From the NCBI RefSeq assembly GCF_011299575.1, contig NZ_CP049863.1, positions 1,922,001 to 1,986,000 of the forward strand: 64,000 nucleotides of DNA, written 5' to 3'. Below the pieces are notes generated by a model. That model saw nothing but the letters and a program-made list of their open reading frames with translations. It searched no databases and was not told the DNA's origin. A program made the translations under genes and the position numbers. Positions 1 through 64,000 of this stretch are shown piece after piece. Position 1 is the stretch's first letter. The number at the start of each line of letters is the position of its first letter. This DNA is from Leucobacter viscericola (lineage in GTDB: Bacteria; Actinomycetota; Actinomycetes; Actinomycetales; Microbacteriaceae).

Positions 1-1951
1 AGTGCAGTTGTTGCATGAGCGTCGCGCCACCAATCAGCAGCTGTCCCTGAGTCATCCGTGAATAGAACAGCTTTGACCCGTCGGAAAGCACAGCAAATCC
101 GCTATCGATAACCGGTGTCGGTGAAACGGGAGACATCCCGAGGTTGCAACCGCCCTGCTGATAGGCCCATAGGTAGGGGCTGCACGCTTGGCTCGCACGA
201 GACGAAACGTCAACACCTCGCGGCACCACCACAAACTGGTAGGGCTGCTGCAGCGGGGTCAGCCCATCACTGCCCAAAAAGAACCGCGTACTGAACGAGG
301 CCCCGTTGGGGTAAGTCTGATCGAAGCTCAGGTTGCCGTTGCCCACGGGCGCATCTTGAGCAGCTGCAATAGGAACGGCTCCCGTATCGGCTACCACCGT
401 TACGTTCTTGCCAAAGCTTGCGGTTGGAGTCACAGTGGTGCCACCCGCCACGGGATCGTTGTAGGCAACCGACGCGGTGTCAAAGCGCAGCACCTGACCG
501 GGGGTCAGATCCTCGTCCGCCCGCAGGGTTACAACCCCACCCCACATACCGGCAGCCGATGCAACCTTGAGATCGTTCATGACGTAACGAATACCAGTGA
601 TGCTCTCGGGATTGCCGAGCGTGATCAGGTCGTCAGCCAGAGGAAGCGGCTGCCAGCTACTCGCGTCATTCACCGTGGAGTCGGTGGTGTACTCATACGA
701 CTTCGCAGTAAAACTCTGAATGTCGGTGCCAAAACGAGCGGCTACCCCGACCGGAGTAGTGCGCGCGGGAATCGGCAGCGTGACGGTGAGATCGGTAATC
801 GGTGCCGGAGGCGCGCTGAAGCCTACGGTTTGCCCCCACTCGAACACCCCACCCGGGTAGACCTTGCTGGCACCGCGAGTTGCGGTGTAGGTCACCGCAG
901 TCGCGTTGGGCTCAGGCACAATCACGGTAACTGTCGTGTCGTACACCAGGTTGCGTGTCGTGGCGTCTACGGCGTCGTAGAACTGTACGGGCACGGAGTA
1001 GCGCCCGGGAGCGGCGTCGCTTGGAACGGTGACGTAGGCCCGAAAGTTTCCGGTGGTGGTTGATCCACCAACAACACCGTAGCTGTAAGCCCGCACGGCT
1101 GCATCGTCCTGCAGCGTTGCGTAGTTATTGAATGAACCCGCGTTCATCATCGGGCCACCAGAGACCCAGCTGCGCGGCAGCAGCTGATCGGATCCGCTCT
1201 GCACTCCCCACGAGGTGGACAGCTGCATATCTTGGAAGGTCGCTCCGGGCACCCGCTGAATAAGCGTCGCGTTTGTAAGAAGCGCGGCCCCCGGCTGCAC
1301 CGTGATCGAGAGGCCGTCCCTGTCAAGTGTCCAAGAATTCGGGGTTGCCGGCACGAAGGTTGCGGGAAACGAACTGTTTGGGCTGATCGGTTCGCTCACT
1401 GTGGTCTGGTCAACCGCGCCACCGCCGGCGAGCACACCATTCAGCGTGGCTGTTGCATGGAAGGTTGAGGTCTGATCCGCGATCCCTGATGGAGTAGCGT
1501 TCACGTTCGCGGCGTACACATTGCCCGATGAGAGGGGGCCCCAGGTCACCGTGAGGGTGTTGGCTCGCTCGTTCCACGTCTGCGCCGTTGCACCCGTAGG
1601 AAGTGTTCCGTTGTTGGAGCGCTTCAGGGACTTATCGAGCGTCAACTTTGTAACCGCTCCGGCCTGCAGTGAGGTGCCAGCGGGAAGCGAAATTCGTGAC
1701 TCAAATGTCACAACGTCGGTGTACGAGGAGAGCGTGGTTACCCCGCCGTTGACGACCGAGAGACCGAGATCAGTTGGTGCGGCCTGCGCGGGCGCCACGG
1801 GAAGACCTCCAAACGCCAACAGCCCAACAAGCGCAGTGGCAACTGTGACCCACACGGTTCGATTCGTCCCGCGTCGACGAGACCCAGACTCTCGCCGATT
1901 TGATCCTCGACTTGGGGTACGACGAAGCATACTTCCGAGCTTCACAACCAC
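1..1951 (-). CDS. Secreted surface/adhesin-like protein, N-terminal part (runs off left edge)
   Basis: The minus-strand frame is open from here to the left window edge (about 650 residues seen, C-terminus outside). An Arg-rich N-terminus (RRRGTNRTV) is followed by a hydrophobic stretch (VATALVGLLAFGGLP) and a likely signal peptidase site after PAQAA. The rest is Thr/Val/Gly-rich beta-sandwich-like sequence typical of DUF11-type actinobacterial surface proteins, without a catalytic motif. The in-frame ATG at 1930 has no ribosome site. GAGGA at 1959-1963 lies 7 bases before an in-frame GTG at 1951, so I chose that start; a GTG at 1945 is the other option. The sorting signal, if present, would be outside the window. 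Domain family is not recognised with certainty. Confidence 0.7.
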   Translation of the reverse strand, partial: MVVKLGSMLRRTPSRGSNRRESGSRRRGTNRTVWVTVATALVGLLAFGGLPVAPAQAAPTDLGLSVVNGGVTTLSSYTDVVTFESRISLPAGTSLQAGAVTKLTLDKSLKRSNNGTLPTGATAQTWNERANTLTVTWGPLSSGNVYAANVNATPSGIADQTSTFHATATLNGVLAGGGAVDQTTVSEPISPNSSFPATFVPATPNSWTLDRDGLSITVQPGAALLTNATLIQRVPGATFQDMQLSTSWGVQSGSDQLLPRSWVSGGPMMNAGSFNNYATLQDDAAVRAYSYGVVGGSTTTGNFRAYVTVPSDAAPGRYSVPVQFYDAVDATTRNLVYDTTVTVIVPEPNATAVTYTATRGASKVYPGGVFEWGQTVGFSAPPAPITDLTVTLPIPARTTPVGVAARFGTDIQSFTAKSYEYTTDSTVNDASSWQPLPLADDLITLGNPESITGIRYVMNDLKVASAAGMWGGVVTLRADEDLTPGQVLRFDTASVAYNDPVAGGTTVTPTASFGKNVTVVADTGAVPIAAAQDAPVGNGNLSFDQTYPNGASFSTRFFLGSDGLTPLQQPYQFVVVPRGVDVSSRASQACSPYLWAYQQGGCNLGMSPVSPTPVIDSGFAVLSDGSKLFYSRMTQGQLLIGGATLMQQLH

Positions 1952-2262
1952 TTGTTCATCCTCATTCTGCTTAAAGAACCCGCTGAGGGGTCACGTTTTT
2001 GCGTCTAGTACGCGCGTTCTCCCCGAACGCTGAGCGCACAGCAACGAACGCACACAAATACTGCATGCGTAAGTAAGACTGCGACCTGGGCCAGAAATCC
2101 CACGCCGGGCGACTTTTTTGCTGATAGTTGCCTGGGCGTCCTAGATGAGGTCAATCCCCGTAATTTTCCCCCGCTCAATTAAAACATCTTTCCCTGGTAA
2201 TCGAGGCCAGCAGAGGGTTCACCGGTACTAGGCTGAAGAAGACTGAGCCAAAGGAGAATCAC
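1952..2262. promoter_or_regulatory. Divergent intergenic region with cupin promoter
   Basis: This 311-base gap separates the left surface protein (minus) from the cupin gene (plus). On the plus strand a TAGGCT minus-10-like hexamer lies at 2229-2234 and a clear AAGGAG ribosome site at 2251-2256, six bases before the cupin ATG. The minus side carries the GAGGA at 1959-1963. The middle is relatively AT-rich (2150-2200). I see no small gene or RNA in it. Confidence 0.5.
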
Positions 2263-2553
2263 ATGAGCACCGGATCACACAGCGAAGTGCAGCTCGAGAA
2301 CGAGCACTTTCGCGTTACCAAGTGGACGATTGATCCGGGTGGGGTGATTCCCATGCATCGCCACGACTACGAGTACGTGGTGGTGCCGATGGTGACCGAC
2401 ACCATGCACATAACCACCGCCGACGGCGAGCTGATCGTCGCGGATCTGGTGCAGGGGCAGAGCTACACTCGCCCCGGCGGCTCCGAGCATCAGGTCGAGA
2501 ACCGCACTTCAAGCGCAGCCATCGTGTTCGTGGAAGTGGAGAAGCTGGCATGA
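2263..2553 (+). CDS. Small single-domain cupin protein
   Basis: A 96-residue protein that is almost entirely one cupin_2 beta barrel. The first cupin motif is recognisable as GGVIPMHRHDYEYVVV (residues 27-42), giving His-His-Glu type metal ligands, and the second half as YTRPGGSEHQVEN with the last His. The substrate is not predictable. Such short cupins act as metal-dependent isomerases, dioxygenases or sensors. The AAGGAG site six bases upstream supports the start. It overlaps the next gene by four bases (ATGA), so the two are translationally coupled. Confidence 0.85.
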   Translation: MSTGSHSEVQLENEHFRVTKWTIDPGGVIPMHRHDYEYVVVPMVTDTMHITTADGELIVADLVQGQSYTRPGGSEHQVENRTSSAAIVFVEVEKLA

Positions 2554-3002
2554 GCGACGTCATTGTTCGGCCCGTTGAGGCCAGCGACCACGAGGCCTGG
2601 GCGAAGCTGTACCGCGGCTACCGTGACTTCTACAAGAAGCCGCACAACCCTGACGTGTACACGACCGTGTGGGGATGGCTGATGGATCCCGCGCACGAAA
2701 CCCGCGCGCTCGTCGCCGAGCTCAACGGATCGCTCGTTGGCCTCGGGCACTTCCGCCGCTTCGCTCGACCGATCGACGGCGGCTATGCCCTGTATCTCGA
2801 CGACCTGTTCACCTCACCCGAGGCTCGAGGATCAGGCGCGGGCAGCGCGATCCTGCAGGGACTTGCCGAGGTTGCTCGCGACGAGGGCGCCTCACTCGTG
2901 CGCTGGATCACGGCAGACGACAATGCAACAGCTCGCAGCGTTTACGATCGCTTAGCCAAGCAGACCGCCTGGGTCACGTACGACCTCGCTCCCGCGGAGT
3001 AG
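2550..3002 (+). CDS. GNAT family N-acetyltransferase
   Basis: A 150-residue GNAT acetyltransferase. The sequence begins with the typical IVRPVEASDHEAWAKLYRGY helix and includes LYLDDLFTSPEARGSGAGSAIL (roughly residues 83-104), where the R/G-x-G-x-G/A pattern binds the acetyl-CoA pyrophosphate. The C-terminal half W-x-T-A-D-D-N-A-T-A-x-x-x-Y-D matches the last helices of the fold. Its start codon overlaps the cupin stop, so it is the second gene of a two-gene operon. The acceptor is unknown; amine or small-molecule acetylation is likely. A strong hairpin follows at 3035-3071. Confidence 0.9.
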   Translation: MSDVIVRPVEASDHEAWAKLYRGYRDFYKKPHNPDVYTTVWGWLMDPAHETRALVAELNGSLVGLGHFRRFARPIDGGYALYLDDLFTSPEARGSGAGSAILQGLAEVARDEGASLVRWITADDNATARSVYDRLAKQTAWVTYDLAPAE

Positions 3003-3034
3003 CCACCGGCCCGACACGCAGGCGCGCGTTGGGA

Positions 3035-3071
3035 GTGTCTCGGCGTTGGTTTGTCGCCAACGCCGAGACAC
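3035..3071. terminator. Perfect 15-bp hairpin between convergent genes
   Basis: Arms 3035-3049 (GTGTCTCGGCGTTGG) and 3057-3071 pair perfectly around a seven-base loop. It sits between the convergent acetyltransferase and SLH genes and probably ends both transcripts. No long T run follows on either strand. Confidence 0.75.
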
Positions 3072-3080
3072 CCGAACGCT

Positions 3081-3860
3081 TTACCCAAACAGCCGGTAGA
3101 GGAACGCCGCCATTGCTTCGCGGGTCACTTGTCCCTTCGGCTGATACTCAGTGTTGCCGCCAACCTTCACGCCGGTTGAAACACCTGCGGCATCCATCCA
3201 GGCGATCTGGCGGTAGAACTTCGAGCTCGTTGTGATGTCGGCAAACCGAGTCGACGGCGGAGCCACAAACCCCTCCGCTGTATTCTCATCGCCCGGAAGT
3301 CCTTGCAGCCGGAAGAGGAACGCCGCCATAGCCTCGCGGGTCAGCGTCTGCTTCGGCTCAAACAGGGGCTTGCCCGAGGGTTGCGCCGTGCCAGTGGAGA
3401 TGCCGTTCTCATACATCCAGGCAATTTCGAGATAGAACTTGTCGCCCGGCTGCACGTCAGCAAAAGGCGACACCGCCGGAGGTTGATAGACCACATTGTT
3501 CGTATAGTCTCTCTGGTCCTGCACTCGAAACAGGAACGCCGCCATCGCCTCGCGAGTCAGCGATGCCTTTGGTTGAAAATGATAGTCACCGGGGGCACCA
3601 GCAACCGGGGTCCCGCGTGAAATACCTCGGCACGTCATCCAGCCGATGGCATCTGCAAATCTGGACCCCAAAGACACATCGACGAAACTCGTGACCGACC
3701 GATCACAGCGGATCGAATGTGTCTTAAAGTTTGCCCGCTCGGTTGTTGTCGCCGACGCGCTACTGCTTGCGGCGACAGGCAGGATACTCATGACAAGTGC
3801 GGCCGCAACGGTAACGGCCACCCACCGTAGACGAGCGCTACGCGTTTGAACAGCTAGCAT
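3081..3860 (-). CDS. Secreted three-SLH-domain protein
   Basis: About 259 residues: an N-terminal signal peptide (hydrophobic VAVTVAAALVMSIL, cleavage near SASA) followed by three S-layer homology domains and little else. Each repeat shows F-x-D-V, a K/R-F-Y/A-x-x-I-x-W-M-x-x-x-G-I-S-x-G-T core and T-R-E-A-M-A-A-F-L-F/Y-R. SLH domains bind secondary cell-wall polymers, so the protein should be wall-associated. It could serve as a wall adaptor or cap. A longer start at 3875 is open, but GGAGAAG six bases before the ATG at 3860 makes 3860 the better start. It follows the SLH metalloprotease by about 20 bases and is probably co-transcribed with it. Confidence 0.85.
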   Translation of the reverse strand: MLAVQTRSARLRWVAVTVAAALVMSILPVAASSSASATTTERANFKTHSIRCDRSVTSFVDVSLGSRFADAIGWMTCRGISRGTPVAGAPGDYHFQPKASLTREAMAAFLFRVQDQRDYTNNVVYQPPAVSPFADVQPGDKFYLEIAWMYENGISTGTAQPSGKPLFEPKQTLTREAMAAFLFRLQGLPGDENTAEGFVAPPSTRFADITTSSKFYRQIAWMDAAGVSTGVKVGGNTEYQPKGQVTREAMAAFLYRLFG

Positions 3861-3879
3861 TCTGATCTTCTCCATCGAT

Positions 3880-6285
3880 CTACAGCTGCGCTGCTCGCCG
3901 CATGAACGGTGCCATCACTTCACGCGTCGTGTCCACCTTCGGCTCATACACTCGGCCGCTTGTCGTCACGGTACCCGTAGATATGCCCTTGGCATACATC
4001 CATGTAATGTGCGTATAGAACTGGCTCGTGGTCGGCACATCGACGAACGGGGACTTCGCGGGGGGTGTGTATTTTGCACCCTTCACACGATAGATAAACG
4101 CGGCCATGGCCTCCCGCGACAGCGGATCGCTCGGCAGATACTTCACCGTGCCGTCTGGCTGTTTCGTTCCCGTCGTAATACCGCGCTCCCACATCCAATA
4201 GATCTCTTTGTAAAACTTGTGGGTGGTCGAGATATCGGTGAACGGCAATTTACCCTTCGCCCCGGGCTTATAGGTCGCGGGCGCGTACCCGCGGAAGAAA
4301 AACGCCGCCACTGCCTCACGCGACACGTTCACCTTAGGACCGTAGACAACAGACCTATCGGCCTGTATCGAACCCCCTGAAATTTTTGAGTCGTACATCC
4401 ATTGAATGTCTCCCGCAAAGCGGTCGTTCGACATCACATCAGTGAACGAGGTGTAGAAATCAACGCGCACAACTGCCTGCGTCGAGGTTGTCGACTCAAC
4501 CGTCACACGCGCGCGTCCACCATACGGGTGCATGGACTGCCCCTTGCTCAATGCCGTTTCTTGTGGGGTGCGAATCTCGATGCTGTAGGCGTCGCGGATC
4601 TTGTGCACACGAACGCCCTTATCTTTCGGCCAATTGCGATTGATAGAAGAGTCGGATCCGAGCCCATTTCGATACTCCACAAAAAACGGCTCACTGCCTG
4701 CCGACTGCTGCACACGAACACCTCTTATACCGGTGTTCGAGCTAGTTGCATTGAGTGTAAAGCGCTGAGTCACCCCGGCCGCCGGCTTCGCATCTACAAC
4801 TATTCCCGAGCTCGGCACACCCAGCGCAAGCTTTTGGGCAATTGGCAAGGCGGGAGTGTTTGCATCACGCCATGCGCTGCTGTACCCCATCACGCCCCAC
4901 ATGTCGCCATAGCCATCGTCGTAGCACAGCTTAGATAGGTCTTTGGATCCGTCGGAGGAGTAACTCGTGTGCGCGAGAGCGGTGTCTCCAACTCCCGAAG
5001 CCGCACAGATTCGAGCGCCGCTGTGGTCAAGCCCAAGGTTGTGGCCAATTTCGTGCTGCAGAACACTTACGGCGTCCTTCAGAGGTCTTCCGCTCTTAAC
5101 GTCTCCATCATGGCGAATACTGAGATTCGTCCAGGTCTCTCCACCAGCGTGCAGATTGTAGGTGTCTCCCCACCCGGTAGCCTGCTCCTTCGCGCACTTC
5201 TGATCAATGAGCACTACAAGATGCTTGGCTGCACCGTAATAAATGCCACGTTCGTTGAAGAGTTCTCTCGCTCGCTTCCAAGCTGCGTGCTCGTCGCACA
5301 CATTCAGGCTGCCAACTTTTTCTTGCTTGATTGCGTTGACCTTGATGCCCGCGACAAGTCCCCCAGACTCCCTCTTCCAGTAGTCGGAGGTAAGTGTCAT
5401 CAGTTCCTGAACAGCCGCCGTCTGCGAGGCCGAAGCGTTGGTGAAGAAGACCACGTCTGCTGAGTGCATCATTGACGCACTTGCAGCTTTCGGCACTGGC
5501 AACGGGGTGATTTCCGATTCAAGCACCACAAACGTTTCATCGGCGGCTAAGGCCGACTCGGCCGCGATCTCAACAATCTCGGACTCACTCAAAGCTAGTT
5601 CCGGTGATTCAGCTATCGCTTCGTCGATTGACGTGACACCGTCCGGCGTCACCGCAACGGTGCCCACAAACGTTGCGCCACCCGCTGTGTCTTCGTCAAC
5701 GGCTGAGGGATCAAGAGGAAGAATCTCGCCGTCATCTGTTTCAAGCAGAACCTTGCCGGGGGCCATCTCAAGTGGCTCCGTGTCTTCGTAGAGCTCACTC
5801 AGTGAAGACTCGAGGGGCACGTCTTCGGGATCTAGCTCGAAGCGCTGATCTTCAATGGGCGTTGCCGCAGGAGGATCCTCTTTGCCGGTTTCGTGATTCG
5901 CCTGTTCCGCTTCGGCAACGGCGCGTCGCTTCAGTGATTCCTGAGTGGGTTCCGCTGGAAAGACCTTCAGCGTTCCCGAGACCTCCAGAGTTTCTGGGGC
6001 CGACTCGATCTCAGCGGCCTCGCTGCTCGAATCCGCCGCTGGTGCCACCTCCGCGCCTGTTTCTACCGGTTCATCACCGTCGACAGCATCCCCATCAGAG
6101 GTAACACCGTCGTCTACCTCATCCGCCTCGGTGTCGTCACTCTCCGAACCCAATTCGGGATCCAGGGCCTGTTCTGTTGCCTCTGGTGGCGGCTCTGCCT
6201 GGGGAGCAGCATTTGCCGCCTGACCGAACGAGCCAACGAGCGCCGCAGCGAGCATCACTGCAAAAACGCGTCTCCAAAACTTCAT
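3880..6285 (-). CDS. Secreted SLH-anchored metzincin-type zinc metalloprotease
   Basis: An 801-residue exported protein. Residues 1-26 form a signal peptide. Residues 27-260 are acidic and Ala/Glu-rich and probably act as propeptide or spacer. The peptidase domain (about 275-500) has the zinc site HEIGHNLGLDH (411-421), with catalytic Glu412, and a Met-turn-like VMGYSS (465-470), as in metzincins of the reprolysin/M43-like group. A beta-rich segment follows to about 610. Three SLH domains end the protein (about 613-670, 682-740, 747-801), so wall attachment is by SLH and not by sortase. The downstream gene encodes a stand-alone triple-SLH protein. The substrate is unknown; peptide or surface-protein turnover is plausible. 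Confidence 0.88.
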   Translation of the reverse strand: MKFWRRVFAVMLAAALVGSFGQAANAAPQAEPPPEATEQALDPELGSESDDTEADEVDDGVTSDGDAVDGDEPVETGAEVAPAADSSSEAAEIESAPETLEVSGTLKVFPAEPTQESLKRRAVAEAEQANHETGKEDPPAATPIEDQRFELDPEDVPLESSLSELYEDTEPLEMAPGKVLLETDDGEILPLDPSAVDEDTAGGATFVGTVAVTPDGVTSIDEAIAESPELALSESEIVEIAAESALAADETFVVLESEITPLPVPKAASASMMHSADVVFFTNASASQTAAVQELMTLTSDYWKRESGGLVAGIKVNAIKQEKVGSLNVCDEHAAWKRARELFNERGIYYGAAKHLVVLIDQKCAKEQATGWGDTYNLHAGGETWTNLSIRHDGDVKSGRPLKDAVSVLQHEIGHNLGLDHSGARICAASGVGDTALAHTSYSSDGSKDLSKLCYDDGYGDMWGVMGYSSAWRDANTPALPIAQKLALGVPSSGIVVDAKPAAGVTQRFTLNATSSNTGIRGVRVQQSAGSEPFFVEYRNGLGSDSSINRNWPKDKGVRVHKIRDAYSIEIRTPQETALSKGQSMHPYGGRARVTVESTTSTQAVVRVDFYTSFTDVMSNDRFAGDIQWMYDSKISGGSIQADRSVVYGPKVNVSREAVAAFFFRGYAPATYKPGAKGKLPFTDISTTHKFYKEIYWMWERGITTGTKQPDGTVKYLPSDPLSREAMAAFIYRVKGAKYTPPAKSPFVDVPTTSQFYTHITWMYAKGISTGTVTTSGRVYEPKVDTTREVMAPFMRRAAQL

Positions 6286-6500
6286 GTCTCTACCACTTTC
6301 ACTTCATTGCCAAAGGGTACGGAAGTGCGTCCCGCTCAGGCACGGTTGATTCAACCTATGAAAGCTCTCCCCGAACTTACTAAGTCAGTAATCAAACATA
6401 TGGGTTTCGAGAACGAAGTGTCAAAACTGATTCGCGCGAACGCAAGTCAATCACATAAAAGGTTCATACCTAGATGTATGACTTGGCAGCTGGCGGCAAC

Positions 6501-6899
6501 CTACCCCCGCAGGCGCTCGGTACCCTCGGTGGGCTCCGTCTGGCCATGGGCGTAAGCCTGGCCGTTTTCATCGACGGCAACAAAGACGATGCGGTCGAGG
6601 GTGAGCACCTCTTGCCCAGTCACCGTGTTTTCAACACTGCAGCTCAGGGTCAGAGACGTGCGACCAAACGCGACAATTCGGTAGTCGAGCTGCAGCAGGT
6701 CACCACTCTCGGCACGGGCCACAAAGTTGACCTCTGACATGTAGCGCGTCACCACACTTCGAGTGCCGAGCTGGGCGACGGCGATAATCGCGGCTTCCTC
6801 GTCGAGCCACTGCAGCACTCGTCCACCAAACAGCGCGCTGTGCTGATTCAGGTCTTCGGGTTTTACCCACTTGCGCACGGTCTGCCGGTACTCGTTCAT
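6501..6899 (-). CDS. Acyl-CoA thioesterase, hotdog fold
   Basis: About 132 residues of a single hotdog domain. The motif V-K-P-E-D-L-N-Q-H-S-A-L-F-G-G-R-V-L-Q-W-L-D-E-E-A marks the YciA/BACH-type acyl-CoA hydrolases, with N, H and D/E residues at the expected active-site positions. It should hydrolyse acyl-CoA to free acid and CoA in the cytosol. A GTG start at 6938 is possible, but the ATG at 6899 gives the usual N-terminal length for the family and has AGG nine bases upstream. It stands alone on the minus strand, divergent from the FadR-type regulator. Confidence 0.85.
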   Translation of the reverse strand: MNEYRQTVRKWVKPEDLNQHSALFGGRVLQWLDEEAAIIAVAQLGTRSVVTRYMSEVNFVARAESGDLLQLDYRIVAFGRTSLTLSCSVENTVTGQEVLTLDRIVFVAVDENGQAYAHGQTEPTEGTERLRG

Positions 6900-6977
6900 G
6901 AGCGCAAGCCTATGCCACTGATTCGCAAGCTCACCCACAAGCCCATCATTGATCCATCAGAAGTGGCGCAGTGTTAT

Positions 6978-6993
6978 TCATCAGATGTATGGT
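6978..6993. promoter_or_regulatory. Putative operator upstream of first FadR-type regulator
   Basis: TCATCAGATGTATGGT lies about 83 bases upstream of the regulator start. A near copy, TCATCAGACATATGAT (13 of 16 bases identical), lies upstream of the paralogous regulator at 15688-15703. In the second copy ATCA and TGAT form inverted half-sites around six bases, as GntR-family dimers often bind. The role is inferred. Confidence 0.4.
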
Positions 6994-7075
6994 GTGTTCA
7001 TAAGCTTCTGCGTCTCTTGGGGGAGGCCTGCAGATCCTCTTCCCGCAAGGGTCTATGTCGACTAAGGATGTAAGC

Positions 7076-7759
7076 ATGCGACAGGTTGAACGACGCTCGC
7101 TCGTAGACGTGGTTGTTGATGAACTCAAACGCGAGATCGCCGAGGGAACCTGGTCTGTCGGCGACCGCCTTCCGTCTGAAGCAGAACTGACCTCTATTCT
7201 TGGTGTCAGTCGAGCCTCGGTGCGCGAGGGGGTGCGCTCGCTCGTGCAGCTCGGTCTGCTTGAAACGCGGCAGGGGGACGGCACCTACCTCATTGCCACC
7301 GACCCCACTCAGGTCGCGCTCCGGCGTGCGCTACAGGTGGCAGACGTTCGCGATGTCATCGAGGTGCGCCGCGCGCTCGACATTATCGCTGCCCGCGGAG
7401 CGGCAACGCGGCACACCGAGAGCGACCTCGCGTTACTCGCGGAGCAGCTTCGCCTGCGCAAAGCAGCCGTTGCTGCACGCGACGCTGAAGCCTTCGCCGA
7501 CGCGGACGTCGCGTTCCACCTCGGAGTCGCTGCCGCGTCAGGCAACTGCCTGCTCTCAGACATCTACGCGAGCTTTGACGCCACCCTGCGCGAGTCGATC
7601 ATTGACGCGTCGGTTCTTGCCGAGGGCAAGGATCCTGACCCCGAAGAAGAGCACGAGCACCTGTACCGCGCAATCGCCTCCGGCGACCCTCAAACCGCGC
7701 AGGCCGCTGCCCTCGGGGTGCTCGAGCAGCAAGCACGCCTGGTCGCAAAGCGCAGTTAG
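7076..7759 (+). CDS. FadR-subfamily GntR regulator (FCD domain), copy A
   Basis: A 227-residue transcription factor. Residues 1-70 are a GntR winged helix (DRLPSEAELTSILGVSRASVREGVRSLVQLGLL, then ETRQGDGTYLI wing). Residues 80-220 are an all-helical FCD ligand domain with D and H residues (FADADVAFHLGVAAASGN) that usually bind a metal and a carboxylate effector. AAGGA seven bases before the ATG at 7076 favours this start over the upstream ATG at 7055, and it then matches the start of its paralog at 15740. Its stop overlaps the stop of the convergent amidohydrolase by three bases. It probably controls the transporter/amidohydrolase island. Confidence 0.9.
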   Translation: MRQVERRSLVDVVVDELKREIAEGTWSVGDRLPSEAELTSILGVSRASVREGVRSLVQLGLLETRQGDGTYLIATDPTQVALRRALQVADVRDVIEVRRALDIIAARGAATRHTESDLALLAEQLRLRKAAVAARDAEAFADADVAFHLGVAAASGNCLLSDIYASFDATLRESIIDASVLAEGKDPDPEEEHEHLYRAIASGDPQTAQAAALGVLEQQARLVAKRS

Positions 7760-9336
7760 CTGCCGCGCGGAAACACCGGCGGAAACAGCTCGGCCTCGCT
7801 CGAACTGGCGGTGCCCGCAGCCCCCGCAAGCGCGTCGCGCTCCGGGTACGCCGCGCGCAGTTTCTCGAAGATGCGCTGCCCCTCGGCACGCAACGCAGCG
7901 ACATCAAGACCGGGGATAAGCCCCTCCCGCATCACCACGCGCCCCGCCACCATGCTGAAGTGAGCGTCGCGCCCAGTGCCCGCGAGCACAAGCGTGCGGA
8001 TCGGGTCATCAACGGCACCCATGCGCAGATCACTCAGCGAGAACGCCACCAGATCGGCAGCAGACCCCGGCGCGATCCGCCCCAGGTCAGGCCGCCGCAG
8101 CGCCCGCGCTCCGCCAAGGGTCGCGGCCTCCACGTACTCAGCCAGCAATCCCATGCCGAGGTCGCCGTGCTGCGCCTTCGAGAGCTGCACGCCGGTGTCG
8201 ATCGCCCGAATCAGGTCGGGCGGAAACGAGTCGGTGCCAAGCGCAATACCCACACCTGCATCAAGGTACTGCGACAAGCGCTCAAGCCAGAACGCGTAGC
8301 GCGCGTTTGTCAGTGGGCAGTGCACGATCGTCACCCCCGCGGCGGCGAGCGCTGCCAGGTCACCCCGATCTTCGCCGTGCACGTCCGGGTGAATATCGAG
8401 GTACACACCGTGGGCGAGGATCAGCCGGTCGTTCAGCAGCCCCACGCGTTCAAGCAGGCCGAGAGGGGTTGCGTCCCGTTCAGCGGCGAGGATCGTGCGC
8501 TCCGATTCCAGTCCCTGCGTTGCGTGGACGCGCACGAGCACGTCACGCGCTGCCGACACCTCGGCGGTGCGGGTGAGGATCGCGTCACTCACCGTTTCCA
8601 CGCGGCACGGCACGAGCACACCCGTGACGAGCGGGTCGCCAAGCGCCGCGACCGTGTCGAGAAAGCGCACGGCCCCCTCAAATGCCGCCTCACCCTTCGC
8701 CTCGTCCCAGTGGATCGCTGCCGAGCCATCGGCTCGGGTCACGTGCACCCCCGAGCGATACGACGGCCCGAGGAACACCCGAATGCCGAGTTCGCTCGCG
8801 GTATGGGCGGTGTCGAGCGCGTCGTCGTGGGTCTCGGCCCACGCGCCGTGTACCTCCGTCGAGATGGGCATCGCACTGGTGATGCCGTGCAGGATCAGCT
8901 GCGCGAGCCCGTACCGGCGAAGAGTGCTGCGCTCCGCCGGGGTCAGCACCTCGCGGGGCGCGCGGGCGTACGACTCCGACCACTCCAACCGGGCCTCGTG
9001 CTCGGGGCTCCACCACGAGTCGAGCAGCAAGTGATCGATGTCGGTGAGGCCTTCCAGGTCGATGAGGCCGGGCATGAGCAGTCTCTCGCCGAGGTCGATC
9101 ACTTCGTCGGCGGCCTTGGCGAGTGTTTCACCCTCTGGGCCCGCGGCGACTGCCTCGATCGTGTCGCCGCGCACAAGCACGGTCGCGTCGCGCAGCTCGA
9201 CAAAGCCCGGGCCGCCTGGCCGGGCCTCGTCGAACGCGAGCACGAAGGCGGCGCGGAGTGCGGTGGTGCCGGATGACGGGTTGGAACCCGCGCGGAGTGC
9301 GGTGGTGCCGGATGACGGGAAGTGCGCTTCACTCAC
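7756..9336 (-). CDS. Amidohydrolase-superfamily (chlorohydrolase/deaminase-like) enzyme with altered first metal motif
   Basis: A 526-residue TIM-barrel amidohydrolase of the TrzN/AtzB/SsnA-like branch. Later metal and catalytic positions are visible: VHATQ (270-274), LAHG (307-310), HCPLTN (339-344) and GTDSF (367-371). The usual D-x-H-x-H after MPGLID is replaced by LEGLTDIDH (residues 94-102), so the first two His ligands are missing or relocated. The start is a GTG overlapping the ABC ATPase stop (GTGA). The N-terminus contains a 13-residue duplication (PSSGTTALRA twice). It is the last gene of the minus-strand operon. The likely role is hydrolysis or deamination of an imported N-heterocycle or amide; the substrate is unknown. 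Confidence 0.8.
   Translation of the reverse strand: MSEAHFPSSGTTALRAGSNPSSGTTALRAAFVLAFDEARPGGPGFVELRDATVLVRGDTIEAVAAGPEGETLAKAADEVIDLGERLLMPGLIDLEGLTDIDHLLLDSWWSPEHEARLEWSESYARAPREVLTPAERSTLRRYGLAQLILHGITSAMPISTEVHGAWAETHDDALDTAHTASELGIRVFLGPSYRSGVHVTRADGSAAIHWDEAKGEAAFEGAVRFLDTVAALGDPLVTGVLVPCRVETVSDAILTRTAEVSAARDVLVRVHATQGLESERTILAAERDATPLGLLERVGLLNDRLILAHGVYLDIHPDVHGEDRGDLAALAAAGVTIVHCPLTNARYAFWLERLSQYLDAGVGIALGTDSFPPDLIRAIDTGVQLSKAQHGDLGMGLLAEYVEAATLGGARALRRPDLGRIAPGSAADLVAFSLSDLRMGAVDDPIRTLVLAGTGRDAHFSMVAGRVVMREGLIPGLDVAALRAEGQRIFEKLRAAYPERDALAGAAGTASSSEAELFPPVFPRGS
9251..9319 (-). repeat. In-frame 39-bp tandem duplication
   Basis: Two identical 30-base copies (9251-9280 and 9290-9319) recur with a 39-base period inside the 5' end of the amidohydrolase gene. 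They encode the duplicated PSSGTTALRA. Because the period is 13 codons, the frame is kept. It looks like a recent slippage or recombination duplication. Confidence 0.9.
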
Positions 9337-10166
9337 GACGCAAGTTTCTCACGCCGCACCGGCCGCCAACCAGGCCCGGGCACCGCGGCGCGCAGCGCCC
9401 TCGTGTACGGGTGCGTCGGGTGCGCGAGCAGCGCCGCGGTGTCACCCTGGTCAACAACCTTGCCGTTCTCCATCACGATCATGCGATCCGAAATCTGGTT
9501 GACCACCGCGAGGTCGTGCGAGATGAACAGGTAACTGACCTTGCGCTCGGCTTTGATGTCGGAGAGCAGGTTGAGAATCTGCGCCTGGATCGACACGTCG
9601 AGCGCGGCGACGGCCTCGTCGAGCACCACCACCTGCGGGTCGGCGGCGAGCGCCCGCGCGATCGCGACGCGCTGCCGCTGCCCGCCCGACAACTCGCGCG
9701 GCAGGCGGTCGGCGAAGCGCCGGGGCAATCCGACCGCGTCGAGAATCTCCTGCGCATGACGCTGCAGTTCGGTGCGACCAGGGCGGTCGGTCGCGTGCAG
9801 GCTGAGGTTGCTCAGGATCACGTTGCCAATGGTCTGCCGCCCGTTGAGCGACGAGTACGGGTCTTGAAACACGTACTGCACCTGGCGGGCGCGCTCGCGG
9901 CGATCGCGCAGGTGCCGGGGCGCGGCCGTGCGATCCTTCCCCTCGACCGTCACTGCGCCGCTAGTAACCGTTTCGAGGCCGACGATCATGCGGGCGACGG
10001 TGGTCTTGCCCGATCCCGACTCCCCCACAATGGCGAGGCACTCGTCGGCGTGCAGGTCGAAGGAGACGCCATCGACCGCGACCACGTCTTCGGCCTTGGT
10101 GCCGCGCGGAGCGGGAAAGACCTTACGCAGATCGGTGACGCTGATAAGCGGCTGATTCGAACTCAT
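9333..10166 (-). CDS. Oligopeptide/dipeptide-type ABC transporter ATP-binding protein (OppF/DppF-like)
   Basis: 277 residues of one ABC ATPase domain: Walker A GESGSGKTT (about 48-56), Q-loop YVFQDPYSSLN, signature LSGGQRQR, Walker B VVVLDEAVAALD and the H-loop ISHDLAVV. The C-terminal HPTHPYTRAL is the usual Opp/Dpp-family tail. The Walker B reads DEAVAALD where most have DEPTSALD. It pairs with the ATPase at 10163-11020 to energise the permeases. It overlaps both neighbours by four bases in one operon. Confidence 0.93.
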   Translation of the reverse strand: MSSNQPLISVTDLRKVFPAPRGTKAEDVVAVDGVSFDLHADECLAIVGESGSGKTTVARMIVGLETVTSGAVTVEGKDRTAAPRHLRDRRERARQVQYVFQDPYSSLNGRQTIGNVILSNLSLHATDRPGRTELQRHAQEILDAVGLPRRFADRLPRELSGGQRQRVAIARALAADPQVVVLDEAVAALDVSIQAQILNLLSDIKAERKVSYLFISHDLAVVNQISDRMIVMENGKVVDQGDTAALLAHPTHPYTRALRAAVPGPGWRPVRREKLAS

Positions 10167-11020
10167 CGCGCTGCCCTCGCTTTCAGTTCCTCGTGCATTT
10201 CGATGTTGTAGTCGAGCACCGGCAGGCGATCGAGCCGCTCGTCGATGCTCGGCCGCGCCCCCAGCAGCTCAATTGTGTAGGGGTGCGTGGGGTTGTCGTA
10301 GACGTGCGATCCCTGCTCCACGATCTCACCCGCGTACATGACCGCGAGGCGGTCGCAGCACGCGTTTGCGAGCTCGAGGTCGTGGGTGATGAAGAGTAGT
10401 GACAGCCCGCGGGCGCGCCGCTGCTCATCGAGGATCGCCATCACGTCTGACTGGGCGGTCACGTCGAGGGCGGTGGTCGGCTCGTCTGCGAGGATCAGCT
10501 TCGGCTCGGCGAGCAGCACACTCGCGATCATGACGCGCTGCAGCAGCCCACCCGACAGCTCGTGCGGGTACTGGCGCAGGCGCCGCTCGGGCTGACGCAC
10601 CCCGACCTCGTCGAGCAGCTCGATCGCACGACGCTCGACCTCGGCGCGCGGCAACCCGCGATCCCGCACCAGCGCCTCGGTCAAAAAGTCGCCGACCGTG
10701 TGCACGGGGTTCACGTGGGCCCGCGGATCTTGAAAGATCATGCCGACCTCGGTGGCCCGATAGCGCCGCAGCCGCTCCCGATTCATGCCGAGCACAGACT
10801 CACCCTCGAACAGGATCTGGCCCTGAGTTTGGAATCCCTTCGCGAGCATGCGGGTCACGGCGCGTGTGGTGAGCGATTTGCCCGATCCCGACTCACCGAC
10901 CAGGCCGAGGGCCTCGCCGCGGTCGAGCGTCAGACTGACGCCGTTCAGCAGGTCGAGCCGCCGGTACTTGGTGATGAGGCTGGCGTGCAGATCTTTGATT
11001 TCAAGCAGCGGTGCGTTCAT
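10163..11020 (-). CDS. Oligopeptide/dipeptide-type ABC transporter ATP-binding protein (OppD/DppD-like)
   Basis: 285 residues with Walker A GESGSGKS, Q-loop MIFQDPRAHVNPVHTVGDFL, signature LSGGLLQR, Walker B LILADEPTTALD and switch His in LLFITHDLE. The C-terminal NPTHPYTIELLGARP is typical of OppD/DppD. The frame is open much further upstream, but that part lies in another frame of the permease. The real start is the ATG at 11020, with CAGGAG seven bases upstream, overlapping the permease stop (ATGA). Confidence 0.93.
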   Translation of the reverse strand: MNAPLLEIKDLHASLITKYRRLDLLNGVSLTLDRGEALGLVGESGSGKSLTTRAVTRMLAKGFQTQGQILFEGESVLGMNRERLRRYRATEVGMIFQDPRAHVNPVHTVGDFLTEALVRDRGLPRAEVERRAIELLDEVGVRQPERRLRQYPHELSGGLLQRVMIASVLLAEPKLILADEPTTALDVTAQSDVMAILDEQRRARGLSLLFITHDLELANACCDRLAVMYAGEIVEQGSHVYDNPTHPYTIELLGARPSIDERLDRLPVLDYNIEMHEELKARAAR

Positions 11021-11901
11021 CGGATGCTCCTGGTGTTTGAGGCGAGCCTGTCGCCAATGACGGTGATGCTCCAGACGATCAGCACAATTGCAAGGCCCGC
11101 ACTGATGGCCTCCAGCGGCTGCCCGCGCAGCACCGAGTCGAAGCCGCTCTTCACCATGAGGCCGAGGTCGGCCGTCGGCGGCTGCACCCCGAGCCCGAGG
11201 AACGACACGGCCGCGAGATCGATGACCGCGAAGCCGAGCGAGGAGACCGCCTGCGCGACCACAATCGGCTGCACGTTTGGCAGAATCTGGCGCAGGCTGA
11301 TCCCCACTCCCGACTGCCCCTGTAGCCATGCGGCCTGCACGTAGGGCATGCCGCGCTCGCGCAGGGCCGCCCCGCGAACCACACGCGCGACGTATGGAAT
11401 GTAGCCGATCGACAGACCGATCACCACGGTCATGAGGTCGGGCCCGAAGATTGCCACCGCGATCAGCGCGAACACAATACCGGGCACCGAGAACAGCACG
11501 TCTAGAATCCACGAGATGACCGTGTCGACGGCGCCGCGGTTCCACGACGCAATCAGCGCGAGCAGCGTGCCGACAACCGTCGCGATCAGAATCACGAGCG
11601 TCGGGCCAAGCAGCGTGATGCGTGCGCCGTACAGCAGGCGTGTAAAGAGGTCGCGTCCGAGGGCGTCGGCGCCGAGCAGGTGATCCGCGCTCGGGCCCGA
11701 GAGCGCCGCAAACAGATCGGGGTAATCGGGGTCGTAGGGCGCGATCCACGGTGCCAGCGTCGCCAACAGCACGATGACCGCCAGCACCACCGCCGCGATG
11801 ATCCCCACCACGCCAAGCTTGCGGCCCAGCAGGGTGAACCAGCCCGGGTCGTGATCGACGGGACGCGTGAGCGCAATCTGTGTTGTGCTTGGAGTCGTCA
11901 T
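11017..11901 (-). CDS. ABC transporter permease (OppC/DppC-like)
   Basis: 294 residues with an N-terminal transmembrane helix, an extracytoplasmic HLLGADALGRDLFTRLLYGAR segment that is diagnostic of OppC/DppC, and five further helices. The EAA-type coupling loop reads GAALRERGMPYVQAAWLQG. It pairs with the OppB-like permease encoded just upstream. Overlaps of four bases on both sides show a tightly coupled operon. Confidence 0.92.
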   Translation of the reverse strand: MTTPSTTQIALTRPVDHDPGWFTLLGRKLGVVGIIAAVVLAVIVLLATLAPWIAPYDPDYPDLFAALSGPSADHLLGADALGRDLFTRLLYGARITLLGPTLVILIATVVGTLLALIASWNRGAVDTVISWILDVLFSVPGIVFALIAVAIFGPDLMTVVIGLSIGYIPYVARVVRGAALRERGMPYVQAAWLQGQSGVGISLRQILPNVQPIVVAQAVSSLGFAVIDLAAVSFLGLGVQPPTADLGLMVKSGFDSVLRGQPLEAISAGLAIVLIVWSITVIGDRLASNTRSIR

Positions 11902-12848
11902 TGTTTGCTCCCCAGCTTGATGCGCGGATCAATGAGTGTGTAGAGGAAGTCGACGATGGCGTTGATAACAACAAACGCGACAACCAGCACGAGTATGACC
12001 GCCTGCACGACCGCAAAGTCGCGCTGCAGGATCGCGCGCACCAGCAGCGAGCCGAGGCCGTCGAGGGCGAACACACTCTCGACGACCACGGCCCCCGCGA
12101 TGAGCGTCGCGATCGTGAGCCCGAGCACGGTGGTGATCGGAATCAGCGCGTTGCGAAGCACGTGCCGCCGAATGATGATCCTCGGGCGCAGGCCGCGCGC
12201 GACCGCGGTCTGCACGTGCTCGCGACCCTCCTCTTCGAGCACCGAGGCCCGCGTGATGCGCGCCTGGTACGCCGTGCTGGCAACCGCGAGGGCGATCGCC
12301 GGGAGAATCAGGTGGTAGAGCGTGTCTAGCCCCCCGCTGCCACTGCCATTCGTCGGGAACCAGCCGAGCCCCACCGCGAACACGCTGATGAGCGCGACAC
12401 CAATCACAAAGGCGGGGGTGGCGAGCCCGAGGGTCGCGACGGTGGTGACCGCGTGATCGGCCCAGCCACCCTTGAGTGACGCGAAGAGGCCGAGACCAAC
12501 ACCCACGATCGCGATGATGATCGTGGCGAGTGCGATCAGCGCGACGGTCGTGCCGATGCGACCCTGGATCAGATCGGCCACCGGCTGACGATACACGACG
12601 GAGTCACCGAGGTTGCCCTGCAGCAGGTCGCCGATCCACGCGAAGTAGCGCACGAAGAACGGGTCATCGAGGTGATACTGCTCGGTGACCTTGGCGATCT
12701 GCTCGGGTGTCCCACCCCGGGGCCCGAGCACAAAGCTCAGCGGGCTTCCCGGGGCGAGATACAGCATGCCGAAGACCACAAACGAGGTCACGAACAGCAC
12801 GAGCACAAGGCTGCCCAGCCGTCGCAGTAGGAACGCGGGGGTAGACAC
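11898..12848 (-). CDS. ABC transporter permease (OppB/DppB-like)
   Basis: 316 residues: an N-terminal helix (LGSLVLVLFVTSFVVFGMLYLAPGSPL), the F-V-R-Y-F-A-W-I-G-D-L-L-Q-G-N-L-G-D-S segment that is typical of OppB/DppB, then five helices with the coupling loop ASVLEEEGREHVQTAVARGL. The GTG start lies four bases after the binding-protein stop. It forms the translocation pore with the OppC-like protein. Confidence 0.92.
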   Translation of the reverse strand: MSTPAFLLRRLGSLVLVLFVTSFVVFGMLYLAPGSPLSFVLGPRGGTPEQIAKVTEQYHLDDPFFVRYFAWIGDLLQGNLGDSVVYRQPVADLIQGRIGTTVALIALATIIIAIVGVGLGLFASLKGGWADHAVTTVATLGLATPAFVIGVALISVFAVGLGWFPTNGSGSGGLDTLYHLILPAIALAVASTAYQARITRASVLEEEGREHVQTAVARGLRPRIIIRRHVLRNALIPITTVLGLTIATLIAGAVVVESVFALDGLGSLLVRAILQRDFAVVQAVILVLVVAFVVINAIVDFLYTLIDPRIKLGSKQ

Positions 12849-12852
12849 GGTG

Positions 12853-14508
12853 TTACTCCACGCCCCCGATGGTGGCCGCCCACGGGTACCCGAGGTACGC
12901 CGACGACGGAACCGCGCCCGAGATCTTCTTGTTCTGCACGAGGATCACCGGCAGGTCGCCCATCGGCATCCAGGGCAGATCCTGCGTAATCTTCTCTTGC
13001 GCCGCGATCGTGTAGTCGGCCCGCTTCGACGGGTCGAGCGTCTTGCGTGCGTCCTCCAGCTCCTTCGCGGCCCCGTCGTACTTGATGAAGTTGTTAGTGC
13101 TGTCGGGTGTGAAGGTCGTGTAGACGTCGAGCGGATCCGTCACGTTGCCGTAGTAAGTCGTGAAGAAGCCGTCGAGGCCCTCGCGCGCCTTCGGGTCGAA
13201 GTAGAGGTTGCCGAACTGCTCAACCGGGATCACCTTCGTTTCGATCTTGAGACCGATCGCTTGCCCGGCAGCCTGAATGAGGTTGGCGGTCTGCTCGTGC
13301 ACCGCAGAGGATCCCTGCACACCGAGCACGATCGGCTTTGAGATGTCGCCGGCCTCGGCGAGCAGCTCCTTCGCCTTCGCGATATCTGGCTTCACGGTGT
13401 AGCTGTCGTAGGCCTTCTGGAACTTCTCTGCGGCCTCACCCGTGCCGAAGTACGCGGGCCCGGTCAGCACCGGCGATGGGATCGAGGTGCCCTGGAACAC
13501 GACATCCGCGATTGCCTGCTGGTCGATTGCTTCGAGCAGCGCCTCACGCACCTTCGGGTTCGAGAAGGTGCCCGTCGGCTGGATCGCACGCAGCGACCAG
13601 AAGATGTAAGACTTACCGAAGGTGATCGTCGCGTCACTGTCTTTCAGCTGGCTGAGGCCCGCCGGTGGCAGGTAGAAGAACTGGCCGTCAACGTCACCCG
13701 AGCGCAGCGCGTTGATCGCGGTTGACTCGTCAGCGATAAAGCTGAAGCTGAGCTTGTCGACCTTCGGGATCAGGTTCTTGTCCCAGTAGGCGTCGTTCTT
13801 GACGATGTTGATGGCCTTGCCCGGCTCCCAGCTGTCGAGCTTGAACGGACCCGAGCACATCAGGCCGCCCTTGGGTGTGCCGAACTGCTCGCCCGCCTTC
13901 TCGGCGAACGCCTTGGAGACGATCGAGCCAGCGGCACTCGACATGCCCTGCTCGAACAGTGCGTCGGGCTGGGTCATCTTCACCGTGACCTGCGCGTCGC
14001 CGGTCTTTTCGACCGAGGCGACGTTCTTGAAGTAGTCGCTCCAGTACGTCGCCGATTCGGGGCCGACCTGGCGCGCGAGCGAGAACACCACGTCGTCAGC
14101 GGTGACGGGGCTGCCGTCCCAGAACTTGGCGTCGGTGCGCAGGTTGAACACGACGGTCGTGTCGTTCGGGTTCTCGACCGACTCGGCGAGGGCGTTTTCG
14201 GTGCCGAGGTCGGGCGTGATGCGCGTGAGCCCCTCGCACAGGTTCGCATCGACCGTGTTCTCGGCGTAGTTAAACGTGAGCATGGGGTCGAGCGAGAGTG
14301 GCTCGTAGGGCAGGTTCCACGTCACGTCGGCAACGGGCTTCGTACCGGGTTCTGTGGTGGAGGCGAGGCTGTCGCGGTCAACACTGAACGCCGTCGCCTC
14401 TCCGTTCGTCTTCTCCCCGCCTCCCCCGCCGCCATTGCCTGCGCAGGCTGTCAGGGTGAGCGCTACCACTGCGGCAGCACCAACCAGGGTGAGTGATCGT
14501 TTCGACAC
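12853..14508 (-). CDS. Family 5 solute-binding lipoprotein of the ABC transporter
   Basis: 551 residues beginning with a lipoprotein signal peptide and lipobox LTAC (Cys22), followed by a Gly-rich linker. The mature part is an SBP_bac_5 domain: W-N-L-P-Y-E-P-L-S-L-D-P, F-N-L-R-T-D-A-K-F-W-D-G-S-P-V-T-A-D-D-V-V-F-S signature, and N-P-K-V-R-E-A-L-L-E-A-I-D. Such proteins bind peptides, opines, nickel or other small ligands, so the ligand cannot be read here. The start is GTG with AAGGAG five bases upstream. It lies 57 bases after the CodA-like gene and is the first transporter gene of the operon. Confidence 0.92.
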   Translation of the reverse strand: MSKRSLTLVGAAAVVALTLTACAGNGGGGGGEKTNGEATAFSVDRDSLASTTEPGTKPVADVTWNLPYEPLSLDPMLTFNYAENTVDANLCEGLTRITPDLGTENALAESVENPNDTTVVFNLRTDAKFWDGSPVTADDVVFSLARQVGPESATYWSDYFKNVASVEKTGDAQVTVKMTQPDALFEQGMSSAAGSIVSKAFAEKAGEQFGTPKGGLMCSGPFKLDSWEPGKAINIVKNDAYWDKNLIPKVDKLSFSFIADESTAINALRSGDVDGQFFYLPPAGLSQLKDSDATITFGKSYIFWSLRAIQPTGTFSNPKVREALLEAIDQQAIADVVFQGTSIPSPVLTGPAYFGTGEAAEKFQKAYDSYTVKPDIAKAKELLAEAGDISKPIVLGVQGSSAVHEQTANLIQAAGQAIGLKIETKVIPVEQFGNLYFDPKAREGLDGFFTTYYGNVTDPLDVYTTFTPDSTNNFIKYDGAAKELEDARKTLDPSKRADYTIAAQEKITQDLPWMPMGDLPVILVQNKKISGAVPSSAYLGYPWAATIGGVE

Positions 14509-14565
14509 GGGGACTCCTTCGTTCCGTTTGTGCGTGGTTTGTTCAGGTTTGTGGGGCGGGGCTGG

Positions 14566-15627
14566 TTACCCGCGGGTGAACTCGCGGCCATTGCGGATCA
14601 CCCGCAGCGGTGCGGGTCGATCCACCACCAGCTGTGCGAGGTTCTCGGCGGCAAACTCGAGGCGGGTGTCGCTCTCCGGCCCGGCCCAGTTCGCGATCTC
14701 TGGCACACCGAGCAGTTCGCCGCCCGCCTTGGTGGCGAGGCTCAACACGTGCTCGAGGTCGGCATCGGTCAGCGCACCGGTGCGGTAGGCGATGAGGTGC
14801 GCGCGATCCACCATGCTCGCCGTGCCGAAGGGGCTCCAGGTGTCGCGCACCCCGTCGGAGCCGGCGACGACGCGCACACCGTGCTGCTGCAGCTGGGCGA
14901 GGTTCGGCACCGGGTCTGCGCCCAGGCCGCAGGTCGCGATCCACACCCCCGCCTCTGCAACCAGGTCGAGTGTCTGGCCCAGGCTCGGCAGTGACTCGTC
15001 GCAGAGCGCAAAGGCGTGCCCAATGGTGACCCGGCCCTGGCGACCGGTGGCGATGGTGCGCGCCGCGATCTCGCGGATCTGCTCGAGGCCAGTCTCACCG
15101 CCGTCGTGCAGGTGAATGTCGAGGTCGCGGCCCTTGCTGTCGGCGAGGCCAAAGACCGCGTCGAGGTGGCCGTGCATGTCTCCCTCGACACCAACGGGAT
15201 CAATGCCACCAACGATGTCGGCGCCCGCGTCGAGCGAGGCAGCCATGACGTCGAGGGTGCCGGGGTTGGTGAGCAGCCCGAACTGCGGAAACGCGACGAT
15301 CTGCACGGTGAGAAACGGTGCGAGGCGCTCGGCCGCTGCGCGGACGCCCTCGACGTGTGTCGTGCCGAGCTCGGGTGATACGTCGACGTGGGCGCGCAGC
15401 GCGAGCGTACCGTTTGCGACCGCCTGCTCGAACAGGCCGGTGACCCGATCCTCAACGCTCATGGTGAAGTCGAACTGCGAGTCGCGATCGTTTGCGATCA
15501 GCTCGGCAAGGTTCGCCGCGAGCTTCCTCGACATCCAGGGTGCACCCCAGGCCGACTTGTCGGGGTGAATGTGCGCGTCAACCAGCCCTGGGGTCGCGAG
15601 AAGCGTGGAGTTCTGGGTCACCGTCAT
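14566..15627 (-). CDS. CodA-like cytosine deaminase-family amidohydrolase
   Basis: About 353 residues resembling bacterial cytosine deaminase and related CodA/AtzC enzymes. Metal-site motifs are GLVDAHIHPDK (about 14-24, HxH), THVD-like AHVDVSP, IVAFPQFG, HLHDGG (His ligand plus Asp where E. coli CodA has the proton-shuttling Glu), GHAFAL and SDGVRDTWSPFG (final Asp ligand, D-x-W-x-P-F/L-G). The ATG at 15627 has AAAGG seven bases upstream and is preferred over the longer frame at 15666. It heads the minus-strand operon, divergent from regulator B, and likely deaminates or hydrolyses an N-heterocycle brought in by the ABC transporter. Confidence 0.82.
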   Translation of the reverse strand: MTVTQNSTLLATPGLVDAHIHPDKSAWGAPWMSRKLAANLAELIANDRDSQFDFTMSVEDRVTGLFEQAVANGTLALRAHVDVSPELGTTHVEGVRAAAERLAPFLTVQIVAFPQFGLLTNPGTLDVMAASLDAGADIVGGIDPVGVEGDMHGHLDAVFGLADSKGRDLDIHLHDGGETGLEQIREIAARTIATGRQGRVTIGHAFALCDESLPSLGQTLDLVAEAGVWIATCGLGADPVPNLAQLQQHGVRVVAGSDGVRDTWSPFGTASMVDRAHLIAYRTGALTDADLEHVLSLATKAGGELLGVPEIANWAGPESDTRLEFAAENLAQLVVDRPAPLRVIRNGREFTRG

Positions 15628-15687
15628 TGGAGAACCTTTCTCAATCGAACTGATTCCTCGACCCAATTGACGCTAGCGCCGGTCGGG

Positions 15688-15703
15688 TCATCAGACATAT
15701 GAT
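15688..15703. promoter_or_regulatory. Putative operator in the divergent CodA-like/regulator B promoter
   Basis: TCATCAGACATATGAT contains ATCA and TGAT half-sites around GACATA and matches the copy at 6978-6993. It lies 37 bases upstream of regulator B and 61 upstream of the CodA-like gene, well placed to control both directions. AAGGA at about 15728-15732 then serves the GTG start of regulator B. Confidence 0.45.
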
Positions 15704-15739
15704 AACCACACAACCACTCAATACTGCAAGGAAAAAATC

Positions 15740-16423
15740 GTGCAACCTATTGAACGGCGCTCTCTCGTTGACACTGTGGTCGACGAGTTGAAGCGTGAAA
15801 TAGCCAAGGGAAGCTGGTCAATTGGCGACCGGCTCCCGTCCGAAGCCGAGCTGGGTTCCATTCTGGGAGTCAGCCGCACCTCTGTGCGCGAGGGGGTGCG
15901 CTCGCTCGTGCAGCTCGGCCTGCTTGAGACCCGCCAGGGCGACGGCACGTATCTCATCGCCACCGATGCAACCCAGGTGGCGCTGCGCCGCACCCTGCAC
16001 TCGGCCGACAGCCGCGAGGTGATCACCGTGCGGCGTGCACTCGATGCACTGGCAGCGAGTGAGGCCGCCCAAGCTCGCACCGACGAAGACCTCATGCAGC
16101 TTGCTTCTCACCTGCAACAGCGCAGCCTCGCGATCGCAGCTAACGACACGGCGGCGTTCGCAGCGGCCGACGTTGCGTTTCATCTTGGGATCGCGGACGC
16201 GTCTGGCAACAGGCTGCTCTCCGACATCTACGCGAGCTTCGACACCTCACTGCGCGAGTCAGTGACAGACGCTTCCTGCCTCTCAAACGGCAGCGACCCA
16301 GACAAGGCCGACCAGCACGAGCAGCTCTTTCTCGCCATTTCAGCTGGCGATCCTGATTCCGCACAGGCGGCAGCCCTCGGAGTTCTCGAACAACAGACGC
16401 GACTGCTCAATGAGTGGAGCTAA
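15740..16423 (+). CDS. FadR-subfamily GntR regulator (FCD domain), copy B
   Basis: 227 residues, highly similar along the whole length to the regulator at 7076-7759. The DNA-binding half is nearly identical (ERRSLVD, DRLPSEAEL, ILGVSR, SVREGVRSLVQLGLLETRQGDGTYLIATD), whereas the FCD half has diverged more (ADVAFHLGIADASGNRLLSDIYASFD is kept). That suggests the same operator but possibly a different effector. The GTG start has AAGGA seven bases upstream. The gene overlaps the MFS transporter start by 14 bases, so the two are co-transcribed, and it is divergent from the CodA-like operon. Confidence 0.9.
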   Translation: MQPIERRSLVDTVVDELKREIAKGSWSIGDRLPSEAELGSILGVSRTSVREGVRSLVQLGLLETRQGDGTYLIATDATQVALRRTLHSADSREVITVRRALDALAASEAAQARTDEDLMQLASHLQQRSLAIAANDTAAFAAADVAFHLGIADASGNRLLSDIYASFDTSLRESVTDASCLSNGSDPDKADQHEQLFLAISAGDPDSAQAAALGVLEQQTRLLNEWS

Positions 16424-17597
16424 CCGACGTCAAGGAATCGCGGGCGGCGTTCTCGTCGTCGCCATCGGCCTGAGTGTGCGCTTTCCGATCACCTCGGTCT
16501 CGCCTCTGCTCGGTGATATTGGCACAGCTTTCTCGCTCTCGGCCTCGGGGCTTGCCGTGCTGAGTGCGATCCCGGTGCTGCTGTTTGGCCTTGCTTCGCC
16601 CCTCGCTCCCCTGCTTGTTTCTCGACTCGGGCTCGAGCGCGCCCTCACTGTGCTGCTTGCACTTCTTGCCGTTGCGACGCTGCTGCGGCCAGTTTCTGCG
16701 CCCCTGCTGTTTGTTGGCACCGTGATCGTAGGCGGGGTCATCGCGCTGCTCGGGATCCTCGCGCCCCAGATCATCCGACACGCGTTGCCGCACCGCGGCG
16801 GCTTCTGGACCGGCATCTACACGACTTCCTTTGGTGTGAGCGCTGCCGCGGGGGCGGCCTTCGCCGTGCCGCTGTTCCACGCGCTGGGCGACGCCGTTGC
16901 GCCCACCCTCGCAGCCTGGGGTGTGCCGCTGCTGGTGGCGCTCGGGTTTGTGATTGGATTCGCGCCGCGGCTCGGTCTCGCGCGGCCGGCACGTCAGCGG
17001 TCGGCCTCGCCAGCCGCCTCAGTGCTGCGCGCTCCGGGCGTGTGGGCGGTGACCGGGTTCTTCGGGTGCCAGGCACTCATTTACTTCTCGCTCACCGCGT
17101 GGCTACCGACCATCGCGACCAACCGCGGTATGGACGCCACACACGCGGGCCTGCTGCTCGCGTGGATGAGCGTGGCCGGGCTGCCCGCCTCACTCTTGGC
17201 ACCAACACTTGCCTCGCGCCCGAAACTGCGTACCGGCCTCATCGCGGGGATCGCGATCCTGTCAGCGCTTGGTCTGGTGGGGCTCGCGCTCGGCCCCTTG
17301 GCGCTTGCCCCGCTGATGGTGGCTGCGCTTGGGGTGGCGCAGAGCGCCGCTTTTGGGCTCGCCATCGCCCTGATTGTGTTCACGGCACCGAGCGTGACGC
17401 AGACCGCGTCGTTCTCGGCGGTGAGTCAGGGCGTTGGATATGCAATCGCGGCAACCGGACCGTTGCTGCTTGGCCTGCTCGCGCAGGTCGGACTGCCGTG
17501 GGCCATGATCCTGCTCCTGCTCACCGTCGCCTCGGCGGGTGAGCTGTGCTTTGGAGTTGCGGCCTCCCGGGCGTCGCAGTCACGCCCAAGGGAGTGA
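16410..17597 (+). CDS. CynX/NimT-like MFS transporter
   Basis: 395 residues, about 12 hydrophobic helices, Ala/Leu-rich. The N-terminus (GLSVRFPITSVSPLLGDIGTAFSLSASGLAVLSAIPVLLFGLASPLAPLL) follows the CynX/NimT pattern (cyanate or nitroimidazole transporters of the major facilitator superfamily), in which a short first loop and R-x-x-x-x-S-V-x-P-L-L are usual. Translation starts inside the last codons of regulator B. Its place next to amidohydrolases suggests transport of a small N-containing anion, but the substrate is not shown by sequence. Confidence 0.85.
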   Translation: MSGANRRQGIAGGVLVVAIGLSVRFPITSVSPLLGDIGTAFSLSASGLAVLSAIPVLLFGLASPLAPLLVSRLGLERALTVLLALLAVATLLRPVSAPLLFVGTVIVGGVIALLGILAPQIIRHALPHRGGFWTGIYTTSFGVSAAAGAAFAVPLFHALGDAVAPTLAAWGVPLLVALGFVIGFAPRLGLARPARQRSASPAASVLRAPGVWAVTGFFGCQALIYFSLTAWLPTIATNRGMDATHAGLLLAWMSVAGLPASLLAPTLASRPKLRTGLIAGIAILSALGLVGLALGPLALAPLMVAALGVAQSAAFGLAIALIVFTAPSVTQTASFSAVSQGVGYAIAATGPLLLGLLAQVGLPWAMILLLLTVASAGELCFGVAASRASQSRPRE

Positions 17598-17613
17598 GAC
17601 CACTGCTAGCGCG

Positions 17614-17619
17614 TAGGCT
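17614..17619 (+). promoter_or_regulatory. Minus-10 hexamer for a leaderless transcript
   Basis: TAGGCT ends eight bases before the ATG at 17627, so transcription should start at or next to the start codon. No ribosome site is present. The same spacing is seen at 19403 and 22903. Confidence 0.45.
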
Positions 17620-17626
17620 GGTTGTC

Positions 17627-17842
17627 ATGACCGTCTTCGCTGGAATCATGCTGCTCGTTAATGCCGTGTACAACGTGGTGGTGTGGCCACGATTCTGGAC
17701 GCGGGTGAAGACCGACGCCCGGGCGCACGACGATCAGGGTCGCGCCACCTACTTTCTCAAGGTGCACGCGATCCTGATCGGTGTCGCGCTGCTGATCGCT
17801 TTGGTGTCAGCCGTCGCCGGGGTCATGCTGCTGCTGAGCTAG
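17627..17842 (+). CDS. SCO4848-like small membrane protein
   Basis: 71 residues with two hydrophobic helices (FAGIMLLVNAVYNVVVWPRF and ILIGVALLIALVSAVAGVMLLL) around a charged loop ARAHDDQGRATYFLKVH. The V-W-P-R-F, D-x-R-A and Y/F-F-x-x-V-H positions recall the SCO4848 family of actinobacterial membrane proteins, whose function is unknown. A longer frame from 17546 is open, but the ATG at 17627 follows a TAGGCT minus-10 hexamer by seven bases, indicating leaderless translation from here. Confidence 0.75.
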   Translation: MTVFAGIMLLVNAVYNVVVWPRFWTRVKTDARAHDDQGRATYFLKVHAILIGVALLIALVSAVAGVMLLLS

Positions 17843-17859
17843 CACGCTCGCTCGGACGA

Positions 17860-18018
17860 CTACTTCGAGTCGTCTTCGTCGAGGTCGTGGTGACCGGTGT
17901 CAGTGTGTGTGGCCGGCCCCAAGTGTGACGCGCCACCCTCACCAACCCAGCCGTCGCCTGGCGTGTGCGCGGGGTCAGACTCGTGATCCGGAACGTGGCG
18001 ATCTTCGGTGTTCTGCAT
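17860..18018 (-). CDS. Small acidic His/Asp-rich protein (52 residues)
   Basis: An open frame of 52 codons with a strong ribosome site (AGGGAGG five bases before the ATG). The product is hydrophilic and acidic, with a central GDGWVGEGGASHLGPATHTD and an Asp/Glu-rich end (HHDLDEDDSK). The W-V-G-E-G-G-A core reminds me of short conserved hypothetical proteins in Microbacteriaceae, but I cannot confirm it. No membrane segment or signal is present. A palindrome (GACGACT and AGTCGTC, 17855-17874) overlaps the stop and may terminate this and the convergent gene. Function unknown. Confidence 0.6.
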   Translation of the reverse strand: MQNTEDRHVPDHESDPAHTPGDGWVGEGGASHLGPATHTDTGHHDLDEDDSK

Positions 18019-18106
18019 AATGCCCTCCCTTGCAATTGTGCGCTTGAACGGGTCCTTTCAGACTACGCGGGCAAGCTGCAAAGAGGAAGGGTGTCGGGCC
18101 CTCTGC

Positions 18107-19204
18107 CTAGTCGCTCGCATCCGTTGCGCGGCGGCGACGGCGCACTACGAGAGCTGCCGCACCGGCAAGCAACAGAACGCCCGCGGCAATGATCACGGGC
18201 AACTGCGACGTCCCACCGGTAACCGCGAGTGATGCGGCGGATGCTGCTGGGGTGACAGCGGTTGCGGGAGTGGTCGAAGTCGTTGGAGGCGTGGTGGGCG
18301 GGTTTGTCGTTGTGGGCGGGTTTGTTGGTGGCACTGTGGGCGACACCGTTGGAGGTACTGTCGGAGGAACGGTCGAGCAGGCATCTGCGGCCACGTCGAA
18401 GGTCCACGAGGTTTCACTCGCGGCGTCCAGCACGTATCCGGTATCGGCCGTCGCGGTCACCGTCACGGTCGAACCGACGCGGGTTTGCGCATACGTCACA
18501 CCGGCAACCTGCGGCAGAGTCACGGTCGACTCAACATCGCACGTCGTGGACTTCGTGAATGATGGCGCTATTGTGGCCACGGTGTCAGGAAGCGCCGTCA
18601 TGTTGAGCTCGAACCAGATCACGCCGCTGTTACCAGCCCAATCGGTTTGTCCGGCGTCTTTGTATTGCATGTAGGTCTCGGGATCCCCGCCAAACCAGCT
18701 CAGTCCAAGCGCGTACGAGCGATCCCCGGCCTGCGACGTGAACGTGAGAACGTACGAGGAACCCGCGGTTAGCTCAGGGGCGTTCGGGAAGGTGATGGTC
18801 ACAGGGTAGAAGTCATCTGTGCCACTCGCTGGAAGCGAGGGATCCGGGGTGGAGCTGACGGTTGCGGTGCCGGTTCCGTTTGGGATCGGATCAGCGCTCA
18901 CATCGTTGGAGGCATCCATCGTGTGAATTTCGGGATCAACAATGTTTGCGCCGTTCTGCTGGAACGACCAGATTGTCATCGACGAAGCGAGACCCGTCGT
19001 CTGCGGCACAAAGGGCTGTGCAGAAACGGTGCCCGCACCGGGCATCCAGCTGGTCAGCTGATCTGGAATCGCTCGCTGATCCTGATACGGCGTCATGTCG
19101 GCAGCCATCGCCGCACCCGCGGCTCCAGTAACCATGGCTGTTGTGAGTCCCAGGGCAACCGCAATGGCTGCCAGGCGTCCCCGAGTTGAATGAACCTTAC
19201 GCAT
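18107..19204 (-). CDS. Sortase-anchored (LAVTG) surface protein
   Basis: 365 residues. A signal peptide (LAAIAVALGLTTAMVTGAAGAAMA) is followed by a beta-rich region of about 120 residues (FVPQTTGLASSMTIWSFQQNG, then DDFYPVTITFPNAPELTAGSSYVLTFTS), resembling choice-of-anchor or carbohydrate-module folds. Two Cys residues (TTCDVES and ADACST) flank an Ig-like segment. A Pro/Thr spacer (PPTVPPTVSPTVPPT) crosses the wall. LAVTGG, a hydrophobic helix and RRRRR form a class E-type sorting signal. It is monocistronic. The ligand is unknown. Confidence 0.85.
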   Translation of the reverse strand: MRKVHSTRGRLAAIAVALGLTTAMVTGAAGAAMAADMTPYQDQRAIPDQLTSWMPGAGTVSAQPFVPQTTGLASSMTIWSFQQNGANIVDPEIHTMDASNDVSADPIPNGTGTATVSSTPDPSLPASGTDDFYPVTITFPNAPELTAGSSYVLTFTSQAGDRSYALGLSWFGGDPETYMQYKDAGQTDWAGNSGVIWFELNMTALPDTVATIAPSFTKSTTCDVESTVTLPQVAGVTYAQTRVGSTVTVTATADTGYVLDAASETSWTFDVAADACSTVPPTVPPTVSPTVPPTNPPTTTNPPTTPPTTSTTPATAVTPAASAASLAVTGGTSQLPVIIAAGVLLLAGAAALVVRRRRRATDASD

Positions 19205-19402
19205 GAATAACTCCCCTAATCATTGGCGTGAATTCAAACATAGCCAGCCAAATCGGTCACGCTCGCCACCCGTCCATTCCGAAGTACCAAAACGGCGAGA
19301 CAGTAGTAGTTTTCAGACATCACTAAGAGGCGTGGCGATTCCCGTACGTACCCGAAGCACCACACGTACCCCGCAAAACTACGCCGCACAGCCAAGCGAC
19401 CG

Positions 19403-19408
19403 TACTAT
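19403..19408 (+). promoter_or_regulatory. Minus-10 hexamer for a leaderless tagD transcript
   Basis: TACTAT ends six bases before the tagD ATG at 19415. GGAG at 19409-19412 is too close to the ATG to act as a ribosome site, so a leaderless message is likely. Confidence 0.5.
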
Positions 19409-19414
19409 GGAGAG

Positions 19415-19813
19415 ATGAAGCGGATCCTGACCTACGGCACCTTCGACCTTCTGCACTGGGGGCACATTCGTCTGCTGCGCCGCGCACGGGCCCTGGGTGA
19501 CTACCTCGTGGTGGCCGCCTCGACCGAGGAGTTCAACGAGGGCAAAGGCAAAAAGACCTACCACGACTTCGAAACGCGCAAGAACATGCTCGAGGCGGTG
19601 CGTTACGTGGATCTGGTGATCCCCGAGCAGGAGTGGGATCAGAAGATCCGCGACGTGCAGAAGTACGAAATCGACGCCGTCGTGATGGGCGGTGACTGGG
19701 AGGGGGATCCCCGCTTCGAGTTGCTGCGTGACTACTGCGAGGTCATCTACCTCGACCGCACCGAGGGTGTCTCGACCACCAAGATTAAGAACGATCTGGG
19801 CGTTAACGCGTAG
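19415..19813 (+). CDS. tagD: Glycerol-3-phosphate cytidylyltransferase (TagD type)
   Basis: 132 residues, the usual length for TagD. It makes CDP-glycerol from CTP and sn-glycerol 3-phosphate for teichoic acid-type wall polymers. Motifs: GTFDLLHWGHIRLLRRA (residues 8-24) with the nucleotidylyltransferase HxGH, the basic K-G-K-K-T-Y-H-D segment, and the RTEGVSTTKIK signature near the C-terminus (about 115-125). No other teichoic acid gene is adjacent. A long perfect hairpin follows. A related NDP-forming cytidylyltransferase such as an ADP-heptose or FAD-synthase relative is less likely given the length. Confidence 0.9.
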   Translation: MKRILTYGTFDLLHWGHIRLLRRARALGDYLVVAASTEEFNEGKGKKTYHDFETRKNMLEAVRYVDLVIPEQEWDQKIRDVQKYEIDAVVMGGDWEGDPRFELLRDYCEVIYLDRTEGVSTTKIKNDLGVNA

Positions 19814-19831
19814 GCCCTCCTACCCCTGCAA

Positions 19832-19894
19832 AAAACGGTGTAGCCATATTGCTAGTTGAGCTCTTGCCAACTAGCAATATGGCTACACCGTTTT
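19832..19894. terminator. Perfect 27-bp bidirectional terminator hairpin
   Basis: Arms 19832-19858 and 19868-19894 are perfectly complementary around nine bases. An A run at one end and TTTT at the other give a U tract on both strands, fitting termination of both tagD and the convergent amino acid transporter operon. Confidence 0.9.
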
Positions 19895-19938
19895 GAGTGA
19901 GCGGGTTTGGGCGAGCGGGTTTGGGTGCGCCCTGGCCC

Positions 19939-20718
19939 CTACAGCACCTTCGAGAGGAAGGCCCTCGTGCGCTCGCGCTGCGGGTTGCTCAGCACCTCGG
20001 CGGGATCGCCGGCCTCGACAACCACGCCGCCGTCCATGAACACGAGCTTGTCGGCGACCTCGCGGGCGAAGCCCATCTCGTGGGTCACGACGATCATGGT
20101 CATGCCACTCTCGGCGAGACCCTTCATAACGTCGAGCACCTCACCAACGAGCTCGGGGTCGAGCGCCGATGTCGGCTCGTCGAACAGCATCAGCTTCGGC
20201 TCCATTGCGAGCGCGCGGGCGATCGCAACACGCTGCTGCTGGCCACCCGAAAGGTGCGCGGGGTAGTAATCCCAGCGCTCGGCGAGACCCACACGAGCGA
20301 GCAGATCCATCGCGCGCGATTTGAGGATCGCCTTCTCACCCTTCTTCAGCAGGCGCGGTGCCAGCATCACGTTCTCAAGCGCCGTCATGTGCGGGAACAG
20401 GTTGAAGCGCTGAAACACCATGCCGATGTCGCGGCGCTGCTTCGCTGCCTCACGCGGGTGCATCTCGTAGAGCTTGTCGTCCTTCTGACGGTAGCCCACG
20501 ATCTCACCGTCAACGGCGAGACGGCCCGCGTTCACGGTCTCGAGGTGGTTGATGCACCGCAGGAACGTTGACTTGCCCGATCCTGACGGACCAACGAGGC
20601 ACAGCACCTCGCCGCGCTGCACCTCAAGCGAGATCGACTTCAATACGAGGTTGCTACCGAACGACTTCGAAACGCCCTCGGCAGAAACCATAGGGACATC
20701 GGTTGCGTGGATGTTCAT
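19939..20718 (-). CDS. Polar amino acid ABC transporter ATP-binding protein (GlnQ/HisP-like)
   Basis: 259 residues: Walker [11 protein letters not shown]-loop [22 protein letters not shown], signature LSGGQQQR, Walker [21 protein letters not shown] and H-loop [14 protein letters not shown], all characteristic of the GlnQ/HisP group. It energises import by the permease encoded immediately upstream and overlaps that gene by four bases (ATGA). It is the last gene of the operon and ends before the 19832-19894 terminator. Confidence 0.95.
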
Positions 20719-21755
20719 GCGCCACCTCCTCCTGGTCGGCCGTGCGGCGGCACGATCGTATCGCCGCCCTCAACTTCGTTAAATGTTTGGTGGTGCTCGG
20801 TGCCACCGGGCATCACACCGATCACGCCGGTCTCAACCGACGGCTGCATCACGTCTGGCCGCTGCGCGACACCCTTCGCGAAGTGTCGCTCAAGGTAGTA
20901 CTGACCAACCATCAGGATCGACGTAATAACGAGGTACCAGATCGACGCCACGATCAGCATCGGTACGGGCTCGTAGGTGCGTGACGCGATGTCGCGAGAC
21001 CTCGTGTAGAGCTCGAGCGTGAACGGCACCGCGGTCACCAGAGACGTCGTTTTCAGCATCGATATGACTTCGTTGCCGGTCGGCGGAATGATCACCCGCA
21101 TTGCCTGCGGCAGCACCACACGCGACATCGTGTGCCACCAGCCGAGCCCGAGAGCGACCGCGGCCTCGTCCTGGCCCTTGTCGACCGACAGCAGACCAGC
21201 ACGCACAATCTCAGCCATGTAGGCGGCTTCGTTGAGCGCAAGGCCAATCACGGCGAGCGTGAAGAAGCTGAGCAGATCCTTGGTGGTGAGCGACAGCCAC
21301 GGTTCGGTAAAGGGGATGCCGATGTCGATGGTCTTGTAGACCACTCCGATCAGGCCCCAGAACGTGAGCTGCACGTACACGGGGGTACCGCGGAAGATCC
21401 ACAGGTACACCCAGGCAACCGAGCGCACAACGGGGTTCGGCGACAACCGCATGATCGCGAGGGCGATGCCCAATACAACCGCGATGATCATCGAGTACAC
21501 GGTGAGCTGCAGCGTGTAGCCAATAGCGTCGATAATTCGTACGTCGAAGAGGTACTTTCCTACCGATGGCCAGTTGTAGACCGGGCGGTTAAACGCCGCG
21601 TCGTAGATAAAGAGCGCGGCGGCGGCAAGAAGCACAACCGCGAGAATCGCGCGCCCTGGGTGGCGAAGCTTGATCGCTTGGATCGCTTCCGGTTCTTGAT
21701 ACGCCTCGGGGCGTGAGGATTGCTCCCCCACGCCCCGAGGTGACGATTCAGACAT
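20715..21755 (-). CDS. Polar amino acid ABC transporter permease (HisM/GlnP-like)
   Basis: 346 residues, longer than usual because of about 30 N-terminal and 50 C-terminal hydrophilic residues that are Gly/Pro/His-rich at the end. The core has about five helices and the HisM-type sequences [13 protein letters not shown] and [31 protein letters not shown], the coupling loop. Only one permease gene is present, so it probably works as a homodimer. It lies 20 bases after the binding-protein gene. Confidence 0.93.
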
Positions 21756-21775
21756 GACTCGTCAAGGCCCCTTCG

Positions 21776-22663
21776 TTAGTTCTTGCCAGCGTTAATGGTG
21801 GCCTTGGTCAGCGCACCCGACTCAATGCCCGCGTCGGTCAGGATCTGGAGGTAGGTACCGTCATCCATGAGCGACTGCAGTGCAGCCTGCACAGCCTTGG
21901 TCGTGTCGCTACCCTTTTCGGTTGCGAAGCCGTACGGAGCCGCGTCGAAGACCTCTCCAACGGTCACGAGCTTGCCGTCCAGCTGCTTCACGGCGTCGCC
22001 GGTGACGGGCAGGTCAGCCGAGAAGGCGTCTGCCGAACCGTTAACAACGGCGTTGGTAACCTCGGGCTGGCCGTCAAACGGCAGGATCTCGATGGCCTTC
22101 TTGCCAGCGTCGGTGCAGGCCTTCGACTTTGCGGGCAGCTCGTCGAGGTGCTGCACGGTGCCCGACTGAACCGAGACCTTCAGGCCACAGGCGTCATCGG
22201 GGTTCACCTTTGAACCAGCAGGAGCAGCCCACTGGGTACCGGCGTTCAGGAAGTTGACGAAGTCGACCGACTTCTGACGCTCAACGTTGTCGGTGAACGA
22301 GGAGGATCCCATGTTGAGTGCGCCCTCTTGGATGCGCGGGATGATGCTGTCAAAGCCGAGGATCTCCCACTTCGGCTTCAGACCCAGCTTGCCGGCAACG
22401 GCCTCTGCCAGATCGACGCCCCAGCCTGCGGGGTTGCCGTTGTCGTCCTTGTACTCGTTCGGCGGGTACTCTGCATCGGTGCCGATCGTCAGCTCGCCCG
22501 AGTCCTTGATCTTCGCGGGGAGGAGCGCGACCGCAGCCTCGTCGACGGTGACCTTCGAGGAGTCGGTCGAGTCCTTCTTGGGCTCGTCCGTGGTGTTTGT
22601 GCAACCGGCAAGCGTGAGCGCTGCGACGGCGGCAAGGGCGGGAAGGGCGTAACGAATCTTCAT
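21776..22663 (-). CDS. Polar amino acid-binding lipoprotein (SBP family 3)
   Basis: 295 residues with a lipoprotein signal (ALTLAGC, Cys21), a Lys/Asp/Ser linker and an SBP_bac_3 domain: LTIGTDAEYPPNEYKDDNGNPAGWGVDLAEAVAGKLG, then F-T-D-N-V-E-R-Q-K-S-V-D-F-V-N-F. The pattern fits binding of amino acids such as glutamate, glutamine or cystine; the exact ligand is unclear. GGAGG four bases before the ATG gives a strong start. It is the first gene of a three-gene uptake operon. Confidence 0.93.
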   Translation of the reverse strand: MKIRYALPALAAVAALTLAGCTNTTDEPKKDSTDSSKVTVDEAAVALLPAKIKDSGELTIGTDAEYPPNEYKDDNGNPAGWGVDLAEAVAGKLGLKPKWEILGFDSIIPRIQEGALNMGSSSFTDNVERQKSVDFVNFLNAGTQWAAPAGSKVNPDDACGLKVSVQSGTVQHLDELPAKSKACTDAGKKAIEILPFDGQPEVTNAVVNGSADAFSADLPVTGDAVKQLDGKLVTVGEVFDAAPYGFATEKGSDTTKAVQAALQSLMDDGTYLQILTDAGIESGALTKATINAGKN

Positions 22664-22902
22664 CGATCCTCCAATTTATTCCTGTGTAGTGTGCTTAATT
22701 GACACCTCGCCTTGAGTGTACTGCGCGGTGCCATCTGTATAACTACATTGTATCTACCTGGCTCCATACGCTGACTAGAGCAAAAGGTCATTTCTCCCGT
22801 TTTTTCGCGGATGAGCCAACCCTCGCCTACAAGTAACATTCCGGTAAAGCTCGGCCATTCCTGAGATTTTCGCGACAGCCTCCGTGTGGTTCGCCTACGC
22901 GG

Positions 22903-22908
22903 TAGCCT
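22903..22908 (+). promoter_or_regulatory. Minus-10 hexamer for a leaderless glycerate kinase transcript
   Basis: TAGCCT ends eight bases before the ATG at 22916 and no ribosome site is visible, matching the leaderless layout at 17614 and 19403. Confidence 0.4.
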
Positions 22909-22915
22909 TGCGAGC

Positions 22916-24106
22916 ATGAGCAGAGCAGCACTCAAGATTGTGGTGGCACCCGATTCTTTCAAGGGCAGTTGCTCTGCCGCGGCTGCCGCGGGCGCCCTTG
23001 CCGACGGTGCGCGATCTGCGCTCGGGGCGGCCTGTGAGGTCGTCGAGATCCCCCTGGCCGACGGCGGAGAGGGCACGCTCGATGCGCTCGTTTCGGCCTG
23101 GGACGGGCGAGTTACATCGGTCCCGTCGAGCGATGCCCTGGGTCGCCCGCGCACCGGGCGAGTGGGGTTTAGGGGTTCAGGATCGGGCGGTGGTGTGGAT
23201 CGCACATCTGCTGGCCGCCTGGCGATCATTGAGGCGGCAGACGCCAACGGCCTGCCCTGGGTGTCGGATCAGCCGCTGCGGGCCCTCGATGCCGATTCGT
23301 ACGGGGTTGGCTTGCTGATCCTCGCGGCGCTTGATGCCGGTGTTGACGAAGTTCTACTCTGCATCGGCGGGTCTGCCACGAGCGACGGCGGTGCGGGCAT
23401 GCTGCGGGCGTTGGGCGCGCGGCTGCTCGATTCGTTCGGGGACGAGGTGGCCCCGGGTGCTCGCGGGTTGACAGACCTAGCGAGGATCGACCTCGCCGAT
23501 TTTGATGCCCGCGCTCGGGCTGTGAAGTGGCGGATCGCCTGCGACGTTGACAACCCACTCATCGGCTCGCGGGGTGCCGCCGCGGTGTTTGGGCCGCAGA
23601 AGGGTGCTGGCACCGCGGAAGTGGCCGAGATTGACGCCGGACTTGAGCGGCTGGCCGCACTACTTAGGGCGGCGGGTGCTGCGCACTCGGCCGACCTAAT
23701 GAATCGGCCCGGCCTCGGCGCTGCTGGAGGGCTGGCCCTCGGGCTCGTGGCGCTCTGCGGCGCCGAGCTTGTTCCCGGCGCCGAGCTTGTGAGCGAGGTC
23801 GTGGGACTTCGGGAGGCGCTTGCGAGCGCGGACCTCGTGCTGACCGGCGAGGGACGCTTCGATGCACAGTCGCTCGACGGCAAGGTCGTGTCGAGTGTGG
23901 TCGCTGCCGCCGCTGGTCGGGTTCCCGTGGTTGTGATCGCGGGATCCGTCGCTCTCTCAGCTGCGGAGACCCGTCAGGCGGGCGTCACCGCAGCGTTCTC
24001 CATCGCCCAGGGTCCCGCTACGCTCGCGGAGCTGCAGGAGCATTGCCTCGAGCTGCTTGCTGAGGCCGCTGCTCAGATAACCCCCGTCATTCTGCGCGAG
24101 GGATGA
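22916..24106 (+). CDS. Glycerate kinase (GlxK/GarK family)
   Basis: 396 residues of the type I glycerate kinase fold, phosphorylating D-glycerate with ATP to a phosphoglycerate. Family motifs in order: IVVAPDSFKGS near the N-terminus, PLADGGEGTLDAL, CIGGSATSDGGAGMLRALGA, CDVDNPLIG followed by FGPQKGA, and TGEGRFDAQSLDGKV. A GTG start at 22886 would add ten residues. The ATG at 22916 fits the family start and the leaderless promoter. It is monocistronic and ends inside a nested palindrome. It links to glyoxylate/glycolate or sugar-acid breakdown, but no such genes are adjacent. Confidence 0.93.
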   Translation: MSRAALKIVVAPDSFKGSCSAAAAAGALADGARSALGAACEVVEIPLADGGEGTLDALVSAWDGRVTSVPSSDALGRPRTGRVGFRGSGSGGGVDRTSAGRLAIIEAADANGLPWVSDQPLRALDADSYGVGLLILAALDAGVDEVLLCIGGSATSDGGAGMLRALGARLLDSFGDEVAPGARGLTDLARIDLADFDARARAVKWRIACDVDNPLIGSRGAAAVFGPQKGAGTAEVAEIDAGLERLAALLRAAGAAHSADLMNRPGLGAAGGLALGLVALCGAELVPGAELVSEVVGLREALASADLVLTGEGRFDAQSLDGKVVSSVVAAAAGRVPVVVIAGSVALSAAETRQAGVTAAFSIAQGPATLAELQEHCLELLAEAAAQITPVILREG

Positions 24107-24160
24107 GTCGCAGAATCTCGTGTGAGATCCTGCGACTCGCAAGCTCGCGCAGGATGACGG
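24084..24160. repeat. Nested REP-like palindrome acting as bidirectional terminator
   Basis: Outer arms 24084-24100 and 24144-24160 pair with one G-T position. Inner arms 24105-24119 and 24124-24138 pair with one mismatch around GTGT. All four arms are variants of one theme (GTCATYCTGCGCGAG, GAGTCGCAGRATC), the style of dispersed REP/BIME elements. It overlaps the end of the glycerate kinase gene and lies between convergent genes. Confidence 0.75.
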
Positions 24161-24183
24161 AGCGGTACCTCATGAGCGCCGGA

Positions 24184-27100
24184 CTAGCGTTCACGACGAC
24201 GACGGCGTGCAAGCACGACCGTGGCGCCACCGAGCAGCAGTAGAACAACGGCCGCGATCCCGAACCCCGCGATGTCACCGCCGGTGTTGACGAGGCCGCC
24301 GGTCGGGCCACCCACCGGGGTGCCACCGGGTGGTGTTGTCGGCGGCACGGGTGGGGTGGTCGGCGGCGGTGTCGGTGGCCCCGATTCCCCCGTCACGGTC
24401 ACCGTGATGGTGCCGACCGTCACCTGGCTGAAGTCATCGATCACGGTGTAGGTGAAGGTCGCCTTGCCCGTGAAACCCTTTCGAGCCGTGAATGTGACGG
24501 TGCCGTCCGCGTTCAGCACGGCGGTGCCATCGGCGGTCGTGCCGACCGAGATGATCCGCGGGTTCTCCCCCGTCACCTTGTCCATCGGCCGCACGGTCAC
24601 GGGTGTGGCGGTTTTGGTGGTCGCGCTCACATCTGGGGCGAGCGGGGCACGCACAACCGTCACGGTGAGTGTGGTTGTTGAGGTCTGGCCGATCCCGTCG
24701 GTCACCGTGTAGGGAATGGTGACGACCCCCGAGAACCCACTGGCCGGTGTAAAGGTGATCGTGCCGTCGGCGTTAATCACGGCCGTTCCCGAGGCGGCGG
24801 TCACCGCGGCCGCCGCGGCACCACGAGACGTGATCGCCCCGATGCTCGTGACCGACAGCGAGTCGCCCGTATCGTTGGCGAGCACCGGCACCGTGACCGC
24901 GGTGGTCTGCGGCGTCTTTGCGACATCGGGGTTCGCCACGGGGTTCTGCACCACACGAATATGGATTGTGCCGGTCGCGGTCTGGCCGACAACATCGGTG
25001 ATGGTGTACCCGACCTCGGTGTCACCAACAAAGCCCGCGTTCGGAGTGAACTTCACCGTGCCATCGGCCTCGATCGTGGCCGTGCCGTTCACGTTCACGT
25101 CGAGCGCGGTGACCGCCAGCCCGGTGCCCGAGTCGTTGGCAATCGCGTCGATCACAACCGCCTGGCCCTGCGGAGTCGCCACAAAGTCATCGGTGGCGGC
25201 TGGTCGCTGCACAACCCGGATCGTCACGTTGCCGGTCGAGGTATTGCTGAAGGAATCGGTCACCGTATAGGTGAACTCTGTTGCCCCGGTGAAACCAGCG
25301 TTTGGCGTGAAGGTGATGGTGCCATCGCCGTTATTGACGATGGTGCCGTCGGCGCTCGTGCCGACCGCGGTGAGGGTGAGGCCCTCGCCCACATCGTTGG
25401 CGAGCAGGTCGACGGTTACGGCCGTGTCCTCTGGAGTGAGCGCGGAGTCGTCAACCGCGACGGGCCCCGCGACGACCGTGATGGTGACGGTTGCGGTCGA
25501 AGTTTGACCAACGGGATCAGTGACCGTGTACTCAAAGGTGTCGGTGCCAGCGAAGCCGGCGACCGGCGTGTTGGTCACCCTGCCGTCGGACTCCACAATC
25601 GCTGTTCCGTTCGCCGGGTCACTGGCAATGGTCACGGTGAGGTTGTCGCCGTCGTCGTTCGCGAGCACATCGACAAGAACGGGCACACCCTGCCCCGTCG
25701 TGGCGCTGTCGTCGCGGGCAACCGGCCCCTCAACAACGGTTACGAAGATCCTCGCCGATGCCGTCTGCCCCACGGCGTCCGTGATCGTGTAGTCGACCAC
25801 GGCTGGCCCCGAGAAGCCCGGTGAGGGAGTGAAAGACACCGTGTTATCGGGGTTCACGACCGCCGATCCATTGGCCGACGTCGCGCTCGTGACGGTCGGC
25901 TGCGTGGCGTCGTCGTTGGCGAGCACGTTCACGGTGACCGTCGAACCCTGAGCCACTGTCGCGCTGTCGTCGCGGGCGATGGGCCTGGCAATCACATTGA
26001 TCGTAACGGTCGCCGAATCAGTCTGCCCGGCGCTATCCGTCACTGTGTAGGTGAAGGTGGTGGCCCCGGTAAACCCGGTGTTCGGTGTGAAGGTGACCGT
26101 GTTGTCGGGGTTGATCGCGACGGTGCCGTCTAAGTTCGATCCCGTGCCGGTCACTCGCAGGTCTACGCCCAAGTCGTTCGCAAGCACGTCGACGGTCACG
26201 GCCTGATCCTCACCCGTTTGTGCCGTGTCGTTTTGCGCTGCCGGGGCAGCCACAACGTTCACCGTCACCGTGGCGGTCGAGGTGTGCCGGGCCTTGTCGG
26301 TGATGGTGTAAGTAAAGGTGTCGGTGCCGGCAAATCCCGCGGCTGGCGTGTAGTTGACCGACTTGCCGTCTGCGGCGATGGTGACCGTGCCGCCGTTTGA
26401 GGTTGCGCCGGTCGCGGTGACCACGGCAGACGAATCGTTGATCTCGTCGTTCGCGAGCACGTCAATGGGCGTTGCACCCGCGTCCATGGGCACGGAGGTC
26501 ACGTCGTCGACCGCAACCGACGGAGTGACGTCGACCTGAATGCCGAAGTCCTTGCCGGTGACCGTGGCCCCGCTCGCGAGCAGGATCGGCATCGGCGGCG
26601 ACACCGCGACGTTCGAACCAGCGGGAGCGGTCGCCTCGACCGTGTACCTGCCCGGGAGCACACCCGGGAACAGGTAATCGCCGTTCGCTTGCCCCTCGGC
26701 ATCAATCGGCACCGTGACGGGCACGTCGTCGCCAGTGCCACCGTTGTCGACGCCGTCAGGGCCGAAGGAGTAACCACCCGTGATGCGCACCGTCGGATTC
26801 GGCACCGGGGTGTCACCCGGGGTCTTTGAGAACGAATAATCGAGATCGTTGTAGACGTTGCCCGAGAGCTCGGCCGTTGACGAGGTCATCGTGACGAGCG
26901 AGGCCCCCTGCACGGGCGCTGGGATGCCGCTCGCTTTGCCCCACACGTCGTTTTTGATGGTTCCGGATCGCGAGAGTGTGCCGGGAGTGACGTTAATGTC
27001 TGCGGACTCGACTGTTCCAGATACCAGCTCATCGGTGCGGAACTGGATCGCCGTCACCGTCGCGGGCTTAACCGTCGACCAGGTGACCCCGGTCATGCCG

Positions 27101-29622
27101 GAGGGGTCCGCGTGCACCGCCGTTTCGACAGCGGCCGACGGGTCGGAGGTGTACCAGACCGTGACCGCGGGCTTCGAGGTCGTGACCGAGTTCACCGTCA
27201 GGCCACTCAGACCCGTCGTGCCGCGGCTGTCGCCGTTGAACGGCAGCACGTCAACAAACGACGCGGTGCCCGCTGTCGTTGGCAATCGGTTCGCCCAACC
27301 GATCGTGTACGTGTAGGGCACGCCGGGGGTCGCGGTTGAAGCCGAGGAGGTTTTGGTGACGCCGAAGCTCGCAAGGGCACTGACCGGCAAGGTGGACGAT
27401 GCGGTGCGAACCGCACTCGCGTTCGTAGAGAGGTCTGACGCCGACGTGATCGTCGACGTGGCCACAATAGACGAGGGCGTTGCAGTCAGCGGACTCAGCA
27501 CCGTATTAAAGTTGACCGCAGGCACCGGAGTGTTGACCGGCCAGGGGCCGAGATCGAACACAAGGGTCTGCCCCGCTCCACCGCCAGTGCAAGAACCCGG
27601 AGTGGGCGGCGTCACTGAAATGGGAGTGAGCGACGCCGATCCAACCTGATATGCGGCACACGGGCTCGACAGGGTCACACTCACCCGAACGTCTTGGGCA
27701 GTTACACCCGTCGCGCCGTCAGGTGTAGTGACGGTGGGCTGCACCGATACCTGGCGCACGTCACCGGGCACACCCGAACTCGCGTCCCACGAAACCGTGT
27801 TTCGCACCGCGGCCGAGGCGGCAAGCGCGCGGCCGCCAGAGCTGGAGTTCGCGTTGGTCGCGGGCACGTAGCTCGAGACCTGGTTGCCAGCGCTGGACTG
27901 CATCGCGAAGAAGAACGGGACGGGCGAGCCATCGGGCAGCGGCTGGGTTGTGCGAATGACCGGCACGATCATGGTCGTGGATCCGCTGCCCGCCGGGTAG
28001 GGGTCGAGCATGCGCACGCGCACCTGGGTCACAGCGCTGGGGCCACCGGCCGCCGCGATCGAGGAGTACCACTCGGGATCGCCCGCGGCATCACAGGTGC
28101 CGGTTCTGCGAAGTGCGTCACTCGCAAACACGTGATTACCGTATTCGACCACGTAGGCGAGGCTCGTGACCCCCAAGATCACCACGGGAGGTTGCGTGTC
28201 ATCGATCGTCGCGAGGGCAGGATCCCACTTCGCACACACGGTGACGCCCGTTGCGGGGCCGTTTGTGGCGCGGTTAGTGACACCCGTTCTGAAGGCGAAG
28301 CTTTGACCCGGGGTCACGGGGCCGTCACCGGCCGTCGTTACGGTTCCGCCTGGAATCGGCGTCGAAGTGGTCGACGTTGACGCCTGAACCGAGGAGGAGA
28401 TCTGCAGGTTGGTATTCAACCGGTCGAGCGTGAGGGTCGCACAGTTGCTGCTGGGAGTCTTGGTCGTGATGCAGGGAGCGCCCGGTTCTTGCGCGGGGGC
28501 GTACCCAGTGCCAAAGTTCGAAGCACCCGAGAGGCCGTTGGGGTCGTAGCCCGTGACCTGAGTCGTGAAGCTGGTGATTGCTCCGGTTGGGAAGGCGGAC
28601 TCTGGGATCCACCAGTTCACCGAGCCAACCGCGAAGTAGGCCTTCGTGGCGTCGAGCAGGTTACCCAGCACGCTGCGTGAGGGATAGGTGTCGAGGGTCG
28701 TATTAGCGCCGGTCACGGTCACCGTGATGGGAGTGCCTGGGCCACCGGGCTGCGCGCACGTCCAAGAACCCGAGGCGATCACCGCGTTCGTGCCGCCGCC
28801 GTTGGGCGAGGGCTGAGTCGTGGGTGATAGGCCGCCAACCCCGCAGCTCCACAGCGTGGCTGTGGGGTACGCCGCTGGGGGCTGCACCGTGAAGGTCAGT
28901 GGGGATTGCAGAGACTCAAGGCCGCGCACGCCCTTTGACGCATCAATTGGCATGTAGAGGTCGGCTGAGAAAGGGAAACGAAAGCCGGGAATGCCCGCGT
29001 TGACGCCTGTTCCGAGCACGTAGACGGGGCCGACACTGGTGGGCAGGTAGGCGTCCAGCATCGCCTTCGGAGCCGCCGACACAGCGGTGTTGACGGTGTT
29101 TGAGGTCACGCCGCCCGTCGTTGCCGTAACCGAGGCCGCCACCGAGGCACCGTTCGCAACGTTCAGCACCTTCGCTTTGACGTTGTAGGCCCCCGCTCCC
29201 GCTGACGCGTTCACGATCGTGCAGGTGAGCACCTGACCCGCGATGGCGCTGGCGCCCTGCGAACAGTTCGTTGTTGAAGAGGCGTCCCACTTCAATCCCG
29301 TGGGCAGCGTCTGCCTCAGGGTGATGTCACCGGCGGTCGCCACCGAGTAGGCCCACTGATACGTAATGAAGTCGCTCGTGCGCACGATGCCGTTGGTCGC
29401 GCCAGAGTCGTTGCCGGGGGCATCGTCGGCGTCGAAGGGAACCGTGCCGTCTGACACCACCGAAATGGTCACGCCCGAAACGGAACCGATGGCCGCCTGG
29501 GCGGCCGAGATCCCCGCCCCGACGAGTATTGCTAAGACCGCGGCAATGGCAACCACCGCCGTCAGTACGCGGTGATCAGCGTGGGAGCGAAAACGGTTCA
29601 CAAAAGTACTTCTGGCATGCAT
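24184..29622 (-). CDS. Giant sortase-anchored adhesin with eight cadherin/CshA-like repeats, copy A
   Basis: 1812 residues. Order: signal peptide (about 1-44); a large Thr/Ser-rich beta region to about 915 with DUF11-like parts (TYQWAYSVATAGDITLRQTLP); a prealbumin/SdrD B-like domain (about 918-1032, ELSGNVYNDLDYSF then YLFPGVLPGRYTVE); eight tandem repeats of about 87 residues (about 1033-1740) of the form V-D-V-L-A-N-D, T-F-T-P-x-x-G-F-x-G, F-T-Y-T-V-T-D, G-Q-T; a Pro/Thr/Gly wall spacer; and LVNTG, a hydrophobic helix and RRRRR. It is likely a rod-like fibril that carries an N-terminal binding tip. Each repeat aligns with the repeat of the same number in the protein at 29819-35200. It has its own promoter region (TATACT near 29688) after a terminator. 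Confidence 0.9.
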   Translation of the reverse strand: MHARSTFVNRFRSHADHRVLTAVVAIAAVLAILVGAGISAAQAAIGSVSGVTISVVSDGTVPFDADDAPGNDSGATNGIVRTSDFITYQWAYSVATAGDITLRQTLPTGLKWDASSTTNCSQGASAIAGQVLTCTIVNASAGAGAYNVKAKVLNVANGASVAASVTATTGGVTSNTVNTAVSAAPKAMLDAYLPTSVGPVYVLGTGVNAGIPGFRFPFSADLYMPIDASKGVRGLESLQSPLTFTVQPPAAYPTATLWSCGVGGLSPTTQPSPNGGGTNAVIASGSWTCAQPGGPGTPITVTVTGANTTLDTYPSRSVLGNLLDATKAYFAVGSVNWWIPESAFPTGAITSFTTQVTGYDPNGLSGASNFGTGYAPAQEPGAPCITTKTPSSNCATLTLDRLNTNLQISSSVQASTSTTSTPIPGGTVTTAGDGPVTPGQSFAFRTGVTNRATNGPATGVTVCAKWDPALATIDDTQPPVVILGVTSLAYVVEYGNHVFASDALRRTGTCDAAGDPEWYSSIAAAGGPSAVTQVRVRMLDPYPAGSGSTTMIVPVIRTTQPLPDGSPVPFFFAMQSSAGNQVSSYVPATNANSSSGGRALAASAAVRNTVSWDASSGVPGDVRQVSVQPTVTTPDGATGVTAQDVRVSVTLSSPCAAYQVGSASLTPISVTPPTPGSCTGGGAGQTLVFDLGPWPVNTPVPAVNFNTVLSPLTATPSSIVATSTITSASDLSTNASAVRTASSTLPVSALASFGVTKTSSASTATPGVPYTYTIGWANRLPTTAGTASFVDVLPFNGDSRGTTGLSGLTVNSVTTSKPAVTVWYTSDPSAAVETAVHADPSGMTGVTWSTVKPATVTAIQFRTDELVSGTVESADINVTPGTLSRSGTIKNDVWGKASGIPAPVQGASLVTMTSSTAELSGNVYNDLDYSFSKTPGDTPVPNPTVRITGGYSFGPDGVDNGGTGDDVPVTVPIDAEGQANGDYLFPGVLPGRYTVEATAPAGSNVAVSPPMPILLASGATVTGKDFGIQVDVTPSVAVDDVTSVPMDAGATPIDVLANDEINDSSAVVTATGATSNGGTVTIAADGKSVNYTPAAGFAGTDTFTYTITDKARHTSTATVTVNVVAAPAAQNDTAQTGEDQAVTVDVLANDLGVDLRVTGTGSNLDGTVAINPDNTVTFTPNTGFTGATTFTYTVTDSAGQTDSATVTINVIARPIARDDSATVAQGSTVTVNVLANDDATQPTVTSATSANGSAVVNPDNTVSFTPSPGFSGPAVVDYTITDAVGQTASARIFVTVVEGPVARDDSATTGQGVPVLVDVLANDDGDNLTVTIASDPANGTAIVESDGRVTNTPVAGFAGTDTFEYTVTDPVGQTSTATVTITVVAGPVAVDDSALTPEDTAVTVDLLANDVGEGLTLTAVGTSADGTIVNNGDGTITFTPNAGFTGATEFTYTVTDSFSNTSTGNVTIRVVQRPAATDDFVATPQGQAVVIDAIANDSGTGLAVTALDVNVNGTATIEADGTVKFTPNAGFVGDTEVGYTITDVVGQTATGTIHIRVVQNPVANPDVAKTPQTTAVTVPVLANDTGDSLSVTSIGAITSRGAAAAAVTAASGTAVINADGTITFTPASGFSGVVTIPYTVTDGIGQTSTTTLTVTVVRAPLAPDVSATTKTATPVTVRPMDKVTGENPRIISVGTTADGTAVLNADGTVTFTARKGFTGKATFTYTVIDDFSQVTVGTITVTVTGESGPPTPPPTTPPVPPTTPPGGTPVGGPTGGLVNTGGDIAGFGIAAVVLLLLGGATVVLARRRRRER

Positions 29623-29717
29623 AAATGCAGACCTCTCTGAGAATGAAGTAGGCTCCCCAGCACTACTGCGTCAATGTAACTTGAATAGTATACGGGTCGC
29701 GGCGCCATAGAAAGGGG

Positions 29718-29750
29718 GAAGGCCCGGAACAGGAACTGTTCCGGGCCTTC
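29718..29750 (-). terminator. Intrinsic terminator of adhesin B
   Basis: Arms 29718-29732 (GAAGGCCCGGAACAG) and 29736-29750 pair perfectly around GAA. On the minus strand the hairpin is followed by a C/T-rich run. It lies about 70 bases past the stop of the adhesin at 29819-35200 and isolates it from the downstream adhesin. Confidence 0.85.
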
Positions 29751-29818
29751 TGCCGTTTTCGTTGGGGCCAACGCTTCGTCTTTGGGGGAAAAGGGGGAGA
29801 AGCGTTGGCCGGTCTTCT

Positions 29819-32800
29819 TTACCCGGCCGGGCGGTCTCCCCGCCGGCGGCGGCGTGCCAGCACGAGGGCAGTGCCGCCGAGGGCGAGCAGGATCGCGGCC
29901 GCGATACCTACCCCGGCGATGTCACCGCCGGTGAGCGCGAGCCCGCCCACAGTCACTACCGGTTTGGGCTGTTCGGTTGGGGAGACGAACGGGACAGCCT
30001 TCTTCATGACAACTACCGTGATGGTGCCCGTCGCGGTCTGCCCTAGATCATCCGCGACCGTGTACGTGAACGAGGTCGTTCCCGCATAGCCGTCGTTCGG
30101 GGTGAACGTGAGCGTGCCGTCATCATTCACCTTCACCGCGCCGTCTTTCGGGTCGCTGACGGAGATGAGGGTGACCTTCTCACCCGTGACTTTGTCCATC
30201 GGCTTTACCGTCACCGCAGTGTTCTGTTCGGTGCTGGTCTTCACGTCAGGCGCCGTCGGCGCCTTCACGACCGTGACCGTGAGGTTCGACTCGGCGGTTT
30301 GTCCGACCGCGTCAATCACGGTGTACGGGATCGTCACCACCCCGAAATAGCCGGCCTTGGGTGCGAACGTGATCGTGCCGTCCGTGTTCACGACCGCGGT
30401 CCCGCCGTCGAGTTCCAGGGTGGTGGCAGGAGCCGTGCGAGCGGTAGGAGCAGTGGTATCTGCGAGGTCACCCAAGCCCAGCACCGACAAGGATTCACCC
30501 ACATCGTTCCCCAGGACCGCAACCGTGACCGCGGTCGACTGCGGGGTCTTCACCACATCGGGGTTCGCGACCGGAACCGCAACCACGTGCACGTGGATCT
30601 TCGCGGTCGCGGTTTGTCCGACGACATCCGTGATCGTGTACGTGAGGTCAGTGTCGCCTGCGAAGGTGTCGTTCGGGGTGAACGTCACCTTCCCATCCGA
30701 CCCAATCACCGCGGTGCCATCCGTGCTGTCGTCAACCTTCGTCACGGTGAGCCCGGTCCCGGTATCGTTCGCGAGCACATCAACCGAGACAGCCGTGTGG
30801 TGTGCGGTCGTCGCGGTGTCATCGGTTGCGACGGGTTTCTGGATCACACGGACGGTAACGGTGCCGGTGGCAGTGTTGCCGTACTTGTCGGTCTCGACAT
30901 ACGTGAACGTCGTACCACCGGTAAACCCGCTGTTTGGGGTGAACGTGACCGTACCATCACCGTTATCCACGATGCTGCCATCACTGTTCGCGCCAATGCT
31001 GGTGAGGGTGATCCCGTCACCAACATCATTACTCAGCACATCGATCGAGACAGGCGTGTCTTCCTTCGTCAGCGCACTGTCATCGACCGCGACCGGACCC
31101 GCCACCACCGTGATCGTGACGGTCGCGGTTGCGGTCTGCCCGACACTGTCGGTGACGGTGTACGAGAACGTGTCCGTGCCGGTGTATCCCTTCGCGGGGG
31201 TGTACGTGACCCGGCCATCCGCTGCCACCGTAGTGGAGCCGTTGGTGGGAGCGGTCGTGACCGCGACAGACAGGTTCGTGCCTGTGTCATTCGCGAGCAC
31301 ATCAACCGTGACCGGCTTGTCTTGCCCCGTCGTCGCCGTGTCAGGGGTAGCGGTGGGGGCCTTCACGACCGTGACGCGCAGCTTCGCTGACGCGGACTGT
31401 CCGACGGTGTCCGTGATCGTGTAATCCACAACCGCGACACCCGAGAACCCAGTGGCTGGGGTGAACGAGACCGTGTTATCGGCATTCACCACAACCGTGC
31501 CATCGTTCGTGCTCGCGAGTGTGACGCGAGGCAGCGTCGCAGTGTCGTTTGTGAGCACGGCCACAGTCGCGGTTGCACCCTGCGCGATTGTTGCGGTGTC
31601 GTCACGAGCGATCGGCTTCGCGATCACATTTACCGTGACCGTCGCGGTGGCAGTCTGGCCTACGCTGTCGGTCACCGTGTACGTGAACGAGGTCAGGCCG
31701 CTGAACCCACTGTTCGGAGTGTACGTGATCGTGTTGTCTGCGTTAATCACGACGGCCCCGTCAGAGTTCGCACCCTTCCCGGTCACCTGCAGGTTGATGC
31801 CAGTGTCATTGCTGAGCACGTTCACCGTGACAGCCTGCTTTTCACCCGTCTGCGCCGTATCATTCCCAGCAACAGGTGCCGCCAGCACGTGCACCGTCAC
31901 TGTCGCAGAAGATTCCTGGCGAGACTTGTCCGCAATCGTGTACGTGAACGTGTCATCACCCACAAACCCAGCCGCAGGCGTGTAGCTGACCGTCTGGCCG
32001 TCGGCAGCGATCGAAACGGTCCCACCATTCGAGGTGGCACCCGTCTTGGTGATCTTCACCGACGCGTCATTGAGCGTGTCATTCGCCAACACATTAATAG
32101 TGTTCGCGGTGCTGTTGATGCCGACGGACTTGGTGTCGTCCTTCGCGACCGACGGCGTAATATCTGCCTGCACCCCGAAGTCCTTCCCCGTCACCGTCGC
32201 ACCATTCGCGAGCTCGATCGGCTGCTTCGGGGAGACCACCACGTGTGTGCCGTTGGGTGCGGTCAACTCCACGTTGTACTTACCGGGCGCAACACCCGGG
32301 AAGTCGTAGTCACCATTTGCGAACGAGTCCGCGGTAATTGGAGCCGCGAGCGGCACATCATCACCCATGCCACCGTCATCAATGCCATCTGCACCAAACC
32401 CGTATCCCGATACGATCTTCACGACCGGATTCGCAATCGGTGTATCACCGGCGGTCCTCGAGAACGAGTAGTCGACGTCCTTGTATACGTTGCCCGACAG
32501 TTCCGCAGCCGACGAGGTCATCGACACTCGGGATGCTCCCTGCACAGGGGCGGTCACCGCAGTTGCCTTCCCCCACACGTCGTTCTTAATGACGCCGGTG
32601 CGCGAGAGCTCACCTGGGGTGACCACGATATCGGCGGACTGAACTGTTCCTGGGGTGAGTTCCCCAGTCCGGAACTGGATCGCCGTCACCGTCGCAGGCT
32701 TCACGTCGGTCCATGTGATCCCAGTCATACCCGACGGGTTCGCGGCAACCGCCGCTTGCACAGCAGCAGACACATCCGACGTGTACCAAACCGAAGTGTC

Positions 32801-35200
32801 GGCAGCAGACGGCGTCACTGAATCAACGGTCATTCCGTTCAAACCCGTCGTGCCACGACTATCCCCGTTAAAGGGGAGCACATCGACAAACGACCCCGTA
32901 CCGGCGGTGTTGGTGAGGCGGTTCGCCCACCCAATCGTGTACGTAAACGGCACACCCGGATTCGCCGTCAACGACGACGAGGTCTTCGTCACCGCAAAGA
33001 CCGCGGGACTATTCACCTGCAGCAGAGCAGACGCGTTGCGTACTCCTGACGCGTCGGTCGCGAGATCCGACGCCGACGTGATCGTCGACGTCACCGTCTG
33101 TGACGAAGGCGTGGCGATCAACGGCGACACGATCGTGTTAAATGTGATCGCAGGCACCGGCGTATTCACCGGCCACGGCCCCAAGCTAAATACAACCGTC
33201 TGACCCGGATCAGATGCAGAACACGAACCCGCAACCGGCGGGGTCACAGAAACCGGCGTCACCGACGCAGAACCCGTCTGATACGTCACGCACGCGTTCG
33301 GCAACTTTACAGTCACCCGAACATCCTGCGCCGTCGCCCAGGTCTCACCATCCGGAGTCGACACTGACGGCTTAATTGTCACCTGACGAACATTGCCCGG
33401 AGCACCCGTCGCCTGATCCCAAGCCGCGGTATTCCTCACCTCAGCGATCGAAGCCTTGCCGCTGTTCCCAAGGTTGTTCTGACGCGCCCCAGTAGTTCCG
33501 TCCGCATTCCAGTTGCTAAAAATACTGATGCGTGTGCCGTCGACCAACGGCGCCGATGTGCGCTGCATCGACGCATACATAGCTACGTTCATTCCCGCTG
33601 GATAAGAAAGCAAGTAACGCACACGTACGGAAGTGATCGCAGCCGCGCCACCCGGGACGGTAGCAATACTTGAATACCATCCTGCAGCCCCGTCACCAGC
33701 AGAACCACAATTGGCATTGTTCCGTTCAAAATCTGAAGCGAATGAACCGGTTCCGTATTCAAGTACATAGTCACTGGACGCGGCCCTGACTGAATTCACG
33801 GTCAAATAAGTGTCGACGGTGGGGTCAACGTTCACAATCGTGTTATCAAACACCAGGCACTCACGCAGGTTATCGAGTGGGGTATTTGCTGCGCCCGCCT
33901 GAATGTTGTAGTACGCACGGTACTTTGTACCGGGGTACAGGGGGGCTGTGCCGTCGCTTACAGCGCTTGCCCCGGCAACGGGCACGCCAGTCGTTCCAGA
34001 TGTCCACAACCTCCAGTCTTGAACAAAGACTTGACTTGTGTTGAAGGAAAGCTTTGCGCAGTTGCCAGGTAAGGTCGGGACACAGCTTGCACCCGGTTGT
34101 TGATTTGGGGCGTATCCCGCACCGAAATTAGAAGAGCCGTCCAACCCAACAGGGTCAAATCCGGTTGCCTGTTCTTGAATCACTGTGGTCGTATTGGCGG
34201 GGAAGCTGCTCAGCGGATACCACACTGCCAACGCTCCTGAGAAGAAATATGCACGGTCCGATGGGAGAGCAGCACCGCTCGCGCCCTTTGTTGGCCAAGA
34301 ATCTACAGTTGAGTTCGCGGTCACCGAAACAGTAATCGGAGTGCCTGCACCGCCCGGCTGGGTACAAGTGATTGACGTACCACCAACAGTTGGGTCGCCC
34401 GTCGTGGATGGGCTGGTGCCACAGTTTCGTACCACTCCGCCAGCAGGAGTTGACGGAAGATTGACCGTAAAGGTCATTGGGTTTTGCAATGATTGCAGCC
34501 CCTTTACGCCCTTACTTGGATCGACCGGCATGTAAAGATTAACCCGGTCCTGAACGTAAATACCGTCGACGCCACTAAACGTTCCGGGCCCCTTTGCTGG
34601 GTTTGGGATCTGAGCGTTAGAAAAGTCTAGAATCGCTTGCGGTGCACTCGCTGATACTTTTACCGAGATGTTGTTTGAGGTGACTCCACCGGTAGTTGCA
34701 GTCACCGAGACCGTTGGTGTCGCCCCGTTTGCGAGCCCTAATACCTTTGCCTTCACGTTGTACGCGCCCGATCCCGAAGGCGCGTTCGCGATTGTGCAAG
34801 TCAGAACCTGTCCTGCAATAGCCGCTGCTCCCTCGGAACAGTTGGTTGTTGAACCGGCGTCCCACTTCATCCCAGCAGGGAGCGTCTGCTTAAACGTCAC
34901 ATCCCCAGCAGTGGCCACAGAGTAGGCCCACCTATAAGTGACGAAGTCGCCAGTGCGCACGATTCCATTGTTAGAGCTACTGTCGTTGCCTGCGGCGTTG
35001 TCGGCATCAAACGGAGCCGTGCCATCTGACACGACTGAGAGCGTCACCTCCGACACCGAACCGATCGCGGCGCGCGCCATGGTGACACCAGCCGTGAGCA
35101 CAACGGCAACGACCATCAAGATCGCAACGGCGATCCCGAGAGATCGATGTCGTTTCAGCCACGCTGTGCGCGGAGAATTCAGAACTTGGGGGGATGACAT
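29819..35200 (-). CDS. Giant sortase-anchored adhesin with eight cadherin/CshA-like repeats, copy B
   Basis: 1793 residues, the paralog of the adhesin at 24184-29622, similar throughout. Order: N-terminal signal segment (GIAVAILMVVAVVLTAGVTMARA); a variable beta-rich tip region to about 900; SdrD B-like domain (about 900-1013, ELSGNVYKDVDYSF); eight tandem repeats (about 1015-1731); LALTG at about 1754, hydrophobic helix and RRRRR. The tip regions (about 170-560) differ more than the stalk, suggesting different ligands. The start region encodes MSSPQVLNSPRTAWLKRHR before the signal helix. The gene is divergent from a membrane-bound ECF sigma factor gene at 35628, which is the likely regulator. 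Confidence 0.9.
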   Translation of the reverse strand: MSSPQVLNSPRTAWLKRHRSLGIAVAILMVVAVVLTAGVTMARAAIGSVSEVTLSVVSDGTAPFDADNAAGNDSSSNNGIVRTGDFVTYRWAYSVATAGDVTFKQTLPAGMKWDAGSTTNCSEGAAAIAGQVLTCTIANAPSGSGAYNVKAKVLGLANGATPTVSVTATTGGVTSNNISVKVSASAPQAILDFSNAQIPNPAKGPGTFSGVDGIYVQDRVNLYMPVDPSKGVKGLQSLQNPMTFTVNLPSTPAGGVVRNCGTSPSTTGDPTVGGTSITCTQPGGAGTPITVSVTANSTVDSWPTKGASGAALPSDRAYFFSGALAVWYPLSSFPANTTTVIQEQATGFDPVGLDGSSNFGAGYAPNQQPGASCVPTLPGNCAKLSFNTSQVFVQDWRLWTSGTTGVPVAGASAVSDGTAPLYPGTKYRAYYNIQAGAANTPLDNLRECLVFDNTIVNVDPTVDTYLTVNSVRAASSDYVLEYGTGSFASDFERNNANCGSAGDGAAGWYSSIATVPGGAAAITSVRVRYLLSYPAGMNVAMYASMQRTSAPLVDGTRISIFSNWNADGTTGARQNNLGNSGKASIAEVRNTAAWDQATGAPGNVRQVTIKPSVSTPDGETWATAQDVRVTVKLPNACVTYQTGSASVTPVSVTPPVAGSCSASDPGQTVVFSLGPWPVNTPVPAITFNTIVSPLIATPSSQTVTSTITSASDLATDASGVRNASALLQVNSPAVFAVTKTSSSLTANPGVPFTYTIGWANRLTNTAGTGSFVDVLPFNGDSRGTTGLNGMTVDSVTPSAADTSVWYTSDVSAAVQAAVAANPSGMTGITWTDVKPATVTAIQFRTGELTPGTVQSADIVVTPGELSRTGVIKNDVWGKATAVTAPVQGASRVSMTSSAAELSGNVYKDVDYSFSRTAGDTPIANPVVKIVSGYGFGADGIDDGGMGDDVPLAAPITADSFANGDYDFPGVAPGKYNVELTAPNGTHVVVSPKQPIELANGATVTGKDFGVQADITPSVAKDDTKSVGINSTANTINVLANDTLNDASVKITKTGATSNGGTVSIAADGQTVSYTPAAGFVGDDTFTYTIADKSRQESSATVTVHVLAAPVAGNDTAQTGEKQAVTVNVLSNDTGINLQVTGKGANSDGAVVINADNTITYTPNSGFSGLTSFTYTVTDSVGQTATATVTVNVIAKPIARDDTATIAQGATATVAVLTNDTATLPRVTLASTNDGTVVVNADNTVSFTPATGFSGVAVVDYTITDTVGQSASAKLRVTVVKAPTATPDTATTGQDKPVTVDVLANDTGTNLSVAVTTAPTNGSTTVAADGRVTYTPAKGYTGTDTFSYTVTDSVGQTATATVTITVVAGPVAVDDSALTKEDTPVSIDVLSNDVGDGITLTSIGANSDGSIVDNGDGTVTFTPNSGFTGGTTFTYVETDKYGNTATGTVTVRVIQKPVATDDTATTAHHTAVSVDVLANDTGTGLTVTKVDDSTDGTAVIGSDGKVTFTPNDTFAGDTDLTYTITDVVGQTATAKIHVHVVAVPVANPDVVKTPQSTAVTVAVLGNDVGESLSVLGLGDLADTTAPTARTAPATTLELDGGTAVVNTDGTITFAPKAGYFGVVTIPYTVIDAVGQTAESNLTVTVVKAPTAPDVKTSTEQNTAVTVKPMDKVTGEKVTLISVSDPKDGAVKVNDDGTLTFTPNDGYAGTTSFTYTVADDLGQTATGTITVVVMKKAVPFVSPTEQPKPVVTVGGLALTGGDIAGVGIAAAILLALGGTALVLARRRRRGDRPAG

Positions 35201-35627
35201 AAAGCGGGGACCTTCCTAGAACCACCCGTCGGAGCAATGCAGTGCACCAACGTTCGAGAGATATACAGTCGAGTAGAGAGCCGCACCCTCACGGGCGAGA
35301 CTTCTGCTCACACCTATGAAGAGCGGGCTATTGATCACCCCGTCCGCCTTCCCAGGTAACTTTCAGCTTTACCCTGTGGAATTCAGATCACGGTCGAGCA
35401 CAACTCCAGTCCGCTTATGCAGAAAACGGACGAACTGGCAGGAACTGAGCCTAGTTACCTAGGCTTCATTACCGAAAAATATTCGGCGACTACGAACTAT
35501 TCGCCCCGAAATGTACGTAGCCCGCGCACCATATGAAGTGGTCACAGCCGGGCACTACGAACTTTTCGCTCCACGCTTGCGGGCATTGCCCCTGGCGCCG
35601 CTCGCCCGTCTACGCAGAAAAGTTGAA
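35201..35627. promoter_or_regulatory. Divergent adhesin B/sigma factor control region
   Basis: This 427-base gap holds several non-random elements: GAAGAG-N4-CTATTGATC at 35318-35336, matched upstream of the adhesin at 53859-58664; an AGCCTAG/CTAGGCT palindrome with four-base spacer (35448-35465); CCGAA/TTCGG around AAATA (35472-35486); and direct repeats ACTACGAACTATTCGC and ACTACGAACTTTTCGC. A start for the sigma gene at 35511 is open but would swallow the second repeat, so I treat the region as non-coding up to the ATG at 35628. Confidence 0.5.
35489..35569 (+). repeat. Two direct repeats upstream of the sigma factor gene
   Basis: ACTACGAACTATTCGC (35489-35504) and ACTACGAACTTTTCGC (35554-35569) differ at one of 16 bases and are 65 bases apart. 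The second ends 59 bases before the chosen ATG. The core recurs in sense orientation upstream of the sigma genes at 52201 and 60213. Confidence 0.6.
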
Positions 35628-37181
35628 ATGCCCAACCCTCTCGGCGAACACCTGATTACGTCAAACGACGCTGGTTTCATCAGCGATATCGATCTGCTTA
35701 CTCTCGTTCGCGAAGGCGACCAAGACGCTTACGCCCAGCTCTACCAGCGCCATTGCGGCGCAGCACTTTCCGTTGCCAAGAAGTGGGCGAGATCCCTCAG
35801 CGAGGCCGAAGATCTCGTCGCCAACGCGTTCACGAGCATCCTCTCCGCGATCCGAACAGGGTCGGGTCCAACCTCTATGTTTCGCGCGTATCTCTACAGC
35901 ACCATCCGAAATGCGGCATACAGTACAGCCGCGACCGAACGCCGCTACGTCGACATCGATGAGTGGGATGAAAGCCTGATCCCCGCCGCCGAATTTGCAC
36001 CCGAGCTTGAGCCAGAAGAGACCGAACTCGTGCGGGCGGCCTTCAGCGGACTCACCCCCGAAGACAAAGAAATTCTCTGGTGCACCGAGGTTGAAAACCG
36101 CACGGTTTCAAGCGCTTCAGACATTCTCGGGCTCAGTAAACCCGTCGCCTACAGAGCACTCCGCACAGCAAAAGAACACCTTCGCGAAGAATACCTGCGC
36201 GTGCATATCTCCACCTCGGCGGAACGTGATGACGAGTGCAGATCGGTATCCAAATTGCTCCCGCGGTATATACGCGGAACCGTTCGCCCGACCACAAAAC
36301 GCATCGTCTCAAACCACGTCAGTCACTGTGTTTACTGCACCGCCGCCACGGCAGAATTGCGCGATGTCAACCGCGGTATTCACGGTGTCATCGCGCCGAT
36401 CATCCTGGGAGCCGGGGTGCTTGGCGCTCTCGGTTGGGCCGGTGCTCGTCCCGCTCAGGCTGCACAAGGATCGGCGGGCAGGTTCCTCGCAGCTTCTCGG
36501 GTCGGCGCCCGCCCCGCATTATTGATTGGGGTCGGGATCGCGGCCGTCATTGCGCTGGGTGCCGTGACCACGCAGGCCATCGTGTCGGATCAGCAACAGG
36601 ATCCCGGCGTCACGATCGCTGCGGCGAACAACATCCCGGATCCCGAACCGACGCCCGTTATCCCCTCAGACCAGAGCTCTCATTCCGACTCGCAGAGCCA
36701 AACCGATTCAGCGACAACCCCCGCGCCCGACCCCGACTCCTCCACGACTAACGACCAGGGTGATGATTCAGGTACTGACGGTTCAGGCACCACTGACCCT
36801 CCGCCGCCGGTGAACATCGATGACACCATCGCCTATCTCGATACCGACGCTTCCCTGTTGCAGAACGGGCAGGGAACAGCGGTGATCCGCTTTCATAACC
36901 CGACGGGGCGCACACTCACCGGAATCGTCGTGACTGTGACGCTCGACTCTCGGGCGACGCTCGTGCCACCGGGCAGCCAGCAGAGCGGAAATGTGCAGTA
37001 CGCGGGTGTTTCAGATCACGTCGTTAGCACCACGGTTGGCACACTCGCGCCCGACTCGAGTGGGCAGTTGCGGATCGCATTTACCTCGGCGATGGATGCG
37101 TCTGATCTGAGGGTCGCGATCAACTCCAACATCGCTGAACTCGGCGAGCAGAAGTCGGTGTCGCTGCTGCGGATTGTCTGA
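35628..37181 (+). CDS. ECF sigma factor fused to zinc-finger, membrane segments and DUF11-like domain (module 1)
   Basis: About 517 residues. Sigma region 2 (LVREGDQDAYAQLYQRHC, then AEDLVANAFTSILSAI and FRAYLYSTIRNAAY) and region 4 (LTPEDKEILWCTEVENRTVSSASDILGLSKPVAYRALRTAKEHL) form a complete ECF sigma factor. A zf-HC2-like zinc finger follows (H-V-S-H-C-V-Y-C), as in anti-sigma factors. Two hydrophobic segments come next (IAPIILGAGVLGALGWAGA and LLIGVGIAAVIALGAV), then a Ser/Asp/Pro linker and a DUF11-like beta domain (IRFHNPTGRTLTGIVVTVTL) at the end. It resembles the C-terminally extended ECF groups (ECF52/53 types). An upstream ATG at 35511 exists, but the ATG at 35628 fits the family start. 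Divergent from adhesin B. Confidence 0.85.
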   Translation: MPNPLGEHLITSNDAGFISDIDLLTLVREGDQDAYAQLYQRHCGAALSVAKKWARSLSEAEDLVANAFTSILSAIRTGSGPTSMFRAYLYSTIRNAAYSTAATERRYVDIDEWDESLIPAAEFAPELEPEETELVRAAFSGLTPEDKEILWCTEVENRTVSSASDILGLSKPVAYRALRTAKEHLREEYLRVHISTSAERDDECRSVSKLLPRYIRGTVRPTTKRIVSNHVSHCVYCTAATAELRDVNRGIHGVIAPIILGAGVLGALGWAGARPAQAAQGSAGRFLAASRVGARPALLIGVGIAAVIALGAVTTQAIVSDQQQDPGVTIAAANNIPDPEPTPVIPSDQSSHSDSQSQTDSATTPAPDPDSSTTNDQGDDSGTDGSGTTDPPPPVNIDDTIAYLDTDASLLQNGQGTAVIRFHNPTGRTLTGIVVTVTLDSRATLVPPGSQQSGNVQYAGVSDHVVSTTVGTLAPDSSGQLRIAFTSAMDASDLRVAINSNIAELGEQKSVSLLRIV

Positions 37182-37211
37182 TCCTCAACCCAAGCCTGCA
37201 AGAATGACGCC

Positions 37212-38135
37212 ATGACAACGTCGTTCACCCTGGTTCAGCTGCGCTACTTCGCGACGGTCGCCCGACTCGAGCACATGACGGCCGCGGCGGCCGAGCTCAA
37301 CGTGACGCAGTCGACGCTCTCCAGCGCCATCGCGCAGCTCGAGGCCGAGTTTGGCGTGCCACTTTTTGTGCGATTGCCGCGCCGCGGGCTCCGCTTGACG
37401 CCCGCCGGGCAGACGTTGCTCGCGCGCAGCGGAGCGTTTCTCGAGGAGGCCTCGCTTATTTCCCGCGCCGTGCGCGAAGACACCCCGGTGCTCACTGGCG
37501 AGCTCGTCGTGGGCATATACGCGCCACTCGCGCCGTTTCGCGCGCCAGTGCTGCTGCAGAAGTTCGAGCGCTTACACCCCGAGGTCAACCTGGTCTTTCT
37601 TGAGGGTGATCAGGGCACCCTGCAACAGGCGCTGCTCGACGGGCACTGCGAGGTAGCCCTCATGTACGACCTCGGGGTTGGCGATCGCTTCACGCGCCAG
37701 GTCGTGGAGCGAGTGTCGCCGCACGTCATTGTGCCGGAGGATCATCCGCTCGCTATCGCGGGTCGCAGCGAGGCCAGTCTCGCTGAGTTTGCAGACGAGC
37801 CGCTGATCCTGCTCAATCTGCCGCACACTCGCGAGTACTACCTGGGGTTGTTCAAGCAGCTCGGGATCACGCCCCGCGTGCGCCACGTGTCGCTCGGCTA
37901 CGAGACGGTGCGCTCGTTTGTTGCCCTCGGGCACGGCTACTCGGTGCTCAACCACTGGGTCGATCACGGCATGACCTACGCGGGAGAGCGTGTGGTGCCG
38001 ATTCGGCTCGCCGATCCCCTGCCACCAACGGAGGCCTCGCTCGTGCGGCTCGTCGACAACCGGCCGACGCGTAAGTCGCTGGCGTTTGAGGCTGTGTGTT
38101 TGGGGCGGCCTTCTGGCGACCAAAGGCAAGGTTAG
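37212..38135 (+). CDS. LysR family transcriptional regulator
   Basis: 307 residues. The N-terminal winged helix (FTLVQLRYFATVARLEHMTAAAAELNVTQSTLSSAIAQLEAEFGVPLFVRLPRRGLRLTPAG) is standard LysR, followed by a periplasmic-binding-protein-like effector domain (GELVVGIYAPLAPF, then LLDGHCEVALMYDLGVGD). It precedes the transporter/amidohydrolase/amidase genes on the same strand and probably controls them. No clear ribosome site precedes the ATG. The last codons lie inside an inverted repeat. The effector is not predictable. Confidence 0.92.
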   Translation: MTTSFTLVQLRYFATVARLEHMTAAAAELNVTQSTLSSAIAQLEAEFGVPLFVRLPRRGLRLTPAGQTLLARSGAFLEEASLISRAVREDTPVLTGELVVGIYAPLAPFRAPVLLQKFERLHPEVNLVFLEGDQGTLQQALLDGHCEVALMYDLGVGDRFTRQVVERVSPHVIVPEDHPLAIAGRSEASLAEFADEPLILLNLPHTREYYLGLFKQLGITPRVRHVSLGYETVRSFVALGHGYSVLNHWVDHGMTYAGERVVPIRLADPLPPTEASLVRLVDNRPTRKSLAFEAVCLGRPSGDQRQG

Positions 38136-38195
38136 TAACCAATGGCCAGGATAATTCCGCGTCAGCAACCTGGCCTTAAGTTACTAACCTTGCCT
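38124..38195. repeat. Two-tier inverted repeat at the end of the LysR gene
   Basis: Outer arms 38124-38139 and 38180-38195 (AGGCAAGGTTAGTAAC) are perfect. Inner arms 38144-38150 and 38169-38175 (GGCCAGG) are also perfect. The inner unit continues GGCCAGGATAATTCCGCG, closely matching GGCCAGGATAACCACGCG at 46279-46296. Probably a terminator of a dispersed hairpin family. Confidence 0.75.
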
Positions 38196-38397
38196 CTTGT
38201 GGGTCATGGCAGGATCAACTGGCCCCGGAAGCCCCTCGCACCACTTCACATCGATTTCATCGATCAGAAGCAACGAACATCTCCATTCGACGGGAGCTTC
38301 GCCGACCCTGAAGATAGGGAGTGCCCCGACTCTCGAGTTGGCTGTACCGGCAACGAAGCCGTGATCCACACCCGCAGGCACACCCCAGGAGAACGCA

Positions 38398-39803
38398 ATG
38401 ACGCTTCAATCCGACCCACCACGCGAGGCAACTCCCCCAAACGTCGCCCCCGCGACCGATCCCGTCAACATTCCCACCGGCCCGCTACCCGTTGTTGAGC
38501 GCCGCGCGCTCGACCGCACGAAGCGGCGCGTTCTGCTCGCCGGCAGTGTCGGCCAGTTCATCGAGTTCTACGACTTCAGCCTCTACGGGCTCTCGGCCAT
38601 CACCCTTTCGCAGCTGTTCTTCCCTGGAGAAAGCCCCGTCGCGGCGCTGCTCGCAACCTTCGCGACGTTTGGTGTTGCCTTCCTCATCCGACCGCTCGGC
38701 GGACTCTTCTTCGGGGCCCTCGGGGATCGCTACGGTCGACGGCCCGTGCTCTACGTGACGCTGCTCACTATCGGTGGGGCCACCGCGGCAATCGGGGTGC
38801 TGCCGACGTTCGCGCAGATTGGAGTGTTCGCGCCAATCCTGCTGGTGCTCTGCCGCCTATTGCAGGGATTCTCCGCTGGCGGCGAATCGGTTGGTGCGCC
38901 CGCGTTCGTCTTCGAGCACGCGCCAAAGGACCGCCGTGGATTCTGGCTGAACATCACCCTTGCCGCGACGGCACTGCCCTCGGTGATTGGCGGCACGTTG
39001 ATCCTGGTCCTCTCGACCAACATGGATACCGAAGCGTTTCAGAGCTGGGGCTGGCGGATTCCGTTTTTGCTCGCGCTACCCCTCGCACTCTTTGGGTTGT
39101 GGATCCGCACGCGCACTGAGGAATCCGAGGCGTTTAAGCAGGTGCAGGCGAAGCACAGCGGCGAGGTGCACACCCCGATTCGCGACGCGTTCCGCGAGAA
39201 CTGGCTGAAGATGCTGCAGGTGATCCTGGTGATGGGACTCACCGCGATGGGCTTCTACTTTCTCACCGGTTACTTCGTCTCGTACGTGCAGACCGCGGGT
39301 GAGCTCAGCCGCGAACAGTCACTGCTGATCAATGCGGCGGCCATGCTGCTCTACGCACTGGTGCTCCCCTCGGTGGCATCCTCGGTGACCGGGTTGGCCG
39401 CAAACCGATGCTGATTGCAGGATCACTCGCGATCGCCGTACTTGCCATACCCGCGTTCATGCTCGTCACCTCAGGATCCCTCGTGCTCGCGCTGCTCGGC
39501 CAGTTCATGTTTGTGCTGTGCCTGTGCACCTACGGCGGCGGTTGCTACACCTTCTTCGTCGAGATCTTCACGACACGCACCCGCTTCACGTCTGCCGCCG
39601 TCAGCTACAACGTCGGTTACGCACTCTTCGGCGGCACCGCGCCCTTCGTTGGCACCTGGCTCGTCGACGCCACCGGCATGAACGCCAGCCCGGGCATCTA
39701 CGTCGCCATAGCCGCAGCCATCGTCTTCCTCATTCTCGTTTTCACCAACGTGCCCGAAACCCACCCGCTCAAGCGGCGGACTACCCAAGGAGCCGACGCA
39801 TGA
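38398..39803 (+). pseudogene. MHS-family MFS transporter broken by a one-base frameshift
   Basis: The first frame (38398-39417) encodes TM1-8 of a metabolite:H+ symporter: VGQFIEFYDFSLYGLSA, GDRYGRRPVLYVTLL, GFSAGGESVGAPAFVFEHAP. It ends with an off-frame tail after residue 323. Adding one C to the CCCC at 39366-39369 restores LPLGGILGDRVGRKPML, the second GDR-x-GRK motif between TM8 and TM9, and joins the second frame (TM9-12, from about 39370 to 39803). The full protein would be about 468 residues, normal for the family. It is either a real inactivation or a sequencing error in a short homopolymer. AGGAG six bases before the ATG supports the start. Its 3' end overlaps the hydrolase start by four bases. 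Confidence 0.85.
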
Positions 39804-41068
39804 GCGCCACCAGCTTTCTCTCCGATTTCCACGAGGTCGCCGCAATCGGGGCAACCCCGAACCAAGGCGTGGATCGCCAGGCCGCAACCGCCGAAGATCG
39901 CCTCACCCGCGAGTGGTTTCGCGCTTTCGCGCAGCATCGCGGCTGGGAGGTGCGTGTCGACGGGATCGGCAACCAGTTCGCGCTCGTTGAGTTTGAGCCC
40001 GGTGCGCCGCACATTCTGCTCGGCTCACACCTCGATTCGCAGCCGCTCGGCGGTCGCTTCGACGGGGCCTACGGTGTGATTGCCGCGCTGCACGCGGCGG
40101 ACCGTCTTGTGGAGCGCGTTACCGCCGGCGAGCCGCGGCCCCGCTTGAATCTTGCGGTCGTCAACTGGTTCAACGAGGAGGGTGGCCGCTTTCCACCGTC
40201 CATCATGGGTAGCTCTGTGTTCGCGGGTCTCATGGATGAGCAGCGAATGCTTGAGGTTCGGGATCTCGCTGGGGTGTCTGTGCGGGAGGCGCTGGGCGAG
40301 ATCGGGTACCTCGGAACTGATGCCCGACCAGAGATCGCCGGTTACGCCGAGATTCACATCGAGCAGGGGCGCATCTTGGAGCGCGAGTCGATGCCGATCG
40401 GCGCGGTCGACTTCAGCTGGTACACGCAGAAGCTCGATATTGAGGTGTTGGGCGAGCAGTCCCACACGGGAGCAACCGCGATGGCGGACCGGCACGACGC
40501 GCTCGTTGGCGCCGCGAAGGTGATCGTGAAGGTGCACGAGGTGACGGGGCATTTTGAACCTGAAGCTCTGGTGTCGTCGGTGGGTCAGCTCACGCTCGAA
40601 CCGAATTCCCCCATCGTTGTCGCTCGTCGTGTGCATCTCGTTGCCGATCTGCGGGCGGCCGACAAGGAGGTTGTGCTCGCTGCGCGGGCCCGGTTGCTCG
40701 CCGAGATCGCGGAGATCGGTGATGCCGCCGGACTCACCATCAATGTGCGCGACTTCGACGTGCGTGACAACCAGCACTACCCGGAGGCCGGGATTGCGCT
40801 CGCCGAGCAGGTCGCCACTGAGCTTGGTTTGGGCGCTCGCAGGATCCGCACCATGGCGGGCCACGACTCCGTCGCGATGAACAGGATCGCCCCCACCGTC
40901 ATGCTCTTCATCCCCTCAGTCGACGGCGTCAGCCACTGCGAGCGCGAGTTCAGCCGCGACGAGGACATGGTCGCGGGCGTCGACATGCTCACCGAGGTGG
41001 CCTGGCGAATGCTGGGTGGGGCGCTGTCTGAACAAGGGCTTATTCGTGAAGCGATGGCCCAGTCATGA
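39800..41068 (+). CDS. Zn-dependent N-carbamoyl-L-amino acid hydrolase / allantoate amidohydrolase (M20 family)
   Basis: 422 residues. Metal-site motifs of the allantoate amidohydrolase group are present: GSHLDSQPLGGRFDGAYGV (His and bridging Asp), NWFNEEGGRF (Glu ligands), AEIHIEQGRILE (His) and TMAGHDSVAMNRIAP (last His). The family removes a carbamoyl group from N-carbamoyl amino acids, beta-ureidopropionate or allantoate, releasing ammonia and CO2. The ATG overlaps the transporter stop (ATGA), and the stop overlaps the amidase start, so three genes are coupled. The neighbours suggest salvage of N-acyl or N-carbamoyl compounds. Confidence 0.9.
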   Translation: MSATSFLSDFHEVAAIGATPNQGVDRQAATAEDRLTREWFRAFAQHRGWEVRVDGIGNQFALVEFEPGAPHILLGSHLDSQPLGGRFDGAYGVIAALHAADRLVERVTAGEPRPRLNLAVVNWFNEEGGRFPPSIMGSSVFAGLMDEQRMLEVRDLAGVSVREALGEIGYLGTDARPEIAGYAEIHIEQGRILERESMPIGAVDFSWYTQKLDIEVLGEQSHTGATAMADRHDALVGAAKVIVKVHEVTGHFEPEALVSSVGQLTLEPNSPIVVARRVHLVADLRAADKEVVLAARARLLAEIAEIGDAAGLTINVRDFDVRDNQHYPEAGIALAEQVATELGLGARRIRTMAGHDSVAMNRIAPTVMLFIPSVDGVSHCEREFSRDEDMVAGVDMLTEVAWRMLGGALSEQGLIREAMAQS

Positions 41069-42666
41069 GCTCGGCCGAGCTCACTGAGCGCCTGCGGGTC
41101 GCCAGCACCTCAGCACCAGCATCCGGGCCCGCATCAGGAACCGGTCCCGCACCAGGAACCTGTCCCGCACCAGGTACCGGGCCAGCACAGACTGACGACC
41201 TCACCTCGCTCAGCGCGACCGAGGCACTCGCCGCGTTCCGCGACGGATCCCTCGTCCCGAGCGAACTCCTCGCCGCGACAATCGCACGCATCCACGCGGT
41301 GAACGGTGACCGCTCCACCGGCATCAACGCCTTCACGGAGCTACTCTTCGAAGACGCAATGACCTCTGCCGTCGCTGCAGACCACGCCTACGCAAACGCC
41401 CGCCGCGATGGCACCCGAACCCCGGCGCTTCTGGGGATCCCCGTGGCGACCAAGGAGAAGCACGGTCTCGCTGGTCGATCCTTAACCCAGGGTCTTGCCG
41501 CCTGCAAGGGTGAAATCGCGGCGACAAACCACCCCGTCGTTGAGCGTGTGCTCGCCGCCGGGGGCATCATTCACGCGCGCACGACCTCACCCGAATTCTC
41601 TTGCGCTACTGTCACGCACTCTCCTCTCTGGGGTATTACCCGCAATCCTTGGAACCCTGCTGCCACTCCCGGCGGATCCTCCGGGGGTGCCGGTGCTGCT
41701 CTCGCGGCCGGTATGGCAACCCTAGCTACAGCCTCAGACATTGCTGGCAGCACTCGAATTCCGGCGGGGTTCACCGGCACCGTTGGTTACAAGGCCCCCT
41801 ACGGTCGTGTGCCCGGACTGCCTCCGTTGGCCGCGGATTGGTATCGCGGCGATGGTCCGATGGGGCGAACGGTGGCCGACACGGCGCTGCTGGCGGGAGT
41901 GATGAGTGGTCGTCATCCCGTCGATCACGGGTCGTGGGGAGCGCACGGGATCCGGCCGGATCATGGGCAGCCGACGGGCCCAGATGCCGTGAGAGGGCTT
42001 CGGATTGGCCTGGATGTGACGCTCGGCGACTATCCCGTGGCAGCGAGCGTGCGCGCCAACACCCTGCGCGTGGCCCAGTTGCTTGAGGCTGCGGGAGCCG
42101 AGATTGTGCCCGTGTCGCTGCCCTGGACAACCGAGCGAATCACCCGAACGACCTTCGCCCACTTTGGGCACATTCTTGGGCCGGCCATGTCCGAAATCAC
42201 CGCGGGAACCGAGGATCAGCTCGCCGCCTACACGCTCCAGTTCATCGCGGATGCGGCGTCGGTCGCGCGCGAGGTTTCGCTTCCAGAGTCATTGGCGATG
42301 GACGCTTCGCTGCAGCGCGATTTGGCCCTTGAGATGTCGGGGCTCGACGCGCTCCTCACCCCAACGCAGGCCGTGGAGATGCTCGATGCCGAGGGAAACT
42401 ATCTCGATGGCGTCACGGCGCCCAACAGCGGCGGCGATGGCAGCAGCAGCGACACCAGGCGCCTCGGCCACTACTGGGAGGCCCACATGACCAGCCCCTT
42501 CAACGTGGCAAACCGCTGCCCGGTGTTATCGGTTCCCAGCGGCATGTCGAGCGTCGGGGTGCCCACCGGGGTGCAGGTCGTCGGTCACCCGTTCGAAGAG
42601 GGAATGGTGTTTCGCATTGGGTCAGCCATCGAGGCGCTGGTGGAGATGCCCGCGCTGCGGCTCTAG
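41065..42666 (+). CDS. Amidase of the amidase-signature family
   Basis: 533 residues. The Ser-cisSer-Lys catalytic triad is visible: Lys in IPVATKEKHGLAG, cis-Ser in TPGGSSGGAGAALAAG, and nucleophile Ser in ASDIAGSTRIPAGFTG. The whole AS domain is present to VPTGVQVVGHPFEEGMVFRIG. It should hydrolyse an amide to acid and ammonia. The N-terminal 45 residues form a non-conserved Ala/Pro/Gly/Thr linker with an 18-base repeat. The start overlaps the upstream hydrolase stop by four bases. It acts with the hydrolase in the LysR-linked cluster. Confidence 0.92.
   Translation: MSSAELTERLRVASTSAPASGPASGTGPAPGTCPAPGTGPAQTDDLTSLSATEALAAFRDGSLVPSELLAATIARIHAVNGDRSTGINAFTELLFEDAMTSAVAADHAYANARRDGTRTPALLGIPVATKEKHGLAGRSLTQGLAACKGEIAATNHPVVERVLAAGGIIHARTTSPEFSCATVTHSPLWGITRNPWNPAATPGGSSGGAGAALAAGMATLATASDIAGSTRIPAGFTGTVGYKAPYGRVPGLPPLAADWYRGDGPMGRTVADTALLAGVMSGRHPVDHGSWGAHGIRPDHGQPTGPDAVRGLRIGLDVTLGDYPVAASVRANTLRVAQLLEAAGAEIVPVSLPWTTERITRTTFAHFGHILGPAMSEITAGTEDQLAAYTLQFIADAASVAREVSLPESLAMDASLQRDLALEMSGLDALLTPTQAVEMLDAEGNYLDGVTAPNSGGDGSSSDTRRLGHYWEAHMTSPFNVANRCPVLSVPSGMSSVGVPTGVQVVGHPFEEGMVFRIGSAIEALVEMPALRL
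41119..41190 (+). repeat. 18-bp in-frame tandem repeat in the amidase N-terminus
   Basis: Four imperfect 18-base units (41119-41136, 41137-41154, 41155-41172, 41173-41190), the consensus being GGAACCGGTCCCGCACCA. They encode GTGPAP-type hexapeptides ahead of the catalytic domain. Confidence 0.8.
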
Positions 42667-42688
42667 GCTCCAGAGCCACTACCAACAT

Positions 42689-43492
42689 CTACGCCGCAAC
42701 AAACCCCGAAAGCGCCGCGACCCACTCATCGAACGCGTCGAGATGAGCGTCGTGTGATCCCCCGGCAAGATCCACGCGAGTCACCTGTGCACCTCGCGAG
42801 ATGAACCGATCTTTCTGCTCAGCGGTAAACATGCCGCCTTTTGCATATACAGCCAAAGTTGGCGCGCTGACGCTCTCCCATTCCTCCCAGCGCGGCACGG
42901 CGACGGCCCGAATCGTCTCGACCATAACGTCGGCGTCGAAGCGCGGGTGTAGACCGTCCGCGCGCTGCTCAAGATCATTTGCCCACGCCTGTGACAGCGG
43001 GTCATCACCGAGGTGAGCGATCGCCGCCTCACGGTTCGCAAACGGGACGGGCCAGGCACGTAACCACTCGCCAAGGTCCGCATGATCCTCGGGAGATCCG
43101 TTCCCCTCGTCAACCTCTAACAGCACGAGTCGACGCACCTTTTCCGGGTGGGCGGCACCCACCAGCATCGCTGTGTGGCCTCCCATCGATTGGCCAACCA
43201 GATCGACCGGCCCGGTGGTCCCACCCTCGGTTACCGCATCAATCACGGCTGCAACGTCACTGACAAACGCGTCACGCGAAAGGTCGCTCGGGATCCGGGT
43301 GCTTCGACCGTGCCCACGCAGGTCAACAAGCACGACCTTTCGGCCCTCAAGCGCATGCGCCGTGGGAATGAACTCGCGACCGCTGCCCATGAGACCGTGG
43401 AGGATCACAACGGCAGGATCGGCCCCCTCAAACACCGTGTAAGAAATGACGGTGCCGTCAGTGACTGTGAGCTCATGCACCGTCGGTTTCAC
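42689..43492 (-). CDS. Alpha/beta hydrolase
   Basis: 267 residues of the alpha/beta hydrolase fold: oxyanion HG in VVILHGLMGSGREF, LRGHGRS, nucleophile elbow GQSMGG (Ser about 106), and acid/His positions near the end (AGGSHDAHLDAFDEW). Several enzymes are possible (esterase, lactonase, haloperoxidase-like). It is convergent with the amidase, with only 22 bases between stops, and lies downstream of a 19-bp tandem repeat array on its own strand. Confidence 0.88.
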   Translation of the reverse strand: MKPTVHELTVTDGTVISYTVFEGADPAVVILHGLMGSGREFIPTAHALEGRKVVLVDLRGHGRSTRIPSDLSRDAFVSDVAAVIDAVTEGGTTGPVDLVGQSMGGHTAMLVGAAHPEKVRRLVLLEVDEGNGSPEDHADLGEWLRAWPVPFANREAAIAHLGDDPLSQAWANDLEQRADGLHPRFDADVMVETIRAVAVPRWEEWESVSAPTLAVYAKGGMFTAEQKDRFISRGAQVTRVDLAGGSHDAHLDAFDEWVAALSGFVAA

Positions 43493-43601
43493 AGTGTAAG
43501 CCTATACACGGGGCCAAGATCCGGGTGCGGGCGACTCCTCGTCGCCGAGCCTGCATTGCAGCGTCGAAAGTGCGGTTCAGAACTGCAAGTTCAGCGCTGG
43601 A

Positions 43602-43734
43602 ATGCAGGCTCGGCAGCGAGGCGCAAGCTCGGCGACGAAGCGCAAGCTCGGCGGCGAAGCGCAAGCACGGCGACGAAACGCAAGCACGGTGGCGAGGCGC
43701 AAGCACGGCAGCGAAGCGCAGGCTCGACCGCTAC
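43602..43734. repeat. Intergenic 19-bp tandem repeat array
   Basis: Seven head-to-tail 19-base units, from 43602 to 43734, with consensus GCGCAAGCWCGGCRRCGAA. The last unit is degenerate. It fills the gap between the EamA stop and the alpha/beta hydrolase start. A period of 19 does not keep a reading frame, so it is not coding. Earlier scattered copies of the unit (GCCTGCATTGCAG) are seen near 43548. Confidence 0.9.
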
Positions 43735-43746
43735 ACGCGGAACCCG

Positions 43747-44592
43747 TTACCGCCGCGAAGACGTAGCCATCACGAGCGCATTGCTACCGACGACCAGGGC
43801 GAGCCCGGTCCACTCGAGTGGTTCGAGCAGCTGTCCCAGCACGAGCCAGCCGATCAGCGCCGCCCACACCGGATTCAGGCTGGTCAAGATGCCGAATATT
43901 CCGGCGGACACCCGTCGCAGGGCAGCCAGGTCTGAGGCAAACGGGAGCAACGACGAGAAGATCGCGCACACCATCGCAACGCCAATCGCCCAGAGCGGCG
44001 GCGGGTGGGCCGTAAACCAAAATACGGCGACCGGGATCCACAGCACCGCCGAAACAACACTCGCAACCGCGGGTCCCTCGAGCCCGTTCAGCCGAGCACC
44101 GAGGGTGCGGTTCAGTAGAATGTACGACGCCCAGCCCAGGGCCCCGATACCGGCGTAGGCGACTCCGAGGTAGTTGCTCGTTGGCCCCGGTTGCACGAGC
44201 AGCACCACTCCAACCAGGGCGGCAACGATGGCGAACAGGTCGATGCGGCGCCGCAACATGGCGATCGCCACACCGAGGGGGCCCAGAAACTCAATGGTCA
44301 CGGCGAGGCCAAGGCCGATCTGGTTGATGGCTCCGTAAGTGCCCGCGCTCATCGCGCCGAGGGCCACGCCAAGCGCGCCCGCGTACGCCCAGTCGCGTCG
44401 GGTGAGCTGCCGCCATTTAGGTCGCGCCAGGCACACGAACACGATCGCCGTGACAAACTGGCGCACGGCCACAACGCCGAGGGGACCGATTGCTGGAAAA
44501 ACCAGGGCGCCCATGCCCGCGCCAACCTGGTTGCTGACCGAACTCGAGACTGCGAACAACATGCCGGAAATTCGCGCGTTCATTTTTAACAT
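43747..44592 (-). CDS. EamA/DMT family transporter (RhtA-like)
   Basis: 281 residues, about ten hydrophobic helices in two EamA halves. N-terminal SSSVSNQVGAGMGALVFPAIGPLGVVAVRQ and the later FSSLLPFASDLAALRRVSAGIFGILTSLNPVWAALIGWLVLGQ match the RhtA/YdcZ-type amino acid exporter group. The likely role is export of an amino acid or similar metabolite. AAAGGA ten bases before the ATG. A second ATG three codons later is also possible. Confidence 0.9.
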   Translation of the reverse strand: MLKMNARISGMLFAVSSSVSNQVGAGMGALVFPAIGPLGVVAVRQFVTAIVFVCLARPKWRQLTRRDWAYAGALGVALGAMSAGTYGAINQIGLGLAVTIEFLGPLGVAIAMLRRRIDLFAIVAALVGVVLLVQPGPTSNYLGVAYAGIGALGWASYILLNRTLGARLNGLEGPAVASVVSAVLWIPVAVFWFTAHPPPLWAIGVAMVCAIFSSLLPFASDLAALRRVSAGIFGILTSLNPVWAALIGWLVLGQLLEPLEWTGLALVVGSNALVMATSSRR

Positions 44593-44741
44593 GAACCCGT
44601 CGTCCTTTCGGTGGGCGCAAACTACCGACCTGCGGCGCCCAATTACCAGCTGTCTCCTCTCTGAACCGGTGACTACCGGCTAGTCGAGTGTACAGACTCG
44701 ATCGCTTGCGATCCCCTGAACGGGGTCCACAGATGCCAAAA

Positions 44742-44767
44742 GGGCCGCGGGGAAACCCCCGCGGCCC
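44742..44767 (-). terminator. Intrinsic terminator of the aldehyde dehydrogenase gene
   Basis: GGGCCGCGGGG (44742-44752) pairs perfectly with 44757-44767 around AAAC. Read on the minus strand it is followed by TTTT, a classic rho-independent terminator 22 bases past the stop codon. Confidence 0.92.
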
Positions 44768-44788
44768 TCAAGCAACACGTGCCAGAAA

Positions 44789-46165
44789 CTACGCCGACAC
44801 GAAGAACAGTCGTTTGTTCGCGAACTCGCCGATGCCAACCGGGCCCATCTCGCGGCCGAAGCCGGAGCGCTTCACACCGCCGAAGGGGATCTCAGCCGCT
44901 TCTGCCGCGATCGTGTTGACGTGGCTCATGCCGACCTCGAGCTGTGAAGCAACGCGGGTCGCGCGGGCCTCATCGGTCGAGAACACCGAACCACCGAGGC
45001 CGAGCGCGCAGTCGTTCGCAAGCTCAAGCGCTTCCTGGTCGCTCGACACCTTGTAGACGGTCGCGACCGGTCCAAAGATTTCCTCGCCGTAAGACTCCGA
45101 ATCGCGCGGCACGTCAACGAGAACGGCCGGCGAGTAGTGCGCGCCGGGTCCTTCGGACAGCACGCCACCCGCAACGAGCGTCGCACCTTCGGCAACTGCC
45201 TTCTGCACCTGCGCGTTGACGGTCTCGGCCGCAGCGCGGGTCGACAGCGGCACGTACTGGCCCTCGGCGAGGTCCAGCTGATCCCCTGGCGTAAGCCCGG
45301 TCGCGAGCTTCTTCAGCTCGGCAACAAACTCGTCGTAGATCGTGTCCATGACGATGAGGCGCTTGTTCGAGTTGCAGACCTGGCCGACGTTGTAGACGCG
45401 GAAGTCCCACGCCTGCTTCGCCACGGCTGCGACGTCGTCGGAGTCGAGCACCACCATCGGGTCGATGCCGCCGAGCTCAAGCACACACTTCTTGAGGTGG
45501 GCGCCTGCCTGCGCGCCGATGATTGCGCCAGCGCGCTCGGAACCGGTGAGAGAAACACCCTGCACGCGGGGATCCGCAATGATTGTTGCGATCTGATCGT
45601 GCGACGCGAAGACGTTCTGGTAACCGCCAACGGGCACACCCGCCTGCTCCATGATCTCCTGGATCGTGAGGGCGGAGCGCGCGCAGATATCAGCGTGCTT
45701 CAGCAGAATGGTGTTGCCGAGCAGCAGGTTCGGCGCCGCGAAGCGGGCGACCTGGTAGTACGGGAAGTTCCACGGCATCACACCGAGCAGCGTGCCAACC
45801 GGGCGGTGCTCGATGTAAGCCTTACCCGGCACGGTGCTCGGGATCTCGTAGTCGGTGATCAGGCTGGGCCCGTGCACCGCGTAGTACTCGATGATGTCGC
45901 GTGCGAACTCGACCTCGTCGATGGACTCAGCGATCGACTTGCCCATTTCGAGCGCGATGAGACGCGCGAGCTCTTCCTTGCGCTCCTCAAAAATCTCAGC
46001 GACTCGTTTGACGACGGCGGCGCGATCCTGCACGCTGCGCTCTCGCCATTCCCGGTAGACCGCATCGGCACTCGCGAGGGTCTCCTCGATCTGTGCGTCG
46101 GTTGCGGCTTCGAACGTTTCGAGAATCTCGCCGGTGGCAGGATTCTGAACCCGGTACTTAGACAT
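44789..46165 (-). CDS. NAD(P)-dependent aldehyde dehydrogenase, succinate-semialdehyde type
   Basis: 458 residues, the short form typical of Sad/YneI-like succinate-semialdehyde dehydrogenases. Motifs: MPWNFPYYQVARFAAPNLLLGNTILLKHAD (cofactor site), GSERAGAIIG, catalytic Glu in LELGGIDPMVV, catalytic Cys in NVGQVCNSNKR, and EEIFGPVATVYK. It oxidises an aldehyde, probably succinate semialdehyde, to the acid. The residues after the Cys (NSNK where TAAK is common) are slightly unusual. It is monocistronic, with its own terminator. Confidence 0.9.
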   Translation of the reverse strand: MSKYRVQNPATGEILETFEAATDAQIEETLASADAVYREWRERSVQDRAAVVKRVAEIFEERKEELARLIALEMGKSIAESIDEVEFARDIIEYYAVHGPSLITDYEIPSTVPGKAYIEHRPVGTLLGVMPWNFPYYQVARFAAPNLLLGNTILLKHADICARSALTIQEIMEQAGVPVGGYQNVFASHDQIATIIADPRVQGVSLTGSERAGAIIGAQAGAHLKKCVLELGGIDPMVVLDSDDVAAVAKQAWDFRVYNVGQVCNSNKRLIVMDTIYDEFVAELKKLATGLTPGDQLDLAEGQYVPLSTRAAAETVNAQVQKAVAEGATLVAGGVLSEGPGAHYSPAVLVDVPRDSESYGEEIFGPVATVYKVSSDQEALELANDCALGLGGSVFSTDEARATRVASQLEVGMSHVNTIAAEAAEIPFGGVKRSGFGREMGPVGIGEFANKRLFFVSA

Positions 46166-46270
46166 GCATATCTTCCTCCAGAGTAGGGAATAGAGGCCAC
46201 GCCAACGTGTCTATGCGTTGATCGCGCCTCTTGAAAGCTATCACCCTCTCCCGCGAGTGCACCGGTTAGC

Positions 46271-46316
46271 GACGAGAGGCCAGGATAACCACGCGCAGTT
46301 TTCCTGGCCTCTCGTC
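46271..46316. terminator. Hairpin shared with the 38124-38195 repeat family
   Basis: GACGAGAGGCCAGGA (46271-46285) pairs perfectly with 46302-46316 around 16 bases. It lies 14 bases past the stop of the adhesin gene on the minus strand. The core GGCCAGGATAACCACGCG matches the inner part of the inverted repeat at 38144. Confidence 0.8.
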
Positions 46317-46329
46317 ACTTAGGTGGCCA

Positions 46330-49300
46330 TTAGTTGCGAGCCGGGTGTTGCTGGGAGCGGCGCCGTAGTACCAGCACGGCACCCAGGCCAGCGAGCAGCA
46401 GGCCAACACCCGTCAGGGCGGCCGCCGACTCGAAGCCGGTCAGTGCGAGGTCGGTCGCCCAAACCACACGGTCGGTGTCGGTCGAGGTGCACGTGTCGTT
46501 GTCATCCTCGCAGCGCCCCGGCGCCTTAACGACCACGCTGTTCACGACTTTGTCGCCAGCACGCGCCTGCTCAGACACCTTTACCGTGACGTGCACAACC
46601 TTGTTAGCACCCGCCGCAAGCGAAGACACCCGCCACACCACCGCAGAGCCCTCAGCAGACAGCTTGCCACCGTCGCTCGCCGAAACGAACGACACGTTCT
46701 TCGGCAGGATGTCCGTGACAATCGCGTTCTTCACGACAGTGTTGACCGAGTCGTTACCAATTGTCACGTCGTAGGTGAGTGTGTCGCCGGCCTTCACCTC
46801 GGTGCGGTGGTCATCTTTCAACACCCACAGCCCCTCGGGGGTGTGGTCGATGTCGGTGGAGGAGCACTCGTCACCGGGCATGCTCGGGTCGTCCTTGCAG
46901 GTGCCGTCACTTGTGACCGTGGCCGTGTTGACGATCTTGGTGCCGCCAAGCAGGCCCTTGTTCACCGTGACGGTGATGGTGATCTTCTTCACCTGACCGG
47001 GAGCCATATCGCCAAGCGACCACTCGAAACCGTACGGGTTGTCGAACGAGACCGTACCCGGAATAGACGACCTCACAAACGTCAGGTTGTCGGGCAGCAC
47101 GTCGCGCACGACCACGTCGGGTGCGGTGTACTTCGTGTAGTTCGTCACCTCGAGAACGTAGTTGAGTGTCTCGCCAGGCTTGACGAGCGTACGCCCATCG
47201 TCCTTTACGATCTTGACCCGACCGATCTCGTCAACCGGCGCAGGAATCTTCACGTACCCGGCGTCGATCGTGCGATTGATAAATGGAGCATCCACCTTGT
47301 CGCTCGCGACCGAGGGGGTCACGTTTGTTTCGCCCTCACCCAGGTGGATCACCGCGGTGCGGCCCGTGGCCACATCGGCATCCGAATCGACGGTGGCATC
47401 GCTGCCCGCAAGCGCGACCGTGCGGTCGTAACCGTCGACAGCCCCAAACTCGACGGTGTAGTCACCGGCAGCCAGGTTGTCGAAGTGGTAGTAACCGTTC
47501 TTGTCGGTGGTGGTGCGCGCGAGCTCGGTGCCGTCGCTTCCATAGAGGATCACCGAGACCCCCGCAAGCGGATCCTCTCCCTTGTCTTGAACGCCGTTTT
47601 TATTGGCGTCGACCCAGGTGTAGTCGCCGATCGCGTAAGTGGTCGCGGCGACCGCGTACCAGGGATCCTCGTCGCTCACCCGAGTGCCGGAGGACACCCC
47701 GACGCCCGCCACCGAGACGCTGTCGCCGTGGGTTTGCGCCGACTTCAGCGCGGGCACGGTGCCGGTGCACTCGAAGCTCGCGCCGACCACAAACGGGCCG
47801 CCCCAGGCCACACCGGTCGAGGGCCCACCGAGCTTCGAGAAGTCGCAGCTCAGGCCGGTCATCGCGGGCCCGTTGAGGGTCACATCGGAGACAGTCACAT
47901 CACGCAGCGCCTCAGCACCGGTGTTGGTGACGGTCATGGTAATTGGTGTCGCAGAACCGATCGTGACGGTCTTGCCGGGAGCCGTGTCGAAGTCGCCAGC
48001 CGGGAACCCATCGTCAGTCGACCACTTCTCGACGCTCATCGCGGGCTCGGTTGGCTCGGCCATCTGATCCACAACCCACGGCGCTTCGGCCGCAAGCATC
48101 GGCGAACCATCCTTCGCCTGCACCGAGTCGAGCGCGATACGGTTCCAGGTGCGCTCGCCGCCCACGATCGGCGAACCGTCGGCCAGCGTCGTTGGTGTGG
48201 CCATCGTCCACTGGGCGTCCACAAACTCGCCACCCTTAAACACACGCTCACCGAAGTCGAAGCGGATCGAGCGGATCGCCGACCAGTCGGTCACCCCGGC
48301 AGCGGTCTGCCAGGAGGTGTCTTGGGCACCAGCGCAGTAGAAGGAGGCACTGTGGTCGTCGGAGTTGTCCATCTCGGGGCGGCACGGATCGGTCTTGGTC
48401 GAATAGGTAATCGTCATTGAAGGATCGGTCACCGCGATCGGCCCGGTCATGGTCGGTACCCACTCGTTGCCATTGCCAGGGGGATCCTGCGCGTAGCGAC
48501 CGTTGGTCACGCCGTGATTGCCGGGGTACGGCAGCAGGTCGTACGCGACGAGATCCTTCAGATCGCGGTTGCCGAAGTTGCCCATCTTCACGGAGTAAGA
48601 AACCGTGCCGCCAGGGGTCGAGGTGCCCACCTGGTTCGACTGGCCGGGAACCTCGGCGGAGTCGAACCACTTGCCGTTGTCTTGATCGCCGGTGACGTGC
48701 TTTTCGATCCATGTCGCGGCGGTATCGGCGAGCGTAAAGGCCCCACCAGCGCGCGGTGCGTATTCCTTCGTGTCGCCGTCGCCGTCAGCATCGTAAAGGT
48801 CTGCGCTCCAATCGTTGGAGTCGTTCGGAACGCGCACATCACGATCAAACGCCGTCGCGAGGTTTCCACGGTACGAGGGCTCAGTTGCTTCACCCGTGTA
48901 GCTTCCCGAAACCGCACCCGGGTTCACGACGGTGTCGTACTGGTACTTGCAGTTGGTGTTGAGACTCGGAATCAGGATGCCCTTAGTGCCCGTGTAGGTC
49001 CACTTCACGGTCTCGCTGCGCGGGCCACTTGTGAATGGGGTGCCGTGCGCCTGGTTCCAATTGTTCAGCACCTCCTCCGAGAACTCCGATGCTGCCGGGC
49101 AGTAGCTCTTGTTGCTTGCAAGCGCCCGGAAAGAACCCGTCTGGTAGCTCAGCTCGTTCGGAATGTCGTCGTACACAAGCGGCATCCACGGAGTATTGAG
49201 GTCGTTATTCTGCAACTGCAGCGTCCAGGTGATCGTGCCGCCGGGCCCAACGGGGGTCTGTGATGCATCTTTGTAGATGGCAGGCTTCGGAGTGGGAACC

Positions 49301-50688
49301 TGCGAGACCTCAATGGTCGCGCAGGGCCTGACCTGGTTGCTGGCACCAGCGGTCTTAACCGTGGCGCAGTTCGTAATCTCAGTGACATTGGCGAGGGCGT
49401 CCCAATCACCGTCTGACCAGATGGCAACGCTGAAAGATTCTTCGACCCTTACACCAACAAATTTGACGGTCACCTTGGTCACTCGAGGTGCGCCCGCAGG
49501 AACTTCGACCCGATCCACGTTGAAATCGAGTGGACCGCTGCTGGTGCCGTCCGCATACGTAAACTCGACGGTGCTGCCGGGGTGCACGTTGCGCCACTCG
49601 GGCCCGCGATCAACCACTGTCACGTTGAGGCCGTCGGGGATCGGGTCAGTCACCGTGATGTCTTGGGTCAGGTTGCCCCAGTTGGTCGCGACGATTTCGA
49701 AGCGCTGCTGACCACCCCCGCGGCTGATCGACGTGCCGGTTTTTGAGGCCGTGACACGATAGTCAGGCGGTGTATCCGCGACAACCACCGGAGACTGCGC
49801 GGTCTTTGTCTCGGGTTTGGGGCTGCCGTTTGGTGTGCCCGTAAGCGTCGCAGTGTTAATGATGGTCTTGCCCGTTGCAGATGCCGGGAAGGTGACGGTT
49901 ACGCTCGCGTCTGCGTGCCCAAACAGGTTGTCGAGAGTCCACGTGACCGTGTGGCTCGCAGCATTGTAAGTACCGCCTGCCGTTGCGCTCACGAACGTCG
50001 CCTCAGCTGGCAGAGTGTCAACCAGCGTCAGGTCGTGGTACCCGATTGCGCCGTGGTCGCTGGCGGGATCAAGATGTGTAATGTCGGCGCTGAGGGAGTA
50101 CGTGTAGTTTTCATTGGGTCGAGTCTGCGGTGCGCCGCGCTTCGTGAGCTGCAACTCACTCGCCGCGAGCAGCTCGATTGTTGCGGAGCGGGTAACGTCA
50201 GCCTTGCCGGGCTGCGACACCGTCATCACCGTCGTCTGATCGCCAGGCATCGTCGTGTAGTTCTCGGTCGGCCACGAGATCGTCAGCTGCGACACCAGCC
50301 CAGCCTCCGTCGCCGCATACACAACGTCGACCGTGCCGTTGGCGTTGGCCACAACCGAGGTCACCCCGGGCGGATACGGCTTGACGACCGTCGCGGCACC
50401 CGTGGCACCGACGGGCTTGCTGAAGCGCAGTGTCACGTCCTTGCACTGAGCAGGATCCGAGCAGCTCAGCTGCGCCTCGTAGACGAGCGAGTCGCCAGAA
50501 TAGACAGTGGTGTTCTTGGCAACCAGCGCAGTGCTCAGCATGCCGTCGTTGCCGGGAGCGGCGAAGGCGCTGTGGGCTGATCCCCCAAGCACCAACAAGG
50601 GCACAACAAGAACGGCCACGATAGCCAGCAGCAACGTACGCATGGATTTACGGCCGCGTGGCCTGGCTGCGATCAGAGGGGTATACAC
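46330..50688 (-). CDS. Sortase-anchored DUF11/SdrD B-type adhesin (module 2)
   Basis: About 1452 residues. Order: signal peptide (TLLLAIVAVLVVPLLVLGGSAHSAFA); several DUF11-like segments (YKDASQTPVGPGGTITWTLQL); a Cys-containing central region with G-T-K-G-I-L-I-P-S and DPCRPEMDNSDDHSA; one SdrD B-like domain (about 1016-1142, IGDYTWVDANKNGVQDKGEDPLAGVSV, GYYHFDNLAAGDYTVEF) that usually binds calcium; two DUF11 domains (about 1157-1275 and 1279-1396); LALTG at about 1413, a hydrophobic helix and RRRSQQHPARN. A TTG start at 50724 is open, but AAAGAG six bases before the GTG at 50688 is better. It lies 120 bases after a membrane-bound sigma factor gene and is a close paralog of the adhesin at 53859-58664. 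Confidence 0.9.
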   Translation of the reverse strand: MYTPLIAARPRGRKSMRTLLLAIVAVLVVPLLVLGGSAHSAFAAPGNDGMLSTALVAKNTTVYSGDSLVYEAQLSCSDPAQCKDVTLRFSKPVGATGAATVVKPYPPGVTSVVANANGTVDVVYAATEAGLVSQLTISWPTENYTTMPGDQTTVMTVSQPGKADVTRSATIELLAASELQLTKRGAPQTRPNENYTYSLSADITHLDPASDHGAIGYHDLTLVDTLPAEATFVSATAGGTYNAASHTVTWTLDNLFGHADASVTVTFPASATGKTIINTATLTGTPNGSPKPETKTAQSPVVVADTPPDYRVTASKTGTSISRGGGQQRFEIVATNWGNLTQDITVTDPIPDGLNVTVVDRGPEWRNVHPGSTVEFTYADGTSSGPLDFNVDRVEVPAGAPRVTKVTVKFVGVRVEESFSVAIWSDGDWDALANVTEITNCATVKTAGASNQVRPCATIEVSQVPTPKPAIYKDASQTPVGPGGTITWTLQLQNNDLNTPWMPLVYDDIPNELSYQTGSFRALASNKSYCPAASEFSEEVLNNWNQAHGTPFTSGPRSETVKWTYTGTKGILIPSLNTNCKYQYDTVVNPGAVSGSYTGEATEPSYRGNLATAFDRDVRVPNDSNDWSADLYDADGDGDTKEYAPRAGGAFTLADTAATWIEKHVTGDQDNGKWFDSAEVPGQSNQVGTSTPGGTVSYSVKMGNFGNRDLKDLVAYDLLPYPGNHGVTNGRYAQDPPGNGNEWVPTMTGPIAVTDPSMTITYSTKTDPCRPEMDNSDDHSASFYCAGAQDTSWQTAAGVTDWSAIRSIRFDFGERVFKGGEFVDAQWTMATPTTLADGSPIVGGERTWNRIALDSVQAKDGSPMLAAEAPWVVDQMAEPTEPAMSVEKWSTDDGFPAGDFDTAPGKTVTIGSATPITMTVTNTGAEALRDVTVSDVTLNGPAMTGLSCDFSKLGGPSTGVAWGGPFVVGASFECTGTVPALKSAQTHGDSVSVAGVGVSSGTRVSDEDPWYAVAATTYAIGDYTWVDANKNGVQDKGEDPLAGVSVILYGSDGTELARTTTDKNGYYHFDNLAAGDYTVEFGAVDGYDRTVALAGSDATVDSDADVATGRTAVIHLGEGETNVTPSVASDKVDAPFINRTIDAGYVKIPAPVDEIGRVKIVKDDGRTLVKPGETLNYVLEVTNYTKYTAPDVVVRDVLPDNLTFVRSSIPGTVSFDNPYGFEWSLGDMAPGQVKKITITVTVNKGLLGGTKIVNTATVTSDGTCKDDPSMPGDECSSTDIDHTPEGLWVLKDDHRTEVKAGDTLTYDVTIGNDSVNTVVKNAIVTDILPKNVSFVSASDGGKLSAEGSAVVWRVSSLAAGANKVVHVTVKVSEQARAGDKVVNSVVVKAPGRCEDDNDTCTSTDTDRVVWATDLALTGFESAAALTGVGLLLAGLGAVLVLRRRSQQHPARN

Positions 50689-50759
50689 AGTGAACTCTTT
50701 CTTCAAAACACACCGGGGGTGCAATTGGGGACAGTTAGGAAAGATGCCCCGGCGACGAA

Positions 50760-50779
50760 TTGATTACAGGTTTTTCGAA
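50760..50779 (-). promoter_or_regulatory. Conserved motif upstream of the module 2 adhesin
   Basis: The plus-strand sequence TTGATTACAGGTTTTTCGAA matches TTGATTACGTGATTTTCAA at 58732-58750. The motifs lie 72 and 68 bases upstream of the respective adhesin starts. It may be a promoter or operator; paralogy alone could also explain it. Confidence 0.4.
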
Positions 50780-50792
50780 ACGCGTAGAAAGA

Positions 50793-50808
50793 TCGGCGAG
50801 AGCGCCGA
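50793..50808 (-). terminator. Short hairpin directly after the module 2 sigma gene
   Basis: TCGGCG and CGCCGA pair around AGAG, starting two bases past the sigma stop codon. The minus strand continues TCTTTCT. It probably ends or attenuates sigma transcription before the adhesin. Confidence 0.6.
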
Positions 50809-50809
50809 A

Positions 50810-52201
50810 CTAGAGCCGATTGATCTCGGCGGTGGGGCGACCGTTCGCTCCACCCGATAGCTTGAATTTCCAGTTGTAGTCTTCGAGGCCAACGAACCGC
50901 TGACCGGGCACACACACCGCCGTTGCGCCGGTCACCGCGCACCCGGCCGAGGCCTGCAGGATCGTCTCACCCGCGGGTGCGTTGACCGTAACCGAGTAGG
51001 CGTCGGGTTGTGTGTCTGGGTCGAAGCGCACGTTCAGCAGCACGACCTGATTGCCGTTTTGCCAGTCAAGAGAACGGACCCCCGGCGGCAGATCTTCGCC
51101 GCCTCCGTTACCGCTGTTATCGGTGCCAGTGTTGCCGGAGTCACCGCTTGCGGTGTCCGGCTGGTTGCCGTCTGGCCGAGGGCCAGTGTCATTCGGATGC
51201 TTCTTCGGGCTGCCCGGAAGCGTCGTGGTTGCGTCGTCGCTGGCGGCGGGCTCCGTCGTCTGCGACGATGCCGCGCCCGATGAGGCTTCACCAGGGCCAT
51301 CGGTTTTCGGCGAGGATCCCTGCAACCCAACAATCACGATCGCACCCACCACAGCGGCGCCTGCCGCGGCAATCAACACTTTTGCTGTCTTTGTGGTGAG
51401 CCAGGATCCTCCGCCCACACCACCCTCGATCGCCGACGCGGGGGCCACATCCCACACAATCTCTCGCATAATCTCTGCGCCCGCGGCGACCACCACCAGG
51501 GTGGCGGCCGGCAACGAGATCGCCCGCATACGCTGAGCCATTGACGTGCACTTCGTGCACTCGTCAAGGTGCCCGGCAACTCGCTTGCCGCGTTTTGGCG
51601 GCACCACATTCAGCACGGACTGCGCCAGGTACATGCGCGGCAACTGCTCGCAACTGCTCGCCTCAGCGGTGGCCTCGAGTAGGTAGTTGAGCCGCAGAGA
51701 CTCCCGCGCCCGAAATGCCACAACCGCTGCTGCGTTGGGAGAGAGTTCGAGCCGAGCGCCGATTTCGCTCATCTTTTCGCCGTCAACCTCAGCGAGCCAC
51801 AGCACCTGCTGTTCTCGCTGCGGCAGAGCCCCAAAGGCTCGGGTTACCGCGTCTTCATCCCACGCGTCGGGAATCGTGGCCGGTTCTTCTTCGTCTGCGA
51901 TGAGACCGTCAACGAGCTCTGTGAACTCGCCGCTCATCAGCTCACGCTTTGCGATCCGGTTGGCGCGGGTGGCCTCGTTTCGAATACACACCCGCATGTA
52001 GCTCAGAAACGATTCGACCGTCGGGCCCGCACCGTGCCGAATGCGCGCAAGCACCGAGGTGAATGCCTCAGAAACAACATCTTCGCTCGCGACGGATGGG
52101 TGGGCGAATCGGCGAGCGTACCCAATGAGCATCGGTCGGAACCGCTCAAAGAGTTCGCAGAACTCCTCGTCTGAGACGGGTACAGAAACGTGTGGCGACA
52201 T
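50810..52201 (-). CDS. ECF sigma factor fused to zinc-finger, membrane segments and C-terminal domain (module 2)
   Basis: 463 residues. Sigma region 2 (EEFCELFERFRPMLIGYARRF, SEDVVSEAFTSVLARIRHG, FLSYMRVCIRNEA) and region 4 (LPQREQQVLWLAEVDGEKMSEIGARLELSPNAAAVVAFRARESL) are complete. The zinc finger has C-E-Q-L-P-R-M-Y-L then H-L-D-E-C-T-K-C. Two hydrophobic segments follow (ISLPAATLVVVAAGAEIM and VLIAAAGAAVVGAIVIVGL), then a Ser/Thr/Gly linker and a 95-residue beta domain (GVRSLDWQNGNQVVLLNVRFD, with the Cys pair in SAGCAVTGATAVCV). GAGAG six bases before the ATG. It precedes the module 2 adhesin, which is its likely target. Confidence 0.9.
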   Translation of the reverse strand: MSPHVSVPVSDEEFCELFERFRPMLIGYARRFAHPSVASEDVVSEAFTSVLARIRHGAGPTVESFLSYMRVCIRNEATRANRIAKRELMSGEFTELVDGLIADEEEPATIPDAWDEDAVTRAFGALPQREQQVLWLAEVDGEKMSEIGARLELSPNAAAVVAFRARESLRLNYLLEATAEASSCEQLPRMYLAQSVLNVVPPKRGKRVAGHLDECTKCTSMAQRMRAISLPAATLVVVAAGAEIMREIVWDVAPASAIEGGVGGGSWLTTKTAKVLIAAAGAAVVGAIVIVGLQGSSPKTDGPGEASSGAASSQTTEPAASDDATTTLPGSPKKHPNDTGPRPDGNQPDTASGDSGNTGTDNSGNGGGEDLPPGVRSLDWQNGNQVVLLNVRFDPDTQPDAYSVTVNAPAGETILQASAGCAVTGATAVCVPGQRFVGLEDYNWKFKLSGGANGRPTAEINRL

Positions 52202-52353
52202 AGTGATCTCTCGCCCGACGACACCAAACGGGGCTCAGTGCGCGGGTCAAACGTCGAACTAGATGCATCCGACGCTTCCCCTTGCTCTGCCGGACACGAG
52301 AGGCCAACACGGTGTTGTGCTGACCGGGCGATGGAAACCATCGCGTCGCAGCC

Positions 52354-52387
52354 ATAGTAGGCAGGAGGGATAACGCAGTACGTAGTG
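52354..52387 (-). promoter_or_regulatory. Putative promoter of the module 2 sigma gene
   Basis: On the minus strand CTGCCTACTATG (TACTAT at 52359-52354) lies about 150 bases upstream of the start, exactly as for the sigma gene at 58816-60213. CACTACGTACT (52387-52377) sits upstream of it. The implied leader of about 145 bases begins with the perfect hairpin GCGATGG-AAA-CCATCGC (52328-52344). Confidence 0.45.
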
Positions 52388-52465
52388 AGAGATCAAAAGA
52401 TAAGTAGTTTTGCCGCAGGAGTCGTAGTTTTGGAGGTTGTACCTACCGGCCCCGGCGAGCACTCA

Positions 52466-53305
52466 TTACGCCCCCGGAGGCGTCGCGCTCGTTGCGAACC
52501 CGACCGCGATCGTCTTCTCGTCATCGATCGTCGCGGGGTCGAAGAACACCGTCACGCTGTCGCCCATGCGCGGCAGGGTTGCACGCGGAAACTGGCCCTT
52601 CTTCGTGACCCAGCGGGTTTGGCCGGCAGGATCAACAAAACTCACCACAAAGGAGATCACCGGTTGGTTGTTGATCTCAAGCCCGGTCTCGGTCACAGTG
52701 CTCACCGTGCCTGGAACCTGGGTACCGCTCGCAAGAAGCTTTTCAGCCCGCTCCCTTTTCTTCGACACCTTGCCAACAAACACGAGCCGCGACACGAGCG
52801 CGATCACGGCCACCAGCACTATCGCGGCGGGAATCCAAAGGTTGGCGTAATACATGACCCACGCCATGATTCCCCACGGCTCCGAGCCACCAAAGGTCGT
52901 GTCGACCGCGTACCCGGTCTCGGTCGGTTTGGTCCAGTTCTGGCTATACATCCAGAACCCAACTGCCACACCCATCGCCGTGAAGAAGAACGGCCCGATC
53001 AGCGCCGGAGCACCGCGGAAACGACGTGCCGCCCGCGCGTACAGGCCGCCCAGAATGATGCCCCCGAAGAGACCCACAAAGAACGGCAGCGGCCAGTCCG
53101 CCGCATCAGCCGTGTCCCACTCGAACACACTGTTGAGCGACATCACCCGAAACTGATTCATGATGATGCCGAATCCCCACCCGGCCGAACCACCCGCAAC
53201 GGCGGTCAGGCCAGCGAAGATCACGGCAGCGAACAGGCTACCGCCCGATCCTCGCGCCTTCTCGGCTCGTTCTTGCGCAGCAATGATGGGGTTCTGCAGT
53301 GACAT
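52466..53305 (-). CDS. Four-helix membrane protein with DUF3592-like C-terminal domain
   Basis: 279 residues. Four hydrophobic segments (LFAAVIFAGLTAVAGGSAGWGFGIIM, PLPFFVGLFGGIILGGLYA, IGPFFFTAMGVAVGFWMYS, IWIP-type AAIVLVAVIALVSRLVFVG) precede a soluble domain (VPGTVSTVTETGLEINNQPVISFVVSFVDPAGQTRWVTKKGQFPR, then GDSVTVFFDPATIDDEKTI) that resembles DUF3592/NfeD-like OB folds. Function unknown. It lies 94 bases after the gene at 53400-53816, with which it is probably co-transcribed, inside the sigma/adhesin region. Confidence 0.75.
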   Translation of the reverse strand: MSLQNPIIAAQERAEKARGSGGSLFAAVIFAGLTAVAGGSAGWGFGIIMNQFRVMSLNSVFEWDTADAADWPLPFFVGLFGGIILGGLYARAARRFRGAPALIGPFFFTAMGVAVGFWMYSQNWTKPTETGYAVDTTFGGSEPWGIMAWVMYYANLWIPAAIVLVAVIALVSRLVFVGKVSKKRERAEKLLASGTQVPGTVSTVTETGLEINNQPVISFVVSFVDPAGQTRWVTKKGQFPRATLPRMGDSVTVFFDPATIDDEKTIAVGFATSATPPGA

Positions 53306-53399
53306 GGTGTTCTCGATCGGGTTGAAGCGGAGGGGGGGATCAACACGAAGGAGCGGAACCCCAGAGCAACCTGGGATCCCGCTCGGCTTCGCAGGTGTG

Positions 53400-53816
53400 T
53401 TAGGCGGCGGGACCCATATACAGGTAGCCCTGCGGCGCCTGCGCGTTTGGCATCACCAGCACGATGTCGGCGGCCCGCGGAATCTGCAGCTTCGAGACCA
53501 GCGTCTCAAGCTGAATCTGGCTCTCGTTACCGTCGTTCAGCACGAGGTGCAGCACCACAACCGGGTCGTGATTGACGAGCTTGCCGGTGTCTGCCACGGC
53601 AACGACACGCGCCGAGATGGTCGGCATACCCTGCGCCATCGCGGCGGCCGCGAGCTGCGCACCCTGTGCCGCCTGCACGGCGCCGTGAGCGTTGGCGAGG
53701 TTCTCGCTGCCCATCATCGCCTTCGCGATGCGGCCGGTGAAGCCCTTGCCCGAGGTGATCTTGTCGGCGGTTGCCATCGCCTCGTCACGGTCGGTGGATC
53801 GGGAAAATAGTCCCAT
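53400..53816 (-). CDS. Hypothetical 138-residue soluble protein
   Basis: No signal peptide or membrane segment. The N-terminal 60 residues are helical and Ala-rich (GSENLANAHGAVQAAQGAQLAAAAMAQG); the remainder is a small beta domain (ISARVVAVADTGKLVNHDPVVVLHLVLNDGNESQIQLETLVSKLQIPRAADIVLVMPNAQ), similar in outline to the soluble half of the next gene's product. AAGGAG six bases before the ATG gives a strong start. The pairing with the DUF3592-like membrane protein suggests a joint role at the membrane. Not recognised beyond that. Confidence 0.75.
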   Translation of the reverse strand: MGLFSRSTDRDEAMATADKITSGKGFTGRIAKAMMGSENLANAHGAVQAAQGAQLAAAAMAQGMPTISARVVAVADTGKLVNHDPVVVLHLVLNDGNESQIQLETLVSKLQIPRAADIVLVMPNAQAPQGYLYMGPAA

Positions 53817-53858
53817 GGTGTTCTCCTTTAAATTGGTGATTTTTTAAGCTTGAAGGGT

Positions 53859-56800
53859 TCACTCGGCGGTGCGGCGACGGCGAACCATCAGCACAGCTCC
53901 GATTGCAAGCACGAGGGTTGCGCCGCCCAGCAGGCCGAGCGTCGATCCCGAACCTGTGACAGCGAGCCACGAGAACTCGGTCGCCAGTACCTTGTCGGTG
54001 TCCGTCGAGGTGCAGGAGTCACTGTCCATGGGGCCATCGGTGCACTCGCCCGGAGCCTTGACGGTCGCCGTGTTCACGACCTTGTCGCCGCCCTTCGCCG
54101 AGGCAGCGACCTTCACGGTCACCTTCACGGTCTTCGAGGCGCCAGGCTCCAGGGTTCCGATCTGCCAGGTCACCGCAGTGCGGTCGGCCGACAGCGCTCC
54201 CCCATCGCTTGCCGAAACGAACTCGACGTTCTTCGGCAGGTTGTCGGTGGCAACGGCGTTCTTGACCGAACTCTTTGTTGAAGAGTTGCCGATCGTCACG
54301 TCGTAGGTGAGGGTGTCACCCGCGCGCACCTCGCTGCGGTGGTCGTTCTTCGAGACCCAGAGGCCTGCGGGGGTGCGGTCGATGTCGGTGGACGAGCACT
54401 CGTCACCCGGCATTTTCGGGTCATCGGTGCAGGTGCCGTCACTGGTCACGGTTGCCGTATTGACGATCTTCGTGTCGCCCGGCAGGCCCTTGTTGACGAC
54501 CACGGTCACCACGATCGTGCGCACCTCACCCGGCTTCATATCGCCCAGCGACCACTCGAAACCGCGCGGGTTGTCGAAGGTGACCGTGCCCGGAATTGAC
54601 GACTTCACGAACGTGACGTTGTCGGGCAGCGCGTCGCGCACCACGACCTTCGGCGCAATGAGCTTGGTGTAGTTCGTCACAACGAGCTTGTAGTTCAGCG
54701 TCTCGCCCGGCTTGACGAGCGTGCGCCCGTCGTCTTTCACGATCTTGACGCGGCCGACCTCTGGTGGAACCGGGCCCTTATCAAGCACATACCCGGCGTC
54801 GATCGTGCGATTGATAAACGGAGCCTCAACCCCATCACTCGCAACCGAGGGTGTCACGTTTGCCTCACCCTTGCCCAGGTGGATCACCGCGGTGCGACCG
54901 GTCTTCGCGTCAGCATCGGAGTCGACCTTCGAGTCACTGCCAGCCAGCGCCTTCGTGCGGGTGTACCCCTTCACGTCACCGAACTCGACGGTGTAGTCAC
55001 CGGCGGCAAGGTTGTCGAAGTGGTAGTACCCGTTCTTGTCGGTGGTGGTGCGGCTGAGCTCGGTTCCATCGGCTCCATAGAGGATCACCGAGACTCCCGA
55101 AATCGGCTTCTCTCCCTTGTCTTGAATGCCGTTGTTGTTGGCATCAATCCAGGTGTAGTCACCGATTGCGAAGGTGTCGGTGTAGGGGGTCGGGATCAGC
55201 ACGTAGCCGGCGTCGATCGTGCGGTTGATAAACGGAGCCTCAACCCCGTCACTCGCGACCGACGGTGTCACATTGGCTTCGCCTTCACCGAGGTGGATCA
55301 CGGCCGTGCGGCCGGTCGTCACATCGGCGTCGGAATCGACCGTTGAGTCGTCACCCGCCAGTGCTGTCGTGCGGGTGTACCCGTCGACCGCCCCAAACTC
55401 GACCGTGTAGTCGCCGGCTGAGAGGTTGTCGAAGTGGTAGTACCCGTTCTTGTCGGTTGTCGTGCGGCTGACCTCAGTGCCGTCTGATCCGAAGAGGATC
55501 ACCGTCACGCCCGAGATTGCCTTCTCGCCCGCATCCTGAATGCCGTTGCTGTTCGCGTCGACCCAGGTGTAGTCGCCGATCGCATACGTTGTTTCTGCGA
55601 CCGCGTACCACGGATCCTCATCGCTCACCTTGGTGCCCGACTTCTCGCCAGTACCTGTAACCGAAGCATTGTCGCCGTGGGTCTTGCCCGACTTCAGCGC
55701 AGGTACCGTGCCGGTGCAGTCAAAGCTGTCGCCAACCTTGAACGTGCCCTTCCAGGTGACACCCGTGGCGGGACCGCCAAGCTTCGAGAAGTCACAGCTC
55801 AAGCCCGTCATCGCAGGGCCATCGAGTGTTGCATCGCTGACCGTCACATCACGCAGATCCTCAACACCATTATTGGTGATGGTCATCGTGATCGGAGTCG
55901 TCTTACCAACCGCAACCGTCTTACCGGGAGCGGTGTCGAAGTCGCCAGCGGGGTACCCGTCGGCCGTCGACCACTTCTCGATGTGGATCGCGGGCTCTGT
56001 GGGCTCAGCCATCTGATCCACAACCCACGGCGCCTCAGCCGCGAGCATCGGAGAGCCGTCAGCAGCCTGCACCGAGTCGAGCGCGATGCGGTTCCAGGTC
56101 CGTTCTCCGCCGAGGATCGGCGAACCGTCAGCCAGTGTGGTCGGTGTTGCCATCGTCCACTCGGCGTTCACGAACTCGCCGCCCTTGAACACCCGATCAC
56201 CGAAGTCGAAGCGGATCGAGCGGATCGCCGACCAGTCGGTCACCTCTGCAGCTGTCTGCCACGAGGTGTCTTGAGCTCCACCGCAGTAGAACGGTGCCGA
56301 GTGATTGTCGGAGTTGTCCATTTCGGGCCGGCACGGGTCGGTCTTTGTCGAGTAGGTCACCTCGGTCGAGGGATCACTCACCGTGATCGGCCCCGTCATG
56401 GTCGGGATCCACTCGTTGCCCAGGCCCGGAGGGTTCTGCGCGTAGCGACCGTTGGTCACACCGTGGTTGTTCGGGTACGGCAGCAGGTCGTAGGCGACCA
56501 GGTTCTTGAGATCGCGGTTGCCATAGTTACCCATCTTCACGGAGTACGAGACCGTACCGCCGGGGGTCGAGGTGCCGACCTGATCAGACTGGCCGGGCAC
56601 CTCGGCAGAGTCGAACCACTTGCCGTTGTCCTTGTCGCCGGTCACGTGCTTTTCGATCCACGTTGCCGCGGTGTCGGCGACGGTGAAAGAACCGCCATTG
56701 CGCGCCGCTTTCTCGGTGGTGTCACCGTCACCATCGGTGTCAAAAACGTCCCAGACCCAGCCGTACGGGCCACCGGGGATGCGCACATCTCGGTCAAATG

Positions 56801-58664
56801 CCTGAACGAGGTTGCCTCGATAGTCTGCCTGGGTGGCGCTACCGGTGTAGGTGCCCGAGGCGGCACCCGGGTTCACAACCGTCTCGTACTGGTACTTGCA
56901 GTTCGCACCGTAGAGCGGGATCAAGATTCCCTTTGTTCCGCTGTAGGTCCAACGTACTGTGGTGGCGCGGGGCCCATCCACGAAGGGTGTGCCGTGCTGG
57001 CTGTTCCAGCCGTCGAGCACCTCTTCGGTGTACTCACTCGCGGCAGGACAGTAAGCGGGGTTGTTGGCGGCATCCCTGAAGGTTGCGGGCACAAAGGTCA
57101 GCTGGTTTGGAATGTCGTCATATACAACCGGCATCCACGGCGTCACCCCGTTGCTGTTGCCAAGTTCCAGGGTCCAGGTCATCGTGCCGCCGGGGCCAAC
57201 GGGAGTCTGCGGGGTGCTCTTTCCGATTGCGGGATCGGGAGTCGGCACGAGAGACGTTTGAACGCTTGCACACTGAGTCTGTTTGTCGTCGGCGCCAACA
57301 GTCTCAATGGTTGCGCAGTTCGTAACCACAGTGTTGTCACCCATGACATCCCAGTCAGCGATCGATCGGATGACCCCTTCAACGTGTCCGTTGACGGGCA
57401 CATTCTTGAAGAAGAAGTTCACCTGGGTCACTCGCGGAGCACCAGTCGGAACGTCAACACCGGCAAGCCCAAAATCTAAGGGGCCGCTAGAGGTGCCATC
57501 GGCATAGAGGAATTCAACAGTGCTGCCCGGGCGCGCGCCATCTTTGTAGTAGCCCCATTCGGCTCTCTGCACCACAACACCCGCGGGAATCGGATCCTTA
57601 ATATTGATATCCACGGCGACGTTACCGAAGTTGTCGGCCTGAATATCGAAGTGCTGGCTGACGTCTGCGATAAACGAGGTTCCAGTCTTCTGAGCGTTCG
57701 TTTTATAGATCGTCGGAATGTCGCGAATGTCGACGGGAGACTGGGCCGTGACGGTCTCGGGTACATTACTCACGTTCTGTGTACCGGTCAGCGAGACGTG
57801 GTTAATGATCGTCGTGTCCATCGCGGAATCCGGGAAAGTCACCGCGACGTTGACGTAGTCATCACCCTCGATGTAGCTGGGGTGCCAGGTAACCGTGTGG
57901 GTCGCCGCGTCGTACACGCCACCCTTAGTGGACGCAACATACGTTGCCTCTGGGGGAAGCTGATCCACGAGTGTGATGTCGTGGTAACCGATGGCACCGT
58001 GCAGAGACGCAGGATCGAGGTCGGTGACACCGTAGTTCACCGTGTACCAGTAGACCTCGTTTGGCTTAGTCTGCGCGGCTCCGCCCTTTTGCACCACAAG
58101 CTCGCTCGCCGCTTTCAGGTCGATGGTCGCTTCGCGCGTCACATCGGGTAGGCCCGGCTGCGACACCGTCATAACCGTAGTCTGGTCACCCGGAGCAGTG
58201 AAGTAGTTCTTCGTGGGCCACGAAACCGTAAGCTGCGACACAAGCCCCGGCTGCGTTGCCGAGTACACCACGTCGATCGTGCCGTCGTCATTCATTGCGA
58301 CCGAGGTCACTCCGGGCGGGTACGGCGTATTGACAATACCCTTCGCTCCGGCAGTCACACCGGCCGGCTTGCTGAAGTGCAGCGTCACGTTGGTGCACTG
58401 CGCCGGATCCGAGCAGCTCAGCTGCGCCTCGTATACGAGCGTGTCACCCGAGTAGACCGTGGCATTCTTAGGCGCGAGGGCCGTGTTGAGCATGCCCTCG
58501 TTGCCCTCAAGAAGTCCACCGCCACCCGGAGCAGCAAAGGCAGCGTGACCCGGCCCGCTCAGGGCCAGCACTGACAGCATGACGGTCAGGAGCAGCGCGA
58601 AAACGGACTGAATGGTCAGCTTCTTTCCGCGCTTCAAATTTCGAACGGTGGGGGTGGTATTCAC
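53859..58664 (-). CDS. Sortase-anchored DUF11/SdrD B-type adhesin (module 3)
   Basis: 1601 residues, closely related to the module 2 adhesin. Order: signal peptide (SVFALLLTVMLSVLALSGPGHAAFA); DUF11-like segments; Cys-containing central region (DPCRPEMDNSDNHSAPFYC); two SdrD B-like domains in tandem (about 1024-1157 and 1164-1294) where the paralog has one; two DUF11 domains to about 1545; LAVTG at about 1564, a hydrophobic helix and RRRRTAE. The start is GTG with GGAAAG upstream. It follows the sigma gene at 58816-60213 by 151 bases, and a two-gene membrane pair lies downstream. The likely role is adhesion or surface structure. Confidence 0.9.
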   Translation of the reverse strand: MNTTPTVRNLKRGKKLTIQSVFALLLTVMLSVLALSGPGHAAFAAPGGGGLLEGNEGMLNTALAPKNATVYSGDTLVYEAQLSCSDPAQCTNVTLHFSKPAGVTAGAKGIVNTPYPPGVTSVAMNDDGTIDVVYSATQPGLVSQLTVSWPTKNYFTAPGDQTTVMTVSQPGLPDVTREATIDLKAASELVVQKGGAAQTKPNEVYWYTVNYGVTDLDPASLHGAIGYHDITLVDQLPPEATYVASTKGGVYDAATHTVTWHPSYIEGDDYVNVAVTFPDSAMDTTIINHVSLTGTQNVSNVPETVTAQSPVDIRDIPTIYKTNAQKTGTSFIADVSQHFDIQADNFGNVAVDINIKDPIPAGVVVQRAEWGYYKDGARPGSTVEFLYADGTSSGPLDFGLAGVDVPTGAPRVTQVNFFFKNVPVNGHVEGVIRSIADWDVMGDNTVVTNCATIETVGADDKQTQCASVQTSLVPTPDPAIGKSTPQTPVGPGGTMTWTLELGNSNGVTPWMPVVYDDIPNQLTFVPATFRDAANNPAYCPAASEYTEEVLDGWNSQHGTPFVDGPRATTVRWTYSGTKGILIPLYGANCKYQYETVVNPGAASGTYTGSATQADYRGNLVQAFDRDVRIPGGPYGWVWDVFDTDGDGDTTEKAARNGGSFTVADTAATWIEKHVTGDKDNGKWFDSAEVPGQSDQVGTSTPGGTVSYSVKMGNYGNRDLKNLVAYDLLPYPNNHGVTNGRYAQNPPGLGNEWIPTMTGPITVSDPSTEVTYSTKTDPCRPEMDNSDNHSAPFYCGGAQDTSWQTAAEVTDWSAIRSIRFDFGDRVFKGGEFVNAEWTMATPTTLADGSPILGGERTWNRIALDSVQAADGSPMLAAEAPWVVDQMAEPTEPAIHIEKWSTADGYPAGDFDTAPGKTVAVGKTTPITMTITNNGVEDLRDVTVSDATLDGPAMTGLSCDFSKLGGPATGVTWKGTFKVGDSFDCTGTVPALKSGKTHGDNASVTGTGEKSGTKVSDEDPWYAVAETTYAIGDYTWVDANSNGIQDAGEKAISGVTVILFGSDGTEVSRTTTDKNGYYHFDNLSAGDYTVEFGAVDGYTRTTALAGDDSTVDSDADVTTGRTAVIHLGEGEANVTPSVASDGVEAPFINRTIDAGYVLIPTPYTDTFAIGDYTWIDANNNGIQDKGEKPISGVSVILYGADGTELSRTTTDKNGYYHFDNLAAGDYTVEFGDVKGYTRTKALAGSDSKVDSDADAKTGRTAVIHLGKGEANVTPSVASDGVEAPFINRTIDAGYVLDKGPVPPEVGRVKIVKDDGRTLVKPGETLNYKLVVTNYTKLIAPKVVVRDALPDNVTFVKSSIPGTVTFDNPRGFEWSLGDMKPGEVRTIVVTVVVNKGLPGDTKIVNTATVTSDGTCTDDPKMPGDECSSTDIDRTPAGLWVSKNDHRSEVRAGDTLTYDVTIGNSSTKSSVKNAVATDNLPKNVEFVSASDGGALSADRTAVTWQIGTLEPGASKTVKVTVKVAASAKGGDKVVNTATVKAPGECTDGPMDSDSCTSTDTDKVLATEFSWLAVTGSGSTLGLLGGATLVLAIGAVLMVRRRRTAE
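54781..55608 (-). repeat. 414-bp tandem duplication of the SdrD B domain
   Basis: Two highly similar units with a 414-base period (138 codons). Each reads IGDYTWVDAN, GYYHFDNL, AGDYTVEFG, VDSDAD and APFINRTIDAGYV. The boundary is seen from the repeated GGCGTCGATCGTGCG at 54795 and 55209. The paralog at 46330-50688 has a single unit, so copy number has changed by recombination. Confidence 0.88.
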
Positions 58665-58711
58665 GGTTTCACTTTCCTTGCTCTGCCTCAGGCAGATGAG
58701 TGGCTCATAGG

Positions 58712-58771
58712 GAAGAGAGCGCTATTGATCGTTGATTACGTGATTTTCAAAATTGATGTTTCATCAATTTT
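58712..58771 (-). promoter_or_regulatory. Motif cluster upstream of the module 3 adhesin
   Basis: Three elements lie here. GAAGAG-N4-CTATTGATC (58712-58730) matches 35318-35336 upstream of adhesin B. TTGATTACGTGATTTTCAA (58732-58750) matches 50760-50779 upstream of the module 2 adhesin. A perfect AT-rich inverted repeat, AAAATTGATG-TTT-CATCAATTTT (58749-58771), adjoins them. The cluster lies 48-107 bases before the adhesin start. Confidence 0.5.
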
Positions 58772-58786
58772 TGAGTCGTTGAAGAG

Positions 58787-58802
58787 AGCGCCGAAGGGCG
58801 CT
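58787..58802 (-). terminator. Short hairpin directly after the module 3 sigma gene
   Basis: AGCGCC and GGCGCT pair around GAAG, 14 bases past the sigma stop codon, the same layout as at 50793-50808. The minus strand continues CTCTTC. Confidence 0.55.
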
Positions 58803-58815
58803 GCTCGAGCCAGAA

Positions 58816-60213
58816 CTACAGGCGCGCGATCTGCGCCTTGGGGAAGCCGTCGGTTTCGTCCGACAACTGGAACTTCCAGTTGTAATCATCGAGGCCAACG
58901 AAGGTCGGGTCGGGAATGCAGACGGCGGTCGATCCGCTCACCTCACACCCGGCCGAGGCGTTCAGAATGCTCACGCCGGGCGGAGCAGTCACCGTGACCG
59001 AGTAGGCATCGGGCCTGGTCGACTGGTCGAAGCGCACGTTGAGCAGCGCAATGTGATCGCCATTGGCCCAGTCGAGCGAGCGGACTCCGGGCGGCAACTC
59101 CACGTCTGCGTCACCACCACCGGAATTACCATCGCCGGAGTTGTTCGTTCCCGAGTCGGTGTTGCTCGAGGGCTTATCACTCTTCGGCTTCGTCGGCGGG
59201 GCCTTCGTTTCACCCTGCTTCTTCGGGGAGCTTGTGGATCCCTGATCCTGAACCGTCGACCCACCGGCAGAGTGTGCAGTGCCGGAAGTGCCGGAATCCC
59301 GGGCCGCATCCGAGTTAACGGGGGCGTTCAGCAACAACAGCCCAATCGCAATCACCAGCGCACCAGCACCGGCCATAATCGCGATCACACCCTTGCGAGC
59401 AAACCAGGCGGTCGTCACGGTGGTGCCGGCCGCCGCACCCGTCGTTGCCGACGCGGGAGCCGCACCCCACACGATTTCGTGCATGAGCGCTCCGCTTGCG
59501 GCAACAACCACGAGGGTGTTCACCGGCAACGAGATCGAGCGCATCCGCTTAGCCGTGGCCGTGCAGTGCGCGCACTCCTCGAGGTGGCGGGCAACTCGCT
59601 TGGCCCGTTTGCTCGGCACCACGTTGAGCACCGACTGGGCAAGATACATCTGCGGCAGGCTGGCACACGCGCTCTCACCGGCCGTCACCTCCACGAGGTA
59701 GTTGAGGCGCAGCGCCTCTCGCGCTCGAAACGCAGCGGTGGCAACCGCTTGCGGAGAGATCTCGAGCGCCTCGCCGATATCGGCCATCTTCTCGCCATCG
59801 ACCTCGGCGAGCCACAGCACCTGCTGCGCACGCTGCGGCAGGGCGGCGTATGCCCGAGAGATAGCACCCTCGTCCCAGGTTTCGTTGCCGACAAGATCGG
59901 GATCCACGTTCGCTTCTGCGTCGAGCAGGTCTGCAAGCTCGTCGGTCGCAACCTCGCGGTTTACCCGCTTGCCGTAGTTGATCGACTCGTTTCGAATGCA
60001 CACGCGCATGTAGCTGAGGAAGGTCTCGGGAGTTGGCCCTGCGCCCTTGCGAATCATCGCGAGCACAGAAAGAAACGCCTCAGAGACAACGTCTTCGCTC
60101 GCGGCCGAGTCCCTTACGTAGCCGTGGGCGTAGCCGACCAGCTTCGGGCGAAGCTGGTCGAAGAGCTCGCCGAACGCCTCGTCTGACATCGCTGCTGACG
60201 TGGATGACTGCAT
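58816..60213 (-). CDS. ECF sigma factor fused to zinc-finger, membrane segments and C-terminal domain (module 3)
   Basis: 465 residues, similar throughout to the module 2 sigma factor. Regions 2 (FGELFDQLRPKLVGYAHGY, SEDVVSEAFLSVLAMI) and 4 (LPQRAQQVLWLAEVDGEKMADIGEALEISPQAVATAAFRAREAL) are intact. Zinc finger: C-A-S-L-P-Q-M-Y-L and H-L-E-E-C-A-H-C. Hydrophobic segments: ISLPVNTLVVVAASGALM and VIAIMAGAGALVIAIGLLLL. A linker rich in Ser, Lys and Gly leads to the terminal beta domain (GVRSLDWANGDHIALLNVRFD, Cys pair in SAGCEVSGSTAVCI). AGGA six bases before the ATG fixes the start. It is likely to control the adjacent module 3 adhesin. Confidence 0.9.
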   Translation of the reverse strand: MQSSTSAAMSDEAFGELFDQLRPKLVGYAHGYVRDSAASEDVVSEAFLSVLAMIRKGAGPTPETFLSYMRVCIRNESINYGKRVNREVATDELADLLDAEANVDPDLVGNETWDEGAISRAYAALPQRAQQVLWLAEVDGEKMADIGEALEISPQAVATAAFRAREALRLNYLVEVTAGESACASLPQMYLAQSVLNVVPSKRAKRVARHLEECAHCTATAKRMRSISLPVNTLVVVAASGALMHEIVWGAAPASATTGAAAGTTVTTAWFARKGVIAIMAGAGALVIAIGLLLLNAPVNSDAARDSGTSGTAHSAGGSTVQDQGSTSSPKKQGETKAPPTKPKSDKPSSNTDSGTNNSGDGNSGGGDADVELPPGVRSLDWANGDHIALLNVRFDQSTRPDAYSVTVTAPPGVSILNASAGCEVSGSTAVCIPDPTFVGLDDYNWKFQLSDETDGFPKAQIARL

Positions 60214-60554
60214 GTGATTTCCTGGCCTGATCGAGCCGTAGGGACCGACTACAACGTCTGACTTTCAATGAGAGGCGCTCAGTTTCCCCTTGTGACCGAG
60301 CGCGGGTGCCTTGCAAATATATCTGCAAGGCCGCGAAGTTTCAGAACCGTCGCGAGGATTTCATAGTAGGCAGACGCAACCGCCGGGTAAGTATTCCTGA
60401 GAACAGAGGACGTAGTGTGCAGTTTCCCGCAACGGTCAGCAAACCTGCCAAGACCTGCGTCATCACGCCCCTAGGGGGCCCTTCGAGCGGGGTGGTCTGA
60501 AGCTGTGGAGTGCCTGAGATACGTATGTTTACACCCGTTACTACGTAGTTTTTG
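60214..60554. promoter_or_regulatory. 341-base control region upstream of the module 3 sigma gene
   Basis: On the minus strand CTGCCTACTATG (TACTAT at 60368-60363) lies 150 bases before the start, and CACTACGTCCT at 60417-60407 lies above it; both recur upstream of the module 2 sigma gene. A near-perfect 22-base palindrome CCTTGCA-N8-TGCAAGG (60309-60330) falls in the predicted leader. GCCCCTAGGGGGC near 60468-60480 is another short palindrome, perhaps ending the sigma gene at 60555. No small gene seen. Confidence 0.5.
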
Positions 60555-61820
60555 CTACCTCGCAGATCGCACGTTTACGGCGGTCTTTTTGGCCGAGGTG
60601 TCGTCGGAGAGCGTGACGCTGTAGGTGCCGGGGCGCACCACCTCGAGCGCCCGAGCGCGGGGTGACCGAGTCGTGTCGAGCACCGTTGTGCGTACTGGGT
60701 CCTGGTTATTGGCCCCGGATTCGGCGGCCTTGACGACTTCAATCTTTACGTTGCAGCTTGCCGAGTCTTCGGAGAGGCTCCACACCTCGGTGCGCACGTC
60801 GACGGCCTGGCGCTGCAACTCGCAGCTGCCCACCCGCAGCAGGGTACTCACGGCTCCAATGCTTTCCCCGAGCTGAACCTGCATGCCGTCGGACAGCGGT
60901 GGCGACCACATCACACCACCCAACACCACGGCAGCAACAAGCGGCACTACAACCATGGCGGCTTTGAGCGGCGCACCGACCGAGGCGAACAGGGAAGCCG
61001 CCGTCGCCGAGGCTGGAGTGCTGCGCAGAGATTCGGCCGCCAGCGTGCCGAGCCCAGCCAGAAACACGATCGACAGCAACACCCGGTCTGATCCTCGCAG
61101 ACGAGACTCGACGAGCACACACCGGTTGCACGTCTCAAGATGCTCGCGCAGCCCAGGGCTCAGGGCGACCCCGCGCGAGCGTCCCTTGCGCCTCGCAACC
61201 TCCTGCAGCATCGGCGCGTACTCGCGGCAGGCGCGGTTCGGTGACGCAGCAACCGATCTCACCACAAACTGCTCACGAAGCTCTGCGGCGGCACTCTGAT
61301 AGGCCCGGGTGGCGGTAGCGGAGCTCACGCCAAGAAGCTCCGCTATCTCGCGAGACGGAATGTTCTCCACGGCCCGGTACCAGAGCACCTGCTGCGACCT
61401 GGCGCTCAACGAGTTGAAGGCCTCACTGAGCCATTCGGCCGAGTATCCCGAAATGGCGAAGTGCTCACCCTCGTACAGCCGGGCCAGGTCTTCCGGATCA
61501 AGGGCAACCTCGGCCTTCTCCTCCCGCTCTTCATCCCTAGCAATGCTGCGAATCGTCGAGATGAGGTAGTGACTCATCGAGATCGTCGGGCCCTTGCCCC
61601 GCCTGATAGTTTCGAGAATCTGGGTGAACGCTTCAACCACCAGATCGTCAGCCTGGTCGCTCGTCGCAACATACTTCCAGGCGCGCGAGTAGGCGAACCG
61701 GCGATGCTTTGCGAAGAGCTCGCCAAAGGCGGCTGGGTCGCCTGCTCGATGGCGCTGCAGAAGATCTTGGTCGTCCAAGAACTCCTGCGTGTAGTGCTTT
61801 TTTGCGATCCCCATCTTCAT
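60555..61820 (-). CDS. ECF sigma factor fused to zinc-finger, membrane segments and C-terminal domain (module 4)
   Basis: 421 residues. Region 2: LLQRHRAGDPAAFGELFAKHRRFAYSRAW, then QADDLVVEAFTQILETI. Region 4: LSARSQQVLWYRAVENIPSREIAELLGVSSATATRAYQSAAAEL. Zinc finger: C-R-E-Y-A-P-M-L-Q then H-L-E-T-C-N-R-C. Hydrophobic segments: VLLSIVFLAGLGTLAAESL and AAMVVVPLVAAVVLGGVMW. The C-terminal domain (about 110 residues) has Cys in GSCELQ and SASCNVKIEV. In its sigma part it is closer to the module 1 protein (LRRG-type start, D-Q-D-L-L) than to modules 2 and 3. It lies 83 bases downstream of the partial repeat adhesin, so it may be co-regulated with that gene. Confidence 0.9.
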   Translation of the reverse strand: MKMGIAKKHYTQEFLDDQDLLQRHRAGDPAAFGELFAKHRRFAYSRAWKYVATSDQADDLVVEAFTQILETIRRGKGPTISMSHYLISTIRSIARDEEREEKAEVALDPEDLARLYEGEHFAISGYSAEWLSEAFNSLSARSQQVLWYRAVENIPSREIAELLGVSSATATRAYQSAAAELREQFVVRSVAASPNRACREYAPMLQEVARRKGRSRGVALSPGLREHLETCNRCVLVESRLRGSDRVLLSIVFLAGLGTLAAESLRSTPASATAASLFASVGAPLKAAMVVVPLVAAVVLGGVMWSPPLSDGMQVQLGESIGAVSTLLRVGSCELQRQAVDVRTEVWSLSEDSASCNVKIEVVKAAESGANNQDPVRTTVLDTTRSPRARALEVVRPGTYSVTLSDDTSAKKTAVNVRSAR

Positions 61821-61836
61821 TCCATAACTGCCGAAA

Positions 61837-61874
61837 CCGTGCAGCCGATTCCCACTGGGTTTTCGGCTGCACGG
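61837..61874 (-). terminator. Terminator between the last adhesin and the module 4 sigma gene
   Basis: CCGTGCAGCCGA (61837-61848) pairs perfectly with 61863-61874 around 14 bases. On the minus strand the hairpin is followed by TTTCGG and then the sigma start, so the adhesin transcript probably ends here. Confidence 0.75.
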
Positions 61875-61903
61875 CTCCGCTGCATTGCGTAACTTGGTAT
61901 GAC

Positions 61904-64000
61904 TTAATTTGTTACTTCTTGGTCACTCTCGCGCTTCTTCCTGCGGAGCCACAGGACCACAAACAACCCGGCAGCCGCAAGCAGCAACGGCAATCCGATC
62001 GCGAGCGCAAGACCCGGACCGTTTCCACCCGTGAGTGACAACCACGCAGCGGTCGCGACAGTGGGTTTTGTCGGCGGCACGATGACCGGCGGCTGGTCCT
62101 TTGTGAGCACTTCAAACTTCACGGCGCCCCTTGTCTGGGCCGCGTCGTTGAGCAGCACGATCTCGTGATTACCCGCCTTGGCTTCGCTCGGGATCAGGGC
62201 CGTCAACTGCCCTGAACCGTTTACGTCCGCGGTGATCTTGCCGAGCAGGATCGGGCTCGAGTGCAACTCAACCGAGTACTGCCTGCCAGGTACGAGCCCG
62301 TTCGCGGTCACCGTGACCTCGGTGCTTGCCGCGTAGCCGTTAGCCTTGTCGCTCGTGAGGGTCGGCATGAGCACGTGCAGTGTGACCGGCACCTCGACCG
62401 ACTGGGCGAGCTCGTCCTTCACGGTCACGGTGAAGGATTCGTCGCCGTGCCAGTCCGTGCCGTCCGTTGCGAACGCGAGTGTGTCACCGTCGAGTTTCAC
62501 CTTGCCGTGGAACCCGGCCGGGGTTGCGACCTTGTCGATCGTGAGGCCGTCGACGTCAACTGCTCCCAGCACGTCGGCCGTTGGGATCGTTGCCGTTCCA
62601 TCCACGGGCACGAAGTACTCGGGCAGCTTCGGCAGGACCTTGCCCTTTTTCACGACAGTGAAGGTGTAGGTGATCTCTGCCGTCTGGCTCAGGTCGTCCG
62701 TCACCGTGATGACCACGGTTTCCTGGCCGAAGAAGTCCTTCGCCGGGGTGTACGTCACACCACCCTTACCGTCGAGCGCAACCTTGCCACCCGCAGAGGG
62801 TGTGCCGAGTGCCGAAGCGGTGAGATCTTTAAGGGATCCGGTCGTTTCGGTGCGAGCGTTCGGATCGAGCACGATGGTTTGATTCTGGGCCACCTTCATT
62901 GCCACGGAGTCCGCGGTTGGTGGTGCCTGGATGGTGAGTGTCGCGGTCTGCTTCGCAGATGCATTGCCCGCCTTGTCGTGGGCCACGAACTCGATCGTGT
63001 AGTCGCCCGCGGCGTTGTAGTTCACGCCCTCGGTGACCGTCCACGCGTCGGCGTCGATTCCGCTGCCACCGGTCGTGTCTTGTGCGGTCACGTCGAACAG
63101 GCTGAGCCAGTCTTGCGTGGTCATCGGGGTAAGGGGCTCGCGTTGCGTGTGCTTCGCGGTGTCCTTTCCGATCGTGACCGACGGCTTCTTCGTATCCTGC
63201 ACCACGTACTTACCCGTGTAAGTGAACGTGTTGTCGTACGAGTCCGTCGCGGTGAACGTGACGTTGTAACCCGTCATGGAGAGGGTGTTGAAATCGACCG
63301 CGGTCGAATCGACCGTGAGCGACTTGAGCGTCGTACCGGCAGCCGTTGTCGCCTTCGCATCGAACAGTGCGATCCAATCAGCCTTACTTGCCGGCTTCGT
63401 GTCGCCCATCTCGTAGACGACAGGGTCGTTGCCGAGCGTGATGGCCGGTGCGCCCGCAAACGCGACCGTGTAGGTCACGGACTTCGTCTGCGTGTTGCCC
63501 GCGTTATCGGTTGCAGTGAAGACCACAAGGTAGGTGCCAGCGGTGGCGTAGTTGACGGCGCTCGCGTCAGCGGTGAGGCTCGCGAGCCCTGATCCCGAAT
63601 CAGCTGCCGTCGCCCCAAAGGCTGCGATCCAGCCAGCCTCGTCCGAGACCTGCGCGTCACCCTCATGGAACGTGAGCGCAGTACTCGTCGATGCGATCGT
63701 TGGCTTGATCGTGTCACGCACCGTCAGCGTGCCTGTCACGGATGCGGTGTAGCCGAGCGAATCGGTCACCGTGAAGACCACCGCGTATGGACCTGCCACG
63801 GCATAGTTCACGGCCGAGGCGTCAACGGCCACGCTCGCAACGGTCGCGCCACCGCTCGTACCGGTCGTCACGCCGCCAAACAGCGCCTTGACTGCGGCAT
63901 CGTTCGCGGGCTGCGTGGTCCCCATCTCGAAGAACGCTGCGTTCGAACCGAGCGAGATCGTCGGATCACCGACATACGCGACCACATACGACACGTTATA
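61904..64000 (-). CDS. Sortase-anchored repeat adhesin, C-terminal part (runs off right edge)
   Basis: 698 residues of the C-terminus; the frame is open to the edge and the apparent start at 63994 is only an internal GTG. At least four Ig-like repeats of about 85-95 residues are seen, each with a conserved F-T-A-T-D-N/S-x-x-x-T or V-F-T-V-T-D core, D-T-x-K-P-T/S junction, and E-x-G-D/T-x-x-x-x-x-x-W-I-A-L-F segment. Two more beta domains (about 62280-62960) and LSLTGG, a hydrophobic helix and RRKKRES follow. The terminator at 61837-61874 and the module 4 sigma gene lie downstream. Confidence 0.85.
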   Translation of the reverse strand, partial: YNVSYVVAYVGDPTISLGSNAAFFEMGTTQPANDAAVKALFGGVTTGTSGGATVASVAVDASAVNYAVAGPYAVVFTVTDSLGYTASVTGTLTVRDTIKPTIASTSTALTFHEGDAQVSDEAGWIAAFGATAADSGSGLASLTADASAVNYATAGTYLVVFTATDNAGNTQTKSVTYTVAFAGAPAITLGNDPVVYEMGDTKPASKADWIALFDAKATTAAGTTLKSLTVDSTAVDFNTLSMTGYNVTFTATDSYDNTFTYTGKYVVQDTKKPSVTIGKDTAKHTQREPLTPMTTQDWLSLFDVTAQDTTGGSGIDADAWTVTEGVNYNAAGDYTIEFVAHDKAGNASAKQTATLTIQAPPTADSVAMKVAQNQTIVLDPNARTETTGSLKDLTASALGTPSAGGKVALDGKGGVTYTPAKDFFGQETVVITVTDDLSQTAEITYTFTVVKKGKVLPKLPEYFVPVDGTATIPTADVLGAVDVDGLTIDKVATPAGFHGKVKLDGDTLAFATDGTDWHGDESFTVTVKDELAQSVEVPVTLHVLMPTLTSDKANGYAASTEVTVTANGLVPGRQYSVELHSSPILLGKITADVNGSGQLTALIPSEAKAGNHEIVLLNDAAQTRGAVKFEVLTKDQPPVIVPPTKPTVATAAWLSLTGGNGPGLALAIGLPLLLAAAGLFVVLWLRRKKRESDQEVTN

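Follow-up and report, generated by a model that had tools for sequence, protein, structure and literature searches.

In the genome of Leucobacter viscericola, one-piece ECF sigma factors that carry a zinc-finger anti-sigma module and a membrane span are encoded beside genes for large wall-anchored surface proteins more often than chance allows. Four such pairs lie in the window, i.e. the whole stretch of 64,000 nucleotides that was analyzed. Judging from sequence patterns in this genome and its relatives, each sigma factor probably provides dedicated control of the neighboring surface gene. That it also directly senses the fiber itself is a more tentative proposal, to which we give somewhat less than an even chance.

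Sigma factors and surface proteins in the window

All four sigma genes of the original prediction are open reading frames (Table 1), with an alternative start for the first at 35511. As predicted, each encodes sigma regions 2 and 4, with TIGR02937 (sigma70-ECF) scores of 63.3 to 68.6 bits at a cut-off of 42.9. The anti-sigma-like finger was recovered as an HxxxCxxC motif in 4/4 proteins but not by the Pfam zf-HC2 model, for which P0001 (20.1 bits) and P0003 (14.4 bits) stayed under the cut-off of 22.2 and the other two were not among the matches listed. Together with one further upstream cysteine, the motif is invariant in all 20 aligned paralogs of this genome, and finger and cysteine pattern place an anti-sigma module, presumably inhibitory, in the same chain as the sigma domain. 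Among the hydrophobic segments, one is, from hydropathy and modeling, a convincing membrane span, whereas the earlier one is ambiguous.

Table 1. Sigma factors, surface proteins and related features of the window (positions counted from its first nucleotide)
Feature	Position	Strand	Details
One-piece ECF sigma/anti-sigma P0001, 517 aa	35628..37181	+	sigma2, sigma4, HVSHCVYC, two hydrophobic segments
One-piece ECF sigma/anti-sigma P0002, 463 aa	50810..52201	-	ectodomain type E3, two Cys
One-piece ECF sigma/anti-sigma P0003, 465 aa	58816..60213	-	sister of P0002
HLEECAHC zinc-finger motif of P0003, residues 210-217	59563..59586	-	
Main membrane helix of P0003, residues 275-294	59332..59391	-	
Predicted extracytoplasmic beta-sandwich of P0003, residues 377-464	58822..59085	-	with Cys pair
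One-piece ECF sigma/anti-sigma P0004, 421 aa	60555..61820	-	ectodomain type E8, two Cys
Paired surface protein, 1793 aa	29819..35200	-	Big_9/cadherin repeats, LALTG + membrane tail; divergent from P0001
Paired surface protein, 1452 aa	46330..50688	-	DUF11 + SdrD_B, LALTG + membrane tail; downstream of P0002, same strand
Paired surface protein, 1601 aa	53859..58664	-	SdrD_B + DUF11, LAVTG + membrane tail; downstream of P0003
Paired surface protein, C-terminal 698 aa within window	61904..64000	-	LSLTG + membrane tail; upstream of P0004, same strand
Extra surface protein, 1812 aa	24184..29622	-	LVNTG; adjoins 29819..35200, same kind, without own sigma
Promoter-like GTAAT-N18-TCTTT	50740..50767 (genome 1972740-1972767)	-	between P0002 and adhesin 46330..50688

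In P0001, a Pro/Ser/Asp-rich linker leads into a C-terminal domain without cysteine. Some sigma tails are nothing more than a Pro-rich linker with a short Trp motif at its end. The small beta domain that had been proposed was predicted for P0003. The number of ectodomain cysteines is either zero or two in 20/20 sigmas of this genome, and positive charge is greater ahead of the last span than behind it in 94/111 sigmas, with the reverse in 3; these charge and cysteine patterns argue for a C-terminus outside the cell. A fold search with the E3-type ectodomain yielded an only weakly CBM-like fold and no match at E ≤ 0.001; its top-ranking rows, which include pilins and unrelated sandwiches, tie with each other and so neither select nor exclude a family.

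Each of the four sigma genes adjoins a giant LxxTG surface-protein gene, in agreement with the original prediction. The translations of the four partners all show a sorting motif, a hydrophobic span and a positively charged C-terminal tail, and their domains are of the Ig, cadherin, DUF11 or SdrD kind. TIGR01167 scored 16.7 on 61904..64000 at a cut-off of 15.9, and the other three partner ends also scored at or above the cut-off. The gene at 61904..64000 continues beyond the window and was called as 2087 aa in locus L040.

Extent of the pairing

Across the whole genome, 18 of the 20 long one-piece sigmas (three short matches not counted) have an immediate neighbor with a sorting signal, compared with 3/61 background genes (Fisher 5e-13), so that the predicted excess over chance holds in this genome; for the other two, L026 and L035, no partner was detected. 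When partners were limited to the 50 NCBIfam LPXTG_anchor matches above cut-off, 6/20 sigmas lay within 1.2 kb of a match (random placements averaged 0.57 and never exceeded 5 in 20,000; circular shifts averaged 1.76, with 2.2% reaching 6). This stricter count is a weaker statistic, from a whole-genome search that misses several adjacent sorting signals caught by our own rule.

Conserved pairing in relatives had been proposed as a check, and it was found in part. Within the genus, 23/29 sigmas have an immediate partner (background 0/78) and 26/29 have one within two genes (background 3/78), in a set without G008:C153, G012:C43, G010:C406 and one short G023 match; no partner was detected for L078, L081 and L085. 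Two other genera are also paired (G026, 8/10; G041, 5/7). Around classic ECF genes, the background was 2/303 for immediate neighbors and 3/303 within two genes, and none of the 13 classic-ECF controls (of 18 loci, those with a sigma gene called) had a sorting-signal gene within two genes. Elsewhere in the family, sampled as hand-chosen loci mostly of one per genus, only 5/43 sigmas are paired; the count was 9/43 before the apparent partners of L141, L144, L158 and L161, proteins with 9 to 11 spans, were dropped. Likewise, 49/67 loci from named genomes are unpaired. Loci without a called long sigma gene (L102, L129, L167, L173 and 13/80 named loci) were excluded. Because relatives elsewhere are mostly unpaired (38/43), the pairing marks certain clades rather than the sigma family as a whole.

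Ectodomain types largely track sigma clades, and the relative gene order follows them: for type E1 (11 members), the adhesin lies upstream on the same strand in 8/8 paired cases, and for type E4 (5 members), the genes are divergent in 4/4. Streptomyces relatives of the NPCBM type fall inside the same sigma tree.

Sigma-pilin fusions and upstream motifs

Two distinct sigma clades have an ectodomain that copies the neighboring pilin or its last domain, and these fused sigmas carry a sortase signal. In Arthrobacter alkaliphilus, for example, the sigma ectodomain is 79% identical to the neighboring pilus subunit over 450 aa. The SpaH/EbpB major pilin model NF033902 (cut-off 95) was exceeded by L207 (356.6 bits), L224 (344.3 bits) and L180 (98.5 bits), whereas L258 (84.2), L100 (69.2) and L098 (57.2) stayed below it and align to no more than the final part of the profile. 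Such fusions to the neighbor's pilin suggest that every switch monitors and regulates a surface fiber of its own. For the four window sigmas, a phmmer comparison of the ectodomains with all paired adhesins gave no match at E < 1e-3.

Upstream regions yielded a promoter-like motif, GTAAY-N18/19-YCTTT, which precedes 8/58 paired adhesins, 0/43 other adhesins, 0/118 sigmas and 0/1,436 control genes (reverse strand: 1/1,436 controls); it was drawn by eye from Trp-tail adhesins of the same-genus loci L074, L075, L077, L088 and L092, and the sites in the window, L028 and L121 were also in view at drafting, so that only the L025 site, from the whole-genome scan, is independent. Seven of the eight adhesins belong with the Trp-tail sigma type. 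In this genome, 3/25 sites lie directly before paired adhesins, and since the whole-genome count equals that of the reversed control (25 versus 27), only position gives the motif meaning. A looser version with a spacing of 16 to 18 was found before 5/58 paired adhesins, 2/118 sigmas, 0/43 other adhesins and 6/1,436 controls.

Furthermore, a GCGTCAT[AG] box, obtained by k-mer enrichment and counted in the same regions that yielded it, lies upstream of a group of sigma genes, most of them unpaired; it is consistent with self-regulation. The motif CGGTCTTTA, at no more than one mismatch, was present in 7/12 versus 16/1,436, a count that again comes from the regions from which it was derived. In a pooled dyad search of 81 upstream regions, no dyad stood out clearly from shuffled sequences. 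The hexamer ACTACG, spotted by eye before the window sigmas, reached 1.62 per kb upstream of sigma genes of this genome versus 0.33 in its other regions, but was dropped, as its 10 hits came from 5/19 regions and relatives were scarcely enriched (0.33 versus 0.24 per kb).

Proposed switch, alternatives and known systems

In the model that we favor, ECF sigma regions 2 and 4 would be held inactive in cis by the zinc-finger anti-sigma module, and the membrane helix would tether the sigma part to the extracytoplasmic domain. When the signal reaches this domain, the protein would be cleaved on the outside and then within the membrane, the candidate for the second step being the only M50 site-2 protease found in the genome. 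The freed sigma part would then transcribe the gene of the neighboring wall-anchored protein from that gene's own promoter. As the ectodomain copies the neighboring pilin or its last domain in two lineages, the likeliest signal would be the state of the same fiber, i.e. its export, assembly or engagement. Self-contained fibril sensors, as originally proposed, are thus the reading best supported by pairing, topology, motif and pilin fusions, although the regulation is what we infer from them and the family is mostly unpaired elsewhere; phase-type adhesin switching, raised as a parallel, found no support here.

It is decidedly unlikely that the sigma is itself part of the fiber, with sortase taking the outer domain as pilus base and completion or pulling unfolding the tether to free the sigma, as a gauge of force or assembly; the window sigmas would then act in the same way by contact, unjoined. 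An ECF52-like sensor, whose ectodomain binds a carbohydrate or another surface ligand and turns on the matching adhesin while the fiber goes unsensed, seems somewhat unlikely, as the fold matches are weak and tied, and as it leaves both the sigma fusions to neighboring pilins and the Pro-rich tails with the short Trp motif unexplained.

Envelope-stress ECF sigmas are common among bacteria, and this, the sortase signal on fused sigmas and the self-regulation suggested by the GCGTCAT[AG] box would suit a feedback or stress reporter, in which the sigma would signal that surface protein is stuck or left unprocessed at the membrane and would act on export, sortase or wall genes at other sites rather than on its neighbor; this is very doubtful, given the promoter-like motif before eight paired adhesins and none of the 43 other adhesins. 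Sigma and surface genes might also share variable regions and duplicate together with no functional link, in a genome with many surface genes (LPXTG_anchor has 61 matches up to E = 1, of which 50 exceed the cut-off) and in which P0002 and P0003 resemble a duplicated pair. Against this highly improbable explanation stand the pairing at separate sites in several genera and sigma clades, its clade-specific order and the fusions of sigmas to the neighbor's pilin.

In our literature search, no account of sigma/adhesin pairing or sigma-pilin fusion was found, and to our knowledge, the choice among dozens of wall-anchored fibers in Gram-positive bacteria is a largely open question. If the sigmas are dedicated switches of their neighbors, this choice becomes testable pair by pair, with the fusions naming the partner, and one-gene switches would be compact surface-to-promoter devices.

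The one-chain architecture of the ECF52 type is already known. SCO4117 (ECF52) of Streptomyces coelicolor is reported to have a C-terminal carbohydrate-binding domain, pleiotropic effects and a promoter signature, and its activation by proteolysis has been proposed (PMC5826349). What the window proteins share with it is a single chain in which an ECF sigma domain is joined to a zinc finger, a membrane span, a Pro-rich extension and an outer domain, but they have no recognized carbohydrate-binding domain and lie one-to-one beside wall-anchored proteins. The original comparison with C-terminally extended ECF52 stands for the finger and span after the sigma domain but not for the carbohydrate-binding domain, as none of the four window sigmas had an NPCBM or other carbohydrate-binding Pfam match at E ≤ 1. 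IutY of Pseudomonas putida likewise unites sigma and anti-sigma in a single membrane protein, released by Prc and RseP, but serves iron-uptake cell-surface signaling in a Gram-negative bacterium (PMC8999054, PMC5411451). In Porphyromonas gingivalis, PorA, a secretion-system protein whose C-terminal domain is conserved, is reported to affect the PorXY-SigP pathway, which includes an ECF sigma factor; these are separate proteins and belong to type IX secretion (PMC7712824). Like sortase-assembled pilus operons of the SpaA/SpaH type, the L207 and L098 loci combine a shaft pilin with a sortase and a larger LPXTG-type protein, but here one gene of the cluster encodes a sigma factor fused to a pilin or its last domain.

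Sigma genes of the window, their paralogs and their topology

The four sigma genes of the window, which lies in a 3.70-Mb single-contig genome, have open reading frames at the coordinates of the original prediction. As it also claimed, each encodes ECF sigma regions 2 and 4 in one chain together with an HxxxCxxC motif and hydrophobic segments. The partner proteins are of Ig/cadherin/DUF11/SdrD type and carry LxxTG together with a membrane span and a positive tail. The low-complexity linker is clear in three of the sigmas, but short in that encoded at 60555-61820. A C-terminal domain is present in all four, and its proposed beta structure is predicted for P0003 in an AlphaFold model.

A sequence search of the L. 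viscericola genome yielded 23 matches to P0003, of which 20 long paralogs were retained and three short ones excluded. The alignment shows the finger residues H, C and C, and one more Cys upstream, conserved without exception in all 20, and several paralogs show a small-residue AxA-like stretch by eye after an earlier hydrophobic segment. The genome also encodes three sortases and one M50 protease. At E up to 1, the LPXTG_anchor model has 61 matches, 50 of them over the cut-off; with the same setting, the model also matched in all 14 control genomes, exceeding the cut-off in 9 of them. At its left edge, the window (1-1798) contains the N-terminal portion of a further surface protein that is paired with a sigma (2036 aa, LSLTG; locus L034).

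Features with coordinates and sigma-pilin fusions
Feature	Position	Description
P0001	window 35628-37181 (+)	sigma
P0002	window 50810-52201 (-)	sigma
P0003	window 58816-60213 (-)	sigma
P0004	window 60555-61820 (-)	sigma
Sigma of L034	genome 1916377-1917612	just beyond window edge
Short P0003 match	2028373	adjoins separate membrane ORF
Short P0003 match	2794628	~200 aa
Short P0003 match	2086346	classic sigma
Sigma-pilin fusion, Arthrobacter alkaliphilus	L207:7950-10415	single ORF: sigma region 2, zf-HC2, membrane span, full SpaH/EbpB major pilin
Sigma fused to complete major pilin, Arthrobacter	L224:7821-10412	
Last-pilin-domain fusions, L098, L099, L100, L258 (Leucobacter-type loci) and L180 (another genus)		ectodomain is last pilin domain plus sorting signal only

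Net charge falls across the last span in 94 of 111 sigmas and rises in 3, and the outer part contains either no or two Cys residues in each of the 20 own paralogs; this pattern places the N-terminal sigma part inside and the C-terminal domain outside, as judged from sequence. The P0003 model (pLDDT 73.5) comprises a sigma part matching solved ECF sigma structures, helices at 231-249 and 275-294, a low-confidence linker and the beta domain at 377-464. Modelled alone from three aligned sequences, this domain is a sandwich (pLDDT 81.3); chitin/cellulose-binding modules, the basal pilin EbpB and a fibrillar adhesin domain match its fold weakly and tie with one another.

When 111 sigmas were clustered by their last 140 residues, several ectodomain types emerged, and these largely track the clades of a 134-tip tree of the sigma core. 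The window's sigmas fall in three clades: those at 50810 and 58816 are sisters (support 0.996), that at 60555 groups with L034 (support 1.0), and that at 35628 stands apart, its exact position differing between two trees. A further type lacks an outer domain and ends in a Pro-rich linker and a short acidic Trp motif (e.g., DDTTPNW). Such short C-terminal motifs, acidic residues followed by a Trp near the end, were seen on sigmas without an outer domain at L023, L024, L025, L028, L074, L075, L077, L088, L092, L121, L122 and L227. At L079 (genome G023), a DUF11-type domain lies within the outer part of a 1335-aa sigma.

Pairing with surface-protein genes

Pairing was counted with a single gene caller and a single sorting-signal rule throughout, requiring partners of at least 300 aa. 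The predicted conserved pairing beyond chance held in the own genome, where an immediate sorting-signal neighbour accompanies 18 of 20 sigmas but 3 of the 61 background genes in these loci (Fisher 5e-13), and in same-genus genomes (23/29 immediately and 26/29 within two genes; background, 0/78 and 3/78), as well as in two other genera, G026 (8/10) and G041 (5/7). It did not extend to the rest of the sampled family (4/43 immediately, 5/43 within two genes). G023 had 0/2 and 1/2, respectively, and the named genomes, several Leucobacter with related loci among them, 11/67 and 18/67. Classic ECF sigmas of the same genomes had no sorting-signal neighbour within two genes (0/13; 18 loci fetched, sigma called in 13), and background genes of these loci gave 2/303 immediately and 3/303 within two. 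Pairing is thus a property of particular sigma clades. The arrangement also follows ectodomain type: the adhesin is upstream on the same strand in 8/8 paired cases of type E1 (Cys pair, 11 members) and divergent in 4/4 of type E4 (5 members), while LPxTG-type pilin-like genes adjoin sigmas of types E5 and E6.

The core profile itself matched at E <= 1e-25 in 77 of 199 family genomes, covering 47 of 85 genera (with up to 11 candidates per genome scored), and at E <= 1e-30 in 40 of 296 phylum genomes (up to 7). Brevibacterium loci L188, L190, L202, L206 and L208 carry sigmas of 477-504 aa divergent from LPRTG proteins of 703-1047 aa. In Leucobacter coleopterorum (L181), an in-frame stop appears to split the sigma gene and the neighbouring adhesin is apparently interrupted too, a hint of shared fate.

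Motifs upstream of adhesin and sigma genes

The motif GTAAY-N-YCTTT, tested with spacings of 15-19 and observed at 18-19, precedes 8 of 58 paired adhesins, and none of 43 other adhesins, 118 sigmas or 1436 control genes (reverse strand, 1/1436). A looser form preceded 5, 0, 2 and 6 of these, respectively. Across the own genome the motif is as frequent as its reversed control (25 versus 27 sites); three of the 25 directly precede sigma-paired adhesins (in the window, at L028 and at L025, the last assigned from coordinates since the gene caller set the adhesin start later).

For a second box, GCGTCAT[AG], the count is 34 among 105 regions upstream of sigma genes, 7 among 75 upstream of adhesin genes and 14 among 650 others. 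It lies in sense 34-131 bp upstream of 19 sigma genes, 17 of them unpaired, which suggests that these genes may be self-regulated. By eye, the adhesin leaders of L072, L076, L084, L087 and L089 contain GC-rich inverted-repeat-like stretches, perhaps an RNA leader element, preceded in most by a CGTCACGAT box; the clearest read GCCCGGCTYCTG and, further along, AGTCGGGCC.

Sigma-pilin fusions and the proposed control of surface fibres

In some loci, sigma and pilin are joined in one ORF. The pilin part of the L207 fusion scores 356.6 bits for the SpaH/EbpB major pilin (cut-off, 95), contains pilin and anchor Pfam domains, and shows 79% identity over 450 aa to the locus's own shaft pilin, encoded two genes downstream and followed by a sortase gene. 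Among the best 120 of 1542 matches in a protein search, 16 clusters (P0045-P0060, including the query's own) join sigma and pilin Pfam domains; 10 carry the name Arthrobacter, three sit on contigs >4 Mb, and those with a database name are labelled as pilin, a few of them as sigma factor instead. For two of the last-pilin-domain fusions, L098 and L258, the ectodomain was compared with the shaft pilin encoded in its own locus and shares 52-53% identity with it. One fusion clade has a support of 0.999 and includes three sigmas without a listed pilin domain; the other has 0.963. Since full-pilin and last-domain fusions form separate clades whose common ancestor spans 141 tips of a midpoint-rooted tree, two origins are the simpler reading.

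Dedicated control of the adjoining surface gene by the sigma would account most simply for the conserved clade-specific pairing, for the outside position of the ectodomain and for a promoter motif that is restricted to paired adhesins. Against it count the many unpaired relatives, the few paired adhesins preceded by the motif (8/58) and the lack of detectable sequence likeness between window ectodomains and adhesins. The prediction of a self-contained sensor of a specific fibril gains from pairing, topology, motif and fusions, but is weakened by the unpaired relatives and limited motif coverage. The fusions suggest that what is monitored may be the fibre itself.

No published account of sigma/adhesin pairing or sigma-pilin fusion was found in the literature covered, which excludes most subscription papers and bioRxiv preprints, and a term search of PMC8999054 gave no hit for LPXTG, adhesin, pilin, pilus, surface protein or sortase. 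An architecture of finger, span and outer extension is known from ECF52 and related groups, for which release by proteolysis has been proposed (PMC5826349, PMC8999054).
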